Below, in pieces: positions 1 through 50,689 of a stretch of 50,689 nucleotides of DNA (the stretch's first letter is position 1; each line of letters begins with the position of its first letter). The notes beneath the pieces are model-generated. The model did no database searches. It saw only the letters and a list, made by a program, of their open reading frames with translations, and was not told where the DNA came from. The DNA comes from an uncultured Rhodospirillales bacterium (GTDB lineage: Bacteria > Pseudomonadota > Alphaproteobacteria > Acetobacterales > Acetobacteraceae): positions 1-50,689 of the forward strand of contig CAIYMY010000041.1 of NCBI GenBank assembly GCA_903927465.1, given 5' to 3'. The translations under genes and the position numbers were made by a program.

Positions 1-10
1 CCCTGGCGAT

Positions 11-1303
11 ATGCAAGCTCTCGACCCCGGCGCGCGGCGCGCCATTCTGGAAGCGGTGGATGAGCTGCGCGCGGAAAGCATCTCCATGCTCTCGCGCTTG
101 GTGCGTTGCCCCTCAACGCTGGGCAATGAGGCATCGGCCTTGAATGAAATGGCGCGGATTTATGAGGGGCTTGGCCTGACACCCCAGCGCATTCCAACCG
201 TGCCGAGCGCGCTTGAAGGCCATCCTGGTTTCTCGCCACCGCTGATTTCTTATGAGGGGCGCGACAATGTTGTTGCGGTCTTCACGCCGCGCGAAACGAA
301 GGGGAAAAGCCTGACCCTGCAAGGCCATGTGGATGTGGTGCCGGAAGGGGCCGCCGATATGTGGGAAACCCCGCCCTATGAGCCCGCCATTCGCGATGGC
401 CGCATGTATGGCCGTGGCGCCGGCGATATGAAGGCTGGCATTATTTCTTACGTCACGGCCTTTCGCGCCCTGCGCCGCGCTGGTCTGCAACCGGCAGGCC
501 AGGTGCAGATGCATTCAGTCATTGAAGAAGAATGCACCGGCAATGGCGCGCTTGCCGCGATGCTCGCCTTGCCGCGCACGGATGCCGTGATCATCCCCGA
601 ACCAGGGCCTGGTCTGCCCGCCATGTATAGCGCGGAAGTGGGCGTGATTTGGGCCTGGGTCACGGTTTCTGGTCGCCCCGCCCATGTGCGTGACATGCAG
701 GCCGGCGTGAATGCCATTGAAGCAGCCAGCACCATCGCCGCGCATTTCAAGGAATACGAAGCCCAGATGAACCGGGCCGAGAATATCCACGCGTCCTTCC
801 ATGGCGTGAATCATCCGGTGAATGTGAACCTCGGCACGATTGAAGGCGGTGAATGGAATTCATCCGTGCCAACCCGCGCGCGGATTGGCCTGCGCGTTGG
901 TGTCATGATGGGCAATAGCGCCGCCGCGGTGAAAGCCGATATTGAACGCCTGGTGGCGAAGGCAGCGCAGGATGAAAAGCTGCGCGGCGCCAAGGTGAAG
1001 CTGGAATTCAAGGGTTTTATGGCCGAACCCTGCGTCTTTGATATGCAGGCGCCGATTGTGAAACTGGCCAAGCGGCATTTCACCGATGTCTCTGGCGGCG
1101 CCTTGCGCGATTACCCCTCGGCAGGGCTGACGGATGGGCGGCATTTCGTGCTGCATCAGGGCACACCAGTCGCGTGCTTTGGCCCGGACGCGCAGGATAT
1201 TCACGGCATTGATGAAAGTGTTGGCCTTGATTCCATGCATGACATTACCCGCACCATTGCGCTGACCATGGCGGAATGGTGCGGCGTGGAGAAAGCATTA
1301 TGA
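11..1303 (+). CDS. M20 family deacylase/peptidase (ArgE/DapE type)
   Basis: Predicted cytoplasmic zinc amidohydrolase that removes an acyl group or cleaves a dipeptide-like amide; the substrate cannot be read from the sequence. The 430-residue protein has the M20 metal-site order: GHVDVV (H106, D108), GRGAGDMKAG with D139, the acid cluster EEE at 172-174, and a C-terminal DIHGIDES histidine near 399. This length fits the ArgE/DapE/ACY1 group, and the lid domain falls between the two catalytic halves. The ATG at 11 is only ten bases into the window, so the upstream promoter and any earlier start are not visible. Its TGA overlaps the ATG of the next M20 gene (ATGA), indicating translational coupling in a three-gene hydrolase operon. 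Family assignment is firm; specificity is open. Confidence 0.9.
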   Translation: MQALDPGARRAILEAVDELRAESISMLSRLVRCPSTLGNEASALNEMARIYEGLGLTPQRIPTVPSALEGHPGFSPPLISYEGRDNVVAVFTPRETKGKSLTLQGHVDVVPEGAADMWETPPYEPAIRDGRMYGRGAGDMKAGIISYVTAFRALRRAGLQPAGQVQMHSVIEEECTGNGALAAMLALPRTDAVIIPEPGPGLPAMYSAEVGVIWAWVTVSGRPAHVRDMQAGVNAIEAASTIAAHFKEYEAQMNRAENIHASFHGVNHPVNVNLGTIEGGEWNSSVPTRARIGLRVGVMMGNSAAAVKADIERLVAKAAQDEKLRGAKVKLEFKGFMAEPCVFDMQAPIVKLAKRHFTDVSGGALRDYPSAGLTDGRHFVLHQGTPVACFGPDAQDIHGIDESVGLDSMHDITRTIALTMAEWCGVEKAL

Positions 1304-2562
1304 GCACAACAAACCTGCCCCTTTCCGGCGCCCGGCTTTGGGATAGCCTGATGGAACTCGCCAAGATTGGCGGCACGCCCAAAGGCGGCTGCAATCGACA
1401 GACTCTGACGGATCTTGATTCCGAAGGCCGCCATTTGCTGCGCCGTTGGGGTGAGGCGATTGGGTGCACGCTTAGCGTTGATCGCCTCGGCAATATGGTG
1501 CTGCGCCGCGAAGGGCGTGACCCCAAGCGCAAGCCTGTCGCCATGGGCAGCCATTTGGATACGCAACCAACTGGCGGGAAGTTTGACGGCCCGCTTGGTG
1601 TGCTGGCCGGGCTTGAAGTGCTGCGCGCGTTGCATGAAGCCGGGATTGAAACCGAAGCGCCCTTGGTGCTGATCAATTGGACCAATGAAGAAGGTGCCCG
1701 CTTTTCGCCCCCCATGATGGGCAGCGGCGGCGCGATGGGGATCTTCCCTGAGGCTGATGTGCTGGCGCTCCGCGATAGTGACGGCAAGGCGTTTGGCGAT
1801 GAACTGACGCGCATCGGCTGGCGGGGAGACGCCGATCCCGCTGGCTTGGCTGATCTTGCCGCCTATTTCGAATTGCATATCGAACAGGGTGCGCTGTTGG
1901 AGAATGCCGGCAAGGATATTGGCGTGGTGACGCATGCCCTGGCGCAAGCCTGGTATGAGGTCACCATTGAAGGCGCTGAATCCCATGGCGGTTCCCCCAT
2001 GGCCGGGCGGCGCGATGCCATGATGGCCGCGGCACCGCTGATGGCAGCGATTGAGGATATCGCGCTTCGTGCCGTCAGCCCCACTGGCGAACCAGGCCGC
2101 GCCACGGTTGGGCGCCTCACGGTCTATCCCGATAGTCGCAATATCGCGCCATCGCGCATCTGGTTCAGCATTGATACGCGCCATGGTGACCCGGAATTGC
2201 TCGCGCGCATGGGGGCGGAGATTCGCGCCAAGGCAACGGAACTATCCGCCGCGCGGGGTGTGACCATCACCATCGCCGATTTCTGGCAATCGCCGCTCAC
2301 ACAATTTGATGCGGCGCTGGTCGGGCGAGTGCGCGATGCGGCATCGCGGCTTGGTCTGCCGCATATGGATATGCCAACCGGCATTGGGCATGATGCGGTT
2401 TATGTCGCGCGGCGCGTGCCGGCGGCGATGATTTTCTGCCCCTGCCATGGCGGCATCAGCCATAATGAAGCGGAAAGCATCACGCCTGCCTGGGCCGAAG
2501 CGGGCTTGCGCGTGCTGGCTGATGCCGTTTTGGCGACCGCTGGGATTGCAAAGGAAAAGTGA
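1300..2562 (+). CDS. Zn-dependent hydrolase, allantoate amidohydrolase / N-carbamoyl-L-amino acid hydrolase type (M20)
   Basis: Hydantoinase/carbamoylase branch of M20, which hydrolyses N-carbamoyl amino acids, allantoate or related ureido compounds. The 420-residue product shows GSHLDT with H85, GGKFDGPLG with D96, NEEGARF at 129-135 and HIEQG at 193-197, which are hallmarks of this branch and separate it from the upstream paralogue. I chose the ATG at 1300 because it overlaps the upstream stop as ATGA and directly precedes the conserved N-terminus; an ATG 24 bases earlier lies inside the upstream gene. One base separates its stop from the M81 gene. Neither hydantoinase nor ureidoglycolate genes are adjacent, so allantoin catabolism is not supported by context, and another carbamoyl or acyl substrate is equally possible. 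Confidence 0.9.
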   Translation: MSTTNLPLSGARLWDSLMELAKIGGTPKGGCNRQTLTDLDSEGRHLLRRWGEAIGCTLSVDRLGNMVLRREGRDPKRKPVAMGSHLDTQPTGGKFDGPLGVLAGLEVLRALHEAGIETEAPLVLINWTNEEGARFSPPMMGSGGAMGIFPEADVLALRDSDGKAFGDELTRIGWRGDADPAGLADLAAYFELHIEQGALLENAGKDIGVVTHALAQAWYEVTIEGAESHGGSPMAGRRDAMMAAAPLMAAIEDIALRAVSPTGEPGRATVGRLTVYPDSRNIAPSRIWFSIDTRHGDPELLARMGAEIRAKATELSAARGVTITIADFWQSPLTQFDAALVGRVRDAASRLGLPHMDMPTGIGHDAVYVARRVPAAMIFCPCHGGISHNEAESITPAWAEAGLRVLADAVLATAGIAKEK

Positions 2563-2563
2563 C

Positions 2564-4066
2564 ATGACACGCATCGCCATTGGCGGCTTTTTACATGAAA
2601 GCCATTCCTTCGCGCCGCTGCCGACCGGCTGGCAGGAATTCGTCAAACCCGGCGGCTTTCCACCGCTGCAACGCCCCGCTGGCTTGATTCAAGCCATGCG
2701 CCCAACCAGCGCGCCGATTACGGGTGCGATCATGGTGGCGGAAGAAGCAGGCGTTGAACTCGCCCCCTTGGTCTGGTGCTTCGCCAATCCTGCCGGACCA
2801 GTGACGGCTGACGCTTTTGAACGCATCGCGGCCTTGCTGATCGGCAGCCTTTCCGATGCCATGGAAGCCGGGCCGATTGATGGCGTCTATCTTGATCTGC
2901 ACGGTGCCATGGTGGCGGTGGGTTTTGACGATGCCGAAGCCGAAGTGCTGCGCCGCGTGCGCGCCGTGGTGGGCCCAGATTTGCCCATCGCCGTCAGCCT
3001 TGATCCGCATGCGAACAAAACCGCGGAGATGGTCGCCCTTTCCGATGTGCTGGTGCCTTTCCGCACCTATCCGCATGTGGATATGAAGCCGGCCGGCGCG
3101 CAGGCAACGCGCCTATTGCTCCGCATGATCAAGGAAACCCGCAAGCCGGCAAAGCTGTTTCGCGACCTGGATTTCTGGACGCCCTTGCCCGGTCAATGCA
3201 CCATGGTCGCCCCCATGGCCGATGTCATGGCGGAACGCGCGCGTCTGGGCGCCGCATCAGGCGTTTGGGAATTGGGTTTCTGCTTTGGCTTTCCCTATGC
3301 CGATTTCCCTGGCTGCGGCATGGCGATTGCGGCTTATGCCGATACGCTTGATCAAGCAGGCGCGGCGGCGGAAGCGCTGGCCGCTTTCATTGCCACCAAG
3401 GAACCGGAATTCGCGCTTGGTGTCGCAACCGCTGCCGAAGGCGTGGCACGCGCCATCAGTGCGCGTGGCGCCAAGGGCCCTGTGGTGCTGGCCGACACAC
3501 AAGACAATCCCGGCGGCGGAGGCCATGGCGATACCACCGGCTTGCTCGCGGAATTGATCCGCCAGAATGCGCAAGGTGCCGTGCTGGCGCCGATGAATGA
3601 TGCCGAAGCCGCTGCCGCTTGTCATGCGGCGGGGGAGGGTGCGCGCCTTACGCTTGATCTCGGTGGCAAGAGTGATGGCGTGCCGTTGCGTGTGGAGGCA
3701 ATCGTCGAAAAACTCTCTGACGGCTGCTTCACACTCAGCGGCCCGATGGGCAAGGGCAATCCTGCTGATCTGGGGCCATCAGCGCTGATCCGCGTGGCGC
3801 CTGGCGTGCGCGTGGTGGTGGTGAGCCGCAAGATGCAGGGCCATGATCAGGAATTATTCCGCCAGGTAGGCGTGGAGCCTGCGGAACAGGCGATTATCGC
3901 GGTGAAATCCAGCGTGCATTTCCGCGCGCATTTCCAGCCGATCTCGTCTGAGGTGATTGTGGTAACCGCGCCCGGCCCTGTGGTGGCGGACCCGGCGATT
4001 TTGCCCTTCACCAATCTGCGCCCCGGCTTGCGTTTGCGCCCCGGCGATAATCGCGCCTGGGGGTAA
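2564..4066 (+). CDS. M81 family metallopeptidase (MlrC-like)
   Basis: Member of the microcystinase C (MlrC/M81) family, zinc enzymes that cleave linear peptides or other amides. The 500-residue protein begins MTRIAIGGFLHESHSF, the typical family N-terminus. It carries the metal-binding segments DLHGAM at 111-116, SLDPHAN at 145-151 and TYPHVDM at 168-174, plus a glycine-rich DNPGGGGHGDTT segment in the C-terminal half. The ATG at 2564 is preferred because it follows the previous stop by one base; an open frame extends 39 codons upstream but only inside the neighbour. Most family members have nothing to do with microcystin, and the two M20 partners suggest catabolism of a small amide or peptide. 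The stop codon abuts the stop of the convergent kinase with no spacer. Confidence 0.9.
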   Translation: MTRIAIGGFLHESHSFAPLPTGWQEFVKPGGFPPLQRPAGLIQAMRPTSAPITGAIMVAEEAGVELAPLVWCFANPAGPVTADAFERIAALLIGSLSDAMEAGPIDGVYLDLHGAMVAVGFDDAEAEVLRRVRAVVGPDLPIAVSLDPHANKTAEMVALSDVLVPFRTYPHVDMKPAGAQATRLLLRMIKETRKPAKLFRDLDFWTPLPGQCTMVAPMADVMAERARLGAASGVWELGFCFGFPYADFPGCGMAIAAYADTLDQAGAAAEALAAFIATKEPEFALGVATAAEGVARAISARGAKGPVVLADTQDNPGGGGHGDTTGLLAELIRQNAQGAVLAPMNDAEAAAACHAAGEGARLTLDLGGKSDGVPLRVEAIVEKLSDGCFTLSGPMGKGNPADLGPSALIRVAPGVRVVVVSRKMQGHDQELFRQVGVEPAEQAIIAVKSSVHFRAHFQPISSEVIVVTAPGPVVADPAILPFTNLRPGLRLRPGDNRAWG

Positions 4067-4990
4067 TCAGCGGGCTTCGAGCAAGCCGCGCACCGCATCC
4101 GGAAAGGGCAGGGGCGCCACCGCACCATAGCCCGTGGTGGAAAGTGCTGCGGCGGCATTGGCGTAGCGCGCAGCCTCCAGCGGCGCATCGCCTCCCAGCA
4201 AGCGCGCGAGGAAATTGCCGGCAAAGCAATCCCCCGCGCCAGTCGCATCCAGCGCCGCCACTTTGCAAGCGGGGATGCGGTTGCGTGTTTCGCGCGTGGC
4301 CAGGATGGCGCCCTCAGTGCCGCATTTCAGCACCACCAGGGGCGCGAGCCGCAAATAGAAATCGCAGATTTCATCAGGCTTTTGCAGTCCCGTCAGCGCC
4401 ACCGCATCATCCAGCGACGGCAGCGCGATATCGGCCATGGCGATGGCAGCATGGATCACGGCAGCGGCGCGTGACGCTGGCCAAAGCCTGAGGCGCAGAT
4501 TGGTGTCATAGGAAACGCGCACCCCAGCCGCGCGGGCAATTTCCATGGCACGGAAGCTGGCATCACAGGCGCTGGTCGAAATGGCTTGGCTGATACCGGA
4601 CAGATGCAGGTATTTCGCGCGACGAATGGCCGCTTCCGGCACATCCGGCGGACCATAAAGCGCCGCCGCGCTGCCGCTGCGATAAAAACTGAAATGATGC
4701 CCGCGCGCATCATGCGTAACGAAGTAAATCCCTGTCGGCGCGGCCGGGTTGCGGATGACATGCGCCGTATCCACGCCTTCCTTTGCCCAAAGCGCCATGA
4801 AGCTTTCGCCCGGCCCATCTTGGCCAAGCGCGGTCAGCATCCCAACCGAAGCGCCCGCACGCGCGGCGGCGATGGCGGCGTTGGAGGTATCTCCGCCATG
4901 CCCTTCCAAATAATAGCGCCGCCCATCCGCGCCCGGCTTTTGGGCGTTGAATTCCAGCATGGGTTCGCCGAGGCAAAGAATATCAGCCAT
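4067..4990 (-). CDS. PfkB family carbohydrate kinase (2-keto-3-deoxygluconate kinase-like)
   Basis: Ribokinase-fold sugar kinase that phosphorylates a sugar or sugar acid with ATP in the cytoplasm. The 307-residue protein has the N-terminal substrate-side motif GGDTSNAA at 32-39 and the C-terminal PfkB signature DATGAGDCFAGN, which supplies the anion hole and catalytic Asp. The GGDTSN form is common in KDG kinases, so KdgK is the leading guess, but fructokinase or another ketose kinase cannot be excluded. The ATG at 4990 is preferred over an in-frame TTG two codons earlier. It is transcribed towards the M81 gene, with touching stop codons, and away from the FAD dehydrogenase across a 65-bp divergent gap. 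Confidence 0.85.
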   Translation of the reverse strand: MADILCLGEPMLEFNAQKPGADGRRYYLEGHGGDTSNAAIAAARAGASVGMLTALGQDGPGESFMALWAKEGVDTAHVIRNPAAPTGIYFVTHDARGHHFSFYRSGSAAALYGPPDVPEAAIRRAKYLHLSGISQAISTSACDASFRAMEIARAAGVRVSYDTNLRLRLWPASRAAAVIHAAIAMADIALPSLDDAVALTGLQKPDEICDFYLRLAPLVVLKCGTEGAILATRETRNRIPACKVAALDATGAGDCFAGNFLARLLGGDAPLEAARYANAAAALSTTGYGAVAPLPFPDAVRGLLEAR

Positions 4991-5055
4991 GCCCAATGCT
5001 TGGCCGATGCAATGAAGGATTTCAAGCGCGCCGCAAGACGGACTATAGAACCCCC

Positions 5056-6720
5056 ATGATCCGCCTGACCGAATTGCGCCTGCCGCTGCACCACCCGGAC
5101 GATGCCTTGCGCAGCGCCGTGCTGGGGCGGCTTGGCATTGCCGATGTGGCGCTGCAGGCGATGCATGTGTTCCGTCGCGGCTACGATGCGCGCAAGCCCC
5201 AGGCGATCATGCTGGTCTATACGCTGGATGTTGAAGTCACTGATGAAGCCGCGTTGCTCGCGCGCCATGCAGGGGATCAGCGGATCAGCCCGGCGCCGGA
5301 TACGGAATATCGCTTCGTCGCCCGCGCGCCATCGGGTATTCGCCGCCCGGTGGTGGTGGGCACTGGGCCTTGCGGCTTCATGGCGGCGCTGCTGCTCGCA
5401 CAAATGGGCTTCCGCCCGTTAGTCCTGGAACGCGGCAAGGTGGTGCGCGAACGCACCAAGGATACTTGGGGGCTTTGGCGGCGTGGCGTGCTGAACCCCG
5501 AAAGCAATGTGCAATATGGCGAAGGTGGCGCGGGCACTTTTTCCGATGGCAAGCTCTATAGCCAAATCCGCGATCCGCGCCATTACGGGCGCAAGGTGCT
5601 TGCTGAATTCGTCAAGGCCGGCGCACCTGAGGAGATTTTGTACGTCTCCAAACCGCATATCGGCACATTTCGGCTGGTTTCCATGGTGGAGCATATCCGC
5701 GCCGAAATCGAAGCCTTGGGCGGCGAATACCGCTTCGGCGCGCGGGTGGATGATGTGCTGATTGAGACCGATGCCGATGGGCAGCGCCACCTGCGTGGTT
5801 TGGTTTTGGCGGATGGTGAGGTGATTGAGGCGGATCATGTGATCCTCGCCCTTGGTCATAGCGCGCGCGATAGTTTCGCCATGTTGCACGCGCGCGGGGT
5901 TGCCATGCAGGCCAAGCCTTTTTCCATCGGTGTGCGCATTGAACACCCGCAAGGCATGATTGACCAAGCGCGTTTCGGCCCAAACGCCGGCAATCCGCTG
6001 CTGGGTGCGGCGGATTACAAGCTGGTGCATCACGCGGAAAATGGCCGCACCGTCTATAGTTTCTGCATGTGCCCAGGCGGCACGGTGGTAGCCGCCACGA
6101 GTGAGGCCGGGCGCGTGGTGACCAATGGCATGAGCCAATACTCGCGCGCCGAACGCAATGCCAACGCCGGCATTGTGGTCGGCATTTCGCCCGAGGATTA
6201 TCCGGGCGATGTCCTGGCCGGGTTGGCCTATCAACGCCATTGGGAAAGTGCCGCCTTCATCGCCGGCGGTGGCGATTATCGCGCGCCCGCGCAGCTTGTT
6301 GGCGATTTTCTGGCCGGGCGCCCCAGCACGGGGCTGGGCGAGGTACTTCCCAGCTATAAGCCCGGCGTGACGCCCACCGATTTGGCGCAATGCCTGCCTG
6401 ATTTTGCAGTGGAGGCAATGCGCGAAGCTTTGCTTGCCTTCGATAAGCAAGTGCCAGGCTTTGCCCGCCCTGATGCGCTGATGACTGGCGTTGAAACCCG
6501 CACCAGCAGCCCCATTCGCATCCCACGCGGCTTTGATTTTCAAAGCGTGAATACGGCAGGACTTTTCCCAGCCGGTGAGGGTGCAGGCTATGCCGGCGGT
6601 ATCTTGAGCGCCGGCGTGGATGGCATTCGCGTGGCTGAGGCGCTTGCGCTGGCGCTTACAGGCCAACCCATTCCGCGCGATATGAGCCGCGGCGCGGAAT
6701 CAGCCATGAGTTATGGCTGA
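5056..6720 (+). CDS. NAD(P)/FAD-dependent oxidoreductase (COG2509-type FAD dehydrogenase)
   Basis: Cytoplasmic flavoprotein of the uncharacterised FAD-dependent dehydrogenase group. The roughly 90-residue N-terminal region (MIRLTELRLPL..., then RRGYDARK near 41-47) precedes a Rossmann FAD site at GTGPCGFMAA (102-111) and LVLERG about 20 residues on. The segment NVQYGEGGAGTFSDGKLYSQI and the C-terminal GEGAGYAGGILSAGVDGIRVAEAL are typical of the family. Length is 554 residues from the ATG at 5056; the open frame extends upstream but only into the kinase promoter region. The substrate of this family is not established, so no pathway is assigned. It stands alone, 61 bp before the SDR gene. Confidence 0.85.
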   Translation: MIRLTELRLPLHHPDDALRSAVLGRLGIADVALQAMHVFRRGYDARKPQAIMLVYTLDVEVTDEAALLARHAGDQRISPAPDTEYRFVARAPSGIRRPVVVGTGPCGFMAALLLAQMGFRPLVLERGKVVRERTKDTWGLWRRGVLNPESNVQYGEGGAGTFSDGKLYSQIRDPRHYGRKVLAEFVKAGAPEEILYVSKPHIGTFRLVSMVEHIRAEIEALGGEYRFGARVDDVLIETDADGQRHLRGLVLADGEVIEADHVILALGHSARDSFAMLHARGVAMQAKPFSIGVRIEHPQGMIDQARFGPNAGNPLLGAADYKLVHHAENGRTVYSFCMCPGGTVVAATSEAGRVVTNGMSQYSRAERNANAGIVVGISPEDYPGDVLAGLAYQRHWESAAFIAGGGDYRAPAQLVGDFLAGRPSTGLGEVLPSYKPGVTPTDLAQCLPDFAVEAMREALLAFDKQVPGFARPDALMTGVETRTSSPIRIPRGFDFQSVNTAGLFPAGEGAGYAGGILSAGVDGIRVAEALALALTGQPIPRDMSRGAESAMSYG

Positions 6721-6781
6721 CTTGCGGAGCGGCCACAGTCTTGCAAGGCTACCTGATCAAGAATGACCAGGAGGAAATATT

Positions 6782-7534
6782 ATGCGCGTTGCGAATAAGG
6801 TTGCGTTGATTACCGGCGCGGCATCCGGCATGGGCGCCGCGACCGCACTGCTTTTGGCGCGTGAAGGCGCGAAGGTAGTGGTGGCCGACATGATGGAAGC
6901 CGAAGGCCGCGCCGTGGTCGCTGAAATCACCAAGGCCGGCGGTTCCGCAAGCTACATCAACCTGGATGTAGCGGATGAGGCGCAATGGGAAGCCGCCATA
7001 GCGGCCGTGCTTGCCGCGCATGGGCGGCTTGATGTGCTGGTGAATAATGCCGGCATTTCCGGCAGCAACACCAATAACCTTTATGATACCGCGCTGTGGG
7101 ATCGCATCATGGCCGTCAATGCGCGCGGTGTTTTCCTTGGCGTGAAGCACGGCGTTGCCGCCATGCGGAAAACCGGCGGCGGGTCCATCATCAACCTGTC
7201 CTCGATCTCGGGCGTGGTTGGGCAGGATCGTATTCATTGCGCCTATAACGCTTCCAAGGCAGCGGTGCGTTTGCTCACGAAATCAGTTGCCGTGCAGGAA
7301 GGGCCTTCCGGTATTCGTCTCAATACAGTGCATCCCGGCCTCATGCCGCCCATGCGCACCAGCGGCGCCACGGCTGACCCCGTGTTTCGCGCGAAAATGC
7401 TCGGCCATGTCCCGATGGGCCGCCCCGGTGAGGTGGATGAGGTTGCCTACGCCATTCTATTCCTGGCGTCAGACGAATCATCTTATATGACAGGGTCAGA
7501 AATGCATGTGGATGGCGGGTATCTCGCTTCCTGA
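6782..7534 (+). CDS. SDR family NAD(P)-dependent oxidoreductase
   Basis: Classical short-chain dehydrogenase/reductase of 250 residues. It shows the cofactor motif TGAASGMG (12-19), NNAG, a catalytic Ser in NLSSISG, the YNASK active-site Tyr/Lys pair, and the C-terminal SYMTGSEMHVDGGY that closes most classical SDRs. An acidic residue in VVADM after beta-2 favours NAD over NADP. A strong ribosome binding site AGGAGG lies about 8 bases before the ATG, which fixes the start. The substrate is unknown; cyclohexanol-, hydroxysteroid- and 3-oxoacyl-type SDRs all look like this. It converges with the CoA-transferase gene, and a 12-bp hairpin lies at their junction. Confidence 0.92.
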   Translation: MRVANKVALITGAASGMGAATALLLAREGAKVVVADMMEAEGRAVVAEITKAGGSASYINLDVADEAQWEAAIAAVLAAHGRLDVLVNNAGISGSNTNNLYDTALWDRIMAVNARGVFLGVKHGVAAMRKTGGGSIINLSSISGVVGQDRIHCAYNASKAAVRLLTKSVAVQEGPSGIRLNTVHPGLMPPMRTSGATADPVFRAKMLGHVPMGRPGEVDEVAYAILFLASDESSYMTGSEMHVDGGYLAS

Positions 7535-7546
7535 TCTTGCAGCTTC

Positions 7547-7580
7547 GCTGCGCGGGTTGGCTTTAGATAACCCGCGCAGC
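7547..7580. terminator. Hairpin at the junction of convergent genes
   Basis: A perfect 12-bp inverted repeat (GCTGCGCGGGTT, 7547-7558, with its complement at 7569-7580) has a 10-base loop between the SDR and CoA-transferase stop codons. The right arm covers the last codons of the CoA-transferase. No run of T follows on either strand, so it is at best a weak bidirectional terminator or a 3'-end stabiliser. The stem is seen directly; the function is inferred. Confidence 0.5.
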
Positions 7581-8783
7581 GGTTAGCGCTTCCATTTCGG
7601 CATCCGATAATTTCAGCCAATCGCGATAGATTTCGCCATTATGCTCGCCCATGGCGGGGCCAAGCCATTTCACCTCACCAGGTGTTTCGGAAAGCCGCGG
7701 CACAAGATTGGGAATGGCCAATTCGCCAATGCGCGGGTCCTGCATCATCAGAATATTGCCGCGCGCCTTGTAGTGCGGGTCTTCGAAAATCTCATCGATG
7801 GCATAGACCGGGCCGCAGGGAACCTGTTCTTCTTCGCAGGTTTGCAGCAATTCATCGCGCGTCAAGCTGCTGGTCCAGGCGCCGACATAGGCATCCACTT
7901 CTGCGCGCGCGGCTTCACGCTCGCGGATGGTGCCCCATTTGCCATCATCGCCAAGCTCCGGCGCGCCCATCGCCGCCGCAAGCCGCGCGAAAATTTTGTC
8001 GGACGTGCAGGCTATAGCGATCCAGCGATTATCCTTGGTGGGGTAATGGCTATGCGGCACAACATTAACCGTGCCCGGCCCCATGCGTTCCCGCACATAG
8101 CCCTTATGGTGAAAGGCCGGGGCCAATTCATCCAGAATACGAAAGACCGGTTCGTAAAGCCCAATATCCACCACCTGGCCGCGCCCGGTTTTGCGCCGCG
8201 CTTCCATGGCCAGCATGGCGCCCATGGCACCGTAAATGCCAGAAAGATAATCCGGGATGGTGGCGGAACCAGGCGTAACGGGCGGACGATCCGGATAGCC
8301 CGCCAGATAGGAAAGACCACCAAAAGCATTGCCAATGCGCCCGAAGCCAGGGCGGCCGCTATAGGGCCCCGTTTGCCCATAGCCGGAAATCCGCACCATG
8401 ATCAGGCGCGGATTGATCGCATGCAGCACATCCCACCCAATGCCCCATTTTTCCATTGTGCCTGGCTGGAAATTCTCCACCAGAATATCCGCATCCGCGC
8501 ACATGCGCTTGAGCAATTCCGCGCCTTCGGGCTTGCGTAAATCAAGCGTCGCGGATTTCTTGTTCCGGCATTCCGAAAGCCAGGGCAGCGTATCGCCATT
8601 GGGCGTGACGGTGCCGAATTTACGCAAGGGATCGCCCACTACGGGCAATTCCAGCTTGATCACCTCGGCGCCGAATTCCGCCAATTGCGTGGTGGCGAAA
8701 GGGCCGGAGATAAAGGTGGAAACGTCAATGACGCGCACCCCTTCCAGCGGCAATACACGGGGTTCTGGCGCGGCTTCAGACAT
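7563..8783 (-). CDS. CaiB/BaiF family CoA-transferase (class III)
   Basis: Class III CoA-transferase that moves CoA between carboxylic acids through an aspartyl-CoA intermediate. The 406-residue protein begins with PLEGVRVIDVSTFISGPFATTQLAEFGAEVIKLE, the family N-terminus. It contains LVENFQPG, RISGYGQTGPY and VVDIGLYEPVF, and ends with the typical WLGPAMGEHNGEIY region. The Asp in GRGQVVDIGLYE is the likely catalytic residue. It lies 66 bp downstream of the HpaB-family gene on the same strand, suggesting co-transcription and a role in activating an aromatic or branched acid that the flavoenzyme also handles. The exact acid is not evident. Confidence 0.92.
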   Translation of the reverse strand: MSEAAPEPRVLPLEGVRVIDVSTFISGPFATTQLAEFGAEVIKLELPVVGDPLRKFGTVTPNGDTLPWLSECRNKKSATLDLRKPEGAELLKRMCADADILVENFQPGTMEKWGIGWDVLHAINPRLIMVRISGYGQTGPYSGRPGFGRIGNAFGGLSYLAGYPDRPPVTPGSATIPDYLSGIYGAMGAMLAMEARRKTGRGQVVDIGLYEPVFRILDELAPAFHHKGYVRERMGPGTVNVVPHSHYPTKDNRWIAIACTSDKIFARLAAAMGAPELGDDGKWGTIREREAARAEVDAYVGAWTSSLTRDELLQTCEEEQVPCGPVYAIDEIFEDPHYKARGNILMMQDPRIGELAIPNLVPRLSETPGEVKWLGPAMGEHNGEIYRDWLKLSDAEMEALTAARVI

Positions 8784-8849
8784 GGGGCGTTTCCTTGGCG
8801 TTACCGGAAGTCTGGGGCGATGGAATTGGGCCGGTCAAGCGTGATGGGC

Positions 8850-10364
8850 TTATTCCGCCGCGCGCGGCACCTCACACCCCGTATCGCAGCAGCGCCCGGG
8901 TTGCTTGGAAATACGCTTGCCCTCATCCAGAATGCCGCGATCCAGCAGGCGTTCCACGAGTGCGGAGCGTTCTTCGACAGGATAATTGCGCCAAATCTCG
9001 CGCTTCATCGCTTCAGGGCTGCCACCGCCATGGAGAGAGATCACCGAATACCACCCGCCCTGATTGGATGCGGTCAAATCTTCCATGAAGCGCGCGACGT
9101 CCAGGCGCTTTTCCGCCGGAATATCGGCGCGCCCCGCCAGCACCGCGGCAAGCGATGCGGCGGTTTCGGGATTGTGATCCTCATCTGGGCCAGGGAGTGC
9201 GACGATCAATCCGCCCGAGACATAATGGGCCAGCCGGTGCATGTCATAAATCTGCGTCGCCAGCAGTAATTTACCGATATTGCTGAAGACCGCATCGGGC
9301 ATCATGGCGCCGGATTCGGCGCGCGAGCCATAAACACTGGCGGCGACACCGCAGGCGAAGAAGCCTTCCACAATCTTGATCAGATCCACCATGGCATCGC
9401 GGATATGGGCATGGCGGTCCGTATCCAGGCCATTCGCTTCAATCATCAGCGCACCGGCGCCAATCAGCAAATCACCAAAGCCAGCGCGCGCGGCAATGCA
9501 GGAATGGCGATGATGCGTGGCATAGCTGGTGGTGGTGTAGCCGGCCTCCACATGCTCGCCCGCCATGAACACGTGATCCCAGGGCACAAACACATCATCA
9601 AACACCACAACGCCGGTGGATTGGCCGTATTTGGCGCTGAATTTCGCGGCTGCCTCACCGGGGCGGCCTGCGGGGCGCGCCACAATCATCACGCCGGGCG
9701 CGTCTGCCGGCACGGCACAATGCAGCGCGAAATCAGCATCCTCGGCGGTCATGGTGCGACAGGCCATGACCAGAAATTCATGGACGTAGGGCGCGCCGGT
9801 CACAATCGCCTTGGTGCCACGAATGATGATGCCATCTGCACGGCGTTCCTTGATATACACATGCACATCACGATTGGCTTGCTGCCCAGGCCGCGCTGAG
9901 CGATCGCCCTTCGCATCTGTCATGGCAATGCCAAGCGTCAGGTCGCGCGCCTGCACATCATCCAAATAGGCCAGGAAGCGCTGATGCCTTTCTCCGCCAT
10001 GCACCGCATCGGCAAGCTTGGTGCCCTGATGCAGCGCATTCAGCGCATCATGCGCCAAATAGCGTTGCGCGCAGCCGGATTCACGGCAAACCAGGCGCAC
10101 GGCTTCCAGCTTGGCCAGCAAATCATCACGGCTGTCATTTACATGCAGCATGCGATTGACGAGCCGCCCGCTGCCTTGCTGCGTGGCCGTCATCAGCCCG
10201 GCATATTCGCTGCGCTGCGCGAAATCATAGGTCACACCAATGGCATTGATGCCCGGCGCCAGCAGGGGTTCATCCGCAACACTCGCCACCTGGCGGCCAT
10301 TGACGAAAACGCGTGGCTTCAGCGCCCGGAGCGATTCCCGATAATCGGCAGCAGTCATCAGCAT
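8850..10364 (-). CDS. 4-hydroxyphenylacetate 3-hydroxylase / 4-hydroxybutyryl-CoA dehydratase family flavoprotein
   Basis: HpaB/AbfD superfamily protein of 504 residues with an acyl-CoA-dehydrogenase-like fold that binds reduced flavin. AQRYLAHDALNAL (99-111), TKAIVTGAPYVHE (184-195), VFDDVFVPWDHVF (254-266) and HRHSCIAARAGFGDLLIGA (285-303) define the family and align better with the AbfD branch than with HpaB hydroxylase. By my alignment from memory, only the first of the three cluster cysteines of AbfD is kept (C98); the second is Y102 and the third A292, while the cluster histidine matches H285. A Cys-rich tail (GRCCDTGC) lies near the C-terminus. It is probably a monooxygenase or a cluster-free relative. 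It is divergent from, and probably repressed by, the adjacent TetR protein. Confidence 0.85.
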   Translation of the reverse strand: MLMTAADYRESLRALKPRVFVNGRQVASVADEPLLAPGINAIGVTYDFAQRSEYAGLMTATQQGSGRLVNRMLHVNDSRDDLLAKLEAVRLVCRESGCAQRYLAHDALNALHQGTKLADAVHGGERHQRFLAYLDDVQARDLTLGIAMTDAKGDRSARPGQQANRDVHVYIKERRADGIIIRGTKAIVTGAPYVHEFLVMACRTMTAEDADFALHCAVPADAPGVMIVARPAGRPGEAAAKFSAKYGQSTGVVVFDDVFVPWDHVFMAGEHVEAGYTTTSYATHHRHSCIAARAGFGDLLIGAGALMIEANGLDTDRHAHIRDAMVDLIKIVEGFFACGVAASVYGSRAESGAMMPDAVFSNIGKLLLATQIYDMHRLAHYVSGGLIVALPGPDEDHNPETAASLAAVLAGRADIPAEKRLDVARFMEDLTASNQGGWYSVISLHGGGSPEAMKREIWRNYPVEERSALVERLLDRGILDEGKRISKQPGRCCDTGCEVPRAAE

Positions 10365-10386
10365 GATAGGGGCTTTCCATAACCGG

Positions 10387-10427
10387 TTGACGCATAAAAT
10401 TTAACACTGTTAGAATTTACGCGTCAA
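10387..10427. promoter_or_regulatory. 41-bp palindromic operator with overlapping divergent promoters
   Basis: Two 20-bp half-sites (10387-10406 and 10408-10427) around a single C match as an inverted repeat at 17 of 20 positions; outer parts TTGACGC and inner parts TAACA are perfect. On the plus strand TTGACG (10387) and TAGAAT (10411) sit 18 bp apart like -35 and -10 elements. On the minus strand TTGACG (from 10427) and TAAATT (10398-10403) are also 18 bp apart. The right arm ends on the first base of the TetR start codon. The TetR-family repressor probably binds here and controls both directions. Confidence 0.8.
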
Positions 10428-10984
10428 TGACCCGCCCAGACAAGAACGCCGCCAAGCGCGACCATATCCTTGCCGCCGCCAAGGCGCTTTTCGCCGAGGC
10501 GGGGCTTGAGGGGGCGAGCCTGCGCGCCATCGCGGCGCGCGCCGGCTATACGCCCGCCGCGCTTTACTTCCATTTCCCATCGCGTGAGGCGATTTATGCC
10601 GAAGTGCTGCGCGATAGCTTGGTGCGCTTGAAGGCAGCGGTGGAAAGGGGCGCGGCGCAGGATGGGTTTCGCGGCGCGACACTCGCCTTGTTCGATTTCT
10701 ATGCTGCGCATCCGCAGGAATTGGCGCTGGGCTTTTATCTGGGCGGGGGCGGCCTTGCGCCACGCGGGCTGGGGCAGGGGCTTGATCCTGGCTTGAATGC
10801 CGCGCTGATCGCGGCACTGGCACCCATGCGCGCGCTTGGCGGGCAGGAAGCGTCAACCGAAGCTTTCGCGCTTGCGGTTGGTTTGCTGGTGATGTCGGAG
10901 ACACGCCGCATCCGGCTGTTTGGGCATTCAGCGCGCGCGTTGATGGAAAGCCACCTGGCAAGGTTGCCGCAAAACCCAGGCTGA
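10427..10984 (+). CDS. TetR/AcrR family transcriptional regulator
   Basis: DNA-binding repressor of 185 residues. The N-terminal helix-turn-helix runs from DHILAAAKALFAEAGLEGASLRAIAARAGYTPAALYFHFPSREAIYAEV (about 10-58), with the TetR hallmark ALYFHFPSRE; the alanine- and leucine-rich C-terminal part would be the ligand and dimer domain. The ATG at 10427 is the last base pair of the 41-bp operator. A predicted -10 box lies only about 11 bases upstream, so the mRNA may be leaderless; no ribosome binding site is seen. It is probably an autorepressor that also controls the divergent HpaB-type and CaiB genes, and perhaps the LLM monooxygenase 60 bp downstream. The inducer is unknown but is likely the substrate of those enzymes. 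Confidence 0.9.
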   Translation: MTRPDKNAAKRDHILAAAKALFAEAGLEGASLRAIAARAGYTPAALYFHFPSREAIYAEVLRDSLVRLKAAVERGAAQDGFRGATLALFDFYAAHPQELALGFYLGGGGLAPRGLGQGLDPGLNAALIAALAPMRALGGQEASTEAFALAVGLLVMSETRRIRLFGHSARALMESHLARLPQNPG

Positions 10985-11044
10985 ATGACTTGTCCTGCCA
11001 TCGTTGCCGCGCGATGCTGAAACACGGGAAAAGGAAATACGCCG

Positions 11045-12394
11045 ATGAAGCAAATGACGCTGGTGGCCTTTCTGCAGGCGCAGAATTGCTCGAATTATGT
11101 CGGTTCCTGGCGGCATCCCGCGACCATGCAGGATTATCTGCGCCCGGAATATTACCAACGCATCGCCCGCACGCTGGAAGCCGGTTGCTTTCATATGGCG
11201 TTTTTCGATGACCGGCTCGCCATGCCCGATATTCTCGGCCATGACCATGCGGAAGCGGTGCGCAATGGCATTCGCGTGGTGAAGCTTGATCTGGTGTCGA
11301 TCCTGACGGCGATGGGGCTTGCCACCTCCAAGCTTGGGCTCGGCGGGACCTATTCCACCACCTATTACGAACCCTTCCATGTGGCGCGGGTTTTCGCGAC
11401 GCTTGATCACATGCTGGGCGGGCGCGCGGCTTGGAATGTGGTGACATCACTGAATGACAGCGAAGCGCATAACATGGGCGCGGATGATCATCTGGAACAT
11501 GATCTGCGCTATGACCGTGCTGATGAATTCCTGGAGGTTGTGCTGTCGCATTGGGATTCCTGGGGAGATGACGCCATCATCCAGGACCGTGAGAGTGGTA
11601 TCTTCGCCGACGCCGCCAAGGTTCGGCGGCTTGACCACAAGGGCAAATGGTTCAAAAGCCGCGGTCCATTCACCGTGCCGCGCACGCCGCAGGGCCGTCC
11701 CGTTCTGATCCAGGCCGGCCAAAGCGGTCGCGGCAAAAGTTTCGCGGCGCGCTGGGGTGATCTGGTTTTCGTGATCTACCCAAATATGGAAGTCGCCAAG
11801 CGCGGCTATAGCGGTTTCAAGGAACAGGTCGCAGCATCTGGCCGAGACCCCGCGACGGTGCGCATCTGCCCAGCGGTCTATTGCATTGTAGGCGAAACCG
11901 AAGCGGCGGCTGAGGAAAAACGTGCGCTGATTGATGGACTGGCCAAGCCGGTTGATGGGCTTTCGCTGCTGTCTGAAGCGCTGAATTATGATTTCGCGTC
12001 AAAAGGCTTGGATGATGCCTTCACCGATGACGAATTGGCCGGCATCAAGGGTCTGCAAGCCTTGCGCGATCGCGTGGTTGCTTCCAGCGGCAAGCGTAAC
12101 CCGACCTTGCGCGATTTCGTGGAAATCACCGGGCGCGGCACCATTCGTGAATTCCCGGTATTTTGCGGTACGCCAAAGCGTGTGGCGGATGAAATGCAGG
12201 CGTGGTTGGAAGGTAGTGCCTGCGATGGCTTCGTGCTGGCTGCCACGCATATGCCCGGCACTTATGAAGAATTTGTACGCATGGTGGTGCCGGAATTGCA
12301 GCGCCGCGGTGTCTTCCGCAAGGAATTCACCGGCACGACGCTCCGCGAAAATCTCGGCCTGCCGCGCGCCGCGCCCTTCGATTGGCAAAGATAA
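11045..12394 (+). CDS. LLM class flavin-dependent monooxygenase (NtaA/SnaA/DszA type)
   Basis: Bacterial-luciferase-fold monooxygenase of 449 residues that uses FMNH2 supplied by a separate reductase. The opening KQMTLVAFLQAQNCSNYVGSWRHP, the segment MLGGRAAWNVVTSLNDSEAHNMG and the later QAGQSGRGKSFAARWGDLVF are characteristic of the NtaA/SnaA/DszA subgroup, whose members attack nitrilotriacetate, pristinamycin or dibenzothiophene sulfones. GGAAA lies upstream of the ATG. No flavin reductase is adjacent. Position just downstream of tetR suggests a shared regulon with the HpaB-family protein. The substrate cannot be deduced. It converges on dapB with a 5-bp gap. Confidence 0.9.
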   Translation: MKQMTLVAFLQAQNCSNYVGSWRHPATMQDYLRPEYYQRIARTLEAGCFHMAFFDDRLAMPDILGHDHAEAVRNGIRVVKLDLVSILTAMGLATSKLGLGGTYSTTYYEPFHVARVFATLDHMLGGRAAWNVVTSLNDSEAHNMGADDHLEHDLRYDRADEFLEVVLSHWDSWGDDAIIQDRESGIFADAAKVRRLDHKGKWFKSRGPFTVPRTPQGRPVLIQAGQSGRGKSFAARWGDLVFVIYPNMEVAKRGYSGFKEQVAASGRDPATVRICPAVYCIVGETEAAAEEKRALIDGLAKPVDGLSLLSEALNYDFASKGLDDAFTDDELAGIKGLQALRDRVVASSGKRNPTLRDFVEITGRGTIREFPVFCGTPKRVADEMQAWLEGSACDGFVLAATHMPGTYEEFVRMVVPELQRRGVFRKEFTGTTLRENLGLPRAAPFDWQR

Positions 12395-12399
12395 CCAAA

Positions 12400-13173
12400 C
12401 TACATCCCCAGCACATTCTTCATGCCGTAAAGTGCGGGAGAGCGCCCATGCACCCAAAGCGCCGCGCGCACCGCGCCGGTGGCATAGACACGGCGATCAA
12501 AACTGCGATGCGTCAGGCTGATATGTTCTGAAGCGGCAGCGAAAAGCAGCGTGTGTTCACCCACCACCTGCCCGCCGCGCAAAGCCGCGAAGCCAATCGT
12601 GCCGGTGCCGCGCGGGCCGCAATGGCCATCGCGCCCGCTTTCAAGGCCGGCTTCTTCCATGGTGGTGCCGCGCCCGGCTGCCACAGCGCGGCCCAAAGCC
12701 ACCGCCGTGCCGGATGGCGCATCCACCTTCTGGCGATGGTGCATCTCAACAATCTCGGCATCATATTGCGCACCGGGGAGCGCGGCCGCCATGCGCTCCG
12801 CAATCGCCAGGAACAAATTGACCCCCGGCGCGAAATTCGCGGCATAGACAATCGGCGCGCGCTTGCCGGCTTCCGCCACCGCTGCTTCTACCGCTGCGGA
12901 AAGGCCTGAACTGCCGAGAATGAATCCCTTGCCGCAGGCGGCAGCCGCGGCGGCATGGGTGGCGGCGGTATCTGCATGGGTGAAATCAATCACCACATCG
13001 GAAGCGGCGAAAAGCGAGGCGATATCTGGAAAGCTTTGCAAGCCAGAAGGGGCGGGCTTGCCGCCGGTGCGCAAGGTGCCGCCCACACATACCGCACCAG
13101 CGGCGGCGGTTTCCTCAATCAAAAGCTGCCCCATACGCCCGGCCATGCCGGCGATACCGATGCGAATGCTCAT
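12400..13173 (-). CDS. dapB: 4-hydroxy-tetrahydrodipicolinate reductase
   Basis: Reduces 4-hydroxy-tetrahydrodipicolinate with NAD(P)H in the diaminopimelate/lysine pathway, feeding peptidoglycan synthesis. The 257-residue protein has an N-terminal Rossmann motif (IGIAGMAGRMG, 5-15) and the diagnostic catalytic segment EMHHRQKVDAPSGTA with H145, H146 and K149, followed by the tetrahydrodipicolinate-binding DAPSGTA (151-157). The end HRSFDRRVYATGAVRAALWV matches the family C-terminus. It lies downstream of xerC on the same strand, separated by about 210 bp that hold two copies of the palindromic repeat. No other dap gene is in the window. Confidence 0.96.
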   Translation of the reverse strand: MSIRIGIAGMAGRMGQLLIEETAAAGAVCVGGTLRTGGKPAPSGLQSFPDIASLFAASDVVIDFTHADTAATHAAAAAACGKGFILGSSGLSAAVEAAVAEAGKRAPIVYAANFAPGVNLFLAIAERMAAALPGAQYDAEIVEMHHRQKVDAPSGTAVALGRAVAAGRGTTMEEAGLESGRDGHCGPRGTGTIGFAALRGGQVVGEHTLLFAAASEHISLTHRSFDRRVYATGAVRAALWVHGRSPALYGMKNVLGM

Positions 13174-13285
13174 GGCGTTTCTCCCGCAATTTTAAACATT
13201 GTCTGCGCCAATACTGCGCTTTGTCCAGGCTCAGTGCCTGGCCGTCTCACCTTCGTTCGTCGGACAAGCACTAAAAGTTTAGTTT

Positions 13286-13334
13286 GATCGCATTTTCCGA
13301 GTCGCCAAGTTTTCCACTTGGCTTGAAAATGCTT
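13286..13334 (+). repeat. Palindromic repeat family, copy A
   Basis: A 49-bp imperfect palindrome: outer arm GCATTTTC, then CGAGTC, inner arm GCCAAGT, loop TTTCC, inner arm ACTTGGC, TT, outer arm GAAAATGC. It forms a direct tandem pair with copy B at a 53-bp period. It lies between the 3' end of xerC and the start of dapB. All positions pair, apart from the unequal internal loop (6 bases against 2) between the stems. Confidence 0.9.
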
Positions 13335-13338
13335 GTTT

Positions 13339-13387
13339 GACCGCATTTTCCGAGTCGCCAAGTTTTCCACTTGGATTGAAAATGCTC
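13339..13387 (+). repeat. Palindromic repeat family, copy B
   Basis: Second unit of the xerC-dapB pair, 49 bp, same orientation as copy A, with only GTTT between the units. The outer stem GCATTTTC/GAAAATGC is intact; the inner right arm is ACTTGGA, losing one pair. Its last bases overlap the xerC stop codon (complement of 13386-13388), so the element directly abuts the coding sequence. Confidence 0.9.
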
Positions 13388-14318
13388 AATCCGCCCGCGG
13401 ATGCGCCTTCCGCCAAGTCTCCAGCAGCGCCGCCGCATCCACCGCAGTATAGCGCTGCGTGGTGGAAAGGCTGGCATGGCCGAGCAATTCCTGAATGGCG
13501 CGCAAATCCGCACCACCGCCCAGCAAATGCGTGGCAAAGGAATGGCGCAGCGCATGGGGGCTTGCATGTTCCGGCAGCCCGGCAAGTCTGCGAAAATCGC
13601 GTAGCCTTTTCTGTGCCACCGCCGGATCAAGCCGCCCGCCACGCGCGCCGATGAACAGCGGCTCATCCGCTGCTCCGCTGCCGCGTTCGGCCAGATAGGC
13701 CGCCATGGCATCGCGGATCACCGGCAATATCGGCACCAGCCTTTCCTTATTGCCTTTGCCAACTACGCGAAGCGCAGCGTCAGACCCCTGGCGCGGCGCA
13801 TCGCCCAAATTCAGCGCCAAAGCCTCCCCAAGTCTCAGCCCCGCGCCATAAAGCAGCGTGAACAAGGCGCGGTCACGTGCGGCTTGCAGGCGCGGGTGTT
13901 CATGCCGCCCCAGCGCATAGACATCGGGGATTTCTTCGGCGACGGCGCGCGCTTCCTTGATGCTGAGCGCACGCGGCAAAGGCACTTTCGCACGTGGTGC
14001 GCGCAGCCCGGCAAGCGCGATAGGCGCCATGCCCTGATGGCGCTGCAAATAGCGCAGAAAACTCCGTACAGCGGCAAGCTTGCGGGCGCGGGTGGCGCCC
14101 ACATCGCCTTCCATGGCGCGTGCGGACAGGAAGGCGCGCAAATCCGTTAGCCGCAGCGTGCCGAGCGTGGCCAGATCGGGCTCGGCACCCAGATGCCCGG
14201 TCAGAAAGCCAAGGAATTGCGCCACATCGCGCCCATAGGCTTCGATGCTATGCGCACTCGCGCGGCGTTCTTGGGCGAACCAGCCAAGCCAGGTGGCAGC
14301 GGCCTCAGCCCCGGTCAT
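13386..14318 (-). CDS. xerC: Tyrosine recombinase XerC
   Basis: Site-specific recombinase that, with XerD, resolves chromosome dimers at dif. The 310-residue protein has an N-terminal SAM-like core-binding domain (about 5-95) and a catalytic domain with all expected residues: R162 in GAGLRLGEAL, K188 in VVGKGNKER, H255 and R258 in HALRHS, H281 in LLGHASLSTTQRY and the nucleophile Y290. The full set argues for an active enzyme. It lies 62 bp downstream of the DUF484 gene on the same strand, a pairing common in proteobacteria. Palindromic repeats flank it on both sides, and the two copies at its 3' end run into its stop codon. Confidence 0.94.
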   Translation of the reverse strand: MTGAEAAATWLGWFAQERRASAHSIEAYGRDVAQFLGFLTGHLGAEPDLATLGTLRLTDLRAFLSARAMEGDVGATRARKLAAVRSFLRYLQRHQGMAPIALAGLRAPRAKVPLPRALSIKEARAVAEEIPDVYALGRHEHPRLQAARDRALFTLLYGAGLRLGEALALNLGDAPRQGSDAALRVVGKGNKERLVPILPVIRDAMAAYLAERGSGAADEPLFIGARGGRLDPAVAQKRLRDFRRLAGLPEHASPHALRHSFATHLLGGGADLRAIQELLGHASLSTTQRYTAVDAAALLETWRKAHPRAD

Positions 14319-14322
14319 GTCG

Positions 14323-14372
14323 GAGCATTTTCAAGCCAAGTGGAATCAATTGCCGGCTCGGAAAATGCGACC
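14323..14372 (-). repeat. Palindromic repeat family, copy C (inverted)
   Basis: A 50-bp copy in the opposite orientation, filling most of the gap between the DUF484 stop (14381) and the xerC start (14318). The outer stem GCATTTTC/GAAAATGC is exact, whereas the inner right arm has drifted (CAATTG where the others have CACTTGG), so the inner stem is weakened. It begins 8 bp after the DUF484 stop codon in the direction of transcription. Confidence 0.85.
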
Positions 14373-14380
14373 ATACAACG

Positions 14381-15091
14381 CTACCTTGAAATCGCTGCCG
14401 CCACCGCGCGGCCCAAGAACGAAAGGGGTTCCGTGCCATGCCGGGCGGGCAGGGCATTGGCATCCCGCGCGCCCAGCGCCAGCAGCATGAGCGGTTGCTG
14501 CGCCACCGTCACGCGTATCAGCGCATCGCGCACAATCAGGCCCGCGGCTTCGCCATGCAGCGTCTCGGCATCCTCTGGCTTTTTACGCACCAGCACATCG
14601 CGCCCGCGCCCCAATAGTTTTTCGACCATGCCGCGGGGCAAGGGGCGTTGTTCCGGGCGCATCCAAAGCTGGGCCGGGTTCTCCGGCGGCTCAATGCAAA
14701 TGGTGCAACTTTCAAGCCCCAGAAGATTGGGCCATTCCTGCGCAACAGTTTCCGGCACATCATCTGATCGCATCAGCGCCAGCACTGCCAGCCTGACGCG
14801 TGACACCAGCCCAAGCCCGGCGCGTTCCGCATCCAAAGCCAAGCGCAATTCTGCATCCAGTGCGGATGCGCGTTCGCGTTCTGCGCCCAGCATTGCCGCC
14901 ATGTGGTCAGTCAGCCCATCACCATGCACGCGGCGCGGCGGCGCGAGCGCGAGATAAAGTTCAGGCCGCGCCGCCAAAAATCCAGGATTGGCGCGCAAGA
15001 ATTCTTCCACCTCCTCAGCCGAGGGCCCGTTCGGGGCCTTCCCGTCTGAGGGCGGGTTGCTCACAGGATGCTTTGTCCTGTCTTTTTCCAA
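14381..15091 (-). CDS. DUF484 family protein
   Basis: Conserved protein of unknown function, 236 residues, usually encoded beside xerC. The N-terminal part [29 protein letters not shown] (24-52) is the family opening. A predicted coiled-coil helix with many Glu/Arg follows (about 65-100), and then a GAF-like region with [15 protein letters not shown] and the ending [29 protein letters not shown]. Its first 31 bases overlap the 3' end of the transaldolase gene, and it precedes xerC, so the three are probably one transcript. DUF484 has been proposed to be a GAF-type sensor, but no role is established. Confidence 0.88.
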
Positions 15092-15717
15092 TCCGCCAAA
15101 AACGCCTCCAGCCCACTATCGGTTAGGGGGTGCTTCAGCAATTGGCGGATCACGCTGGGCGGTAGGGTGGCCACATGCGCGCCAAGCTTGGCACTTTCCA
15201 CCAGATGGATAGGGTGGCGGATGGAAGCCACCAAAACCTCCGTGCGGAGTGTGGGGTAATTGCGGTATATCTGCACAATGTCTGCAATCAGCCGCATGCC
15301 ATCGGTCGCAATATCATCAAGCCGCCCGACAAAGGGGGAAATGAAGGCGGCACCCGCCTTGGCGGCCAGCAGCGCTTGGGCTGCGGAAAAGCAAAGCGTG
15401 ACATTCACCAAGGTGCCTTCGGCGGCAAGCGTCCGGCAGGTAATCAGCCCTGCTTCCGTCAGCGGCACCTTCACCGCCACATTGGTCGCAATGGCGCGCA
15501 GAAAGCGCCCTTCAGCTAGCATGCCGGCAGCGTCCGTCGCGGTCACTTCGGCGCTGACGGGCCCAGGCGTGATGGCGCAGATTTCCGCAATCACCTGCTT
15601 CATGTCGCGGCCGGATTTGGCAATCAGCGATGGATTTGTGGTCACGCCATCCACCACGCCCAATTCAGCAAGGGCGCGGATTTCGGCAACTTCGGCGGTA
15701 TCAATGAAGAACTTCAT
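15061..15717 (-). CDS. fsa: Small transaldolase / fructose-6-phosphate aldolase
   Basis: Class I aldolase of the short TalC/FSA group that makes or cleaves fructose-6-phosphate or transfers dihydroxyacetone units. The 218-residue product starts [20 protein letters not shown], has [14 protein letters not shown] (23-36) and the Schiff-base lysine K83 in [11 protein letters not shown], and ends with a DWKKTG stretch typical of the decameric enzymes. The start at 15717 is chosen because the open frame upstream (to 15882) encodes nothing family-like. Transaldolase and aldolase activities cannot be told apart here. It is divergent from priA over about 103 bp and overlaps the DUF484 gene. Confidence 0.92.
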
Positions 15718-15820
15718 GAATTCCAATCCTGCATGGCGAACAACGATGCTTTGGCGGGGGATGGCGCCGCCCGACGCAAAGCGCAAGCTCGCCACCACCA
15801 GCCATGCTAATGAATAGCGC

Positions 15821-18043
15821 ATGACGGCCCCTTTGCGAATGCAGCCCCTTTTGCCTGAAACAATTTCTCCAAGTTCTGCCAAACGCTTGCGGGTTCTGCT
15901 GCCCTTGCCGCTGGCGGATGCCTATGATTACCGGGCGGAGGGTGAAGCACCGCCCCCTGGCAGTTTCGTCGCTGTGCCCTTGGGCGGGCGGCAGGTGCTT
16001 GGCGTGGTGTGGGACGAGGCACCCGATTCGACCCTGCCGGAGCATCGGTTGCGCTCCATCGCCGCCGTGCTGGAAGCGCCCCCCATGCCGGAAAAGCTGT
16101 GCCGCTTTGTTGATTGGGTCGCGGCCTATACGCTTTCCCCGCGCGGCGCGGTGCTCCGCATGGCGATGAGTGTCCCCGCCGCGCTTGAAGCGCAGCCCCA
16201 TCGCGCCGGCTGGTGCCGCGCTGATCCCTTGCCCGAAGCGCCGCGCCTGACGCCCGCGCGCCAGCGCGTGCTGGCCGCCTTGCCGGTGGATCAGGTGCGC
16301 GCCCCCGATGATCTGGCGCGGGAAGCCGGCGTGGCACCCGCCGTGCTGCGCGGTATGGCCGATGCCGGCTTGCTGATCCCCGGCCTGCTGCCGCCGCTTG
16401 AAGAATTCAGCCTGCCCGATCTGGCCCGCCCCGGCCCGGTGCTGGACTCTGACCAGGCCGAGGCCGCCGCGCTGCTTCGCGCTGCCGTGGCGCGTGTGGC
16501 TTACGGCACCACGCTCCTTTCTGGCGTGACCGGTTCCGGCAAGACCGAGGTCTATTTCGAAGCCATTGCCGCGGCACTTCAGGCCGGGCGACAGGCTTTG
16601 GTGCTGCTTCCTGAAATCGCGCTTTCCGCGCAATGGCTTGATCGCTTCCGCGCGCGCTTTGGCACCGACCCAGCGCTTTGGCATTCTGAACTTTCGCCCC
16701 GCACGCGGCGCATTACCTGGCGCGCGGTGGCCGAAGGCCGCGCCCCCGTGCTGGTGGGGGCGCGTTCGGCGCTGTTTCTGCCTTTTCCCAATCTCGGCCT
16801 GATTGTGGTGGATGAGGAACATGAAACCGCCTTCAAGCAAGAAGAAGGCGTGATCTATCACGCACGCGACATGGCCGTGGTGCGGGCGCGCTTGTCCGAT
16901 GCCGCCTGTGTGCTGGTAAGTGCGACACCCTCGCTTGAAACCCTCACCAATGCGCGCGCTGGGCGATATGCTGAATGTCATTTGGCGGCGCGGCATGGTG
17001 GCGCGGTGATGCCCGAGATTGGCTTGATTGACCTCAGGCGCGAAAGCCCGCCGCGCGGGCGCTTCCTGAGCCCTGCGCTGGTGGCCGCCGTGGCGGAAAC
17101 GCTCAAGCGCGGCGAACAGGCCATGCTGTTCCTGAACCGGCGCGGCTATGCGCCACTCACGCTATGCCGCGCCTGTGGCCATCGGCTGCGTTGCCCGAAT
17201 TGCACCGCCTGGCTGGTCGAACACCGCGCCGCGCGGCGGCTGCAATGCCACCATTGCGGCCACGTCGAAGCGCCGCCCAACCATTGCCCAAGCTGCGCCG
17301 CACCACATAGCACGGTGCCAATCGGGCCTGGGGTGGAGCGTGTTTTGGAAGAAGCCGCCACCCTTTTCCCCGAAGCGCGCCGCCTGGTCATGGCATCCGA
17401 TACGCTGCCCGGCCCAGCCGCCGCTTCTGCCGCAGCCAAAGCGATTGAAAAGCGCGAGGTTGATCTGATCATCGGTACGCAAATCGTCGCCAAGGGCTGG
17501 CATTTTCCCTATCTGACGCTGGTGGGCGTGGTGGATGCTGATCTTGGCCTTGCCGGCGGTGATTTGCGCGCCGCTGAACGCACGGTGCAATTGCTGCATC
17601 AGGTGGCCGGCCGTGCGGGGCGCGCGGAACATCCTGGGCGCGTCTTGCTGCAAAGCTTTTCCCCGGATCATCCGGTGATGCAGGCGCTGGTTTCCGGCGA
17701 GTATGAAGCCTTCATGGCCGCCGAGGCAGAGGCGCGGCGGCCAGGGCATTGGCCGCCCTTTGGCCGGCTTGCGGCGCTGATCGTGAGTTCCCCGGATGAA
17801 AAGGCAGCGGACCGAGTCGCACGGGATTTGGGCCGCGCGGCCCCGATGGGAGATGGGGTGGAGGTTCTGGGCCCCGCGCCCGCGCCGCTCGCCTTGCTGC
17901 GCGGGCGGCATCGCCGGCGGCTTTTGCTCAAGGCGCGGCGCGATGTTGGCGTACAGCGTCTATTGGCCGAATGGCTAGCGAAGGTGGATGTACCCGGCAA
18001 TGTTCGGGTGCAGGTGGATGTGGACCCGGTGGGGTTTTTGTAG
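15821..18043 (+). CDS. priA: Primosomal protein N' (replication restart helicase PriA)
   Basis: 3'-to-5' DNA helicase that recognises stalled forks and reloads the replisome. The 740-residue protein has the N-terminal DNA-binding domain (about 22-120), Walker A GVTGSGKT at 235-242, Walker B DEEH at 331-334, and a zinc-binding insert around 449-491 with eight cysteines in CxxC pairs ([13 protein letters not shown] and CHHCGH...CPSC). The later [13 protein letters not shown] and [14 protein letters not shown] are helicase motifs V and VI. The ATG at 15821 is followed by a 20-residue leader, and the ATG seven codons in is also possible. It is monocistronic, convergent with dksA. Confidence 0.96.
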
Positions 18044-18071
18044 GGCAGGCGGCCCGCGCCGCCCGTAAGTC

Positions 18072-18488
18072 TCAATCGTCGCGATGCACCCGTTCCATGC
18101 GTTCATGGCGCTCCTGCGCCTCGATCGTCATGGTGGCGATGGGGCGGGCTTCCAGTCGGCGGAGCGAAATCGGCTCTCCGCTTTCCTCGCAATAGCCATA
18201 GGTACCGTGTTCAATTCTCTCTAGCGCCTGATCAATCTTGTTGACCAATTTGCGCGACCGATCCCGGGTGCGGAGTTCAAGTGCCCGGTCCGTTTCAACC
18301 GAAGCGCGATCTGCGAGATCCGCCTCAGCAATGCCACCTTCGGAAAGGGAGGAAAGCGTCTCAACCGCTTCGCGAACAAGATCCTGCCGCCATCTGAGAA
18401 GCTTCTGTCTGAAATATTCCAGATGAAGCGCATTCATGAATTCCTCGGAAGCCGAGGGACGGTAATCGGGCGGCAATGTCACCAACAT
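18072..18488 (-). CDS. dksA: RNA polymerase-binding transcription factor DksA
   Basis: Secondary-channel factor that works with ppGpp to reset rRNA and amino-acid promoters. The 138-residue protein has the coiled-coil with acidic tip ADLADRAS (D57, D60), then YGYCEESGEPISLRRLEARPIA and a C-terminal helix. Of the four zinc-finger cysteines of the E. coli protein only C100 remains; the others are S103, T121 and A124, a pattern I associate with alphaproteobacterial DksA that folds without zinc. The ATG at 18488 is used since it has a GGAAGAAAAAG ribosome-binding region; the frame is open nine codons further. It sits between priA and the flagellar genes. Confidence 0.92.
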   Translation of the reverse strand: MLVTLPPDYRPSASEEFMNALHLEYFRQKLLRWRQDLVREAVETLSSLSEGGIAEADLADRASVETDRALELRTRDRSRKLVNKIDQALERIEHGTYGYCEESGEPISLRRLEARPIATMTIEAQERHERMERVHRDD

Positions 18489-18630
18489 ATCTTTTTCTTC
18501 CCCCGCCTTGCACAACCGCCGAGGTGATTTCTTTACTGAAACCTGTCTCGTCGGATTGGCTGCCTTCTATACCGGCTTGCCCGGGGGCGCCAGGGGGCGT
18601 TTCAAGACAAATATCTGACAAAAGCCGATT

Positions 18631-19038
18631 TCAGCTTTCCAGGCCGCGCCGGGCCAATTCCAGCCGGGCGCGCAGTGCAATCGCCGCAACCGCCTCAGCC
18701 AGGCCCGGATCGGCGGGTTTTTCGCCCTCGGTCAGCCGGGCAAGTTCCTTTAGCCGAGCAGGATCGGCGCGGCCTTCCAGCAATTCCAACTGAAGGGCCT
18801 TCAATTCCTTGAGCATATCCTCACCGCGACGGAAGGCGCGGGCATTGCGTTCCTTGGCCGGGCCCAATTCCTGGACGGCCAAAAGCCCCATGGCGGTGGC
18901 TGCGGAAACCCCCGTGCTGGCACTGGCTTCGCGCGTTTCCTCCGCGCCGCCTCCCACACGAAAGCCTCCAGGAGCACCGCGCGCTGGCCGCGAACCCGGC
19001 ACATTTGCGCCACCTGTCACGCCACGAATAACGACCAT
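18631..19038 (-). CDS. fliX: Flagellar assembly regulator FliX
   Basis: Small alphaproteobacterial protein which, in Caulobacter, links basal-body assembly to the sigma-54 activator FlbD. The 135-residue product has a low-complexity Gly/Ala/Arg N-terminus and a conserved helical core from ATAMGLLAVQELGPAKERNARAFRRGEDMLKELKALQLELLEG to the end. GGAGGT lies six bases before the ATG. The gene is divergent from flgI, as in Caulobacter, with a sigma-54-like promoter in the 157-bp gap facing flgI. Identification rests on the core plus this gene order. FlbD itself is not in the window. Confidence 0.9.
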   Translation of the reverse strand: MVVIRGVTGGANVPGSRPARGAPGGFRVGGGAEETREASASTGVSAATAMGLLAVQELGPAKERNARAFRRGEDMLKELKALQLELLEGRADPARLKELARLTEGEKPADPGLAEAVAAIALRARLELARRGLES

Positions 19039-19127
19039 CTGACCTCCTGTTCCGCCCTAGCCCGGCAGGCTCGACCGGGGCCCGGCAGCTTTTGCCGATG
19101 AGACTCGCCCAAGGAGCCCTAGAACCC

Positions 19128-19142
19128 TGGCACGGACCTTGC
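19128..19142 (+). promoter_or_regulatory. Sigma-54 (RpoN) promoter for flgI operon
   Basis: TGGCACG, four bases, TTGC: an exact match to the -24/-12 core, with the GG (19129-19130) and GC (19141-19142) 10 bp apart. The expected transcription start is near 19154, about 40 bp before the flgI start. Rod and ring genes of flagellated alphaproteobacteria are known to use sigma-54 with FlbD. Promoter activity itself is inferred. Confidence 0.8.
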
Positions 19143-19195
19143 GGTTAGGTTTCCATCAAGCCGCCCGCCTATTGGGTGACTGACGGAGACTGATC

Positions 19196-20317
19196 TTGAC
19201 CCGTATAGCGCAAGCGCTCGCGAAAATCTTTACCGCCCTCATGCTGGCGGTGTGTTTTCTTGCGCCGCCCGCCGCAGCCCAAGTCCGTATCAAGGATATA
19301 GTGGATATGGAGGGTGTGCGCGACAACCAGCTTGTCGGCTACGGCTTGGTCATTGGCCTGAATGGCACAGGGGACCGCCTGAGAAGCGCGGTCTTTACCC
19401 GCCAATCGCTGGTCGGGATGCTGGAGCGCCTCGGCGTCAATACGCGCGATTTTGAACGCCAATTGGATACCAAGAATGTTGCAGCCGTCATGGTAACGGC
19501 GAATTTACCCGCCTTTGCCCTGCCCGGTAGCCGCATTGACTTAGCGGTCTCGGCCCTTGGCGATGCAACGAACCTGACCGGCGGCACGCTACTTGTCACG
19601 CCGCTGCTTGGCGCGGATGGAGAAGTTTACGCCGTGGCGCAGGGTGCCCTTGCCACCGGTGCCATTGCCGCACGCGGGGCAGGCGCTTCCGTCACGCGCG
19701 GCGTACCGACCGCGGGGCGTATTTCTAATGGTGCGATTGTGGAGCGTGAAATTCCCTTCACGCTCACAAACCGCGATCGTGTGCGCCTGGCGCTGCGCAA
19801 CCCTGACCTGACAACGGCACGGCGCATTGCGGCCGCCATCAATGGGGCATCACGTCGCAATGTGGCGACCGTCACCGACCCGCGCACAGTTTCCGTGGCG
19901 CTCAATGGGCGTGACCCGGTTGCTTTCCTGACTGATATCGAAAGGCTGCGCGTTGTGCCCGACCAGATCGCCCGCGTGGTCATTGATGAGGCGACGGGTA
20001 CGATTGTGATGGGTGACGCGGTGCGCGTTTCCACCGTGGCCATCGCTCAGGGCAATCTGACCATCCGCGTTACCGAAACGCCGCAGGTGAGCCAGCCCAA
20101 TGCCTTCGCCCAGGGGCAGACCCAGGTGGTGCCGAACACCGCCATTGAGGTTGACGACCAAGCGGATCGCCGCATGGGCATTCTGCCCCAAAATGTGACC
20201 CTTCAGGAATTGGTGCGTGGCCTGAACAGCCTGGGTGTTGGCCCACGTGACCTGATTACGATCCTGCAAGCCATCAAGGCCGCTGGCGCCTTGCAAGCCG
20301 ATCTGGAGTTCCGCTGA
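19196..20317 (+). CDS. flgI: Flagellar basal body P-ring protein FlgI
   Basis: Periplasmic subunit of the P ring that surrounds the flagellar rod in the peptidoglycan. The 373-residue precursor begins with a Sec signal peptide (hydrophobic core about 12-26, cleavage likely after PPAAA), then QVRIKDIVDMEGVRDNQLVGYGLVIGLNGTGD, the classic FlgI N-terminus. Later family segments include GGTLLVTPLLGADGEVYAVAQG and the ending LNSLGVGPRDLITILQAIKAAGALQADLEFR. The start is TTG at 19196 with GGAGA about seven bases upstream; the first in-frame ATG would truncate the signal peptide. The stop overlaps the next ATG (TGATG), giving a coupled three-gene operon behind a sigma-54-like promoter. Confidence 0.96.
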   Translation: MTRIAQALAKIFTALMLAVCFLAPPAAAQVRIKDIVDMEGVRDNQLVGYGLVIGLNGTGDRLRSAVFTRQSLVGMLERLGVNTRDFERQLDTKNVAAVMVTANLPAFALPGSRIDLAVSALGDATNLTGGTLLVTPLLGADGEVYAVAQGALATGAIAARGAGASVTRGVPTAGRISNGAIVEREIPFTLTNRDRVRLALRNPDLTTARRIAAAINGASRRNVATVTDPRTVSVALNGRDPVAFLTDIERLRVVPDQIARVVIDEATGTIVMGDAVRVSTVAIAQGNLTIRVTETPQVSQPNAFAQGQTQVVPNTAIEVDDQADRRMGILPQNVTLQELVRGLNSLGVGPRDLITILQAIKAAGALQADLEFR

Positions 20318-20652
20318 TGTTGGACGCCGCCAATCTTGCCGCTCCGCAGCAACGTGCCATTCGCCAGCCGCAGGCCGGCGCCCAGTCCGAAGCCGCCATG
20401 CGCAAATCCGCGAAGGATTTCGAAGCCCAGGCTTTGGGGTTCTTGCTGCAGCCCATGTTTGCCACCGTGGATATGTCCAAATCCTCCTTCGGCGGTGGCG
20501 CGGCCGAGGCGCAATGGCGCCCGTTGCTTGTCGAAGCCTTCGCTGCATCCGCCGTACGGGCTGGCGGTGTTGGCATTGCCGATTCTGTTTATCGCGAATT
20601 GCTCCGCCAAAACGGAGCACAAACCCCCAATATGGGAGAGACCCAATCATGA
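20317..20652 (+). CDS. Rod-binding protein (FlgJ N-terminal domain type)
   Basis: Flagellar rod-capping/assembly factor of 111 residues corresponding to the N-terminal rod-binding domain of FlgJ alone. KSAKDFEAQALGFLLQPMFATV (30-51) and FGGGAAEAQWRPLLVEAFAASAVRAGGVGIADSVYREL (58-95) are the domain's two conserved blocks. The C-terminal peptidoglycan hydrolase domain of enterobacterial FlgJ is absent, as is usual in alphaproteobacteria, where a separate lytic enzyme does that job. It starts on the last base of the flgI stop and its own stop overlaps the next start, so translation is tightly coupled through the operon. Confidence 0.9.
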   Translation: MLDAANLAAPQQRAIRQPQAGAQSEAAMRKSAKDFEAQALGFLLQPMFATVDMSKSSFGGGAAEAQWRPLLVEAFAASAVRAGGVGIADSVYRELLRQNGAQTPNMGETQS

Positions 20653-21050
20653 TGGATGCGCTACTGATTGCCGGCAAAAGGCTGGCTATTGCTCTGCGGG
20701 CGGAGAATGAGGCACTGGCGAAGCTTGATCTATCGCGTGCTGCCAAGCTTGCCGAAAGCAAGATTGCCGCGACCGATGCCTTCGCCCAGGCCTATGCTGC
20801 CCAGGCGAAGCATGGCACGCGGCCTGATGGTGCCATGCGGGAAGAAGCACAGATGCTGACCAAGCAACTGGAAAATCTCGGCAGCGAGAATCGTAAATTG
20901 CTCGAACGCGCCATTTTGCTGCAGTCGCGCGTGATTGAAACGATCGCAACCGCTGCCCTGCCGCGTGTGGCCAATCCTGGCTATGGGCCGCGCGGTTATC
21001 AGACCCCGCCGCGCCAGACACCGGCCTTGGCTGTGGCGGCGCGCGCATAA
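20649..21050 (+). CDS. FlgN-like flagellar chaperone
   Basis: Predicted cytoplasmic helical protein of 133 residues, third gene of the flgI operon. It is almost entirely alpha-helical with a long heptad-rich stretch (about 5-110: ALRAENEALAKLDLSRAAKLAESK, then MLTKQLENLGSENRKLLERAILLQSRVIETI). This is the pattern of FlgN/FliT export chaperones that hold the hook-filament junction proteins. The C-terminal 25 residues are Pro/Arg/Gly-rich and probably disordered. The ATG at 20649 overlaps the upstream stop (ATGA). Family identity rests on helix pattern and position more than on invariant residues, so confidence is moderate. Confidence 0.75.
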   Translation: MMDALLIAGKRLAIALRAENEALAKLDLSRAAKLAESKIAATDAFAQAYAAQAKHGTRPDGAMREEAQMLTKQLENLGSENRKLLERAILLQSRVIETIATAALPRVANPGYGPRGYQTPPRQTPALAVAARA

Positions 21051-21081
21051 AAAAAGACGCCCGGCAGTTACCGCCGGGCGT
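21049..21081 (-). terminator. Intrinsic terminator downstream of ridA
   Basis: Read on the minus strand, a perfect 9-bp stem (ACGCCCGGC, 21057-21065, with its complement at 21073-21081; 7-base loop) is followed by TCTTTTTTT. This is a textbook rho-independent terminator for the leftward RidA gene. It also lies at the end of the rightward flagellar operon, where only TTCG follows, so termination from that side would be weaker. Confidence 0.88.
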
Positions 21082-21096
21082 TTCGATCCAGTTCCA

Positions 21097-21129
21097 TGAA
21101 TGCGCCAGGCTTTTGCCCTGGCGCATTCA
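21097..21129 (-). terminator. Second hairpin in the ridA 3' region
   Basis: A perfect 13-bp stem (21097-21109 with 21117-21129; arm TGAATGCGCCAGG) and a 7-base loop CTTTTGC lies 12 bases after the RidA stop and 15 bases before the T-tailed terminator stem. It has no T-run of its own. It may protect the mRNA end or act together with the following terminator. Confidence 0.7.
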
Positions 21130-21140
21130 GCTTTGGTCTA

Positions 21141-21491
21141 TCAGCGGCAGGCCGTGACCATGATTTCCACCAAATGGCGCGGATCGGCCATATTGGCTTC
21201 AACGCAAGCGCGCGCCGGGGCGCCGCCAGCCGGCAGCCAGGCGGTCCACAACTCATTCATCGCGCCGCGATCGCGGATGTCCTTCAGCCAAATCTGCGCG
21301 GACAACATGCGGGTCTTGTCCGTGCCATTGGCTTCCAGCGCGGCATCAATTTTGGCGATCACTTCGGCCGTCTGGCCCTTGATGTCCTTGGAAAGATCAT
21401 CAGCCGTGAGCCCCGCAAGGAACACGAAATTATGATATTCGACTGAGGATGAAAGGATCTGGTTTGATCCCTGACGATTGATCTTGCTCAT
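21141..21491 (-). CDS. RidA family (YjgF/YER057c/UK114) protein
   Basis: Small trimeric enamine/imine deaminase-fold protein of 116 residues. It has EYHNFVFLAGLTADDLSKDIKGQTAEVIAKIDAAL (18-52) and PARACVEANMADPRHLVEIMVTA near the end, where the Arg of the PARA segment corresponds to the active-site arginine of RidA. The DIKGQTAEVIAKID pattern and overall sequence put it outside the archetypal E. coli RidA group, among the Rid subfamilies often found in catabolic operons. It lies 83 bp downstream of the Gfo/Idh gene on the same strand and is followed by two hairpins. The physiological substrate is unknown. Confidence 0.9.
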   Translation of the reverse strand: MSKINRQGSNQILSSSVEYHNFVFLAGLTADDLSKDIKGQTAEVIAKIDAALEANGTDKTRMLSAQIWLKDIRDRGAMNELWTAWLPAGGAPARACVEANMADPRHLVEIMVTACR

Positions 21492-21574
21492 ATCCGGCCT
21501 TTCAGAAAGGTTGGTCAGCGCTGGGCGCTGGCACGTTTACTAGAACAGAAAGCGCGGGGCGTGAAATCCGCCTG

Positions 21575-22558
21575 TCACGCAACGCGATAGGTACTACCCG
21601 AAGCCGCCGCGCCGATCATGGCTTCAAACACTGCAACGCCATGGATCGCTTCTTCAACCGGCAGGGGATAGGCCGGGCCACCCGTAATGGCGGCAGCAAA
21701 AGCTGCAAGTTCAGCATGTTCGATGTCGGTCTTCGGGAATTCCTTGACCCAAGCCTCACCCTCACGCGGGGTGAAGCTCAGTTTCTCATGGCCGTTCAAT
21801 TCCAGCGCCGCATCCGTGCCATACAGCGCCACGCGCCAGACCCTTGGCGCGTAAGCCAAGGTTGCGAAGCCCCCTGTGACGCCGGAGGCGAAGGAAAACA
21901 GCCCCGCCGTCGTGTCATCCATGCCATTGGTGAGCGCGCGGGCCAGTGAGCGCACCGTCACCTCGGCAATCGGGCCGGCCAGATTGATCATCATGTCAAT
22001 CATATGGATGCCCATGCCGCCCATGCCCCCCAGCGGGCTTTCATGGCGGTCCACGCGCCACATGCCGGGCTGATAGGAAATTGCGCCCGGCCCGCTGAAT
22101 TGGCCTTCAACATGCAGCAAGGTACCAAGCGCGCCAGCGGCGATCAGCTTTTTCATCTCGGCCACCGCCGGCAGGAAGCGCCGATTATGGCCAAGCGCCA
22201 TCACCACGCCCGCTTGCCGGCAGGCAGCAACGGAGGCCTCAGCACTCGCCTTCGTCATGGTGAAGGGTTTTTCGACAAAAACATGCTTGCCCGCGCGCGC
22301 GGCCGCAATCACTTGTTCGGCGTGCATCTGGTGTGGGGAGGCGATCACCACCGCCTTCACCCGCGGCTCCGCCAGAATGGCGGCCAGATCGGGCAGGATC
22401 TTCACCCCCTGCCGCGCGGCCCATTCGGCAGCGCGTTCCGGCCGGCCCGTGCTGCCGGCAATGAAGCGGATGCCGGCAGCATTCCGGTTCTGCACACTAT
22501 CAACCAGGGTCTGGCCCCAGCGCCCCATGCCCACAATGGCCGCTTCAATCATTCTCAT
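21575..22558 (-). CDS. Gfo/Idh/MocA family oxidoreductase
   Basis: NAD(P)-dependent dehydrogenase of 327 residues that typically acts on a sugar, inositol or related polyol. The N-terminal Rossmann segment IEAAIVGMGRWGQTLVDSV (4-22) and the conserved FVEKPFTMTKASAEA containing the catalytic-region lysine are family hallmarks. The C-terminal alpha/beta domain includes GGMGGMGIHMIDMMINLAG, with the expected His/Asp pair. The start is ATG at 22558; the ATG two codons later is equally plausible. It begins 12 bases after the MFS transporter stop, so it belongs to the leftward operon starting at 24690. Confidence 0.92.
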   Translation of the reverse strand: MRMIEAAIVGMGRWGQTLVDSVQNRNAAGIRFIAGSTGRPERAAEWAARQGVKILPDLAAILAEPRVKAVVIASPHQMHAEQVIAAARAGKHVFVEKPFTMTKASAEASVAACRQAGVVMALGHNRRFLPAVAEMKKLIAAGALGTLLHVEGQFSGPGAISYQPGMWRVDRHESPLGGMGGMGIHMIDMMINLAGPIAEVTVRSLARALTNGMDDTTAGLFSFASGVTGGFATLAYAPRVWRVALYGTDAALELNGHEKLSFTPREGEAWVKEFPKTDIEHAELAAFAAAITGGPAYPLPVEEAIHGVAVFEAMIGAAASGSTYRVA

Positions 22559-22570
22559 GCCTCATCAGGT

Positions 22571-23827
22571 TCAACGTTTTGCGGGATCGCTCGCCCCATC
22601 GCCTTCCAGCACCCGCGCCATGGCGGGCAGGCGTTTGATCCCCCAGGCAATGGCTATGGCTGAAAGTAGCACGGCAGCAAGGGTTGGTAGTGTCATGCCG
22701 AAAATCTCTCCCGCCGCGCCCAGCAGCAGGGCGCCAAGGGCTGGAAAGGCGCGCACAATCAGGCCCCAAAGGCTCAGCACCCGCCCGCGCATGGCGGGGT
22801 CTGACGCGGATTGCGCGAGTGTTTGCGCGCAAATCCCATGCACGGACATGGCCGCGCCCATAATGGCGGCGCAAAACACGCCAAAGGGAAACCAACTGGT
22901 CGCAATAAAGCCAACCATGGCAAGCGAGATCGCCGCCGGGGCGAAAACCGCGAGCCTGGTCGTGCCAAGCATCTTGCCGCGCGCGGAGACAAAGATACCC
23001 GACAGCAAGGCACCAACGCCGAAAGCCGCTGTCAGCACCGCAAGCGCTTCCGCCCCCAGGCCGAACTGCCGTTCCACATAGGGCGGCAGGATTTCCGGCA
23101 GGCTCCGCAGTAGAAGAGCGATAATCGCCGCATAGGTCAGGATCGGCCCCAAGCCCGGATGTCCGGCCACGTAACGCAGCCCATCCCGCATATCCCCCCA
23201 TAGGGATTTTGTTTTGGCGTGTCCCTGGCGTTCCTCGGCCGAGACCTTGAGCAAGGGCGTGGTGGCGGTTGCAATGAAATAAGCGACCGCATTGGCGGCG
23301 ATGGCCGGCCAAACGCCCGCCACCGCAATCAACGGCCCGGCCAGCGCGGGCCCGATAAAACGCGCCACATTGAAGCAAAGCGAATTGAGCCCCACCGCTG
23401 CCGTCAGATCATTACGCGGCACCAAGCCTGGCATCAGAGATTGCCGCGCTGGCTGCGCGAAGGAAGAAGCAATGCCATTCAGCACCTCAAGCGCCAGCAG
23501 GGTGTAGATATCAAGCTTCCCCACGGCCACCAGCAGCGCGATTATGGCGGCCATGACGCCGATCATTGCCTGGCTCCAGAAGGTCAGCTTCAGGCGGTCC
23601 GTGCGGTCCGCAATGGCGCCCGCAATCGGGCTGATCACCACCGCTGGCGCCAGATCACAAAACGCCACCATGCCGACCCAGAAGGCGCTACCGGTCAATT
23701 CCCAGGCAAACCAGGAAATGGCGATGCGATGCATCCAAAGCCCGGTCCAGGAAATAAGGGAGGCAGTGAAGAAAACCTTGGCGTTACGATGGGACAGCGC
23801 GCGCGTCAGAACAGAAAGGGATGCCAT
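22571..23827 (-). CDS. MFS transporter (EntS/transmembrane secretion effector type)
   Basis: Integral membrane exporter of 418 residues with about 12 hydrophobic segments. The start LTRALSHRNAKVFFTASLISWTGLWMHRIAISWFAWELTGSAFWVGMVAF and the loop GAIADRTDRLKLTFWSQ, a motif-A-like sequence between helices 2 and 3, place it in the MFS_3 group that contains enterobactin and small-molecule exporters. QPARQSLMPGLVPRNDL is also typical. Fifteen bases separate it from the lipoprotein gene upstream and 12 from the Gfo/Idh gene downstream, so co-expression is likely. The transported substrate is unknown. Confidence 0.9.
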   Translation of the reverse strand: MASLSVLTRALSHRNAKVFFTASLISWTGLWMHRIAISWFAWELTGSAFWVGMVAFCDLAPAVVISPIAGAIADRTDRLKLTFWSQAMIGVMAAIIALLVAVGKLDIYTLLALEVLNGIASSFAQPARQSLMPGLVPRNDLTAAVGLNSLCFNVARFIGPALAGPLIAVAGVWPAIAANAVAYFIATATTPLLKVSAEERQGHAKTKSLWGDMRDGLRYVAGHPGLGPILTYAAIIALLLRSLPEILPPYVERQFGLGAEALAVLTAAFGVGALLSGIFVSARGKMLGTTRLAVFAPAAISLAMVGFIATSWFPFGVFCAAIMGAAMSVHGICAQTLAQSASDPAMRGRVLSLWGLIVRAFPALGALLLGAAGEIFGMTLPTLAAVLLSAIAIAWGIKRLPAMARVLEGDGASDPAKR

Positions 23828-23842
23828 GCGCGCTTGCCGCCT

Positions 23843-24199
23843 TCAGCGCTGCGCGCGGATGTTCTGAGGGCGTTGGTTTCCCGGATCAACCGGCGGCTGG
23901 CCGGTGCCCGCATTGCGGATGCATTCGCGAATCAATTCATCGCGCAAGGTTTGTTGCCGAAAGCTATCGGAACGAAGCCGCGCGGTTGGCACGTCATTTG
24001 CCAAGTCGCTGTCACCAAAATTTGAATCTGCCCGCATCAATTGACCGCGTTCGCGGAAATTAACGACACGCTCGGCTTCCTGCGTGCAGATGCGCTGCAA
24101 TTGAGGTGTGGCGCCGGCCACCGCACCGCGCGGGGAAGGCGGCGCTTCACGTGGCGCGCAGGCCGCGACGACCAGCAATAAGGGCAAAAGACGAATCAT
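23843..24199 (-). CDS. Small lipoprotein of unknown function
   Basis: Predicted 118-residue lipoprotein. The short signal MIRLLPLLLVVAAC ends in a lipobox VAAC with the lipidated Cys at 14, followed by a Pro/Ala-rich linker and a polar helical body with two further cysteines (QRICTQEAERV and IRECIRNAG) that could form a disulfide in the periplasm. I do not recognise a domain. Its ATG overlaps the stop of the upstream hypothetical gene (ATGA), and it precedes the MFS gene by 15 bases, so translational coupling within the operon is likely. Confidence 0.75.
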   Translation of the reverse strand: MIRLLPLLLVVAACAPREAPPSPRGAVAGATPQLQRICTQEAERVVNFRERGQLMRADSNFGDSDLANDVPTARLRSDSFRQQTLRDELIRECIRNAGTGQPPVDPGNQRPQNIRAQR

Positions 24200-24690
24200 G
24201 AAGTGGCTCCCGCCGGGATAGTCCGGGACAATAGCGCGGTAAGTGCAGCCTCGTCGAACCGGCCCGCCGGATCAAGCGGTACGTTGGCGGCGGCGCGCAG
24301 CAGGGCAGGGTGCAATTCCGCCCCGGTCGCGCGCAGCGCAAAAAAACCCTTGAGGCGCGCGATCCGCCCCATGGCTTCGATCAGCGCCAGAAGCCTGAGG
24401 CAAATCGCGAGGCCCTGAGGGGTGGCAAGCCCATGGCGCGCATCCACCGCTTCCGCCCAACAGGCCGCATCGGCATCGGCCAGCAGCAATTCCATCGCCT
24501 CCCCATCTGGGCGGCGGAAGATAAGGCGGCGCGGGCTGCCCCAAATCTCCGCCCCCGCGGCACCGCGCGCCGCTTCCCAGGCGCCAAGCAGATCGCGCGC
24601 GGTGACGGCCGGCGTTTCCTCGGGAGGGAAGGGGATGGCGTAGGTCAGCGCCCCATCCGGGGTCGGGATGATCCTGATTGAGCTCGTCAT
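24196..24690 (-). CDS. Hypothetical protein, first gene of MFS operon
   Basis: A 164-residue soluble protein with no signal peptide or membrane segment; I do not recognise its family. It begins MTSSIRIIPTPDGALTYAIPFPPEETPAVTARDLLGAWEAARG and contains IWGSPRRLIFRRPDGEAMELLLADADAACW, then an Ala/Leu-rich helical second half (LAICLRLLALIEAMGRIARLKGFFAL). The start at 24690 is chosen from the shift in composition; the same frame stays open far into the divergent amidase, but that part looks like antisense shadow. Codon use and the ATGA overlap with the lipoprotein gene support it as real. Confidence 0.65.
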   Translation of the reverse strand: MTSSIRIIPTPDGALTYAIPFPPEETPAVTARDLLGAWEAARGAAGAEIWGSPRRLIFRRPDGEAMELLLADADAACWAEAVDARHGLATPQGLAICLRLLALIEAMGRIARLKGFFALRATGAELHPALLRAAANVPLDPAGRFDEAALTALLSRTIPAGATS

Positions 24691-24784
24691 GCGCCCCCTT
24701 TCTGGACCGGCTGGGCGCGCCGCGCCAGATATGAAGTGCGCGGCCCCGCTTGACGCGGCGCCCTGGCGCGGCACTCTGGCAACC

Positions 24785-26062
24785 ATGACCGAGATCGCAG
24801 ACCTGACCGCCTCCGAAGCCGCGCGGCGCATCGCCGCTGGCTCCCTGACCGCCTCTGCCCTGGCTGAGGCTTGCTTGGCGCGCATCAAAGAACGTGAGCC
24901 TGAGGTGCGCGCCTTTGCCTGGCTCGATCCCGCCCTGGTGCGGCGCGGGGCGACGGCCTTGGATAAGGGCGGGCCACCGGCGCCGCTTAAGGGCATTCCT
25001 TTTGGCGTGAAGGATGTGCTGGATACAGCCGATATGCCTTCGCAATATGGATCACCCATTTGGGCCGGGCATCGGCCGCGGAGTGATTCGGCAGCCGTTG
25101 CCATGGCGCGGGCGGCCGGCGCGCTGATTATCGGCAAGACCATCACGACGGAATTCGCGACGCGCCATCCAGGCGCCACGACCAACCCGGCCAATAAGCA
25201 CCATACGCCGGGCGGGTCTTCATCCGGTTCGGCAGCCGGCGTGGCAGCGGGGTTCTTTCCGCTGTCTTTCGGCACGCAAACCGGCGGCAGCATCATCCGC
25301 CCCGCGGCGTTTTGCGGCATTGTCGGTTTTAAGCCGAGCTTCGGTGCCATCCATCGCGGTGGCATGAAGGTGATGAGCGAAAGCCATGACACGATCGGCG
25401 TGATGGCGCGCAGCGTTGCCGATTGCGCGCTTTCCATGGGTGCCATGACGGGGCGCGATTACGGCAACCCCGAAGCCAAACTACCCCGCGCGCCGCGCCT
25501 GGCTTTTACCCTTGGCCCGCCTGCGGCCAAGGCGGCGCCCGAGACTCTCGCGCTCATGGAACGCGCCATCGCGGCGTGTCGGAAGGCTGGCGCTGAGGTC
25601 GTGGAAATCACTCTGCCCGAGGTGATGACGGAAGCCTTTGACGCGCATGAATATGTGACGAATATGGAAAGCGTGCAGTCGCTGGGCTGGGAATTAGTGG
25701 CAGCCCGGGCGCAGCTTTCAGATGTCATCAAGGAAAAGCTTGATTGGGCGAAGCGTTTCCCGACCGCGCAGCTTGATGCCTGCAAGCTGGTGCAAGCCAA
25801 GGCACGCGCGGCGCTACCTTCAGCGATTGAAGGGTTTGATGCGGTGATCACGGCTTCTGCCGCCGGGGAAGCGCCGGCCGGGATTGGCTGGACGGGTGAT
25901 GCTGCCTTCAATTCGCTCTGGACTCTGCTGCATGGGCCATGCGTGACGGTGCCGGCAGGGGCGGGGCCGCAGGGCTTGCCGCTGGGCGTACAAATCGCAG
26001 GCCGGATCGGCGAAGATGCGAAGGTGCTGGCGATTGGGGAATGGGTGCGCCAGGCGCTGTGA
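24785..26062 (+). CDS. Amidase (amidase signature family)
   Basis: Serine amidase of 425 residues that hydrolyses a carboxamide to acid and ammonia. The Ser-cisSer-Lys triad is visible: K76 in GIPFGVKDVLDT, S145 in TPGGSSSGSAAGVAAG and nucleophile S169 in GTQTGGSIIRPAAFCG; spacing between them matches malonamidase-type enzymes. The ATG at 24785 is preferred; the frame is open 39 codons further, with an alternative ATG about 18 codons upstream. Its neighbours (TctC receptor, hydroxyacid dehydrogenase, M20 hydrolase) suggest catabolism of amides or organic acids. GatA is less likely without gatB/gatC nearby. Confidence 0.92.
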   Translation: MTEIADLTASEAARRIAAGSLTASALAEACLARIKEREPEVRAFAWLDPALVRRGATALDKGGPPAPLKGIPFGVKDVLDTADMPSQYGSPIWAGHRPRSDSAAVAMARAAGALIIGKTITTEFATRHPGATTNPANKHHTPGGSSSGSAAGVAAGFFPLSFGTQTGGSIIRPAAFCGIVGFKPSFGAIHRGGMKVMSESHDTIGVMARSVADCALSMGAMTGRDYGNPEAKLPRAPRLAFTLGPPAAKAAPETLALMERAIAACRKAGAEVVEITLPEVMTEAFDAHEYVTNMESVQSLGWELVAARAQLSDVIKEKLDWAKRFPTAQLDACKLVQAKARAALPSAIEGFDAVITASAAGEAPAGIGWTGDAAFNSLWTLLHGPCVTVPAGAGPQGLPLGVQIAGRIGEDAKVLAIGEWVRQAL

Positions 26063-26090
26063 AGCGCCTGCCCGGAACAGCGCCGCGACT

Positions 26091-27062
26091 TTACTGCGGC
26101 TGAATGCCGGCCGCGCGCACCACCGTTGCCCAGCGATCCACCTCAGCCCGCACTAGCCGCGTCAGCGCTTCTGGCCCCATCTGATCAGTGGCCGCGGGGA
26201 TGGAACCCAGATCCTCGATCCGCTTGCGGATAGCAGGGTCATTCAGCGCGGCGCGCAATGCCTCATCCAGTTTCTGCACCACGGGTGCTGGCGTGCCGCG
26301 CGGGGCGAAAATCGCGTTCCAGCCTTGGAAGATATAATCCGGCACCCCGGCTTCGGGCGCGGATGGCACGCCCGGCGCATTGGGGTTGCGCGTAGTGGCG
26401 CCCGTCAGCAGCCCGCGCATGGTGCCGGCCTGGATTTGCGGCACGGCGGCGGGTGCCAGCAGGCAGGCGCTATCGACTTGCTGCGCCACAATATCATTCA
26501 AAGCGGGGCCTTCGCCGCGATAGGGGATTTCATTCATCCGCGCGCCGGTCAAATGCGTGAACAGCGAACAGGCGAGGTGATTGGTGGAACCGATCCCGGC
26601 ATTGGCATTGGAAACCTGGCCCGGATTGGCGCGGACTCGGGCCAGAAATTCCTGCATGTTCTGCGCCGGGAAGCCATTGCGCATCACGAAAAACAGCGGT
26701 GTGCCGGCAATCAGGCCAATGGGCTGCAATTCGCGCGGATCATATTGGATGGAACGATAAATCGAAGGTGCGGCGGAATGGCTGCCCAGGCTGCCCACCG
26801 TCAGCGTATAGCCATCGGGTGCCGCCTGCGCGCCACGCGCCCCGCCAATCGTGCCACCCGCGCCCGAGACATTTTCCACCGTGACGCGCTGGTTGAGCGT
26901 CTTCATCATGTGGTCGGCCACAATGCGTGCCAGCACATCCGTCGCCCCGCCGGGGGCGAAGACAACCAGCATATTGATGGGGCGATTGGGGAAATCCTGC
27001 GCGGTGGCTGGCTGGGCCAAGCCAATGAACAGCGCGGCCAAGGCCGCCAAAAGACGCTTCAT
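26091..27062 (-). CDS. Tripartite tricarboxylate transporter substrate-binding protein (Bug/TctC family)
   Basis: Periplasmic solute receptor of 323 residues. A Sec signal peptide MKRLLAALAALFIGLAQPATAQ precedes DFPNRPINMLVVFAPGGATDVLARIVADHM, the standard Bug opening with its carboxylate-binding PGGATD loop. GGARGAQAAPDGYTLTVGSLG and IPYRGEGPALNDIVAQQVD are further family segments. No TctA or TctB membrane genes are adjacent, so it is an orphan receptor that either works with a transporter elsewhere or acts in sensing, as is common in the family. The start was set at the signal peptide; the frame extends upstream without plausible coding. It is divergent from the 2-hydroxyacid dehydrogenase over 157 bp. 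Confidence 0.93.
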   Translation of the reverse strand: MKRLLAALAALFIGLAQPATAQDFPNRPINMLVVFAPGGATDVLARIVADHMMKTLNQRVTVENVSGAGGTIGGARGAQAAPDGYTLTVGSLGSHSAAPSIYRSIQYDPRELQPIGLIAGTPLFFVMRNGFPAQNMQEFLARVRANPGQVSNANAGIGSTNHLACSLFTHLTGARMNEIPYRGEGPALNDIVAQQVDSACLLAPAAVPQIQAGTMRGLLTGATTRNPNAPGVPSAPEAGVPDYIFQGWNAIFAPRGTPAPVVQKLDEALRAALNDPAIRKRIEDLGSIPAATDQMGPEALTRLVRAEVDRWATVVRAAGIQPQ

Positions 27063-27219
27063 GATGTTACCTCCCGTTGGGCTTGGTGCCGGGTTCGCCC
27101 CGGTTTCTGCCCTTAGGGGGTATGGAAGCTTCTCCGCGCCCCCGCCGTCAAGCGCCACCCCTTGCGCGGCTGCCGCTGCCGTTTCAGGGTCTCCCCCAGC
27201 CAGACCACAGGAGAACCCC

Positions 27220-28188
27220 ATGCTGCCGCCGCGCGAGAAAATGACCATCTGCTTCGCCCATGTCGCCTATCGCTTTGCCGATCGCTTCGCGCTGCGCGGC
27301 GCTGGGATTGATTTCTTTGAAGTGCGCAATCGGGATGATCTGGATGCACGGATTGCGGGGGCGGATGTGCTGGTCTGTTCCGGGCTTTGGCGGAATGATT
27401 TGCCCAAGCTTTCGCCCCGGCTGCGTTTTGTGCAATCCGCGAGCGCCGGGACGGATCAATATGACCGCGATGTGCTGCGCGCAGCGGGTATTCGGCTGGC
27501 AAGTGCTCAGGGCTGCAATGCCAATGCGGTCAGCGAACACGCCATTGCGCTGATGTTGGGCATCCTTCGCCGTGTTCCGGAAGCGCGCGATAATCAGGCC
27601 AAGCGCTTCTGGCGCGGCATGATGGGCGATTTCACGAAGCGCGAGGATGAAGCCGGCGGCAAGACCGTGATTGTGGTGGGCACAGGCCGCATCGGCGGGC
27701 GCATTGCCCGCATCTGCAAGGCTTTGGATATGCATGTGATTGGCGTGCGCCGCGATGCTCAGGCCGGCGCCAATGGCGCGGATGAGGTGCATTCCTTCAC
27801 GAACCTGCCTGCCCTATTGCCGCGCGCGGATTTCGTCGTGCTGGCCTGCCCGCTGACGGATGAAACCCGCGGGCTGATCGGCGCTTCCGCGCTTGCCGCC
27901 ATGAAACCAACCGCGCATCTGGTGAATGTCGCGCGCGGGCGTGTGATTGATGAACCGGCGCTGATTGAAGCCTTGCAGGCCGGGCGCATTGCCGGTGCCG
28001 CCCTGGATGTGACGGTGGATGAACCCCTGCCGGAAGCCAGCCCGCTTTGGACCATGCCCAATGTGCTGATCACGCCCCATACCGGCGGTGAGACGCATAA
28101 ATACGAAGATAATGTGCTGGATATGATGATGGAAAACCTGAACCGACAATGGCGTGGTGAAACCGCCTTGTTCAACCAGATTGTTTGA
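27220..28188 (+). CDS. D-isomer-specific 2-hydroxyacid dehydrogenase
   Basis: NAD(P)H-dependent interconversion of a 2-oxoacid and a D-2-hydroxyacid such as glyoxylate, hydroxypyruvate or a phenylpyruvate. The 322-residue protein has the Rossmann motif GTGRIGG (154-160), the catalytic R239 in VNVARGRVIDE, E268 in VDEPLPE and H287 in ITPHTGG. The ATG at 27220 has GGAGA seven bases upstream; the longer open frame to 26851 is antisense to the TctC gene. It is followed eight bases later by the M20 gene. The exact substrate is not evident from the sequence. Confidence 0.92.
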   Translation: MLPPREKMTICFAHVAYRFADRFALRGAGIDFFEVRNRDDLDARIAGADVLVCSGLWRNDLPKLSPRLRFVQSASAGTDQYDRDVLRAAGIRLASAQGCNANAVSEHAIALMLGILRRVPEARDNQAKRFWRGMMGDFTKREDEAGGKTVIVVGTGRIGGRIARICKALDMHVIGVRRDAQAGANGADEVHSFTNLPALLPRADFVVLACPLTDETRGLIGASALAAMKPTAHLVNVARGRVIDEPALIEALQAGRIAGAALDVTVDEPLPEASPLWTMPNVLITPHTGGETHKYEDNVLDMMMENLNRQWRGETALFNQIV

Positions 28189-28196
28189 GGTGCGTG

Positions 28197-29588
28197 ATGC
28201 AGACCCGTGAAGGCGCGCTAGCCCGCGCCGCAACATTTTTCGATGATGGCAGCTACAAGAAATTGCTCACCGATCTTGTCGCCATTCCCTCCACCGCGCA
28301 AGAACCAGGCCATGAGGCTGATTTGCGCCATTATTTGGAAGGCGCCATCGGGCCTTGGCTGGAAAGGCTGGGCTTTGCCGTCACCATCCATGCCAATCCG
28401 CTGGAAGGCTTTGGCCCGATTTTGACGGGGGTGCGCATTGAAGACGCGGCGAAGCCAACCGTACTGCTTTATGGCCATGGTGACACGGTGCGCGGCCTGG
28501 ATGATCAATGGCGCCCAGGGCTAAAGCCTTGGGAATTATACGAAGAAGATGGCCGCTGGTATGGCCGCGGTTCCGCCGACAATAAGGGCCAGCACGCGCT
28601 GAATATCGCAGCGCTTGAAGCTGTGCTGGCGGAACGCGGTGGCAAGCTTGGCTTCAATGTGAAGATCGTTCTGGAAATGGCGGAAGAACGTGGATCACGC
28701 GGCTTGCGTGAATTCGTCGCCGCCAATCGCGACATGCTGGCTGCCGATGTGCTGATCGCGTCAGACGGGCCGCGCGTTGAACCCGAAGTGCCGACAATCG
28801 CCACCGGCACGCGCGGGATTTTTCAGTTTGACCTGGTGCTGAAGCTGCGCGCTGGCGGCGTGCATTCCGGCCATTGGGGCGGTCTGACCACAGACCCCGC
28901 CATTCGCATGAGCCATGCCATTGGCGCCATTATTGATCCACGCGGCAAAATCCTGGTGCGCGATTGGCTGCCGCAAAATGGCGTGCCGGCGGAAGTGCGT
29001 GGCGTGCTGGATGGCTGCCCGGTGGGCGGCGGCGAAGGTGCTGCCACCATTGATGCTGATTGGGGCGAGCCTGGCCTGACGCCGGCTGAGAAGATCTATG
29101 GCTGGAACAGTTTCATCGTGCTCGCCATGCTCTCCGGCAAGCCGGATGCGCCGGTGAATGCGGTGGCACCTGATGCGCGCGCCACCTGCCATATCCGCTA
29201 CACGGTGGATACTGACCCGAATACCTTTGAGGCATCTTTGCGCCACCATCTGAATGAACAGGGTTTTGGCGATATTGTGATCGAGAACGCCGGCGTGCGC
29301 ATGGCCGCTTCCCGCACGCCGCCCAATCACCCCTGGGTGCGTTGGGCGCAGGAAAGCATGCAGAAAACGCTCGGCAAGCGCGTGCAGATCATCCCGAATT
29401 CATCGGGCGGGCTGCCCGGGGATGTGTTTGTGGACCATATCGGCGTGCCGCTGGTCTGGGTGCCGCATTCCTATAATGGCTGCAAACAACATGGCCCCGA
29501 TGAGCATTTCCTGATCGCGCCCGCGCGGGAAGGCATTCTGGCCTTCACCGGCATGTGGTGGGATTTGGGACAGGGAGGTACGCCCTGA
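28197..29588 (+). CDS. M20 family metallopeptidase (ArgE/DapE/CPG2 type)
   Basis: Third M20 enzyme of the window, 463 residues, a predicted dizinc amidohydrolase. Metal ligands are seen as GHGDTV (H94, D96), SADNKGQH (D128) and MAEERGSRG (E163-E164), with a C-terminal HSYNGCKQHGPDEH that would supply the last histidine. The size and the RGSADNKGQ form match the carnosinase/CPG2-like branch more than ArgE. ATG at 28197 is chosen over in-frame GTG and TTG one and four codons earlier; GAGG lies just upstream. It is probably co-transcribed with the hydroxyacid dehydrogenase. The substrate is unknown. Confidence 0.9.
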   Translation: MQTREGALARAATFFDDGSYKKLLTDLVAIPSTAQEPGHEADLRHYLEGAIGPWLERLGFAVTIHANPLEGFGPILTGVRIEDAAKPTVLLYGHGDTVRGLDDQWRPGLKPWELYEEDGRWYGRGSADNKGQHALNIAALEAVLAERGGKLGFNVKIVLEMAEERGSRGLREFVAANRDMLAADVLIASDGPRVEPEVPTIATGTRGIFQFDLVLKLRAGGVHSGHWGGLTTDPAIRMSHAIGAIIDPRGKILVRDWLPQNGVPAEVRGVLDGCPVGGGEGAATIDADWGEPGLTPAEKIYGWNSFIVLAMLSGKPDAPVNAVAPDARATCHIRYTVDTDPNTFEASLRHHLNEQGFGDIVIENAGVRMAASRTPPNHPWVRWAQESMQKTLGKRVQIIPNSSGGLPGDVFVDHIGVPLVWVPHSYNGCKQHGPDEHFLIAPAREGILAFTGMWWDLGQGGTP

Positions 29589-29694
29589 TCCCTGTTACCT
29601 TTCTTCACGCGCGGTCTGCGTTGGCGCAATGCGGCTGTTACAGAAGGGGCGCATAAGTGCCCCCGCGGCGCATTGCCGTTTGCAGGAGTTTGCC

Positions 29695-30288
29695 ATGTAT
29701 TCAAGAACCTCTCGGACCCTTTTACTGGCTTCCGTATTTGCCCTTGGCACTGCGGGGCTCGCTGGCGCGCAGCCCGCGCAAGGCCCTGCCCCGCAGGGTG
29801 CGACCCCCCATCACATGCATCAGATGCATCACGGCCAGCGTGGAGAAGGCATGATGGGCTTCGCGGTGGGTGAGGCTTTTGCCCGCGCTGACGCCAATAA
29901 TGACGGCAAGGTCACGCGTGAAGAAGCCACTATCTGGCTTGCCGCGCGTTTCGCCGAAATTGACGCGAACAAGGATGGCGGCCTGACGGTTGAGGAAATC
30001 CGCGTTTATTACAACGCCCGTCGCGGAGAAGGCCGTGGCCCGCCTGATGGCATGCGGGAGCGCATGGAAGACCGCCAGGCGGCGCGCTTCCGCTTCATTG
30101 ATGCGGACCTCGACGGCAAGATCACGCTGCCGGAGTTGCGCGTTATGGCGGACGCCATGTTCCGTTCCATGGATGCGGATGGCGATGGTGCGCTGACGCG
30201 TGCCGAGCTGCAACGCCGTGGCCATCGTGCCGATGGCCCACGCGCGCAACCCTTGGCGCCGACGCCGGCACAGCCCGCGCCTCGGTAA
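29695..30288 (+). CDS. Exported EF-hand calcium-binding protein
   Basis: Predicted secreted or periplasmic protein of 197 residues with a signal peptide (hydrophobic core 9-20, cleavage after GLAGA) and four EF-hand loops beginning DANNDGKVTREE (66), DANKDGGLTVEE (90), DADLDGKITLPE (136) and DADGDGALTRAE (160). All four keep Asp at position 1 and Glu at position 12. A His/Met-rich stretch HHMHQMHH (39-46) could bind a transition metal. The C-terminus is Pro/Ala-rich. It stands alone after the M20 gene and converges on the citrate-lyase-like gene. Likely a periplasmic calcium buffer or sensor; there is no direct evidence of a partner. Confidence 0.88.
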   Translation: MYSRTSRTLLLASVFALGTAGLAGAQPAQGPAPQGATPHHMHQMHHGQRGEGMMGFAVGEAFARADANNDGKVTREEATIWLAARFAEIDANKDGGLTVEEIRVYYNARRGEGRGPPDGMRERMEDRQAARFRFIDADLDGKITLPELRVMADAMFRSMDADGDGALTRAELQRRGHRADGPRAQPLAPTPAQPAPR

Positions 30289-30326
30289 TTTTTGTGAACA
30301 GGTTGGCGCGCCACGTCGTCGGCGCG

Positions 30327-31226
30327 TCAGCCGTTTTTGGCCCCGATCTTTGCCGCAATCGCCAGAATGCGTTCTGCCTTTTGCACAATCGGGTAATCCA
30401 CAAAGCGCCCGTCCACCTGGATGGAGGCAAGCCCACGCGCCTCCGCTTCCGCGAAGGCTTCAACAATACGCTTGGCGCGGGTGATTTCCGCATCAGGCGG
30501 AGAATAGGCCGCATTGGCGGGCGCGATCTGATCCGGGTGGATACATAGCCTGCCCTGAAAACCCAGCACCGCACCGCGGGTACAAGATGCCTCAAAGGCC
30601 GCAGTTTCGCGCAATTCGATGAAGACCGTATCAATCGGCGGCTCAAGCCCCGCCGCGCGCGAGGCAAGCACGCATTCGCTTCGCGCCGGCGTCAATTCAT
30701 CCTCATGTAAGGTCCAGGTGATGCCGAGATCGGTGGTGTAATCCCCAGCACCAAAAGCAAGGCGCCTGACGCGCCCGGAAGGCAAAGCCGCCGCCGCGCG
30801 CGCCAAATCGCGGAGTGCCACCAGCCCGCGCGCGGTTTCAACAATAGGCATCAGGTCTATGCCACCGGCGGGCAGGCCGCGTTCGGCTTCCAGATTGCCA
30901 ATCATCCAATCCACCGCCAGCAATTGCCCGGCATCTTCCAGCTTGGGCAGGACAATGCCATCCAAGGTGCCGCCGATCACGGCATGCAGGTCGCCAAAGC
31001 AGAATGGCGTATCAAAGGCATTGACGCGCACATAGGCGCGGCATTGGCGTGGCCTTTCCAACGCCGCCCGCACCGCCCCGCGCGCAGCCGGCTTGGCGGC
31101 GATGGCCACAGCGTCTTCCAAATCCAGAATGGCGGCATCGGCGCCGACTTGCAGCACTTTTTCCGCCCGGCGCGGATGGTCACCCGGGGCGAAAAGAAAA
31201 CTGCGATTGGGACCGGGTGCGTTCAT
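30327..31226 (-). CDS. HpcH/HpaI aldolase / citrate lyase beta (CoA ester lyase) family protein
   Basis: TIM-barrel lyase of 299 residues related to CitE and malyl-CoA lyase, cleaving a 3-hydroxyacyl-CoA or similar ester to an acetyl unit and an oxoacid. RSFLFAPGDHPRRAEKVLQVGADAAILDLEDAV (8-40) is the family opening, with the conserved LDLEDAV metal-side motif. LMPIVETARGL and GFQGRLCIHPDQIAPAN near the end are further hallmarks. The ATG at 31226 is used; an upstream extension to 31295 is unsupported. It is divergent from the aldo/keto reductase over 155 bp. No CitDF partners are present, so a stand-alone lyase or beta-methylmalyl-CoA-type enzyme is likely. Confidence 0.9.
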   Translation of the reverse strand: MNAPGPNRSFLFAPGDHPRRAEKVLQVGADAAILDLEDAVAIAAKPAARGAVRAALERPRQCRAYVRVNAFDTPFCFGDLHAVIGGTLDGIVLPKLEDAGQLLAVDWMIGNLEAERGLPAGGIDLMPIVETARGLVALRDLARAAAALPSGRVRRLAFGAGDYTTDLGITWTLHEDELTPARSECVLASRAAGLEPPIDTVFIELRETAAFEASCTRGAVLGFQGRLCIHPDQIAPANAAYSPPDAEITRAKRIVEAFAEAEARGLASIQVDGRFVDYPIVQKAERILAIAAKIGAKNG

Positions 31227-31381
31227 TTCATGCTGTCCTTTGCGTGATCCATCCTGCCAGATCATGCCGTGATCTGAGAGACGCGCATTATGCACCGCAC
31301 TGCGCTACCTGTCTTCGCGCGCCCCCCCCTTTTCTGCCCGCCCCAAAGCCTGCAAGCTGGCTGCAAGACAGGAGAAACCTC

Positions 31382-32329
31382 ATGCAAAAAATCGAATTGG
31401 GCCGTTCCGGCATTTTCGTCCCGCCCGTTGTTTTCGGCTGCAATGTCTTTGGTTGGACCTTGGCCAAGGCGCAATCCTTTCGGATTTTGGATGAGCTGGT
31501 GGAACGCGGGCTCAATGCGCTCGATACCGCCGATGTCTATGCCTATTGGGTGCCGGGCAACAAAGGCGGCGAATCTGAGAGCATTATGGGCGAATGGCTG
31601 AAGGCGCGTGGGCGCCGCCATGATGTGCTGATTCTCTCCAAGGCGGGCATGGAAATGCCTGGCATCGGCAAGGGGCTTTCGCCTTCCTACCTGGCGAGCG
31701 CCATTGAAGCATCGCTGAAGCGGCTTGGGACGGATGTGATTGATCTTTACCAAAGCCACCGCGATGATGAGAGCGTGCCGCAGGAAGAAACGCTCGCCGC
31801 CTTCGACAAGATGATCAAGGCGGGCAAGGTGCGCGCCATTGGCGCTTCCAATTTCTCTGCTGCGCGCTTCAAGGAAGCGCTTGATATCAGCACAAAGCAT
31901 GGCCTGCCGCGCTATCAAACCATGCAGCCGCATTATAATCTGCTGGAACGCGGCATTGAAGCGGATATGCTGCCACTTTGCGCGGCGGAAGGCGTTGGCG
32001 TGATCCCCTACTACTCGCTCGCGTCGGGCTTCCTCTCTGGCAAGTATCGGTCAGAAGCGGACCTCGGCAAAAGTCCGCGCGGCACGCGAGGGGCGGGGAA
32101 ATACCTTAATGGAAAAGGGTTGAAGGTGCTGGCGGCGCTGGATAAGGTGGCGGCGCGCAAGGGTGCAACACCCGCACAGGTGGCGCTTGCCTGGTTCAAG
32201 GGCCGTCCGGGTCTGGCGGCGCCGATTGCCAGCGCCACGACCTCAGCGCAATTGGTGGATTTGGCCAAGGCAGCGGCACTTACACTGGATGCCGCTGCGG
32301 TTGCGGAATTGGATGCGGCGAGCACGTGA
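31382..32329 (+). CDS. Aldo/keto reductase
   Basis: NADPH-dependent carbonyl reductase of 315 residues in the YajO/AKR11-13-like group. The catalytic tetrad is complete: D48 and Y53 in ALDTADVYAYW, K87 in ILSKAGM and H126 in DLYQSHRDD. The C-terminal cofactor segment includes PIASATTSAQL. GGAGA lies about nine bases before the ATG at 31382. The natural substrate is not inferable; its neighbour across the divergent promoter is a CoA ester lyase, so an aldehyde or ketone in the same catabolic route is a reasonable guess. It converges with the DUF1254 gene, with a 25-bp gap. Confidence 0.92.
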   Translation: MQKIELGRSGIFVPPVVFGCNVFGWTLAKAQSFRILDELVERGLNALDTADVYAYWVPGNKGGESESIMGEWLKARGRRHDVLILSKAGMEMPGIGKGLSPSYLASAIEASLKRLGTDVIDLYQSHRDDESVPQEETLAAFDKMIKAGKVRAIGASNFSAARFKEALDISTKHGLPRYQTMQPHYNLLERGIEADMLPLCAAEGVGVIPYYSLASGFLSGKYRSEADLGKSPRGTRGAGKYLNGKGLKVLAALDKVAARKGATPAQVALAWFKGRPGLAAPIASATTSAQLVDLAKAAALTLDAAAVAELDAAST

Positions 32330-32354
32330 TGGTGCCGCCGCCTCCGGCAAGGCG

Positions 32355-33752
32355 CTATTTCACCTCAATGAGCGCTGGAAGATTCCAGCGCCCATCCAGG
32401 GCCTCGGCCTTCGGGCCATAGAAGCGCCCCACGAAAAAGAACGGGCCTTTTGGTGCAGGCAGCCAGTTGGATTCCTTACCAAGCCCGGGGCTTTCTGCCT
32501 GTATGTAGATTTCAAGCGATCCATCGGCGCCCTTCGCAAGACCCGCCGTGCGATCACCAATCGAATAGCGGTTCAGTGGGTTATCCACCAAGAATCGTTG
32601 CGGCAAATTATACATGGTGATGGACCAGAATTCCGTCACGGGCGGGGTTTGGCCTGGTTCAAAGCGCAAGACCCAGCGCCGATTGCCATCCAGCACCTTG
32701 CCATCACTGTCGGTCTGTTGGCTGGCATAGACAGCCTCCTCCTTTGTATTGGCATAGATGCCCAGCATGGCGCCAAAATTGCGCTTTGTGATGTAGCCAT
32801 CAGCCAATTCTTGACGCGAGCCGAACATATCCCGTGAAGTCTTTTCCTTAACAGCGTCTTCGCGCAGCGTCTTGGCTGCTTCGGTGCTGCCCGCTTCTAT
32901 TGCTGCCCTGATTTCCGGCGAAAGCGTATTCGCATTGAAATTCCTGCCCGCACCAATGCCAATACGCGCAAAGCGGGTGAACATTTCTTGTTCTGAATCC
33001 TGTATCGGCATGAAGGGCAGAAGCGCATTCAGATAGGAAATGAACTCAATCCCCTCAGCCTTGGCGGCATCCCATACCGGCCAATCAATCGCAGGCGCGG
33101 CAGTAGGCGCGGCTGTGCCAGTGAATTGCGACAGTGGCGTAAGCTTATAGCCCGCCTGCACCGCCTGAAGTGCTGCGACATCGTCGGGGCCAAAGAGTTG
33201 CGTGCGCGTCAGCGTTCCCACGAATTCAGTTTCGGCCACAAAAACCTTGGTGATCCCGGCGGGTACAGTGCCCTTCCAGCGCGGGCCAACGAAAAGATAG
33301 TTTCCAGCCTCCCGCCCCGTGGTGCGCACGCCGGTATAGGCGAAGTTATGCGTGTACAGATCAAACCACTGGTTCACGTAATAGCGCGGCGCCGGTACCG
33401 CTGGCAGCGACAACACCATGGGTTCCGCGCGCAGATCGAGCCACGCCCAGGAATAAGGCGTGTCGTTATTGGGTGTGACAATATCCGTATCTGCGGGCGT
33501 GGAGGAACGCGCATAATGCCGGAATTGATTGAACCCACCCACATAGCCACCGAACGCCTTATTCTGCGTCTGGTTATACATGGTCTGGTAGCCCTGCAGC
33601 GGCGCATAGGCATAGGCCCAAGCCTCACGCGCGATGGCCTTGGCTTCATCGGGCGTGATGGCCGTGTTGCCCCATGATGGCCTGATGGTCAGTGCGATGG
33701 ATGTCGAAAGCGCCAAGGCTGACAAGCCGCGGCGGTTGATGGATGTGGACAT
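32355..33752 (-). CDS. Exported DUF1254/DUF1214 domain protein (second of tandem pair)
   Basis: 465-residue protein of unknown function with an N-terminal signal sequence (MSTSINRRGLSALALSTSIALTI, then a polar region with GN). The DUF1254 domain spans about 35-165 and includes the invariant TPNNDTPYSWAWLDLRAEPMVLSLP; the DUF1214 domain spans about 345-450, with FWSITMYNLPQRFLVDNPLNRYSIGDRT and a final KGPFFFVGRFYGPKAEAL. These two domains normally occur together in predicted periplasmic proteins. It follows a distant paralogue by 27 bp on the same strand. I know of no established biochemical function for the family. Confidence 0.88.
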   Translation of the reverse strand: MSTSINRRGLSALALSTSIALTIRPSWGNTAITPDEAKAIAREAWAYAYAPLQGYQTMYNQTQNKAFGGYVGGFNQFRHYARSSTPADTDIVTPNNDTPYSWAWLDLRAEPMVLSLPAVPAPRYYVNQWFDLYTHNFAYTGVRTTGREAGNYLFVGPRWKGTVPAGITKVFVAETEFVGTLTRTQLFGPDDVAALQAVQAGYKLTPLSQFTGTAAPTAAPAIDWPVWDAAKAEGIEFISYLNALLPFMPIQDSEQEMFTRFARIGIGAGRNFNANTLSPEIRAAIEAGSTEAAKTLREDAVKEKTSRDMFGSRQELADGYITKRNFGAMLGIYANTKEEAVYASQQTDSDGKVLDGNRRWVLRFEPGQTPPVTEFWSITMYNLPQRFLVDNPLNRYSIGDRTAGLAKGADGSLEIYIQAESPGLGKESNWLPAPKGPFFFVGRFYGPKAEALDGRWNLPALIEVK

Positions 33753-33779
33753 GATAGATCCTCCCTGCTGCACGCCGGC

Positions 33780-35255
33780 TTATCTCACCAACTCGATATC
33801 ATTCAGCTGCCAGCTTTTGTCGAAATAGGCTTCTGTTGCGGCATAAAAGCGAAAATAGGGAAACCAGCCCTTGCCCGGGTTTGTCCTGATCCAATTCGCC
33901 GCATTGGCTGGCCGTTCCGGCCCGAAATAGACATCCACCGACCCATCAGCATTCTTGACCAAATCAGGATTGCGCGAGGAAAGATCAGCAGCGCCCTGCG
34001 CGGTCACCAGGGGGCCGCGCGTCACATTGTCATAAAGCGTGATGGACCAGAATTGCCGTACCGGCGGATTAGGCTCAACCCGCAACCGATAGGTTTTGCC
34101 ACCATCAAGCCAATTGCCATCCCGATCCTTGGAGGTTTCAAGATACACCTGACCAAAGCCAACGATGCGGCCCTGCATGCCAACCGACATGCCAATGGCT
34201 TCATAGAACCAGGATGAACGCTCATCGAACTGAACGCGGTTCTTGTCCGGCGATTCCTGATCAAGATCAAACAGCACCGCATATTCCCAGCGCTTGCCGG
34301 GATAAACCGTGGCACCCGCATAGCGCTTGTCATAGGCGATGGTGCGCGCCATCAATTCGCCAACCTTGGCTGCGTCCGTCAGAATGCGCGTCTGCCGTGC
34401 GTCTGGATTGAAAGGCGCACCTGGTGCAATGCCAAGGGACCGCAACATGCCGAACATCACGCGGTCGCGTGGCGCCACTGGTTCATTGGCGTAAAGCTCG
34501 GCCAGCAGCTTCCAATATTCCAGCGTGTCGGGCTGGGCTGATTGCCAAGCGCGGCCACCCACTTCCAGGAATTTCGTGGGGGCGGGCCGATCCCTTTGGT
34601 TCCAGCCATGGATGTTGAATTTGCGCAAAGTGGCTTCCGCCACAGCCTTGTCAGGATCAAGCCCGCGCGTGCCAAACCACACTTGGTTGCTGGGCGCGCG
34701 AAAAATTATGTAGCCCGGCGCATCAATATCAGGGCTGCCAGGCGGCAGGATCAGGTATTTGCCACCGGCGCCCTTATCCGGCCCTGTCTGGCCCATATCG
34801 GTGATCGGCTGCTGCCAGATGTCCATGACGCCGCCCGCTGTCAAACCTTGCGGCACTTCCACAACCATCGGCCCTTGCCGGGCCAGATCCCAGAAACTGA
34901 AGGCGTAAAGCGTGGTGATATTGGGCGTCAGCATGCCGGCCTTATCCGCCAAATCACGGTAGAACATGATATCGCCATTGCTGGCGCCCAGCGTCTTGGT
35001 TTGCGCATCATAAAGCGCCTTGAAGCCCACCGCCGGCAGCGCCCAAAGATACGCCTGGGTTGCCCGCTGGAAATCCATTTCGTCATAGAGCCGATCAGCG
35101 GTCTGGCGGCTGGGAAACCCATTCTCAAGCGTGAGATCGCCAAGCCGTGTCGGAACAGTTTGGGCATTGGCGGAACACAGGGGCAGTGGCGCCATGATGG
35201 CGACAATCGCTGAGGCGATCACTGCCGAGGTCAAACGCTTCAAGGGATTGAGCAT
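33780..35255 (-). CDS. Exported DUF1254/DUF1214 domain protein (first of tandem pair)
   Basis: 491-residue paralogue of the downstream gene. The signal peptide (hydrophobic 10-30, cleavage after CSANA) is followed by PTRLGDLTLENGFPSRQTADRLYDEMDFQRATQAYLWALPAVGF, the DUF1254 core LTPNITTLYAFSFWDLARQGPMVVEVP, and a DUF1214 domain with FWSITLYDNVTRGPLVT and PGKGWFPYFRFYAATEAYFDKSW. The TPNxTTxY form of the motif differs from TPNNDTPY in its partner, so the two are old paralogues and not a recent duplication. The 5' leader is AT-rich, and the ribosome binding site lies in a hairpin. Function unknown. Confidence 0.88.
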   Translation of the reverse strand: MLNPLKRLTSAVIASAIVAIMAPLPLCSANAQTVPTRLGDLTLENGFPSRQTADRLYDEMDFQRATQAYLWALPAVGFKALYDAQTKTLGASNGDIMFYRDLADKAGMLTPNITTLYAFSFWDLARQGPMVVEVPQGLTAGGVMDIWQQPITDMGQTGPDKGAGGKYLILPPGSPDIDAPGYIIFRAPSNQVWFGTRGLDPDKAVAEATLRKFNIHGWNQRDRPAPTKFLEVGGRAWQSAQPDTLEYWKLLAELYANEPVAPRDRVMFGMLRSLGIAPGAPFNPDARQTRILTDAAKVGELMARTIAYDKRYAGATVYPGKRWEYAVLFDLDQESPDKNRVQFDERSSWFYEAIGMSVGMQGRIVGFGQVYLETSKDRDGNWLDGGKTYRLRVEPNPPVRQFWSITLYDNVTRGPLVTAQGAADLSSRNPDLVKNADGSVDVYFGPERPANAANWIRTNPGKGWFPYFRFYAATEAYFDKSWQLNDIELVR

Positions 35256-35261
35256 GCGCTT

Positions 35262-35288
35262 CGGTCCTCAAAAAACAATGAAGGACCG
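35262..35288 (-). promoter_or_regulatory. Hairpin covering the ribosome binding site of the DUF1254 operon
   Basis: On the minus strand, CGGTCCT pairs with AGGACCG across a 13-base T-rich loop. The GAGGA Shine-Dalgarno sequence lies at the loop edge and 3' arm, six bases before the ATG at 35255. Folding would hide the ribosome binding site. The stem is seen; a regulatory role is inferred. Confidence 0.5.
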
Positions 35289-35412
35289 TACTTGATGTGA
35301 TGATACTGTTAAACTGGCACTGCGATACTTTTTTATTATAAAAAATAGAATGGTTGATCGTCGGCGTCCGGCGGTCGGCGGTGGCGCAATTAGAGTGAGC
35401 GCCTTAGGCCCG

Positions 35413-35655
35413 TCACCGCAAAAAAGGCTCCACTGTCCCGGTAAGCTTCATGGTCAGCGGCTTGCCGCGGCGATCCAAGGCCTTGCCCAGGCTGACCCGG
35501 ACCCAGCCTTCCGAGACGCAATACTCCTCGACATTGGTCTTTTCTTGACCCTTGAAGCGAATGCCAACGCCGCGGCTCAGCAGCGCCTCATCGTAAAAGG
35601 GGCTGCTCGGGTCATTGGAAAGGCGATCAGGCAGGGCAGGGGTGTCTTCGGTCAT
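35413..35655 (-). CDS. DUF3297 family protein
   Basis: Small conserved cytoplasmic protein of 80 residues, function unknown. The sequence DTPALPDRLSNDPSSPFYDEALLSRGVGIRFKGQEKTNVEEYCVSEGWVRVSLGKALDRRGKPLTMKLTGTVEPFL matches the whole DUF3297 family from end to end, including the invariant NVEEYCVSEGW. The ATG at 35655 is chosen because the family begins just before LPDRL; the open frame extends 25 codons further without conservation. It lies alone between the DUF1254 operon leader and the divergent acyl-CoA dehydrogenase. Confidence 0.92.
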   Translation of the reverse strand: MTEDTPALPDRLSNDPSSPFYDEALLSRGVGIRFKGQEKTNVEEYCVSEGWVRVSLGKALDRRGKPLTMKLTGTVEPFLR

Positions 35656-35770
35656 GGTATGCTCCCGACGCGGTTTGTGCCCGAGAGCCGCAGGGAAGGC
35701 AATTCCGCGTGATTGACCAGGCCGTGGCAAAAACGCAATTTCAAATCAAGACTGATCCAAGGATGGTTCC

Positions 35771-36937
35771 GTGCACTACTCGCTGACCGAAGCGCAAACC
35801 GAACTCCGCGCGCAAATCCTGAAACTTTGCGCCGATTTCGGCGATGATTATTGGCTGAAGATTGACCAGGAAGCGCGCTACCCGGAAGAATTCTATCGCG
35901 CCGTCGCGGCTGCCGGCTGGCTTGGTATTGCGATGCCCGAGGAATTCGGCGGCGCCGGGCTTGGGATTTCGGAAGCGACCGTGATGATGCAGGCGGTGGC
36001 GGAAAGCGGCGCCTGCATGTCCGGCGCCTCCGCCATCCATATGAACATCTTTGGCCTGAACCCTGTGGTAGTCTTCGGTACGCCAGCGCAGAAGCAGCGC
36101 TTCCTGCCACCTTTGATCGCAGGCCAAGAAAAGGCCTGCTTTGGCGTGACCGAGCCCAATACCGGCCTCAACACCACGGAATTGAAGACGCGGGCAGAAA
36201 AGCGCGGTGACCGATACGTCATCAATGGGCAGAAAATCTGGATTTCCACGGCGCAAGTGGCCGATCGCATCCTGCTGCTGGCGCGCACCACGCCGCTTGA
36301 TCAGGTCAAGCGCAAGACTGATGGCCTCACGCTTTTCTACACCAAGCTGGATCGCACCAAGGTGGAGGTGCGTCTGATCCATAAAATGGGCCGGCATGGC
36401 GTTGATTCGAACATGCTGTTCTTTGATGGCTTGGAAGTCCCGGAAGAAGACCGCATCGGCGCAGAAGGGGAAGGCTTTCGCCTCATTCTGCATGGGCTCA
36501 ATCCCGAACGCATCCTGATTGCCGGTGAAGCGGTTGGGATCGGCCATGCGGCGCTCAGCCGGGCCGCGAATTACGCCCGCACGCGCGAAGTCTTTGGCCG
36601 CCCCATCGGACAGAATCAGGGCATCCAGCACCCGCTGGCGCGGATCTGGGCGCAGTTGGAAGCGGCTGGCTTGCTCACCATGAAGGCGGCCGCGCTGTAC
36701 GATGCCGGCCGCGACTGCGGGGCGGAGGCCAATGCGGCCAAATATCTGGCCGCCGAGGCCGGTTTCGCCGCAGCAGAAGCCGCCGTGCTGACCCATGGCG
36801 GCATGGGCTATGCCCAGGAATACCAGGTGGAACGCTATTTTCGCGAAAGCATGATCCCGCGCATTGCCCCGGTCAGCCGAGAGCTGATTCTGAGCCATAT
36901 CGCCGAAAAAGTGCTCGGCCTGCCAAAATCATATTAA
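35771..36937 (+). CDS. Acyl-CoA dehydrogenase family protein
   Basis: FAD-dependent dehydrogenase of 388 residues that oxidises an acyl-CoA at the alpha-beta position. FGVTEPNTGLNTTELKTRAEK and GQKIWISTAQVAD form the flavin/substrate region (about 124-165), and ANYARTREVFGRPIGQNQGIQHPLARI is the C-terminal helical domain. The C-terminal segment that holds the catalytic Glu in medium-chain enzymes reads IPRIAPVSREL here, whereas helix G has E246 in LNPERIL, the position used by isovaleryl- and long-chain enzymes. GTG at 35771 is the likely start. It is the only beta-oxidation-like gene in this stretch, so the substrate is unknown. Confidence 0.92.
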   Translation: MHYSLTEAQTELRAQILKLCADFGDDYWLKIDQEARYPEEFYRAVAAAGWLGIAMPEEFGGAGLGISEATVMMQAVAESGACMSGASAIHMNIFGLNPVVVFGTPAQKQRFLPPLIAGQEKACFGVTEPNTGLNTTELKTRAEKRGDRYVINGQKIWISTAQVADRILLLARTTPLDQVKRKTDGLTLFYTKLDRTKVEVRLIHKMGRHGVDSNMLFFDGLEVPEEDRIGAEGEGFRLILHGLNPERILIAGEAVGIGHAALSRAANYARTREVFGRPIGQNQGIQHPLARIWAQLEAAGLLTMKAAALYDAGRDCGAEANAAKYLAAEAGFAAAEAAVLTHGGMGYAQEYQVERYFRESMIPRIAPVSRELILSHIAEKVLGLPKSY

Positions 36938-36946
36938 GCGTGGGGA

Positions 36947-37021
36947 TGGTGGGCGCGACAGGGATTGAACCTGTGACCCTTCGCGTGTGAAGCGAATGCT
37001 CTACCGCTGAGCTACGCGCCC
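36947..37021 (-). tRNA. tRNA-Val (anticodon CAC)
   Basis: 75-nt cloverleaf on the minus strand, with CCA encoded. The acceptor stem GGGCGCG/CGCGCCC is perfect; D-arm GCTCAGCGGTAGAGC; anticodon stem TTCGC/GCGAA around the loop TTCACAC, with CAC at 34-36, reading GUG valine codons; T-arm ACAGGTTCAATCCCTGT with the TTCAA loop start. It sits between the acyl-CoA dehydrogenase and the sulfotransferase-like gene. Confidence 0.97.
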
Positions 37022-37159
37022 TGACCTGCAAAAGCCTTTAGGGGCGCTGGCCGTGCCGCGTCAAGCATGGGGCGGATTGGCTGCGCGCGCAAAATTGCGC
37101 GGCAAGAGAATGTTATGATTTTATCTGTATTTATTTTGGTCTTCTGTAGGGCCAAAAAT

Positions 37160-37978
37160 ATGAATGTAGTATTAAATAAAGAAAATTGGGTAAATTCACC
37201 CGAAACGCCAATTTTATGCTTTCTTCATATTCCCCGCACCGGCGGCACTACCATCAACCTCATGTTGAAATACGCCTTCGGTAATCGCGCCTTCTTCCAT
37301 GCCGAGCTTGTGGTGAAATACGGCGGAGAGATTGGGCTCAGCGCTGCGCTCGCCAAAAATAATGATGTTTGCCATCGGGCCCTGCTGGTCACGGGCCATT
37401 ACAGCGTGGCCCATCCGCTTGTGGCGCGGGCACCCCGCCCGGTCGGCATCGCCGCTGTTTTGCGCCAACCGCTGGAACGCATTGTCTCTCTTTATGACTA
37501 TATTCGCGGCACGCCGGATCATCCGGAGCATGCTGCACTTAGCCTGCTCACCCTCAATCAGGCGCTGGATGCGGTGCCGGAATTCGCCGCCCATTGCCGG
37601 GACTCGCAATTGCGCACGCTATTCAATGCCACGGACCGGCCCGGCATCACGGCAGCGTTGCAGCGCTACCCCTATCTGCTGGGCCGGATGGATGCTTTGG
37701 ATGTCTTTGCCCAAAGGCTGCTCGCGTCCTTTGGCCTCACGCTTGGCGGAGTGCTGCCGCGCTTCAATGAAAGGCCGGTGCTGGCGGGGGTGGCGCCGGC
37801 GCGATCACAGGCTGATTACGCCACGGCGCTGGCGACGCTTGAACGCCAAAACCGGGCCGAGCTTGAGTTTTTCGCGCGCCTGCCGCCGATTTTCGCAACC
37901 ATGCCAAGGACCGCCATGGCGCTGATGGGCGTATCTAGTATGTTTCCCGTTCACATTCGTTCACGGGAAACATTCTAA
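37160..37978 (+). CDS. Sulfotransferase-like protein
   Basis: Predicted cytoplasmic sulfotransferase-fold protein of 272 residues. LCFLHIPRTGGTTINLML (about 18-35) is the 5'-phosphosulfate loop of PAPS-dependent enzymes, and AVLRQPLERIVSLYDYIRG (about 109-127) matches the 3'-phosphate motif (R...S) of the family. These HIPRTGGT proteins usually modify surface polysaccharides. The first 130 bases, including the leader, are visibly AT-rich unlike all neighbours, while the rest is GC-rich. The start is uncertain: ATG 37160 is chosen (AGGG upstream), ATG 37115 is possible. The last 13 codons are formed by an 11-bp inverted repeat, suggesting a changed 3' end. Confidence 0.72.
   Translation: MNVVLNKENWVNSPETPILCFLHIPRTGGTTINLMLKYAFGNRAFFHAELVVKYGGEIGLSAALAKNNDVCHRALLVTGHYSVAHPLVARAPRPVGIAAVLRQPLERIVSLYDYIRGTPDHPEHAALSLLTLNQALDAVPEFAAHCRDSQLRTLFNATDRPGITAALQRYPYLLGRMDALDVFAQRLLASFGLTLGGVLPRFNERPVLAGVAPARSQADYATALATLERQNRAELEFFARLPPIFATMPRTAMALMGVSSMFPVHIRSRETF
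37940..37973 (+). terminator. Inverted repeat across the 3' end of the sulfotransferase-like gene
   Basis: ATGTTTCCCGT (37940-37950) and ACGGGAAACAT (37963-37973) are perfect 11-bp arms around a 12-base loop, overlapping the final codons. No T-run follows directly. It could be a terminator-like stem or the scar of a small insertion; it is followed 15 bp later by repeat copy D. Confidence 0.4.
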
Positions 37979-37988
37979 ACTATTGTTA

Positions 37989-38038
37989 ATTCGCGTTTTC
38001 CGAGCCGCCAAGTGATTCCACTTGGCTTGAAAACGCTC
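37989..38038 (+). repeat. Palindromic repeat family, copy D (diverged, compensated)
   Basis: 50-bp copy starting 10 bp after the sulfotransferase-like stop codon and ending 42 bp before the DUF3108 start. Its outer arms are GCGTTTTC and GAAAACGC, so the A-T pair of other copies is replaced by G-C on both sides. The inner stem GCCAAGT/ACTTGGC is perfect with loop GATTCC. Confidence 0.9.
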
Positions 38039-38080
38039 TGAAGTATTTCTCTTCTGGCGTGTCTATTGCTAAACTCCGGC

Positions 38081-38851
38081 ATGCCGCGTTTTCTGTTGCA
38101 ACCCTGCCTTGCCTTGCTTCTGGCCCTAGCACCCGCCGGGCTTTCGCCTGCCCGGGCGGTGGAGGCGATTTACCAGGTCACCCAAACCGGGATCGCCGTG
38201 GTCGAGATCACCGCCCAATTTGAATCCCGCCCTGATGGCTATTCGATGCGCTCGGTCAGTCGCGCAGTCGGCATCGGCAGGCTGTTTGCCTCGCATGAAA
38301 TTCGATCTGAGGTTGAGGGCACTTGGCGCGCTGATGGGGTTGCGCCGCAGCGTTTCCAGGCCGAGGGGAATTGGCGCGGCGATGCCAGGCGCACGGTTTT
38401 GCTCTACCGCGATGGCATGCCCCAACCGATGGAAATGGAACCGCCTGAGGGCATCACGAATGAACTTGTGCCCCTGCCTGAGCGACGGGGCGCGATTGAT
38501 GGGCTTTCAGCCTTTGCGCTGATGTCGCGCACGGTCACCCAAACCGGCCGTTGCGATGTGACCGGGCCGATTTTTGACGGAAGGCGGCGGCTGGATTGGT
38601 CGTCCCGCACCATCGGCGCTGCGCGCATCACCCATGCCGGGCAGGAAATTGAATCTCTTCAATGCGGGTTGGAAAGCCGGTTGGTCGCTGGGGTGCGCAT
38701 TGGCGATGACCCTGCCCGCGCCAAGCAGCCGCGCCCCGCTACGGCATGGCTTGCCAAGGTTGATCCGCGCCTGCCGCCCATCCCGATCCGCGTTGAATTC
38801 CCAAGCACCATCTTCGGCACCATGCGGATGGAATTACAGAAGATCAGATAG
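38081..38851 (+). CDS. DUF3108 domain-containing exported protein
   Basis: 256-residue predicted periplasmic protein. A signal peptide (MPRFLLQPCLALLLALAPAGLSPARA, cleavage after ARA) is followed by VEAIYQVTQTGIAVVEITAQFESRPDGYSMRSVSRAVGIGRLFASHEIRSEVEGTWRADGVAPQRF, the DUF3108 pattern of an extended beta-sheet domain related to outer-membrane transit proteins such as the LolA fold. IPIRVEFPSTIFGTMRMELQKI closes the family. ATG 38081 is chosen; the TTG at 38066 is unlikely. Function is unestablished; position before gph and near the tam genes gives no clear link. Confidence 0.87.
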   Translation: MPRFLLQPCLALLLALAPAGLSPARAVEAIYQVTQTGIAVVEITAQFESRPDGYSMRSVSRAVGIGRLFASHEIRSEVEGTWRADGVAPQRFQAEGNWRGDARRTVLLYRDGMPQPMEMEPPEGITNELVPLPERRGAIDGLSAFALMSRTVTQTGRCDVTGPIFDGRRRLDWSSRTIGAARITHAGQEIESLQCGLESRLVAGVRIGDDPARAKQPRPATAWLAKVDPRLPPIPIRVEFPSTIFGTMRMELQKIR

Positions 38852-38856
38852 CTGCT

Positions 38857-39504
38857 TCAGCGGAGCATTGCGCGCAGCGCCGCCACATCAGCGGCAATCG
38901 GCGCGCCGCCGGCCATGCTATGCGGGCCATAGCCCCAGCCTGCAAAAATCGCGCGCACACCGGCACCGCGCGCGGCTTCGATATCATTGCGGTGATCGCC
39001 GATCATCACGGCGTCCTCGGGCACTGCGCCGGCTGCAGCCAGAGTTGCGCGCAAATGCCCCGGATCGGGCTTGCGCATGGGGAAGCTGTCGCCGCCGCCA
39101 AGCGCGCTGAAATGGCCATCAAGCCCAAGCCCTGAAAGCAAGACCCGCGCCGCGCCTTCCGGCTTATTGGTGCAGACGGCCAAGCGCCAGCCGGCATCGC
39201 GCAAAACAATCAGCAATTCGGGAATGCCATCAAAGGCGCGCGTCAGCACCGCGGCATTGGCCTCATAATCGGTCATGAAATGCTGAAGGTCAGCTTCATC
39301 CAGCGCAATCCCGCGCGCGGCATAGGCGCGTTCGAGCAAAACCCGCACGCCATCGCCGATCATGGCCACAACCTCGGCGCGCGCAAAACCTGGCAGGCGT
39401 TTCACCGCCATCAGCCGATCCAGCGCGGCATGGAGATCCGGCGCGCTATCCACCAGCGTGCCGTCTAGATCAAAAACAGCGCAAGGTTGCGCGCGATCAG
39501 GCAT
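38857..39504 (-). CDS. gph: Phosphoglycolate phosphatase (HAD family)
   Basis: HAD-superfamily phosphatase of 215 residues that removes phosphate from 2-phosphoglycolate produced by oxygenase activity or DNA repair. FDLDGTLVDSAPDLHAALDRLM (HAD motif I with the nucleophile Asp), VCTNKPEGAARVLL (motif II/III region with the conserved Lys) and VMIGDHRNDIEAARGAGVRAIFAGWGYG (motif IV) all match Gph. The start ATG at 39504 lies directly before the motif; upstream extension is unsupported. It overlaps the 3' end of the DUF1178 gene by 8 bases on the same strand, so the two are probably co-translated. Confidence 0.9.
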   Translation of the reverse strand: MPDRAQPCAVFDLDGTLVDSAPDLHAALDRLMAVKRLPGFARAEVVAMIGDGVRVLLERAYAARGIALDEADLQHFMTDYEANAAVLTRAFDGIPELLIVLRDAGWRLAVCTNKPEGAARVLLSGLGLDGHFSALGGGDSFPMRKPDPGHLRATLAAAGAVPEDAVMIGDHRNDIEAARGAGVRAIFAGWGYGPHSMAGGAPIAADVAALRAMLR

Positions 39505-39994
39505 CGGAAGGCGGCACCCAGGGGATGCGCGCAATGTCGATCCCTTCATCGCGCAGCGCCTCAGCCTCATCTTCGGTGGCTTCGCCGAAAATGCCGCGGG
39601 CTTCGGCCTCTCCTTGGTGGATCTTGCGCGCTTCCTCAGCGAAATCGGCGCCGACGTAATCGCAATTTTTCTCTACCTCGGTGCGCATATGCTGCAGCAT
39701 GGCGCGGAGTTCCGCCGGCATGGCGGCCAGCGCCGCCGCGGGCAAGGCCGGGGGAGATGGCGGCGGCGCGGGCGCTTCCGCCACGGGCGCGGGTGGTGCC
39801 TCTGTCTTGGTATTCCGCGCCGGGCGGCCCTTTTTCGGGATGGCAGGGGCCATCAGGCGTTTGGCGACCTTGGCCGGGCCACATTGCGGGCATTCCACAA
39901 GGCCGATTGCCGCCAGCTTATCGAAAGCCGCGCTATCCTTGAACCAGCCATCGAATTCATGCGCCTGATCGCAGCGCAATTCGTAGCGGATCAT
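39497..39994 (-). CDS. DUF1178 family protein
   Basis: 165-residue conserved protein of unknown function found across proteobacteria. MIRYELRCDQAHEFDGWFKDSAAFDKLAAIGLVECPQCG holds the first Cys and a CPQCG pair consistent with a zinc site. A Pro/Ala-rich linker (55-90) separates this from the C-terminal helical part (LRAMLQHMRTEVEKNCDYVGADFAEEARKIHQGEAEARGIFGEATEDEAEALRDEGIDIARIPW), which is the DUF1178 signature. It precedes gph on the same strand. The linker is longer than in many members, otherwise nothing is odd. Confidence 0.92.
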   Translation of the reverse strand: MIRYELRCDQAHEFDGWFKDSAAFDKLAAIGLVECPQCGPAKVAKRLMAPAIPKKGRPARNTKTEAPPAPVAEAPAPPPSPPALPAAALAAMPAELRAMLQHMRTEVEKNCDYVGADFAEEARKIHQGEAEARGIFGEATEDEAEALRDEGIDIARIPWVPPSDA

Positions 39995-40078
39995 AAAGCC
40001 TTCACCATGTCATATCAGTCAGTGTCATCGGATGGTAACTTGGCACCCCCGCGCGCCGAGTGCCAGGGGGCACGGCGA

Positions 40079-43000
40079 TCAATACTCATGCTCAAAAGCA
40101 ATCCCCACACGATCCCCCGCCAGGCTATTGCCGCCGCTTTCCGCTTCCAGACGAAACCTTGGCATCAGGTCAATCTGCACGCCAACGCGCGGCGGCCCGC
40201 CATCGGCGCTTTGCTTCAACCCAAGAAACACCCCATCCGCTACATAGCGCCCGGTTTCCAAAGTGGCGCCTGGTTCCTGCCCTGCGCGTTGTTCGCCTTC
40301 TTTCTCCTGGCCGATGGAAAGCCGATCAAGGGCGAGGGTGCGGCGGATGCGTTCCATCAGCCCACCCGGCCCGGGCAAAGGGCGGCCCGTGGCGCCGGCA
40401 AGCGCCTCGGCCAATTGCAGCATCTGGAAGGGTGAAAGATCACCACCGCGCCGGCCGAATAATAGCCGAGCCAGAACCTCATCCGCCGGCAATTCGGGGT
40501 TGGAGGTGAAGCTGATTTTTGGATCGCGCGCCGGGCCTTCCACCGCGACATTCACCTCCACCTCCTCTGCCCGCGTCGAGGCAAGGACATCCAGATTGGG
40601 CATAAGCCCGCCCGCATCGAAAGTGATATTCGCGCGGTTCAAGGTAAGCCGCCGATCCAGAACCGAAAGCGTGCCACGGCGAAGCATGAAGCCACCTTCC
40701 AAGCGCGGCGCATCAAGCGTACCGCCAAGCTTGACCTCACCGCCCAATTCCGCATCCAGCCCGCGCCCGCGCAGAAAAATCGCACGCGGTGCGTCAATGG
40801 TCAGATCAAGCGCGATCGGCGGCAGGCTTGTGGCTTCTGCCTGTCTTCGCGTTGGTGATGCCAGGGGGGGTGTGCCCTGAGGGCGCTGGCCAACCTCTCG
40901 CACCCCGGGCAGGCTACGCACGGTAGGCGGCAGCTTGTCTGGAATGCGCAATTCAGCACGCCGCACCAGCAATTTTCCAGAAAGCCGGCTTTCGCCCAAA
41001 ACCTCACCCGCGAAGCGCACCTCACCATCAAGTGTTGCGCTGCCAAGGTCTGAATTGACCGGGCGCGCGGCATCTGCCTTCAGGCGTAGATCAAAAGGCA
41101 GGCGCGGTGTGCCAAGGTCAAGCGTGCCAGAAGCGGCAAGGCTACCACCGCCCGCGGTGCGCGCGGCAAAGCGCGTCAGGTTCAGTCGCTCACCTTCTGC
41201 TATGATGGCTGCGGTAATCTCATTCAATGAGACGCCATGCTGCAAATCGCGAAAGCTGCCATTGGCGATATTGGCCTGCCCGCCCAGGCGCGGCGCCGCC
41301 AGACTGCCTTCCAGCCGCAGATTGAGATTGGCAGTGCCACCTACACGCTGCGCCCCGGCGGCAAGCAGCGGCTGCGCAAGGCGGCCCAGATCAAGCTGGC
41401 CGGTGACGCTGCCGGAAAGCGGCGCTTCAGCGCTGAGCGCCGCAATCCGCGCCGTTGCGGCAAGCCGCACTGTATTGCCGCCATTGAGCGAGGCACGCGC
41501 TTCCGCCCCCGCTCCATTGCCCGTTGCGGAGGCGACCAGGCGCAAAGGCGGCACGCCGCGCGCCGCCGGCACGGCGCTGGTAATCGCAGGGCTTTCCAAC
41601 CGAATGTCGAAGCGCGGTTCGGCAGCCGTGCCTTTCAGCGTTGCCTGACCCGAAAGCGTGCCGGCCAATTTCGCTTCCGGCGCCGCCAGCGCCGCGAAGG
41701 GCGCGATGGGCAGGGCGCTGAGCGTGGCATTCAGCGCAATCTCCGCCTCGCTCCAGAAACCCTCAAGCTTGAGCCTGCCGCCGCGATTGCTGGTGAGGTT
41801 TGTCTCCGCAAGGCTGATGCGCCCATCCGGTGCCAATTCAATCCGGGCAGGGGCAGCGAGCTTCACCTGCTCCGCACCGAGCGAGAGCGCCAGGCTTTCA
41901 AAGGTGAGCTGGCGCCCTTGGTCGTTGCCGCTCAGCGCCGCTACGCCTTCAAGCTTTGCTTCGCCATAACGTGCTTCTAGCTTGGCACGCGCATCATCCA
42001 GCCCGCCGGCAAGTTCCATCTGCAAAGCCAGCGCGCGCCCATCCAGCGTGATCTCGGGCGCGCTAAGCTTCGCACTTACCTGTTGCGCGCCATTGGCGCT
42101 CCGCCCTTCTGCTTCCAGCGACAAAGCCCCGGCCAATGCCTGGCCAAGCAGGGTGGAAAAGGGTCCCAGATCTGGAATGTTGAGCGAAAAAGTGCCATCG
42201 AAAAGTGGCTTTTGCACATCAAGCAAACCGCTGCCGGAAAGTCGCGCCGGGCCGAAGGATGCCTCGAGCTTTTGCAAGCGTAGTGCAGCGCCTTCCGGCA
42301 CGCCCAGCAAATCCAACATTACCGGCAGCCCAGCGTAGCTTGCGCGCAATTGCGCTTCGGCGCGCGGGCGCGACAAGGGCGTTTCCAGGCGTAAATCCAG
42401 ACTGGGCGCGGTCAGCACTTCCGTGCCGCGCGTGATGCTCTCGCCCCGCGCCTGCAGGGTGATTGAAGGATCATCCCGCGCGCCCCGCACATGGCCTTCT
42501 GCGGTGAGCGCGCCGGCAAATTCCGGCACCAGCCGTGCCAGATCCGCAAGCCGCAAACCGAAGCGAAGATCAAGCGTTTCGCCGACATCGCCCGAAGCGG
42601 TGAGCTCCGCGTCATCACCGGTTAGCGTCAGGCTTTCGATCCGCGTCGGTGCTGTGGCGCGGGCCTGAAGCCGCGGGCTTGCGCCAAGGGCTGCGCCAAG
42701 CGCTGGGATGGTGCTGGAAAATCCCGCAAGCGCCGCATCCAGCGTGACCCGAGGCGCCGCCAGCTTGCCATCCACCTGAAAGCGCGCGGAGGCGCCTTCC
42801 CACGCCACTTCTTCCGGCAGATAGGCCGCCAGCATTTGGCTGGCACCGAGCGCAATATTGCCTTGCAAGGCAGCTTCCTCGCGCTTGGGATCAAGGCTGC
42901 CGGAAAGCGTAACCTCGCCAAGCGGCGCACGCGCCTTGACGCTACGGAAGCTGATCACGCCGGCACGGTTGCGCGTTGCATCGAGCGTGAGATCAAGCCG

Positions 43001-43861
43001 GCTGAGCGCGGCGGTGAGCGGCGCCGGCAGCAAAGGCGCCGCCGCGACATGGCCGGCAAGCCGCGCGATACCCGCACCATGCGCATCAGCGTTGATGGTC
43101 CCGGCAAGCGCTGCGTCAGCCACGCTGCCAAGCTGCGCTTCGGCCGTGAGCGCCGCACCGCTGGCGGGACCTTCCAGGCGAAGCATCACCCGCGCCGGTT
43201 CAGAAGGTACGCCAAGCGCGCTGGCCAGCACGCCCCCCGGTGGTTCGGCAAGATCAAGCTTTGCAAACAGCCGATCCGCACCGGGGGCGAGATCAAGTTC
43301 AAGCTGTGCTGTGCCCGGCGCATCCAGCCGTGTGAGCGACACTTCCCACGATAAACGCGCATCCACCAGCGCTGCCTTGCCTTGCGCGGAAAGCCGGAAG
43401 GCCTGGCCTAAAACGCTTTCCGCAACATCAATTTCGTCAATGGCCAAGCGGTCAAGCCGAACCGCGACAGGCAGGCGCGGCAGGGATGGCAGCAGGTTGC
43501 CGTCCTGCGCTTCCTCCTTATCCGCTGGTAGGTGCGTCAACCTAATGCGCCGCGCGGTCACTTCATGCACATGCACTTCACGCCGCAGCAGCGCCTTTAG
43601 GTCAAAGGTGATTTTTGGTGCTGTGATATCAAGCCAAATACCGGCCTCATCCGCCAGGCTGATGCGCGCGGCGCCGATTTCTCGCGGCAGCTTTACCGCG
43701 AAATCCTGAATGACCAGCCCCGGCATCAAGCGCCCCGCGAGCCCGGCCAGCGTCGCCGCTCCGCTGCCCCATTGCACCCAGGCAAGCACGCCGCCCAAGA
43801 GCACGCCAAGGCATAACGGTATCGCCAACAGCAGGATCAACAGGCGGCGCAGATGGCGCAT
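40079..43861 (-). CDS. tamB: Translocation and assembly module subunit TamB
   Basis: Very large inner-membrane-anchored periplasmic protein that spans the envelope, thought to move lipids or outer-membrane proteins with TamA. The 1260-residue product has an N-terminal signal anchor (RRLLILLLAIPLCLGVLLGGVLAWVQW, about 4-30) followed by long beta-rich repeats, and the DUF490/TamB C-terminal domain (about 960-1260) with FDAGGLMPNLDVLASTRAEEVEVNVAVEGPARDPKISFTSNPELPADEVLARLLFG. It ends in a strand-like FEHEY. ATG 43861 is chosen because it precedes the anchor; the frame is open 27 codons upstream, inside tamA. The tamA stop lies one base away. Confidence 0.93.
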   Translation of the reverse strand: MRHLRRLLILLLAIPLCLGVLLGGVLAWVQWGSGAATLAGLAGRLMPGLVIQDFAVKLPREIGAARISLADEAGIWLDITAPKITFDLKALLRREVHVHEVTARRIRLTHLPADKEEAQDGNLLPSLPRLPVAVRLDRLAIDEIDVAESVLGQAFRLSAQGKAALVDARLSWEVSLTRLDAPGTAQLELDLAPGADRLFAKLDLAEPPGGVLASALGVPSEPARVMLRLEGPASGAALTAEAQLGSVADAALAGTINADAHGAGIARLAGHVAAAPLLPAPLTAALSRLDLTLDATRNRAGVISFRSVKARAPLGEVTLSGSLDPKREEAALQGNIALGASQMLAAYLPEEVAWEGASARFQVDGKLAAPRVTLDAALAGFSSTIPALGAALGASPRLQARATAPTRIESLTLTGDDAELTASGDVGETLDLRFGLRLADLARLVPEFAGALTAEGHVRGARDDPSITLQARGESITRGTEVLTAPSLDLRLETPLSRPRAEAQLRASYAGLPVMLDLLGVPEGAALRLQKLEASFGPARLSGSGLLDVQKPLFDGTFSLNIPDLGPFSTLLGQALAGALSLEAEGRSANGAQQVSAKLSAPEITLDGRALALQMELAGGLDDARAKLEARYGEAKLEGVAALSGNDQGRQLTFESLALSLGAEQVKLAAPARIELAPDGRISLAETNLTSNRGGRLKLEGFWSEAEIALNATLSALPIAPFAALAAPEAKLAGTLSGQATLKGTAAEPRFDIRLESPAITSAVPAARGVPPLRLVASATGNGAGAEARASLNGGNTVRLAATARIAALSAEAPLSGSVTGQLDLGRLAQPLLAAGAQRVGGTANLNLRLEGSLAAPRLGGQANIANGSFRDLQHGVSLNEITAAIIAEGERLNLTRFAARTAGGGSLAASGTLDLGTPRLPFDLRLKADAARPVNSDLGSATLDGEVRFAGEVLGESRLSGKLLVRRAELRIPDKLPPTVRSLPGVREVGQRPQGTPPLASPTRRQAEATSLPPIALDLTIDAPRAIFLRGRGLDAELGGEVKLGGTLDAPRLEGGFMLRRGTLSVLDRRLTLNRANITFDAGGLMPNLDVLASTRAEEVEVNVAVEGPARDPKISFTSNPELPADEVLARLLFGRRGGDLSPFQMLQLAEALAGATGRPLPGPGGLMERIRRTLALDRLSIGQEKEGEQRAGQEPGATLETGRYVADGVFLGLKQSADGGPPRVGVQIDLMPRFRLEAESGGNSLAGDRVGIAFEHEY

Positions 43862-43862
43862 C

Positions 43863-45746
43863 TCAAAAAGCCTGCCCAAAGCCGATATAGATCGCAAAGG
43901 ATGGATCATCCTTTTGCCGATTGAGCGGTACACCAACATCAAAACGGATCGGCCCGATCGCGGTCAGATAACGCACCCCAAGCCCGGTGCCGGCGCGGAG
44001 CCCGCTGAAATCAGGCTTCGCTTCTTCTCCCACGCTACCCGCATCCAGAAAGGCCGCCATACCCCAGCTTCGCGTCAGCCTTTGGCGCCATTCAATGCTT
44101 GTTTCCACCAGGCTCGCGCCGCCCAAGGGCCGATTGGCCGCATCGCGCGGCCCAATGGATTGATAGGTATAGCCACGCACTGAACCGCCACCGCCGGCGT
44201 AAAAGCGCTTATCCAAGGTGATTTCATTCCAATCCGCCCCCGGCGCACTGCCAAGGGCGGCACGCAGCGCCAGAACGCTGCCGCCATCACCGGTAATGTC
44301 GAAATAGCTGCTGCCTATTGCCAGGATACGCGTGAACTTATTCGAATCCAACACCGAGTAATAGGGTGTGGCGCTGATGTTGAAGCGCTGACCTTGCCGG
44401 GGATCAACCGGGTTGATGGTATTATCGTATCGAAACGTTCCCATCACGCCGAACAGCCTGTAATCGTTCATATCCCCATCGCGCCCGATGCGACCTTCTT
44501 CGTAATTGGGCCCGCCAGAAATCGCCATGGTATCCGACAGGCGATGTTCCAGCGTGAAGGACGCCAGGACGGCATCACGATCATAGGCAGGGAGCCTTTC
44601 GCGCACCGCGCCGATTTGCGAGACGCTTTGCAGATCTCGACCCAGAAATTCCGGTGTGCGGAGCGTGGCAAAGGCGCGATAGGTAGCGTTATCGACCCCT
44701 GTTTCGCCGAGGCCCGCAACCTCGCCTTCCAGGCGGAGCCTATCGGCGCTGCCGAAGATATTGCGGTCTTCCCAATAGCCGCTGGCGGTCAGGCCGTAAT
44801 TGGTCTCATAGCCAAGGCGCCCGCCCACCGCATGGCGGGGGCGTTCCTGTACCTGGAAATGCACGGGCAGCCGCCCAGCCTGATCCAGGGCGGGCGCTTC
44901 ATTCGCGCGAACAAAACTGAAAACGCCAAGCCCCATCAAGGTGCGGCGGGCGCGTTCCAGCCTTTCCGGCGAATAGGGCTGGCCTTCCAGCCGCCGCGCC
45001 ATAAGCCGCGTTAGCGGCGCGGGATCGGTGCGCGTGGTGCCGGTAACGGTTGGCCGGGCGAAATCCGCCAGCGGGCCGGGCGCGATGCGCCAAGTGATGT
45101 CCATTGTCTGGGTGTCGTGATCCACCACGGCGTCCCGGGCGACGACACTCGCCAAAGGATAGCCCGCGCGGCGGAGAGCGAGCAGCAGCGCTTCCTCAGC
45201 GGCCAGGATATCGGCGGGGCGGGCAGGGTCCCCTTCGGCCAGGCGCAAGTCAGCCGCGGCCTGTTCCACCAGCGCATCTTCCTGCACGGGTTCAGACCTT
45301 ATCAGGATTTGCCCGATTCGATAGCGCGGGCCGGGGGTAAGGATCACAGCCACCGGCAGGGGGTTTGCCGGGTCGGTGGTTTGGGGGCTGGCGTCGGGCC
45401 GGGTCACATCCTGCCCCGCAATCTCGATCTGCGCCGCGCCGCCCCAAAAGCCATCGGCGCGTAGCGCTTCCGTAATCCGCGGCAGATCTGCACGTGCCCG
45501 GGCCAGCAGCCCATAGCCATCGGTTGGCGCTGTATCTTCGAGTTTTATCAATTGCGAAACCGCCTCGATGCTAGACACAAGCGGCCCATCATCCTTCGGC
45601 GTGACCTCCACGCGATAGGCGATGCCGGGCGGTTCTTGCGCTGTCAGGGGATTTGCCATCAAAAGGCACGCGAATAGCAACAGGCAAGGCAACCACCTCT
45701 GGTTGGTGGTAGCTCCTTTCGGGGAAGGGTAGGAACGACGAATCAT
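43863..45746 (-). CDS. tamA: Outer membrane translocation and assembly module subunit TamA
   Basis: Omp85-family outer-membrane protein of up to 627 residues. After a signal peptide (about 19-36, ending PLTAQ) come POTRA domains (about 40-310, including IEIAGQDVTRP and VEQAAADLRLAEGD) and a 16-strand barrel from about 315, containing the conserved lid-type segment RFYAGGGGSVRGYTYQSIGP and the final strands IRFDVGVPLNRQKDDPSFAIYIGFGQAF, ending in aromatic Phe as expected for Bam recognition. The ATG at 45746 overlaps the divergent M20 start codon; a TTG at codon 19 with GAGG just upstream is a real alternative. It precedes tamB by one base. Confidence 0.92.
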   Translation of the reverse strand: MIRRSYPSPKGATTNQRWLPCLLLFACLLMANPLTAQEPPGIAYRVEVTPKDDGPLVSSIEAVSQLIKLEDTAPTDGYGLLARARADLPRITEALRADGFWGGAAQIEIAGQDVTRPDASPQTTDPANPLPVAVILTPGPRYRIGQILIRSEPVQEDALVEQAAADLRLAEGDPARPADILAAEEALLLALRRAGYPLASVVARDAVVDHDTQTMDITWRIAPGPLADFARPTVTGTTRTDPAPLTRLMARRLEGQPYSPERLERARRTLMGLGVFSFVRANEAPALDQAGRLPVHFQVQERPRHAVGGRLGYETNYGLTASGYWEDRNIFGSADRLRLEGEVAGLGETGVDNATYRAFATLRTPEFLGRDLQSVSQIGAVRERLPAYDRDAVLASFTLEHRLSDTMAISGGPNYEEGRIGRDGDMNDYRLFGVMGTFRYDNTINPVDPRQGQRFNISATPYYSVLDSNKFTRILAIGSSYFDITGDGGSVLALRAALGSAPGADWNEITLDKRFYAGGGGSVRGYTYQSIGPRDAANRPLGGASLVETSIEWRQRLTRSWGMAAFLDAGSVGEEAKPDFSGLRAGTGLGVRYLTAIGPIRFDVGVPLNRQKDDPSFAIYIGFGQAF

Positions 45747-46896
45747 GACCGATGAATTTCAAGCTACCCTAACTTCCTGGCGGCGACACCTGCACGCCCA
45801 TCCCGGCCTGACGCTGGAAGAAGGGCCGACTGCGGCCTTTGTTGTGCAGAAGCTGCGCGAGATGGGCATTACCGACATCGCCGAAAATATTGGCGGCCAT
45901 GGCGTGGTGGCAACCATCCGCCGCGGCGGGGGCAACCGCTCGGTCGGGCTGCGCGGTGATATGGATGCGCTGCCCATCGAAGAACAGGCGGATGACCTGC
46001 CCTGGCGGTCCACCGTGCCGGGCGTGATGCATGCCTGCGGGCATGATGGGCATACAACCGCGCTGCTGGGCGCGGCGCGGATGCTGCTGGAAGACAAAAG
46101 CTGGACCGGCGCGGTGCATCTGGTGTTCCAGCCGGCGGAAGAAGGCGGCGGCGGCGCGCGGGCGATGATTGCCGATGGGCTTTTCACGCGCTTCCCGATG
46201 GACCGCATTTTCGGCTGGCATAATTGGCCTGGGCTCGCCGCCGGCACGATTGCTATTCATGACCGCGCGGTCATGGCCGCCGGTGCGCGCATTGAATTGA
46301 TTTTCGATGGCCATGCCGGCCATGCCGCGCTGCCACATCTGACTCGCGACCCGCTGCTCGCGGCGGGCCATGCGATTGTGGCGGCGCAATCCATCGTGGC
46401 GCGCAATGTGGACCCGCTGATGGGCGGCGTGGTCAGCCTGACCGTGATTGAAGGTGGTGAGGCGCAGAACCAGGTGCCGCGCCGCGTTGCCATAAGGGGC
46501 ACGATTCGCTGGCTGCATGAAGAAGCGGGCGATGCCATCAAGGAAGGCTTGCAACGCATCACAGATGGCGTGGCGGCGACCTGCGGCGTGAAGGGCACGC
46601 TGATCATCAGCCCTGGCCTTGGCGTGACGGCGAATTCTCCGGCGGAGCGCGACTTGGCCGCCGCTGCCGCCGCTGCCGTCACCGAAACCCGTCGCGATAT
46701 GCGCCCGGCCATGACGGGTGAGGATTTCGCCTGGTTCCTCAAGGAAGTGCCGGGCGCTTTCGTTTGGATCGGCAATGGCCCCGCCGAGGAAGGGCGCGAT
46801 CTGCATAATGCGCGCTATGATTTCAATGACGCGATTTTGCCGGTGGCTTCGAAATTTTTGACAGAAGTCGCTAAGCGGGCGCTGGCGGGCAGCTAA
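45745..46896 (+). CDS. M20 family amidohydrolase (hippurate hydrolase / HipO-like)
   Basis: M20D-type aminoacylase of 383 residues that removes acyl groups from N-acyl amino acids. RRHLHAHPGLTLEE (13-26), RGDMDALPIEEQ (70-81), HACGHDGHT (96-104, with metal-bridging C98 and H100) and QPAEEGGGGARAM (129-141, with EE) are hallmarks, as is the C-terminal MTGEDFAWFL. The Cys in HACGHDGH and the residues of this branch separate it from the three other M20 enzymes. Its ATG overlaps that of divergent tamA (CATG), leaving no room for a separate promoter, so the promoter must lie inside tamA. Probably monocistronic; convergent with the cupin. Confidence 0.93.
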   Translation: MTDEFQATLTSWRRHLHAHPGLTLEEGPTAAFVVQKLREMGITDIAENIGGHGVVATIRRGGGNRSVGLRGDMDALPIEEQADDLPWRSTVPGVMHACGHDGHTTALLGAARMLLEDKSWTGAVHLVFQPAEEGGGGARAMIADGLFTRFPMDRIFGWHNWPGLAAGTIAIHDRAVMAAGARIELIFDGHAGHAALPHLTRDPLLAAGHAIVAAQSIVARNVDPLMGGVVSLTVIEGGEAQNQVPRRVAIRGTIRWLHEEAGDAIKEGLQRITDGVAATCGVKGTLIISPGLGVTANSPAERDLAAAAAAAVTETRRDMRPAMTGEDFAWFLKEVPGAFVWIGNGPAEEGRDLHNARYDFNDAILPVASKFLTEVAKRALAGS

Positions 46897-46914
46897 GCCG
46901 CCCGCCCTTCGAAA

Positions 46915-47316
46915 TCACCGCGCGAAGCCCGGCTGCTTTTCCACGAAGCGATTGGGCTTCAGGAAGATCGAAAGAAACAGCGCGCCTTCCGGGGCCCGCG
47001 CCACATGCGTATTGCCCGCAGGGCGCCAGACGAATTCGCCCGGCCCGCAGCGGCCTTCCTCATCTTCCAGATAGCCTTCCATGACATAGGTCTGTTCAAT
47101 ATCCGTATGTTCATGCAGCGGCACTTCGGCGCCCGGCGCCATGCGGAACAGGATGGTGGACATGCCGCGCGCCTCATCCCGGCAGAGCAGCTTCATTTCA
47201 ATCCCGGGAAATTCCGTTGCCTGCCAGGTCATTTGATCCGGCTTCAGGTAATGGGAAGCAAGCTTGGGATCACCCATTTGGCTTTGGATGCGCTGTTTGG
47301 TTGCTTCATCAATCAT
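46915..47316 (-). CDS. Cupin domain-containing protein
   Basis: Single-domain cupin of 133 residues. The metal-binding pattern is complete: PLHEH (H68, H70), E74, and H104 in PAGNTHVA, with PAGNTH matching the second cupin motif. The N-terminal helix and MKLLCRDEARGMSTILFRMAPGAEVPLHEHTDIEQTYVMEGYLEDEEG suggest a ChrR-like or dioxygenase-type cupin; enzymatic activity is not certain. A strong ribosome binding site (GGGAGAGA) precedes the ATG. It begins 24 bases after the HSL-type esterase on the same strand, so the two are probably one operon. Confidence 0.9.
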   Translation of the reverse strand: MIDEATKQRIQSQMGDPKLASHYLKPDQMTWQATEFPGIEMKLLCRDEARGMSTILFRMAPGAEVPLHEHTDIEQTYVMEGYLEDEEGRCGPGEFVWRPAGNTHVARAPEGALFLSIFLKPNRFVEKQPGFAR

Positions 47317-47340
47317 GGTCTCTCTCCCTTTTTGTTTGCT

Positions 47341-48291
47341 TCACGCAAAGCGCGCCTTCAGCCATTCACCACCCTGCCGCGCCGCACGATCCGCCGCCGC
47401 CACATGGCCGAGTGCGCGGAGGAAGCCATGGATGGTGCCGGGGAAGGTTTCTTCCGTCACTGCCACGCCAGCGGCGCGCAGCTTATTGGCGAATAGCCTG
47501 TTTTCATCGGACAAAACGTCAAGCTCCGCGATATGCACCAGCACTGGCGGCAGGCCGCGCAAATCTGCGCGCATTGGGGAAGCGAAGGCAGTGACGCGAT
47601 CCGCTTCCTTGGGCGCATAGCAGCGCCAGTAGAAATCCATCTTCTCCCGCGTCAGGAAATGTCCGGTCGCGAAAGCATCATAGCTTGGCGTCGCCATGGC
47701 GCTATCCATGACACCGTAATTGATCAGCAGGCCGCGTAGTTTTAGTGCGGGATCAGTCTCCCGCAACAATAGTGCCGTGCCGGCGGCGAGGTTCCCGCCC
47801 GCCGAATCACCGCCAATCACGATCCGGCTGGTATCCAAGCCCCATTCCGCGCCCCGATTTGCAACCCAGCGCGTGACGGCGGCGCATTCTTCCAGTGCTT
47901 GCGGGAAAATAGCCTCAGGGCTCAGCGCATAATCCACGCCAATCACGGCGCAGCCTGATGTGGCCGCATATTCGCGCATCAACCGGTCATGCGTATCCAC
48001 GCTGCCCCAAACCCAGCCGCCGCCATGCAGATAAACCAGCACCGGATGCCCCGTGCCGGCCGTTGGGCGATGGAAGCGGCAGAGAATCCGCCGCCCGCGC
48101 AGTGCCAACCAGCGATCCTCACTTTCCGCCATCACCGCGCCCCCCTTGGCGAGCGGCAGGCTGAGCCCATCATTCAATTCCCGCGAATTATCCAGCGGCA
48201 ATTCCAGCTTCACCGGGGGCTGCGCTGCCGCGCGCGCCTCCATCATTTCAGTGAAGCGCAGCATCTCAGCGTCCCAATTCTCGCGGGCCAT
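47341..48291 (-). CDS. Alpha/beta hydrolase (hormone-sensitive lipase family esterase)
   Basis: Predicted cytoplasmic carboxylesterase of 316 residues in the HSL (bacterial family IV) group. HGGGWVWG (89-96) is the oxyanion motif; the triad is S163 in GGDSAGGNLAA, D258 in AELDVLSDEN and H288 in GTIHGFLR. It lacks a signal peptide. Family IV esterases often act on small aliphatic esters or lactones. It is followed by the cupin gene and preceded by the repeat triplet and the XRE regulator, all on the minus strand. The substrate is not identifiable from sequence. Confidence 0.92.
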   Translation of the reverse strand: MARENWDAEMLRFTEMMEARAAAQPPVKLELPLDNSRELNDGLSLPLAKGGAVMAESEDRWLALRGRRILCRFHRPTAGTGHPVLVYLHGGGWVWGSVDTHDRLMREYAATSGCAVIGVDYALSPEAIFPQALEECAAVTRWVANRGAEWGLDTSRIVIGGDSAGGNLAAGTALLLRETDPALKLRGLLINYGVMDSAMATPSYDAFATGHFLTREKMDFYWRCYAPKEADRVTAFASPMRADLRGLPPVLVHIAELDVLSDENRLFANKLRAAGVAVTEETFPGTIHGFLRALGHVAAADRAARQGGEWLKARFA

Positions 48292-48421
48292 GGCATTTCC
48301 TCATTCTAGGCCGGCACAGCTTCCGGCGGATGCGTACTGGAGACTTTGTGGCGCGGAAGGGCAAGCCCTGGAGGCATTTCGCCGCGTTGGCACGCGGTGA
48401 AACGCCTCCAGGAGATTATCT

Positions 48422-48470
48422 GGTCGCATTTTCCGAGCCGCCAAGTAAGCCACTTGGCTTGAAAATGCTT
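48422..48470 (+). repeat. Palindromic repeat family, copy E
   Basis: First of three tandem copies between the XRE gene and the esterase gene. Outer stem GCATTTTC/GAAAATGC is intact, inner stem GCCAAGT/ACTTGGC intact, loop AAGCC one base shorter than in D, F and G (49 bp). Confidence 0.92.
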
Positions 48471-48474
48471 ATTT

Positions 48475-48524
48475 GGTCGCATTTTCCGAGCCGCCAAGTG
48501 AAACCACTTGGCTTGAAAATATTT
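48475..48524 (+). repeat. Palindromic repeat family, copy F
   Basis: Middle tandem copy, 53 bp after E. The inner stem is perfect with loop GAAACC; the right outer arm reads GAAAATAT, losing the terminal G-C pairs of the outer stem. Confidence 0.92.
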
Positions 48525-48529
48525 GGTTT

Positions 48530-48579
48530 GGTCGCATTTTCCGAGCCGCCAAGTGAAGCCACTTGGCTTGAAAATGCTC
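48530..48579 (+). repeat. Palindromic repeat family, copy G
   Basis: Last tandem copy, 55 bp after F, ending 4 bp before the XRE stop codon. Both stems are perfect, with loop GAAGCC. This is the closest copy to a consensus. Confidence 0.92.
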
Positions 48580-48583
48580 CGGC

Positions 48584-49462
48584 TCAGCCTGGGTGCGATT
48601 CCGCGATGAGCAGGCGCAGCCTTTGCGCCGCGGCCAGGCCCTTATGCGCCTGCCGCCAGCAGGCTTCCGCGACACGCTGATGGATGGCCACCGCATCATC
48701 GGCCGAGGTGATGCTGACCACTCCCTGACTCCAGGCGGGATGCGCATCGGATGGGAAGGGATTGCCAATGACATGCGCGCGGTCCCTGCCGCGATAGATC
48801 AGCGCATGATGGTGGGGTTCGGGTTCCTGCAATAACCCGATCTGCACGCCAAGCGGGCCTTGTTCAATCTGGCTGGTGAGGTTCTCAACCTCTGTCACCG
48901 CGGCAGCGCGGGCTTCGGCGCGGCTGCGTTCGGAAAGCGGCAGACCGGCGCCAATGCCTTCAGCCAGCATGCGCCTTACAGCCTTTTCCGAGAGCATGGC
49001 GGTGATGTTCATGCGGCGCTGATCCAGGACCAGTCGGCGCTGGCTGATGGAAATCAAGGCCTGTTCCGTCGCACTCCGCGCCGCGGCCGGGTCCTGTGCC
49101 AGGCTTGAGGCTTCCAGCCAAAACCCGCGAAGGCGCCAGTCAAAGCCCTCGGACGTCAGTGCAAAACACAGCGCCCCGCCAAGCTGCAAAAAGCTATCGG
49201 CCTCTTCCTCAATCTGGCGTTGGCGTTCCAGGCAGGCGGTGCTGCGGGAGAAATAATCCACCCCGATACCAAGAAGGGCGAGCGGCGAGACCTGCAGCAT
49301 TTCCGCCAGCCGCCGGACGGTATCAAGCTTGATGACCTCGCCCTTTTCATAGCGGTAGAGCGCAGCGCGCGAAATGCCGAGCCGGGCGGCGATTTCATCC
49401 GCCTTCAAGCCTGATTCCAGGCGATAGGCGCGAAGCTGCTCACCAATATCTTCGAACCGCAT
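48584..49462 (-). CDS. XRE family transcriptional regulator
   Basis: DNA-binding regulator of 292 residues. The N-terminal helix-turn-helix LRAYRLESGLKADEIAARLGISRAALYRYEKGEVIKLDTVRRLAEMLQVSP (about 10-60) is a clear Cro/CI fold. The remaining 230 residues form a large predominantly helical domain with no motif I recognise. It includes QIEEEADSFLQLGGALCFALTSEGFDWRLRGFW and, near the end, PEPHHHALIYRGRDRAHVIGNPFPSDAHPAWSQGV, which could bind a small ligand. Such long C-terminal domains suggest an effector-binding regulator. It precedes the esterase-cupin pair, its probable targets. The repeat triplet follows its stop codon. Confidence 0.82.
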   Translation of the reverse strand: MRFEDIGEQLRAYRLESGLKADEIAARLGISRAALYRYEKGEVIKLDTVRRLAEMLQVSPLALLGIGVDYFSRSTACLERQRQIEEEADSFLQLGGALCFALTSEGFDWRLRGFWLEASSLAQDPAAARSATEQALISISQRRLVLDQRRMNITAMLSEKAVRRMLAEGIGAGLPLSERSRAEARAAAVTEVENLTSQIEQGPLGVQIGLLQEPEPHHHALIYRGRDRAHVIGNPFPSDAHPAWSQGVVSITSADDAVAIHQRVAEACWRQAHKGLAAAQRLRLLIAESHPG

Positions 49463-49627
49463 GAAGTTTCTGCTCCGAATGGTTGAACCTGGCTGACGCT
49501 CAAAAAGGTAGGGTTGAACGTCTAGATCACCGCTTTGACGATTGAGCCTAAGCGCGCGGGCCGGACAGTATCATAAAAGAGCATTTTTCAAAAAATAAAT
49601 CAAAGAAGGCTATTTTGTTAAAGGAAC

Positions 49628-49664
49628 AAAAAAGGGGAAAGCCCCACAGGTGCTGGAGCTTTCC
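49628..49664 (-). terminator. Intrinsic terminator downstream of glxR
   Basis: Read on the minus strand: GGAAAGC, then CCA, paired with TGG and GCTTTCC around GCACCTG, followed by CCTTTTTT. This is a good rho-independent terminator 18 bases after the glxR stop. Confidence 0.88.
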
Positions 49665-49681
49665 ATGCAGTCAAAGCCGCT

Positions 49682-50566
49682 TCAGGCGTCGGGCGCCACC
49701 GGATGCGCGGCCAGGGTCTCCAGTGCCTTGACCAGCCCGGAATGGTCCAGATCGGCCCCGCCCGCCGCGGCCACGGCCGCGAAAAGCTGCTGGGTGGAGG
49801 CCGTATTGGGCAAAGCCACGCCCAATTCACGGCCCGCTTGCAGCGCCAGGTTCAAATCCTTCTGGTGCAGGCGGATGCGGAAGCCGGGTGCGAAGGTGCG
49901 CTTGATCATCCGCTCACCATGCAGTTCCAGAATGCGAGAGGTGGCGAGCCCACCGGTGATCGCTTGCCGCACCTTGGCCGGATCAGCCCCGGCCTTGGAC
50001 GCGAAAGTCAGCGCCTCCGCCACCGCTTCAATGGTCAGCGCCACAATGATTTGATTGGCGATCTTGCAGGTCTGCCCCGCGCCCGTGTCTCCCACCAGGG
50101 TGATGTTCTTGCCCATGGCTTCAAAAAGCGGCTTGGCGCGTTCAAACGTCGCCTCCGAACCGCCAACCATGATGGTGAGGCTGGCCTGCTTGGCGCCAAC
50201 TTCACCGCCCGAGACAGGCGCATCAAGGTAATCACAGCCCTTGGCCGCGATTTTGGCCGCGAAATCCTTGGTGGCCGTCGGGCTGATGGACGACATGTCA
50301 ATCACCAGCGTGCCGGGCTTGAGCCCCTCGGCCACGCCGCCCGCGCCGAACAGCACGGCTTCCACATCAGGCGTATCGGGCACCATGATGATCACGGCAT
50401 CCGCCCCAGCGGCGGCGGTTTTGGCATCGGGTGCCACGGCAAAGCCAGCGCGGTCCTCAGCCGTCAGGCTTTTGCGTTCCACCACGATAATGGCGTGGCC
50501 GGCAGTTTTCAGGTGGCCGGCCATGGGGCGGCCCATGATGCCAAGGCCGATAAAGGCGATTTTCAT
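49682..50566 (-). CDS. glxR: 2-hydroxy-3-oxopropionate (tartronate semialdehyde) reductase
   Basis: NAD(P)H-dependent reductase that converts tartronate semialdehyde to D-glycerate. The 294-residue protein has GLGIMGRPMAG (7-17), the substrate-binding DAPVSGGEVGAKQASL (115-130), catalytic K168 in GAGQTCKIANQ and N171, the standard set of the beta-hydroxyacid dehydrogenase family. Assignment to GlxR/GarR over 3-hydroxyisobutyrate dehydrogenase relies on the adjacent hydroxypyruvate isomerase gene, which precedes it by six bases on the same strand and is a typical partner in glyoxylate carboligase operons. A terminator follows. Confidence 0.9.
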   Translation of the reverse strand: MKIAFIGLGIMGRPMAGHLKTAGHAIIVVERKSLTAEDRAGFAVAPDAKTAAAGADAVIIMVPDTPDVEAVLFGAGGVAEGLKPGTLVIDMSSISPTATKDFAAKIAAKGCDYLDAPVSGGEVGAKQASLTIMVGGSEATFERAKPLFEAMGKNITLVGDTGAGQTCKIANQIIVALTIEAVAEALTFASKAGADPAKVRQAITGGLATSRILELHGERMIKRTFAPGFRIRLHQKDLNLALQAGRELGVALPNTASTQQLFAAVAAAGGADLDHSGLVKALETLAAHPVAPDA

Positions 50567-50572
50567 GTGATG

Positions 50573-50689
50573 TCAGTCCTTATAGGGGGCGAACCAGGAA
50601 AGCCCGGCGAGGGTTTCGCCGGCGGGGCGGTATTCGCAGCCAATCCAGCCACGGAAACCAAGCGCGTCAATGGTCTTGAAGACGAAGGG
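50573..50689 (-). CDS. hyi: Hydroxypyruvate isomerase, C-terminal fragment (cut by window edge)
   Basis: The last 38 codons of a gene whose 5' part lies outside the window. The deduced tail PFVFKTIDALGFRGWIGC followed by EYRPAGETLAGLSWFAPYKD is the conserved end of hydroxypyruvate isomerase (Hyi/OtnI-like TIM barrel), in which GW(I/V)GCEY and AGL.W.A are nearly invariant. It interconverts hydroxypyruvate and tartronate semialdehyde and would be the first visible gene of the glxR operon. Only the C-terminus is visible, so length and start are unknown. Confidence 0.82.
   Translation of the reverse strand, partial: PFVFKTIDALGFRGWIGCEYRPAGETLAGLSWFAPYKD

Follow-up and report, generated by a model that had tools for sequence, protein, structure and literature searches.

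A probably mobile, MITE-like palindromic element with two hairpins at gene 3' ends in an uncultured Rhodospirillales bacterium

MITEs of the IS630/Tc1-mariner or IS5/IS427 kind are short, non-coding and TA-duplicating. Bru-RS1 and Bru-RS2 of Brucella are described as dispersed intergenic palindromic elements of 103-105 bp (PMC2267715) and as potential hot spots for an IS that inserts at YTAR and duplicates TA (PMC2266754). Rhizobium intergenic mosaic elements (RIME) and Sm repeats are alphaproteobacterial intergenic repeats or REP elements (PMC2245857, PMC2873474), and Br-REP1 and Br-REP2 of Bradyrhizobium are REP elements in 3'-UTRs, with Br-REP1 forming the middle of three palindromes between convergent genes at ~200 sites (PMC5082802). 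GTAG- and CGTC-tagged REPs are palindromes located mainly between unidirectional and convergent genes (PMC3733652). According to the same report, GTAG REPs often provide TAG stops; CGTC REPs, defined by a CGTC (or TGTC, CCTC) foot, an 8-9 bp stem and a 4-5 nt loop, show no association with transposase genes and are reported missing from Acetobacteraceae (PMC3733652).

The element described here was followed up from a contig of 50,689 nucleotides (the window, meaning this whole stretch of DNA) of an uncultured Rhodospirillales bacterium. It resembles Bru-RS1 and Bru-RS2 in its alphaproteobacterial host, its dispersed and intergenic placement and its length of ~105 bp, a likeness assessed by length, and it differs from them in its covarying second module, a feature not described for Bru-RS in the accessible text. 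RIME and Sm repeats are alike as repeated intergenic elements of alphaproteobacteria, a likeness by description only, whereas the published Br-REP1/Br-REP2 consensus, as given in the accessible text, contains neither the GAGCATTTTC nor the GTGAACGAA core. The two-module layout and the absence of a GTAG or CGTC (TGTC, CCTC) foot from the consensus alignments set the element apart from the GTAG and CGTC REPs, as do its head-to-tail arrays, which contrast with the head-to-head dimers described for those REPs. The NCBI name of one MAG carrying the present element falls in the Acetobacteraceae. In the open-licence literature, no title or abstract was recognised as that of a paper on this family.

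An earlier note, made from the letters of the window alone, had taken a palindrome of ~50 bp as the repeated unit. The actual unit was found to be larger: the element has two hairpins and spans ~105 bp (49 single-copy composites had a median of 105), and the 44-bp palindrome is its module 1. Its layout is GAGCATTTTC..hairpin 1..GAAAATGCG, an A-rich linker (ACCAAACAAAGG) and hairpin 2, whose main type extends from TTAGAGCG/TTAGTGCG to CGCTCTAA/CGCACTAA. Both ends of the element start with GAGC or GTGC, the terminal repeat of ~10 bp is imperfect, and next to the stem the left foot is GA and the right foot mostly GACC/GATC. The second hairpin, module 2, varies in sequence and was found 9-18 nt after module 1 at 58 of 93 sites, a set composed of numbered contigs and of loci picked by match. 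The corresponding rate was 58/90 testable sites versus 141/1800 shuffles, with genomic controls giving 449/3000 random 140-mers and 69/361 gene ends; with the rule also satisfied by 8% of shuffles and by 15-19% of the genomic controls, some of the 58 matches will be chance. Base-pair covariation was pronounced, 19 of 29 pairs having changed on both sides (0/500 shuffles equally high), in 42 aligned composites whose selection for a module-2 hairpin favours pairing in helix 3. All ten multi-copy arrays examined were head-to-tail and not, as in BIMEs, alternating, mixed-orientation arrays having been left, uncounted, out of the 93-site set; one inverted pair was seen at locus L302 of a congener. 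Among six strict module-2 matches in 865 kb scanned, one was solitary. This sole match without module 1 adjoins another, similarly laid-out palindrome.

All seven palindrome copies reported for the window were located by coordinates, at four loci as claimed. Copies A and B (hairpins at 13290-13332 and 13343-13385) form a head-to-tail array of two module-1 hairpins on the minus strand (13289..13387). The GAGC end of this array faces a gene for a xerC-like tyrosine recombinase (13386..14318, minus strand), whose TGA stop is completed by the GA of the element; the module 2 hairpin lies at 13233..13272 (minus strand), with dapB (12400..13173, minus strand) downstream of the A/B element. Copy C is inverted (hairpin at 14325-14368; module 1 at 14323..14369, plus strand, with no module 2 detected) and is placed between the DUF484 gene and xerC. 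Copy D (hairpin at 37993-38036; module 1 at 37992..38038, minus strand) has a stem that represents a compensated variant, GCGTTTTC/GAAAACGC, and a module 2 hairpin at 37936..37977 (minus strand). The ORF upstream of D (37262..37978, plus strand) scored poorly, had no Pfam match, and reads through module 2 to end within element D, its final codons and TAA stop being supplied by module 2 and the linker. Copies E, F and G (hairpins at 48426-48468, 48479-48522 and 48534-48577) constitute a head-to-tail array of three module-1 hairpins (48425..48579, minus strand), whose module 2 (48367..48412, minus strand) differs in sequence type from the main type. The second hairpin module, which adjoins three of the four loci, had been overlooked in the earlier note. 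The DNA folds of three copies were far better than those of shuffles (z -4.4 to -5.2). At the Rfam gathering score, the matches in the window consisted of one tRNA only, with no known RNA at the palindromes.

The core palindrome GCCAAGTN{3,8}ACTTGGC occurred at 117 genomic places, compared with 0 for the reversed control. Seven copies only, the result named beforehand as speaking against a dispersed, high-copy, REP-like family, was not the outcome; at least 150 matches were obtained in the genome (150 candidates scored, 150 matched), so that this part of the proposal was borne out with well over a hundred copies. Because the assembly contains two xerC regions, a second lineage may account for a few of these copies. 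A sample of 465 kb (the window and 40 contigs taken by number) contained 25 matches, of which 20 lay outside the window, two of the 20 being second-strand matches of an already-listed palindrome. Eighteen of 34 congeners, with genomes of up to 4.2 Mb, carried 43-95 matches each among the best candidates scored (94), and the remaining 16 had 0-6. The family is lineage-specific, as supposed earlier, in its sequence but not in its architecture, similar GAGC..GCG palindromes being present in other alphaproteobacterial families, a comparison from which loci L061 and L073 were left out.

Like RAYT-linked REPs and BIMEs, the element occurs as many dispersed intergenic palindromes. It might be mobilised, as the earlier note had supposed, by a Y1 transposase encoded elsewhere in the genome that copies single-stranded REP hairpins, a proposal consistent with palindromes that are high in copy number, lie at gene 3' ends and partly overlap stops, as GTAG REPs do, and with the unpaired foot bases of the hairpin. 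Profile searches for Y1_Tnp (PF01797) gave no match in the own genome and were positive in one of 35 genomes of the genus, the own genome included, and in 5 of 14 control genomes, yet 18 of the 34 congeners are element-rich. A RAYT partner was rejected because the own genome lacks the domain, as do all but one of the 35 genomes searched. With no GTAG foot in the alignments, arrays that are head-to-tail in ten of ten cases and TA duplicated at two sites, RAYT-driven spread is regarded as very unlikely.

The surroundings of the arrays were determined using gene calls from a small, purpose-made codon-usage finder. Convergent gene ends are favoured and divergent gaps avoided: 20 of 75 arrays lay between convergent, 49 between tandem and 6 between divergent genes, compared with ~8, 47 and 20, respectively, expected from the intergenic bases of the sampled tiles, and the sampled tiles alone gave 7/13/1 versus 2.2/13.2/5.6. 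A position between co-directional genes, as described for the window, held at all four of its loci but not genome-wide, given the 20 convergent cases. Between tandem genes, the orientations relative to transcription were mixed (25 vs 24), in line with the previous view that the palindromes are not simple one-way terminators. An intrinsic terminator (a stem followed by a T run) was rejected, no terminator-like site being present on any element at the four window loci.

Arrays are mostly situated at gene 3' ends, and part of them contribute to the stop codon. The spacing of ~10 bp from the upstream stop noted earlier was roughly correct (B -2, overlapping the xerC stop; G 4, C 11 and D 13 nt), and the first bases of the element were part of a stop codon at 17 of 47 sites, the stops overlapping the left end being 11 TGA, 5 TAG and 1 TAA. 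An enrichment at stop codons, whose absence had been specified as counting against the proposal, was present as a modest excess under the strictest null, in which gap size was allowed for (21/40 vs 14.1 expected). When the first bases join a stop codon as T/GA or TA/G (slash, junction), insertion leaves the protein almost unchanged, and this capacity to rebuild a stop codon is a simple reason for the gathering of such repeats at gene ends.

Comparison with relatives suggests that the element is mobile. At the xerC 3' end, 6 of 17 small-genome xerC copies were filled at one point, and the xerC tree gave at least six filled/empty changes, three of them forced by supported branches; since this tree rests on xerC alone and has poor resolution among the small genomes, recombination could mimic gain or loss. 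At the site of copy C, the DUF484-xerC gap measures 1 nt in several congeners with an empty site. Two of seven empty sites inspected were clean, and in these empty/filled pairs TA is duplicated (GGGTTAACCC and GGCTTAACCG); the other five have other bases at the junction, and the xerC site has no clear TA on the left. Left junctions at 93 sites included TA 19, CG 23, TG 17, CT 12 and TT 11. Old RNA structures that are kept by the host and inherited vertically (weak terminators, or bidirectional elements for the processing or stability of 3' ends) rather than mobile DNA would agree with the strong covariation of both hairpins, the very stable RNA folds (for element D on either strand) and the enrichment of arrays between convergent genes. 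Such an origin is nevertheless unlikely, given that orthologous sites are filled or empty in close congeners, that exact empty sites exist, that no terminator-like site lies on the element at the four loci, and that the element is rare or missing in those congeners, about half of the genus, that have large genomes.

The palindromes are best explained as part of a non-autonomous, non-coding, MITE-like mobile element of ~105 bp, a reading to which a probability of roughly two in three is assigned. It is directly supported by the many copies, the two modules at most sites, the covariation, the filled and empty sites and the TA duplication at two clean sites. Movement would depend on a putative transposase supplied in trans, probably a TA-duplicating DDE enzyme rather than a RAYT; tandem module-1 copies would arise through local duplication, and after insertion the hairpins would come to lie in the 3' ends of mRNAs and may retard decay from that end. 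TA-duplicating MITEs are similar in being short and non-coding; the present element may share their TA duplication, seen at two clean sites, and begins with GAGC or GTGC at both ends. It differs from them in its imperfect terminal repeat of ~10 bp, its two separate internal hairpins and in that no partner IS with its ends was recognised among two transposase families in nine genomes, using loose end patterns. A delimited, apparently mobile palindromic family, abundant without a detectable RAYT, is thereby added to those of alphaproteobacteria, and its empty sites allow the ends of the element and its target to be defined.

Transposases of the IS427 type (PF13340) and the IS630 type (PF13358) each gave matches in five of nine genomes, those in the own genome being partial only. 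Neither is favoured as a partner, the presence of neither family following the element across the nine genomes. In the sampled tiles, 10 loose pairs of GAGC ends with a spacing of 400-2800 bp were picked up. At two of 13 IS630-type loci, L301 and L302, a copy of the element is located nearby.

In three genomes of a related genus, each comprising one or two contigs, the elements were distributed 75 vs 2 by chromosome strand (G043, 23:1; G177, 0:21; G327, 31:1), and in G043 the polarity was the same on either replichore and whichever strand the neighbouring genes were on. G327 was compared with G043 in 20 stretches, all from the 31 forward matches; five of nine comparable forward-strand G327 elements were missing at the same place in G043 (gain or loss), so that the elements of the two genomes are not merely a shared old set. 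The genus of the window showed no such polarity in orientation strings that were transcribed by hand, with arrays collapsed by eye. This polarity in the related genus could be accommodated by hairpins recognised as single strands, following IS200/IS605-like or other HUH-related logic, with module 1 as the left and module 2 as the right end; one hairpin near each end in fixed end-to-end order, the lack of long terminal repeats and the head-to-tail arrays fit as well. The TA duplication at two clean sites, the absence of Y1_Tnp from all but one of the 35 genomes and the lack of strand preference in the own genus make this decidedly improbable. It is similarly improbable, on present evidence, that such elements insert into a single-stranded whole-chromosome copy of constant polarity, e.g. 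one made by rolling-circle copying or passed on in Hfr-like conjugation. In the open-licence literature, no paper on one-strand repeats was recognised by title or abstract; if confirmed, the one-strand distribution would open the DNA substrate of insertion to direct testing. The flanks of 34 composites were more complementary than permuted pairs (3.53 vs 3.00; 6 of 2000 permutations as high) in a test devised after examples had been viewed, and this complementarity is taken as a lead only towards insertion into pre-existing palindromes.

The palindromes of the window lay where the earlier note had placed them (copies A and B at 13289..13387, C at 14323..14369, D at 37992..38038 and E–G at 48425..48579), and 35 of the 64 columns were invariant in an alignment of the seven. 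When 20 copies from the own genome (a draft assembly of 3.78 Mb in 220 contigs, 98.5% complete) were aligned, 97.1% of the paired cells were matched, a value reached by none of 500 shuffles, and the outer stem showed both-side changes at four pairs. The search with a covariance model that had been suggested for the family was performed with 58 positions of this palindrome (module 1) and matched all 150 candidates scored in the own genome, a count that is thus a lower bound. Applied to the window and 40 contigs taken by number (465 kb), the model gave 25 hits, 5 within the window and 20 outside, two of the latter being second-strand hits of palindromes already counted; by simple arithmetic, these counts point to roughly 160–200 copies in the own genome. 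Several element arrays were located within 250 bp of contig ends (e.g. in C30, C38, C63, C65, C83, C110 and C124), so that the assembly may break at arrays and array lengths may be underestimated.

Read from GAGC to GCG, module 1 was followed by ACCAAACAAAGG and, at most sites, by a second hairpin (module 2). Using a fixed rule (12-nt arm, up to three mismatches, start within 9–18 nt), module 2 was detected at 58 of 93 sites. The rule fired at 58 of 90 testable sites versus 141 of 1800 shuffled downstream sequences; since it also fired in genomic controls (449/3000 random 140-mers and 69/361 gene ends), part of the 58 sites are due to chance. The main type of module 2 was TTTAGTGCGTGTCCGGTGAACGAATGTGAACGGGACGCGCACTAA, the other types being alike only in position and pairing. 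In an alignment of 42 composites, which carry both modules, 94.1% of the paired cells were matched (35–45% in slid controls) and 19 of 29 pairs showed both-side changes, with none of 500 shuffles scoring as high. Helices 1 and 2 provide the cleaner covariation test, because the module-2 members were chosen for pairing. Single-copy composites had a median length of 105 bp (n = 49), and 2–5 module-1 copies were present in 18 of 93 arrays. In the window, module 2 was found beside A/B, D and E–G and not beside C. Element D had a very stable predicted RNA fold on both strands.

Among 34 congeners, 18 contained 43–95 matches, lower bounds given that 94 candidates were scored per genome, and the other 16 contained 0–6, with genome sizes of 2.6–4.2 Mb and 4.2–6.4 Mb, respectively; the xerC copies of the small genomes formed one supported group (100/100). 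Of 24 further genomes of the class, two (G041 and G043) yielded matches. The weaker matches in G043 and the large-genome congeners kept the layout and mostly not the sequence of the inner stem. A pattern scan of named genomes, which may omit near relatives of the window, identified five stretches in three records: the window-type element in a MAG from Lac Pavin and in another that bears the label Asaia bogorensis (placed by NCBI in the Acetobacteraceae, although a MAG label is no proof of family), and the G043-type element in Parvibaculaceae bacterium Mf 1.05b.01.

The gap between xerC (13386..14318, minus strand) and dapB (12400..13173, minus strand) was compared across 17 xerC copies of the small-genome group, to which the own assembly contributed two. 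An element was present at the identical point GCGGATT|GAGC in six copies and lacking in 11, xerC ending at the same codon in either state. Filled rows did not cluster on the xerC tree, which required at least six changes between states, supported branches making three of these unavoidable; resolution inside the small-genome group was poor. In the gap before xerC, four of the 17 copies carried the element, one of them (L026) with a different upstream neighbour, and several others had a single base (e.g. TAG-C-ATG). L026 (contig C82, ~43–46 kb) contains a second xerC-dapB region with another element arrangement and a XerC 91% identical to that of window 12400–15100, representing either a second lineage in the own assembly or a duplicate. 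Fifteen site comparisons outside xerC gave two clean empty sites, five empty sites with other junction bases and eight within-array differences or repeat views of one locus. At the clean sites, GGGTTAACCC became GGGTTA[element]TAACCC and GGCTTAACCG became GGCTTA[element]TAATCG, with duplication of TA in both cases. TA was present at only 19 of 93 left junctions. The base two before GAGC was a pyrimidine at 87 of 92 sites and the base directly before it was not C at 89 of 92, so the junction is constrained. Some elements are apparently centred within an older inverted repeat (e.g. the flanks of L224, L241, L009 and L243); in a post hoc test, the flank complementarity of composites was reached by 6 of 2000 permutations.

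We regard the elements as a new, apparently mobile family of two-hairpin palindromes. It resembles REP elements in looks and genomic place and MITEs at its two clean insertion sites, and has no detectable REP-associated transposase (RAYT). The RAYT postulated in the earlier note as the mover was not recovered: the own genome lacked Y1_Tnp (PF01797), and one of 35 genomes of the genus contained it, the identical search being positive in 5 of 14 control genomes. IS427-type and IS630-type transposases are TA-duplicating groups. Their presence does not track the element: no profile match was obtained in G012 (at least 95 element matches), G043, G177 or G327, and those in the own genome were all partial. 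The mover gene may have dropped out of draft assemblies, fall in a family other than those searched or act from elsewhere. In kind, the family is ordinary; what is new, as far as the searches show, is its delimitation together with the empty sites.

Both flanking genes were called for 75 arrays, of which 49 occupied tandem gaps (25 in one orientation, 24 in the opposite one), 20 convergent and 6 divergent gaps, compared with ~47, ~8 and ~20 expected from the intergenic bases of unbiased tiles. Where a left end faced a stop codon (47 cases), the stop overlapped the element in 17, as TGA split T|GA in 11, TAG in five and TAA in one. The proposed enrichment at stop codons was present, but small under a stricter null, random placement within the same gap (21/40 versus 14.1). 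Since GTAG REPs are described as supplying TAG stops in PMC3733652, stop supply is not new as such. Upstream of element D, a poorly scoring ORF (37262–37978) with no Pfam hit continues through module 2, giving an element-encoded C-terminal tail. A sigma-70-like match at 48415–48444 (minus strand; one found versus 0.1 expected by shuffles) overlaps copy E and is directed at a hydrolase gene.

The surprising part is the one-strand distribution of the relatives. In another genus of the class, that of G043, similar composites read GAGCATTTYCA..AAATGCGAC, a linker and, in several copies, a second hairpin (AGAGCG..GCTC-like). Strand counts were 23:1 in G043 (one contig), 0:21 in G177 (two contigs) and 31:1 in G327 (one contig), i.e. 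75 versus 2 when pooled; other members of the genus gave uninformative counts, 3:4 in G328 (seven contigs), 1:2 in G329 (three contigs) and a single match in either of G325 and G326. Scanned separately, 800 kb of G043 tiles yielded 28 forward, no reverse and seven unclassed matches, three of which resemble forward copies. A bias due to replication or transcription would change sign along the chromosome. In G043 the GC skew reverses near 1.65 and 3.62 Mb, with same-strand elements on both sides, and the elements adjoin genes of either strand (tandem plus 6, tandem minus 10, convergent 8, divergent 4). Whole-chromosome one-strand transfer, a candidate, would be predicted not to flip. Of 20 G327 loci, all forward, nine were comparable with the available G043 sequence: four elements were shared and five were missing at the same G043 place (four bases only at L323, 14–36 other bases at four). 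The polarity is therefore not just that of an inherited old set, gain and loss of elements not being told apart by this comparison. Within the genus of the window, adjacent arrays of a contig agreed in strand roughly as frequently as they differed (equal/opposite 11/10 in G014 and 10/15 in G019). Two 8-kb stretches (L287 and L291) of the 2.8-Mb contig BAOK01000001.1 (Parvibaculaceae bacterium Mf 1.05b.01) carry three G043-type palindromes, all on the same strand, so that a named record gives a small hint of like polarity.

A second composite type, with the palindrome GAGCATCTTCACACGTTCAGAT..ATCTGAACGTGTGAAGATGCTC and the linker GAAAAACAACGAT, was observed in L121 (near 12757, minus strand) and L293 (near 779), the L121 copy also having a module-2-like hairpin.
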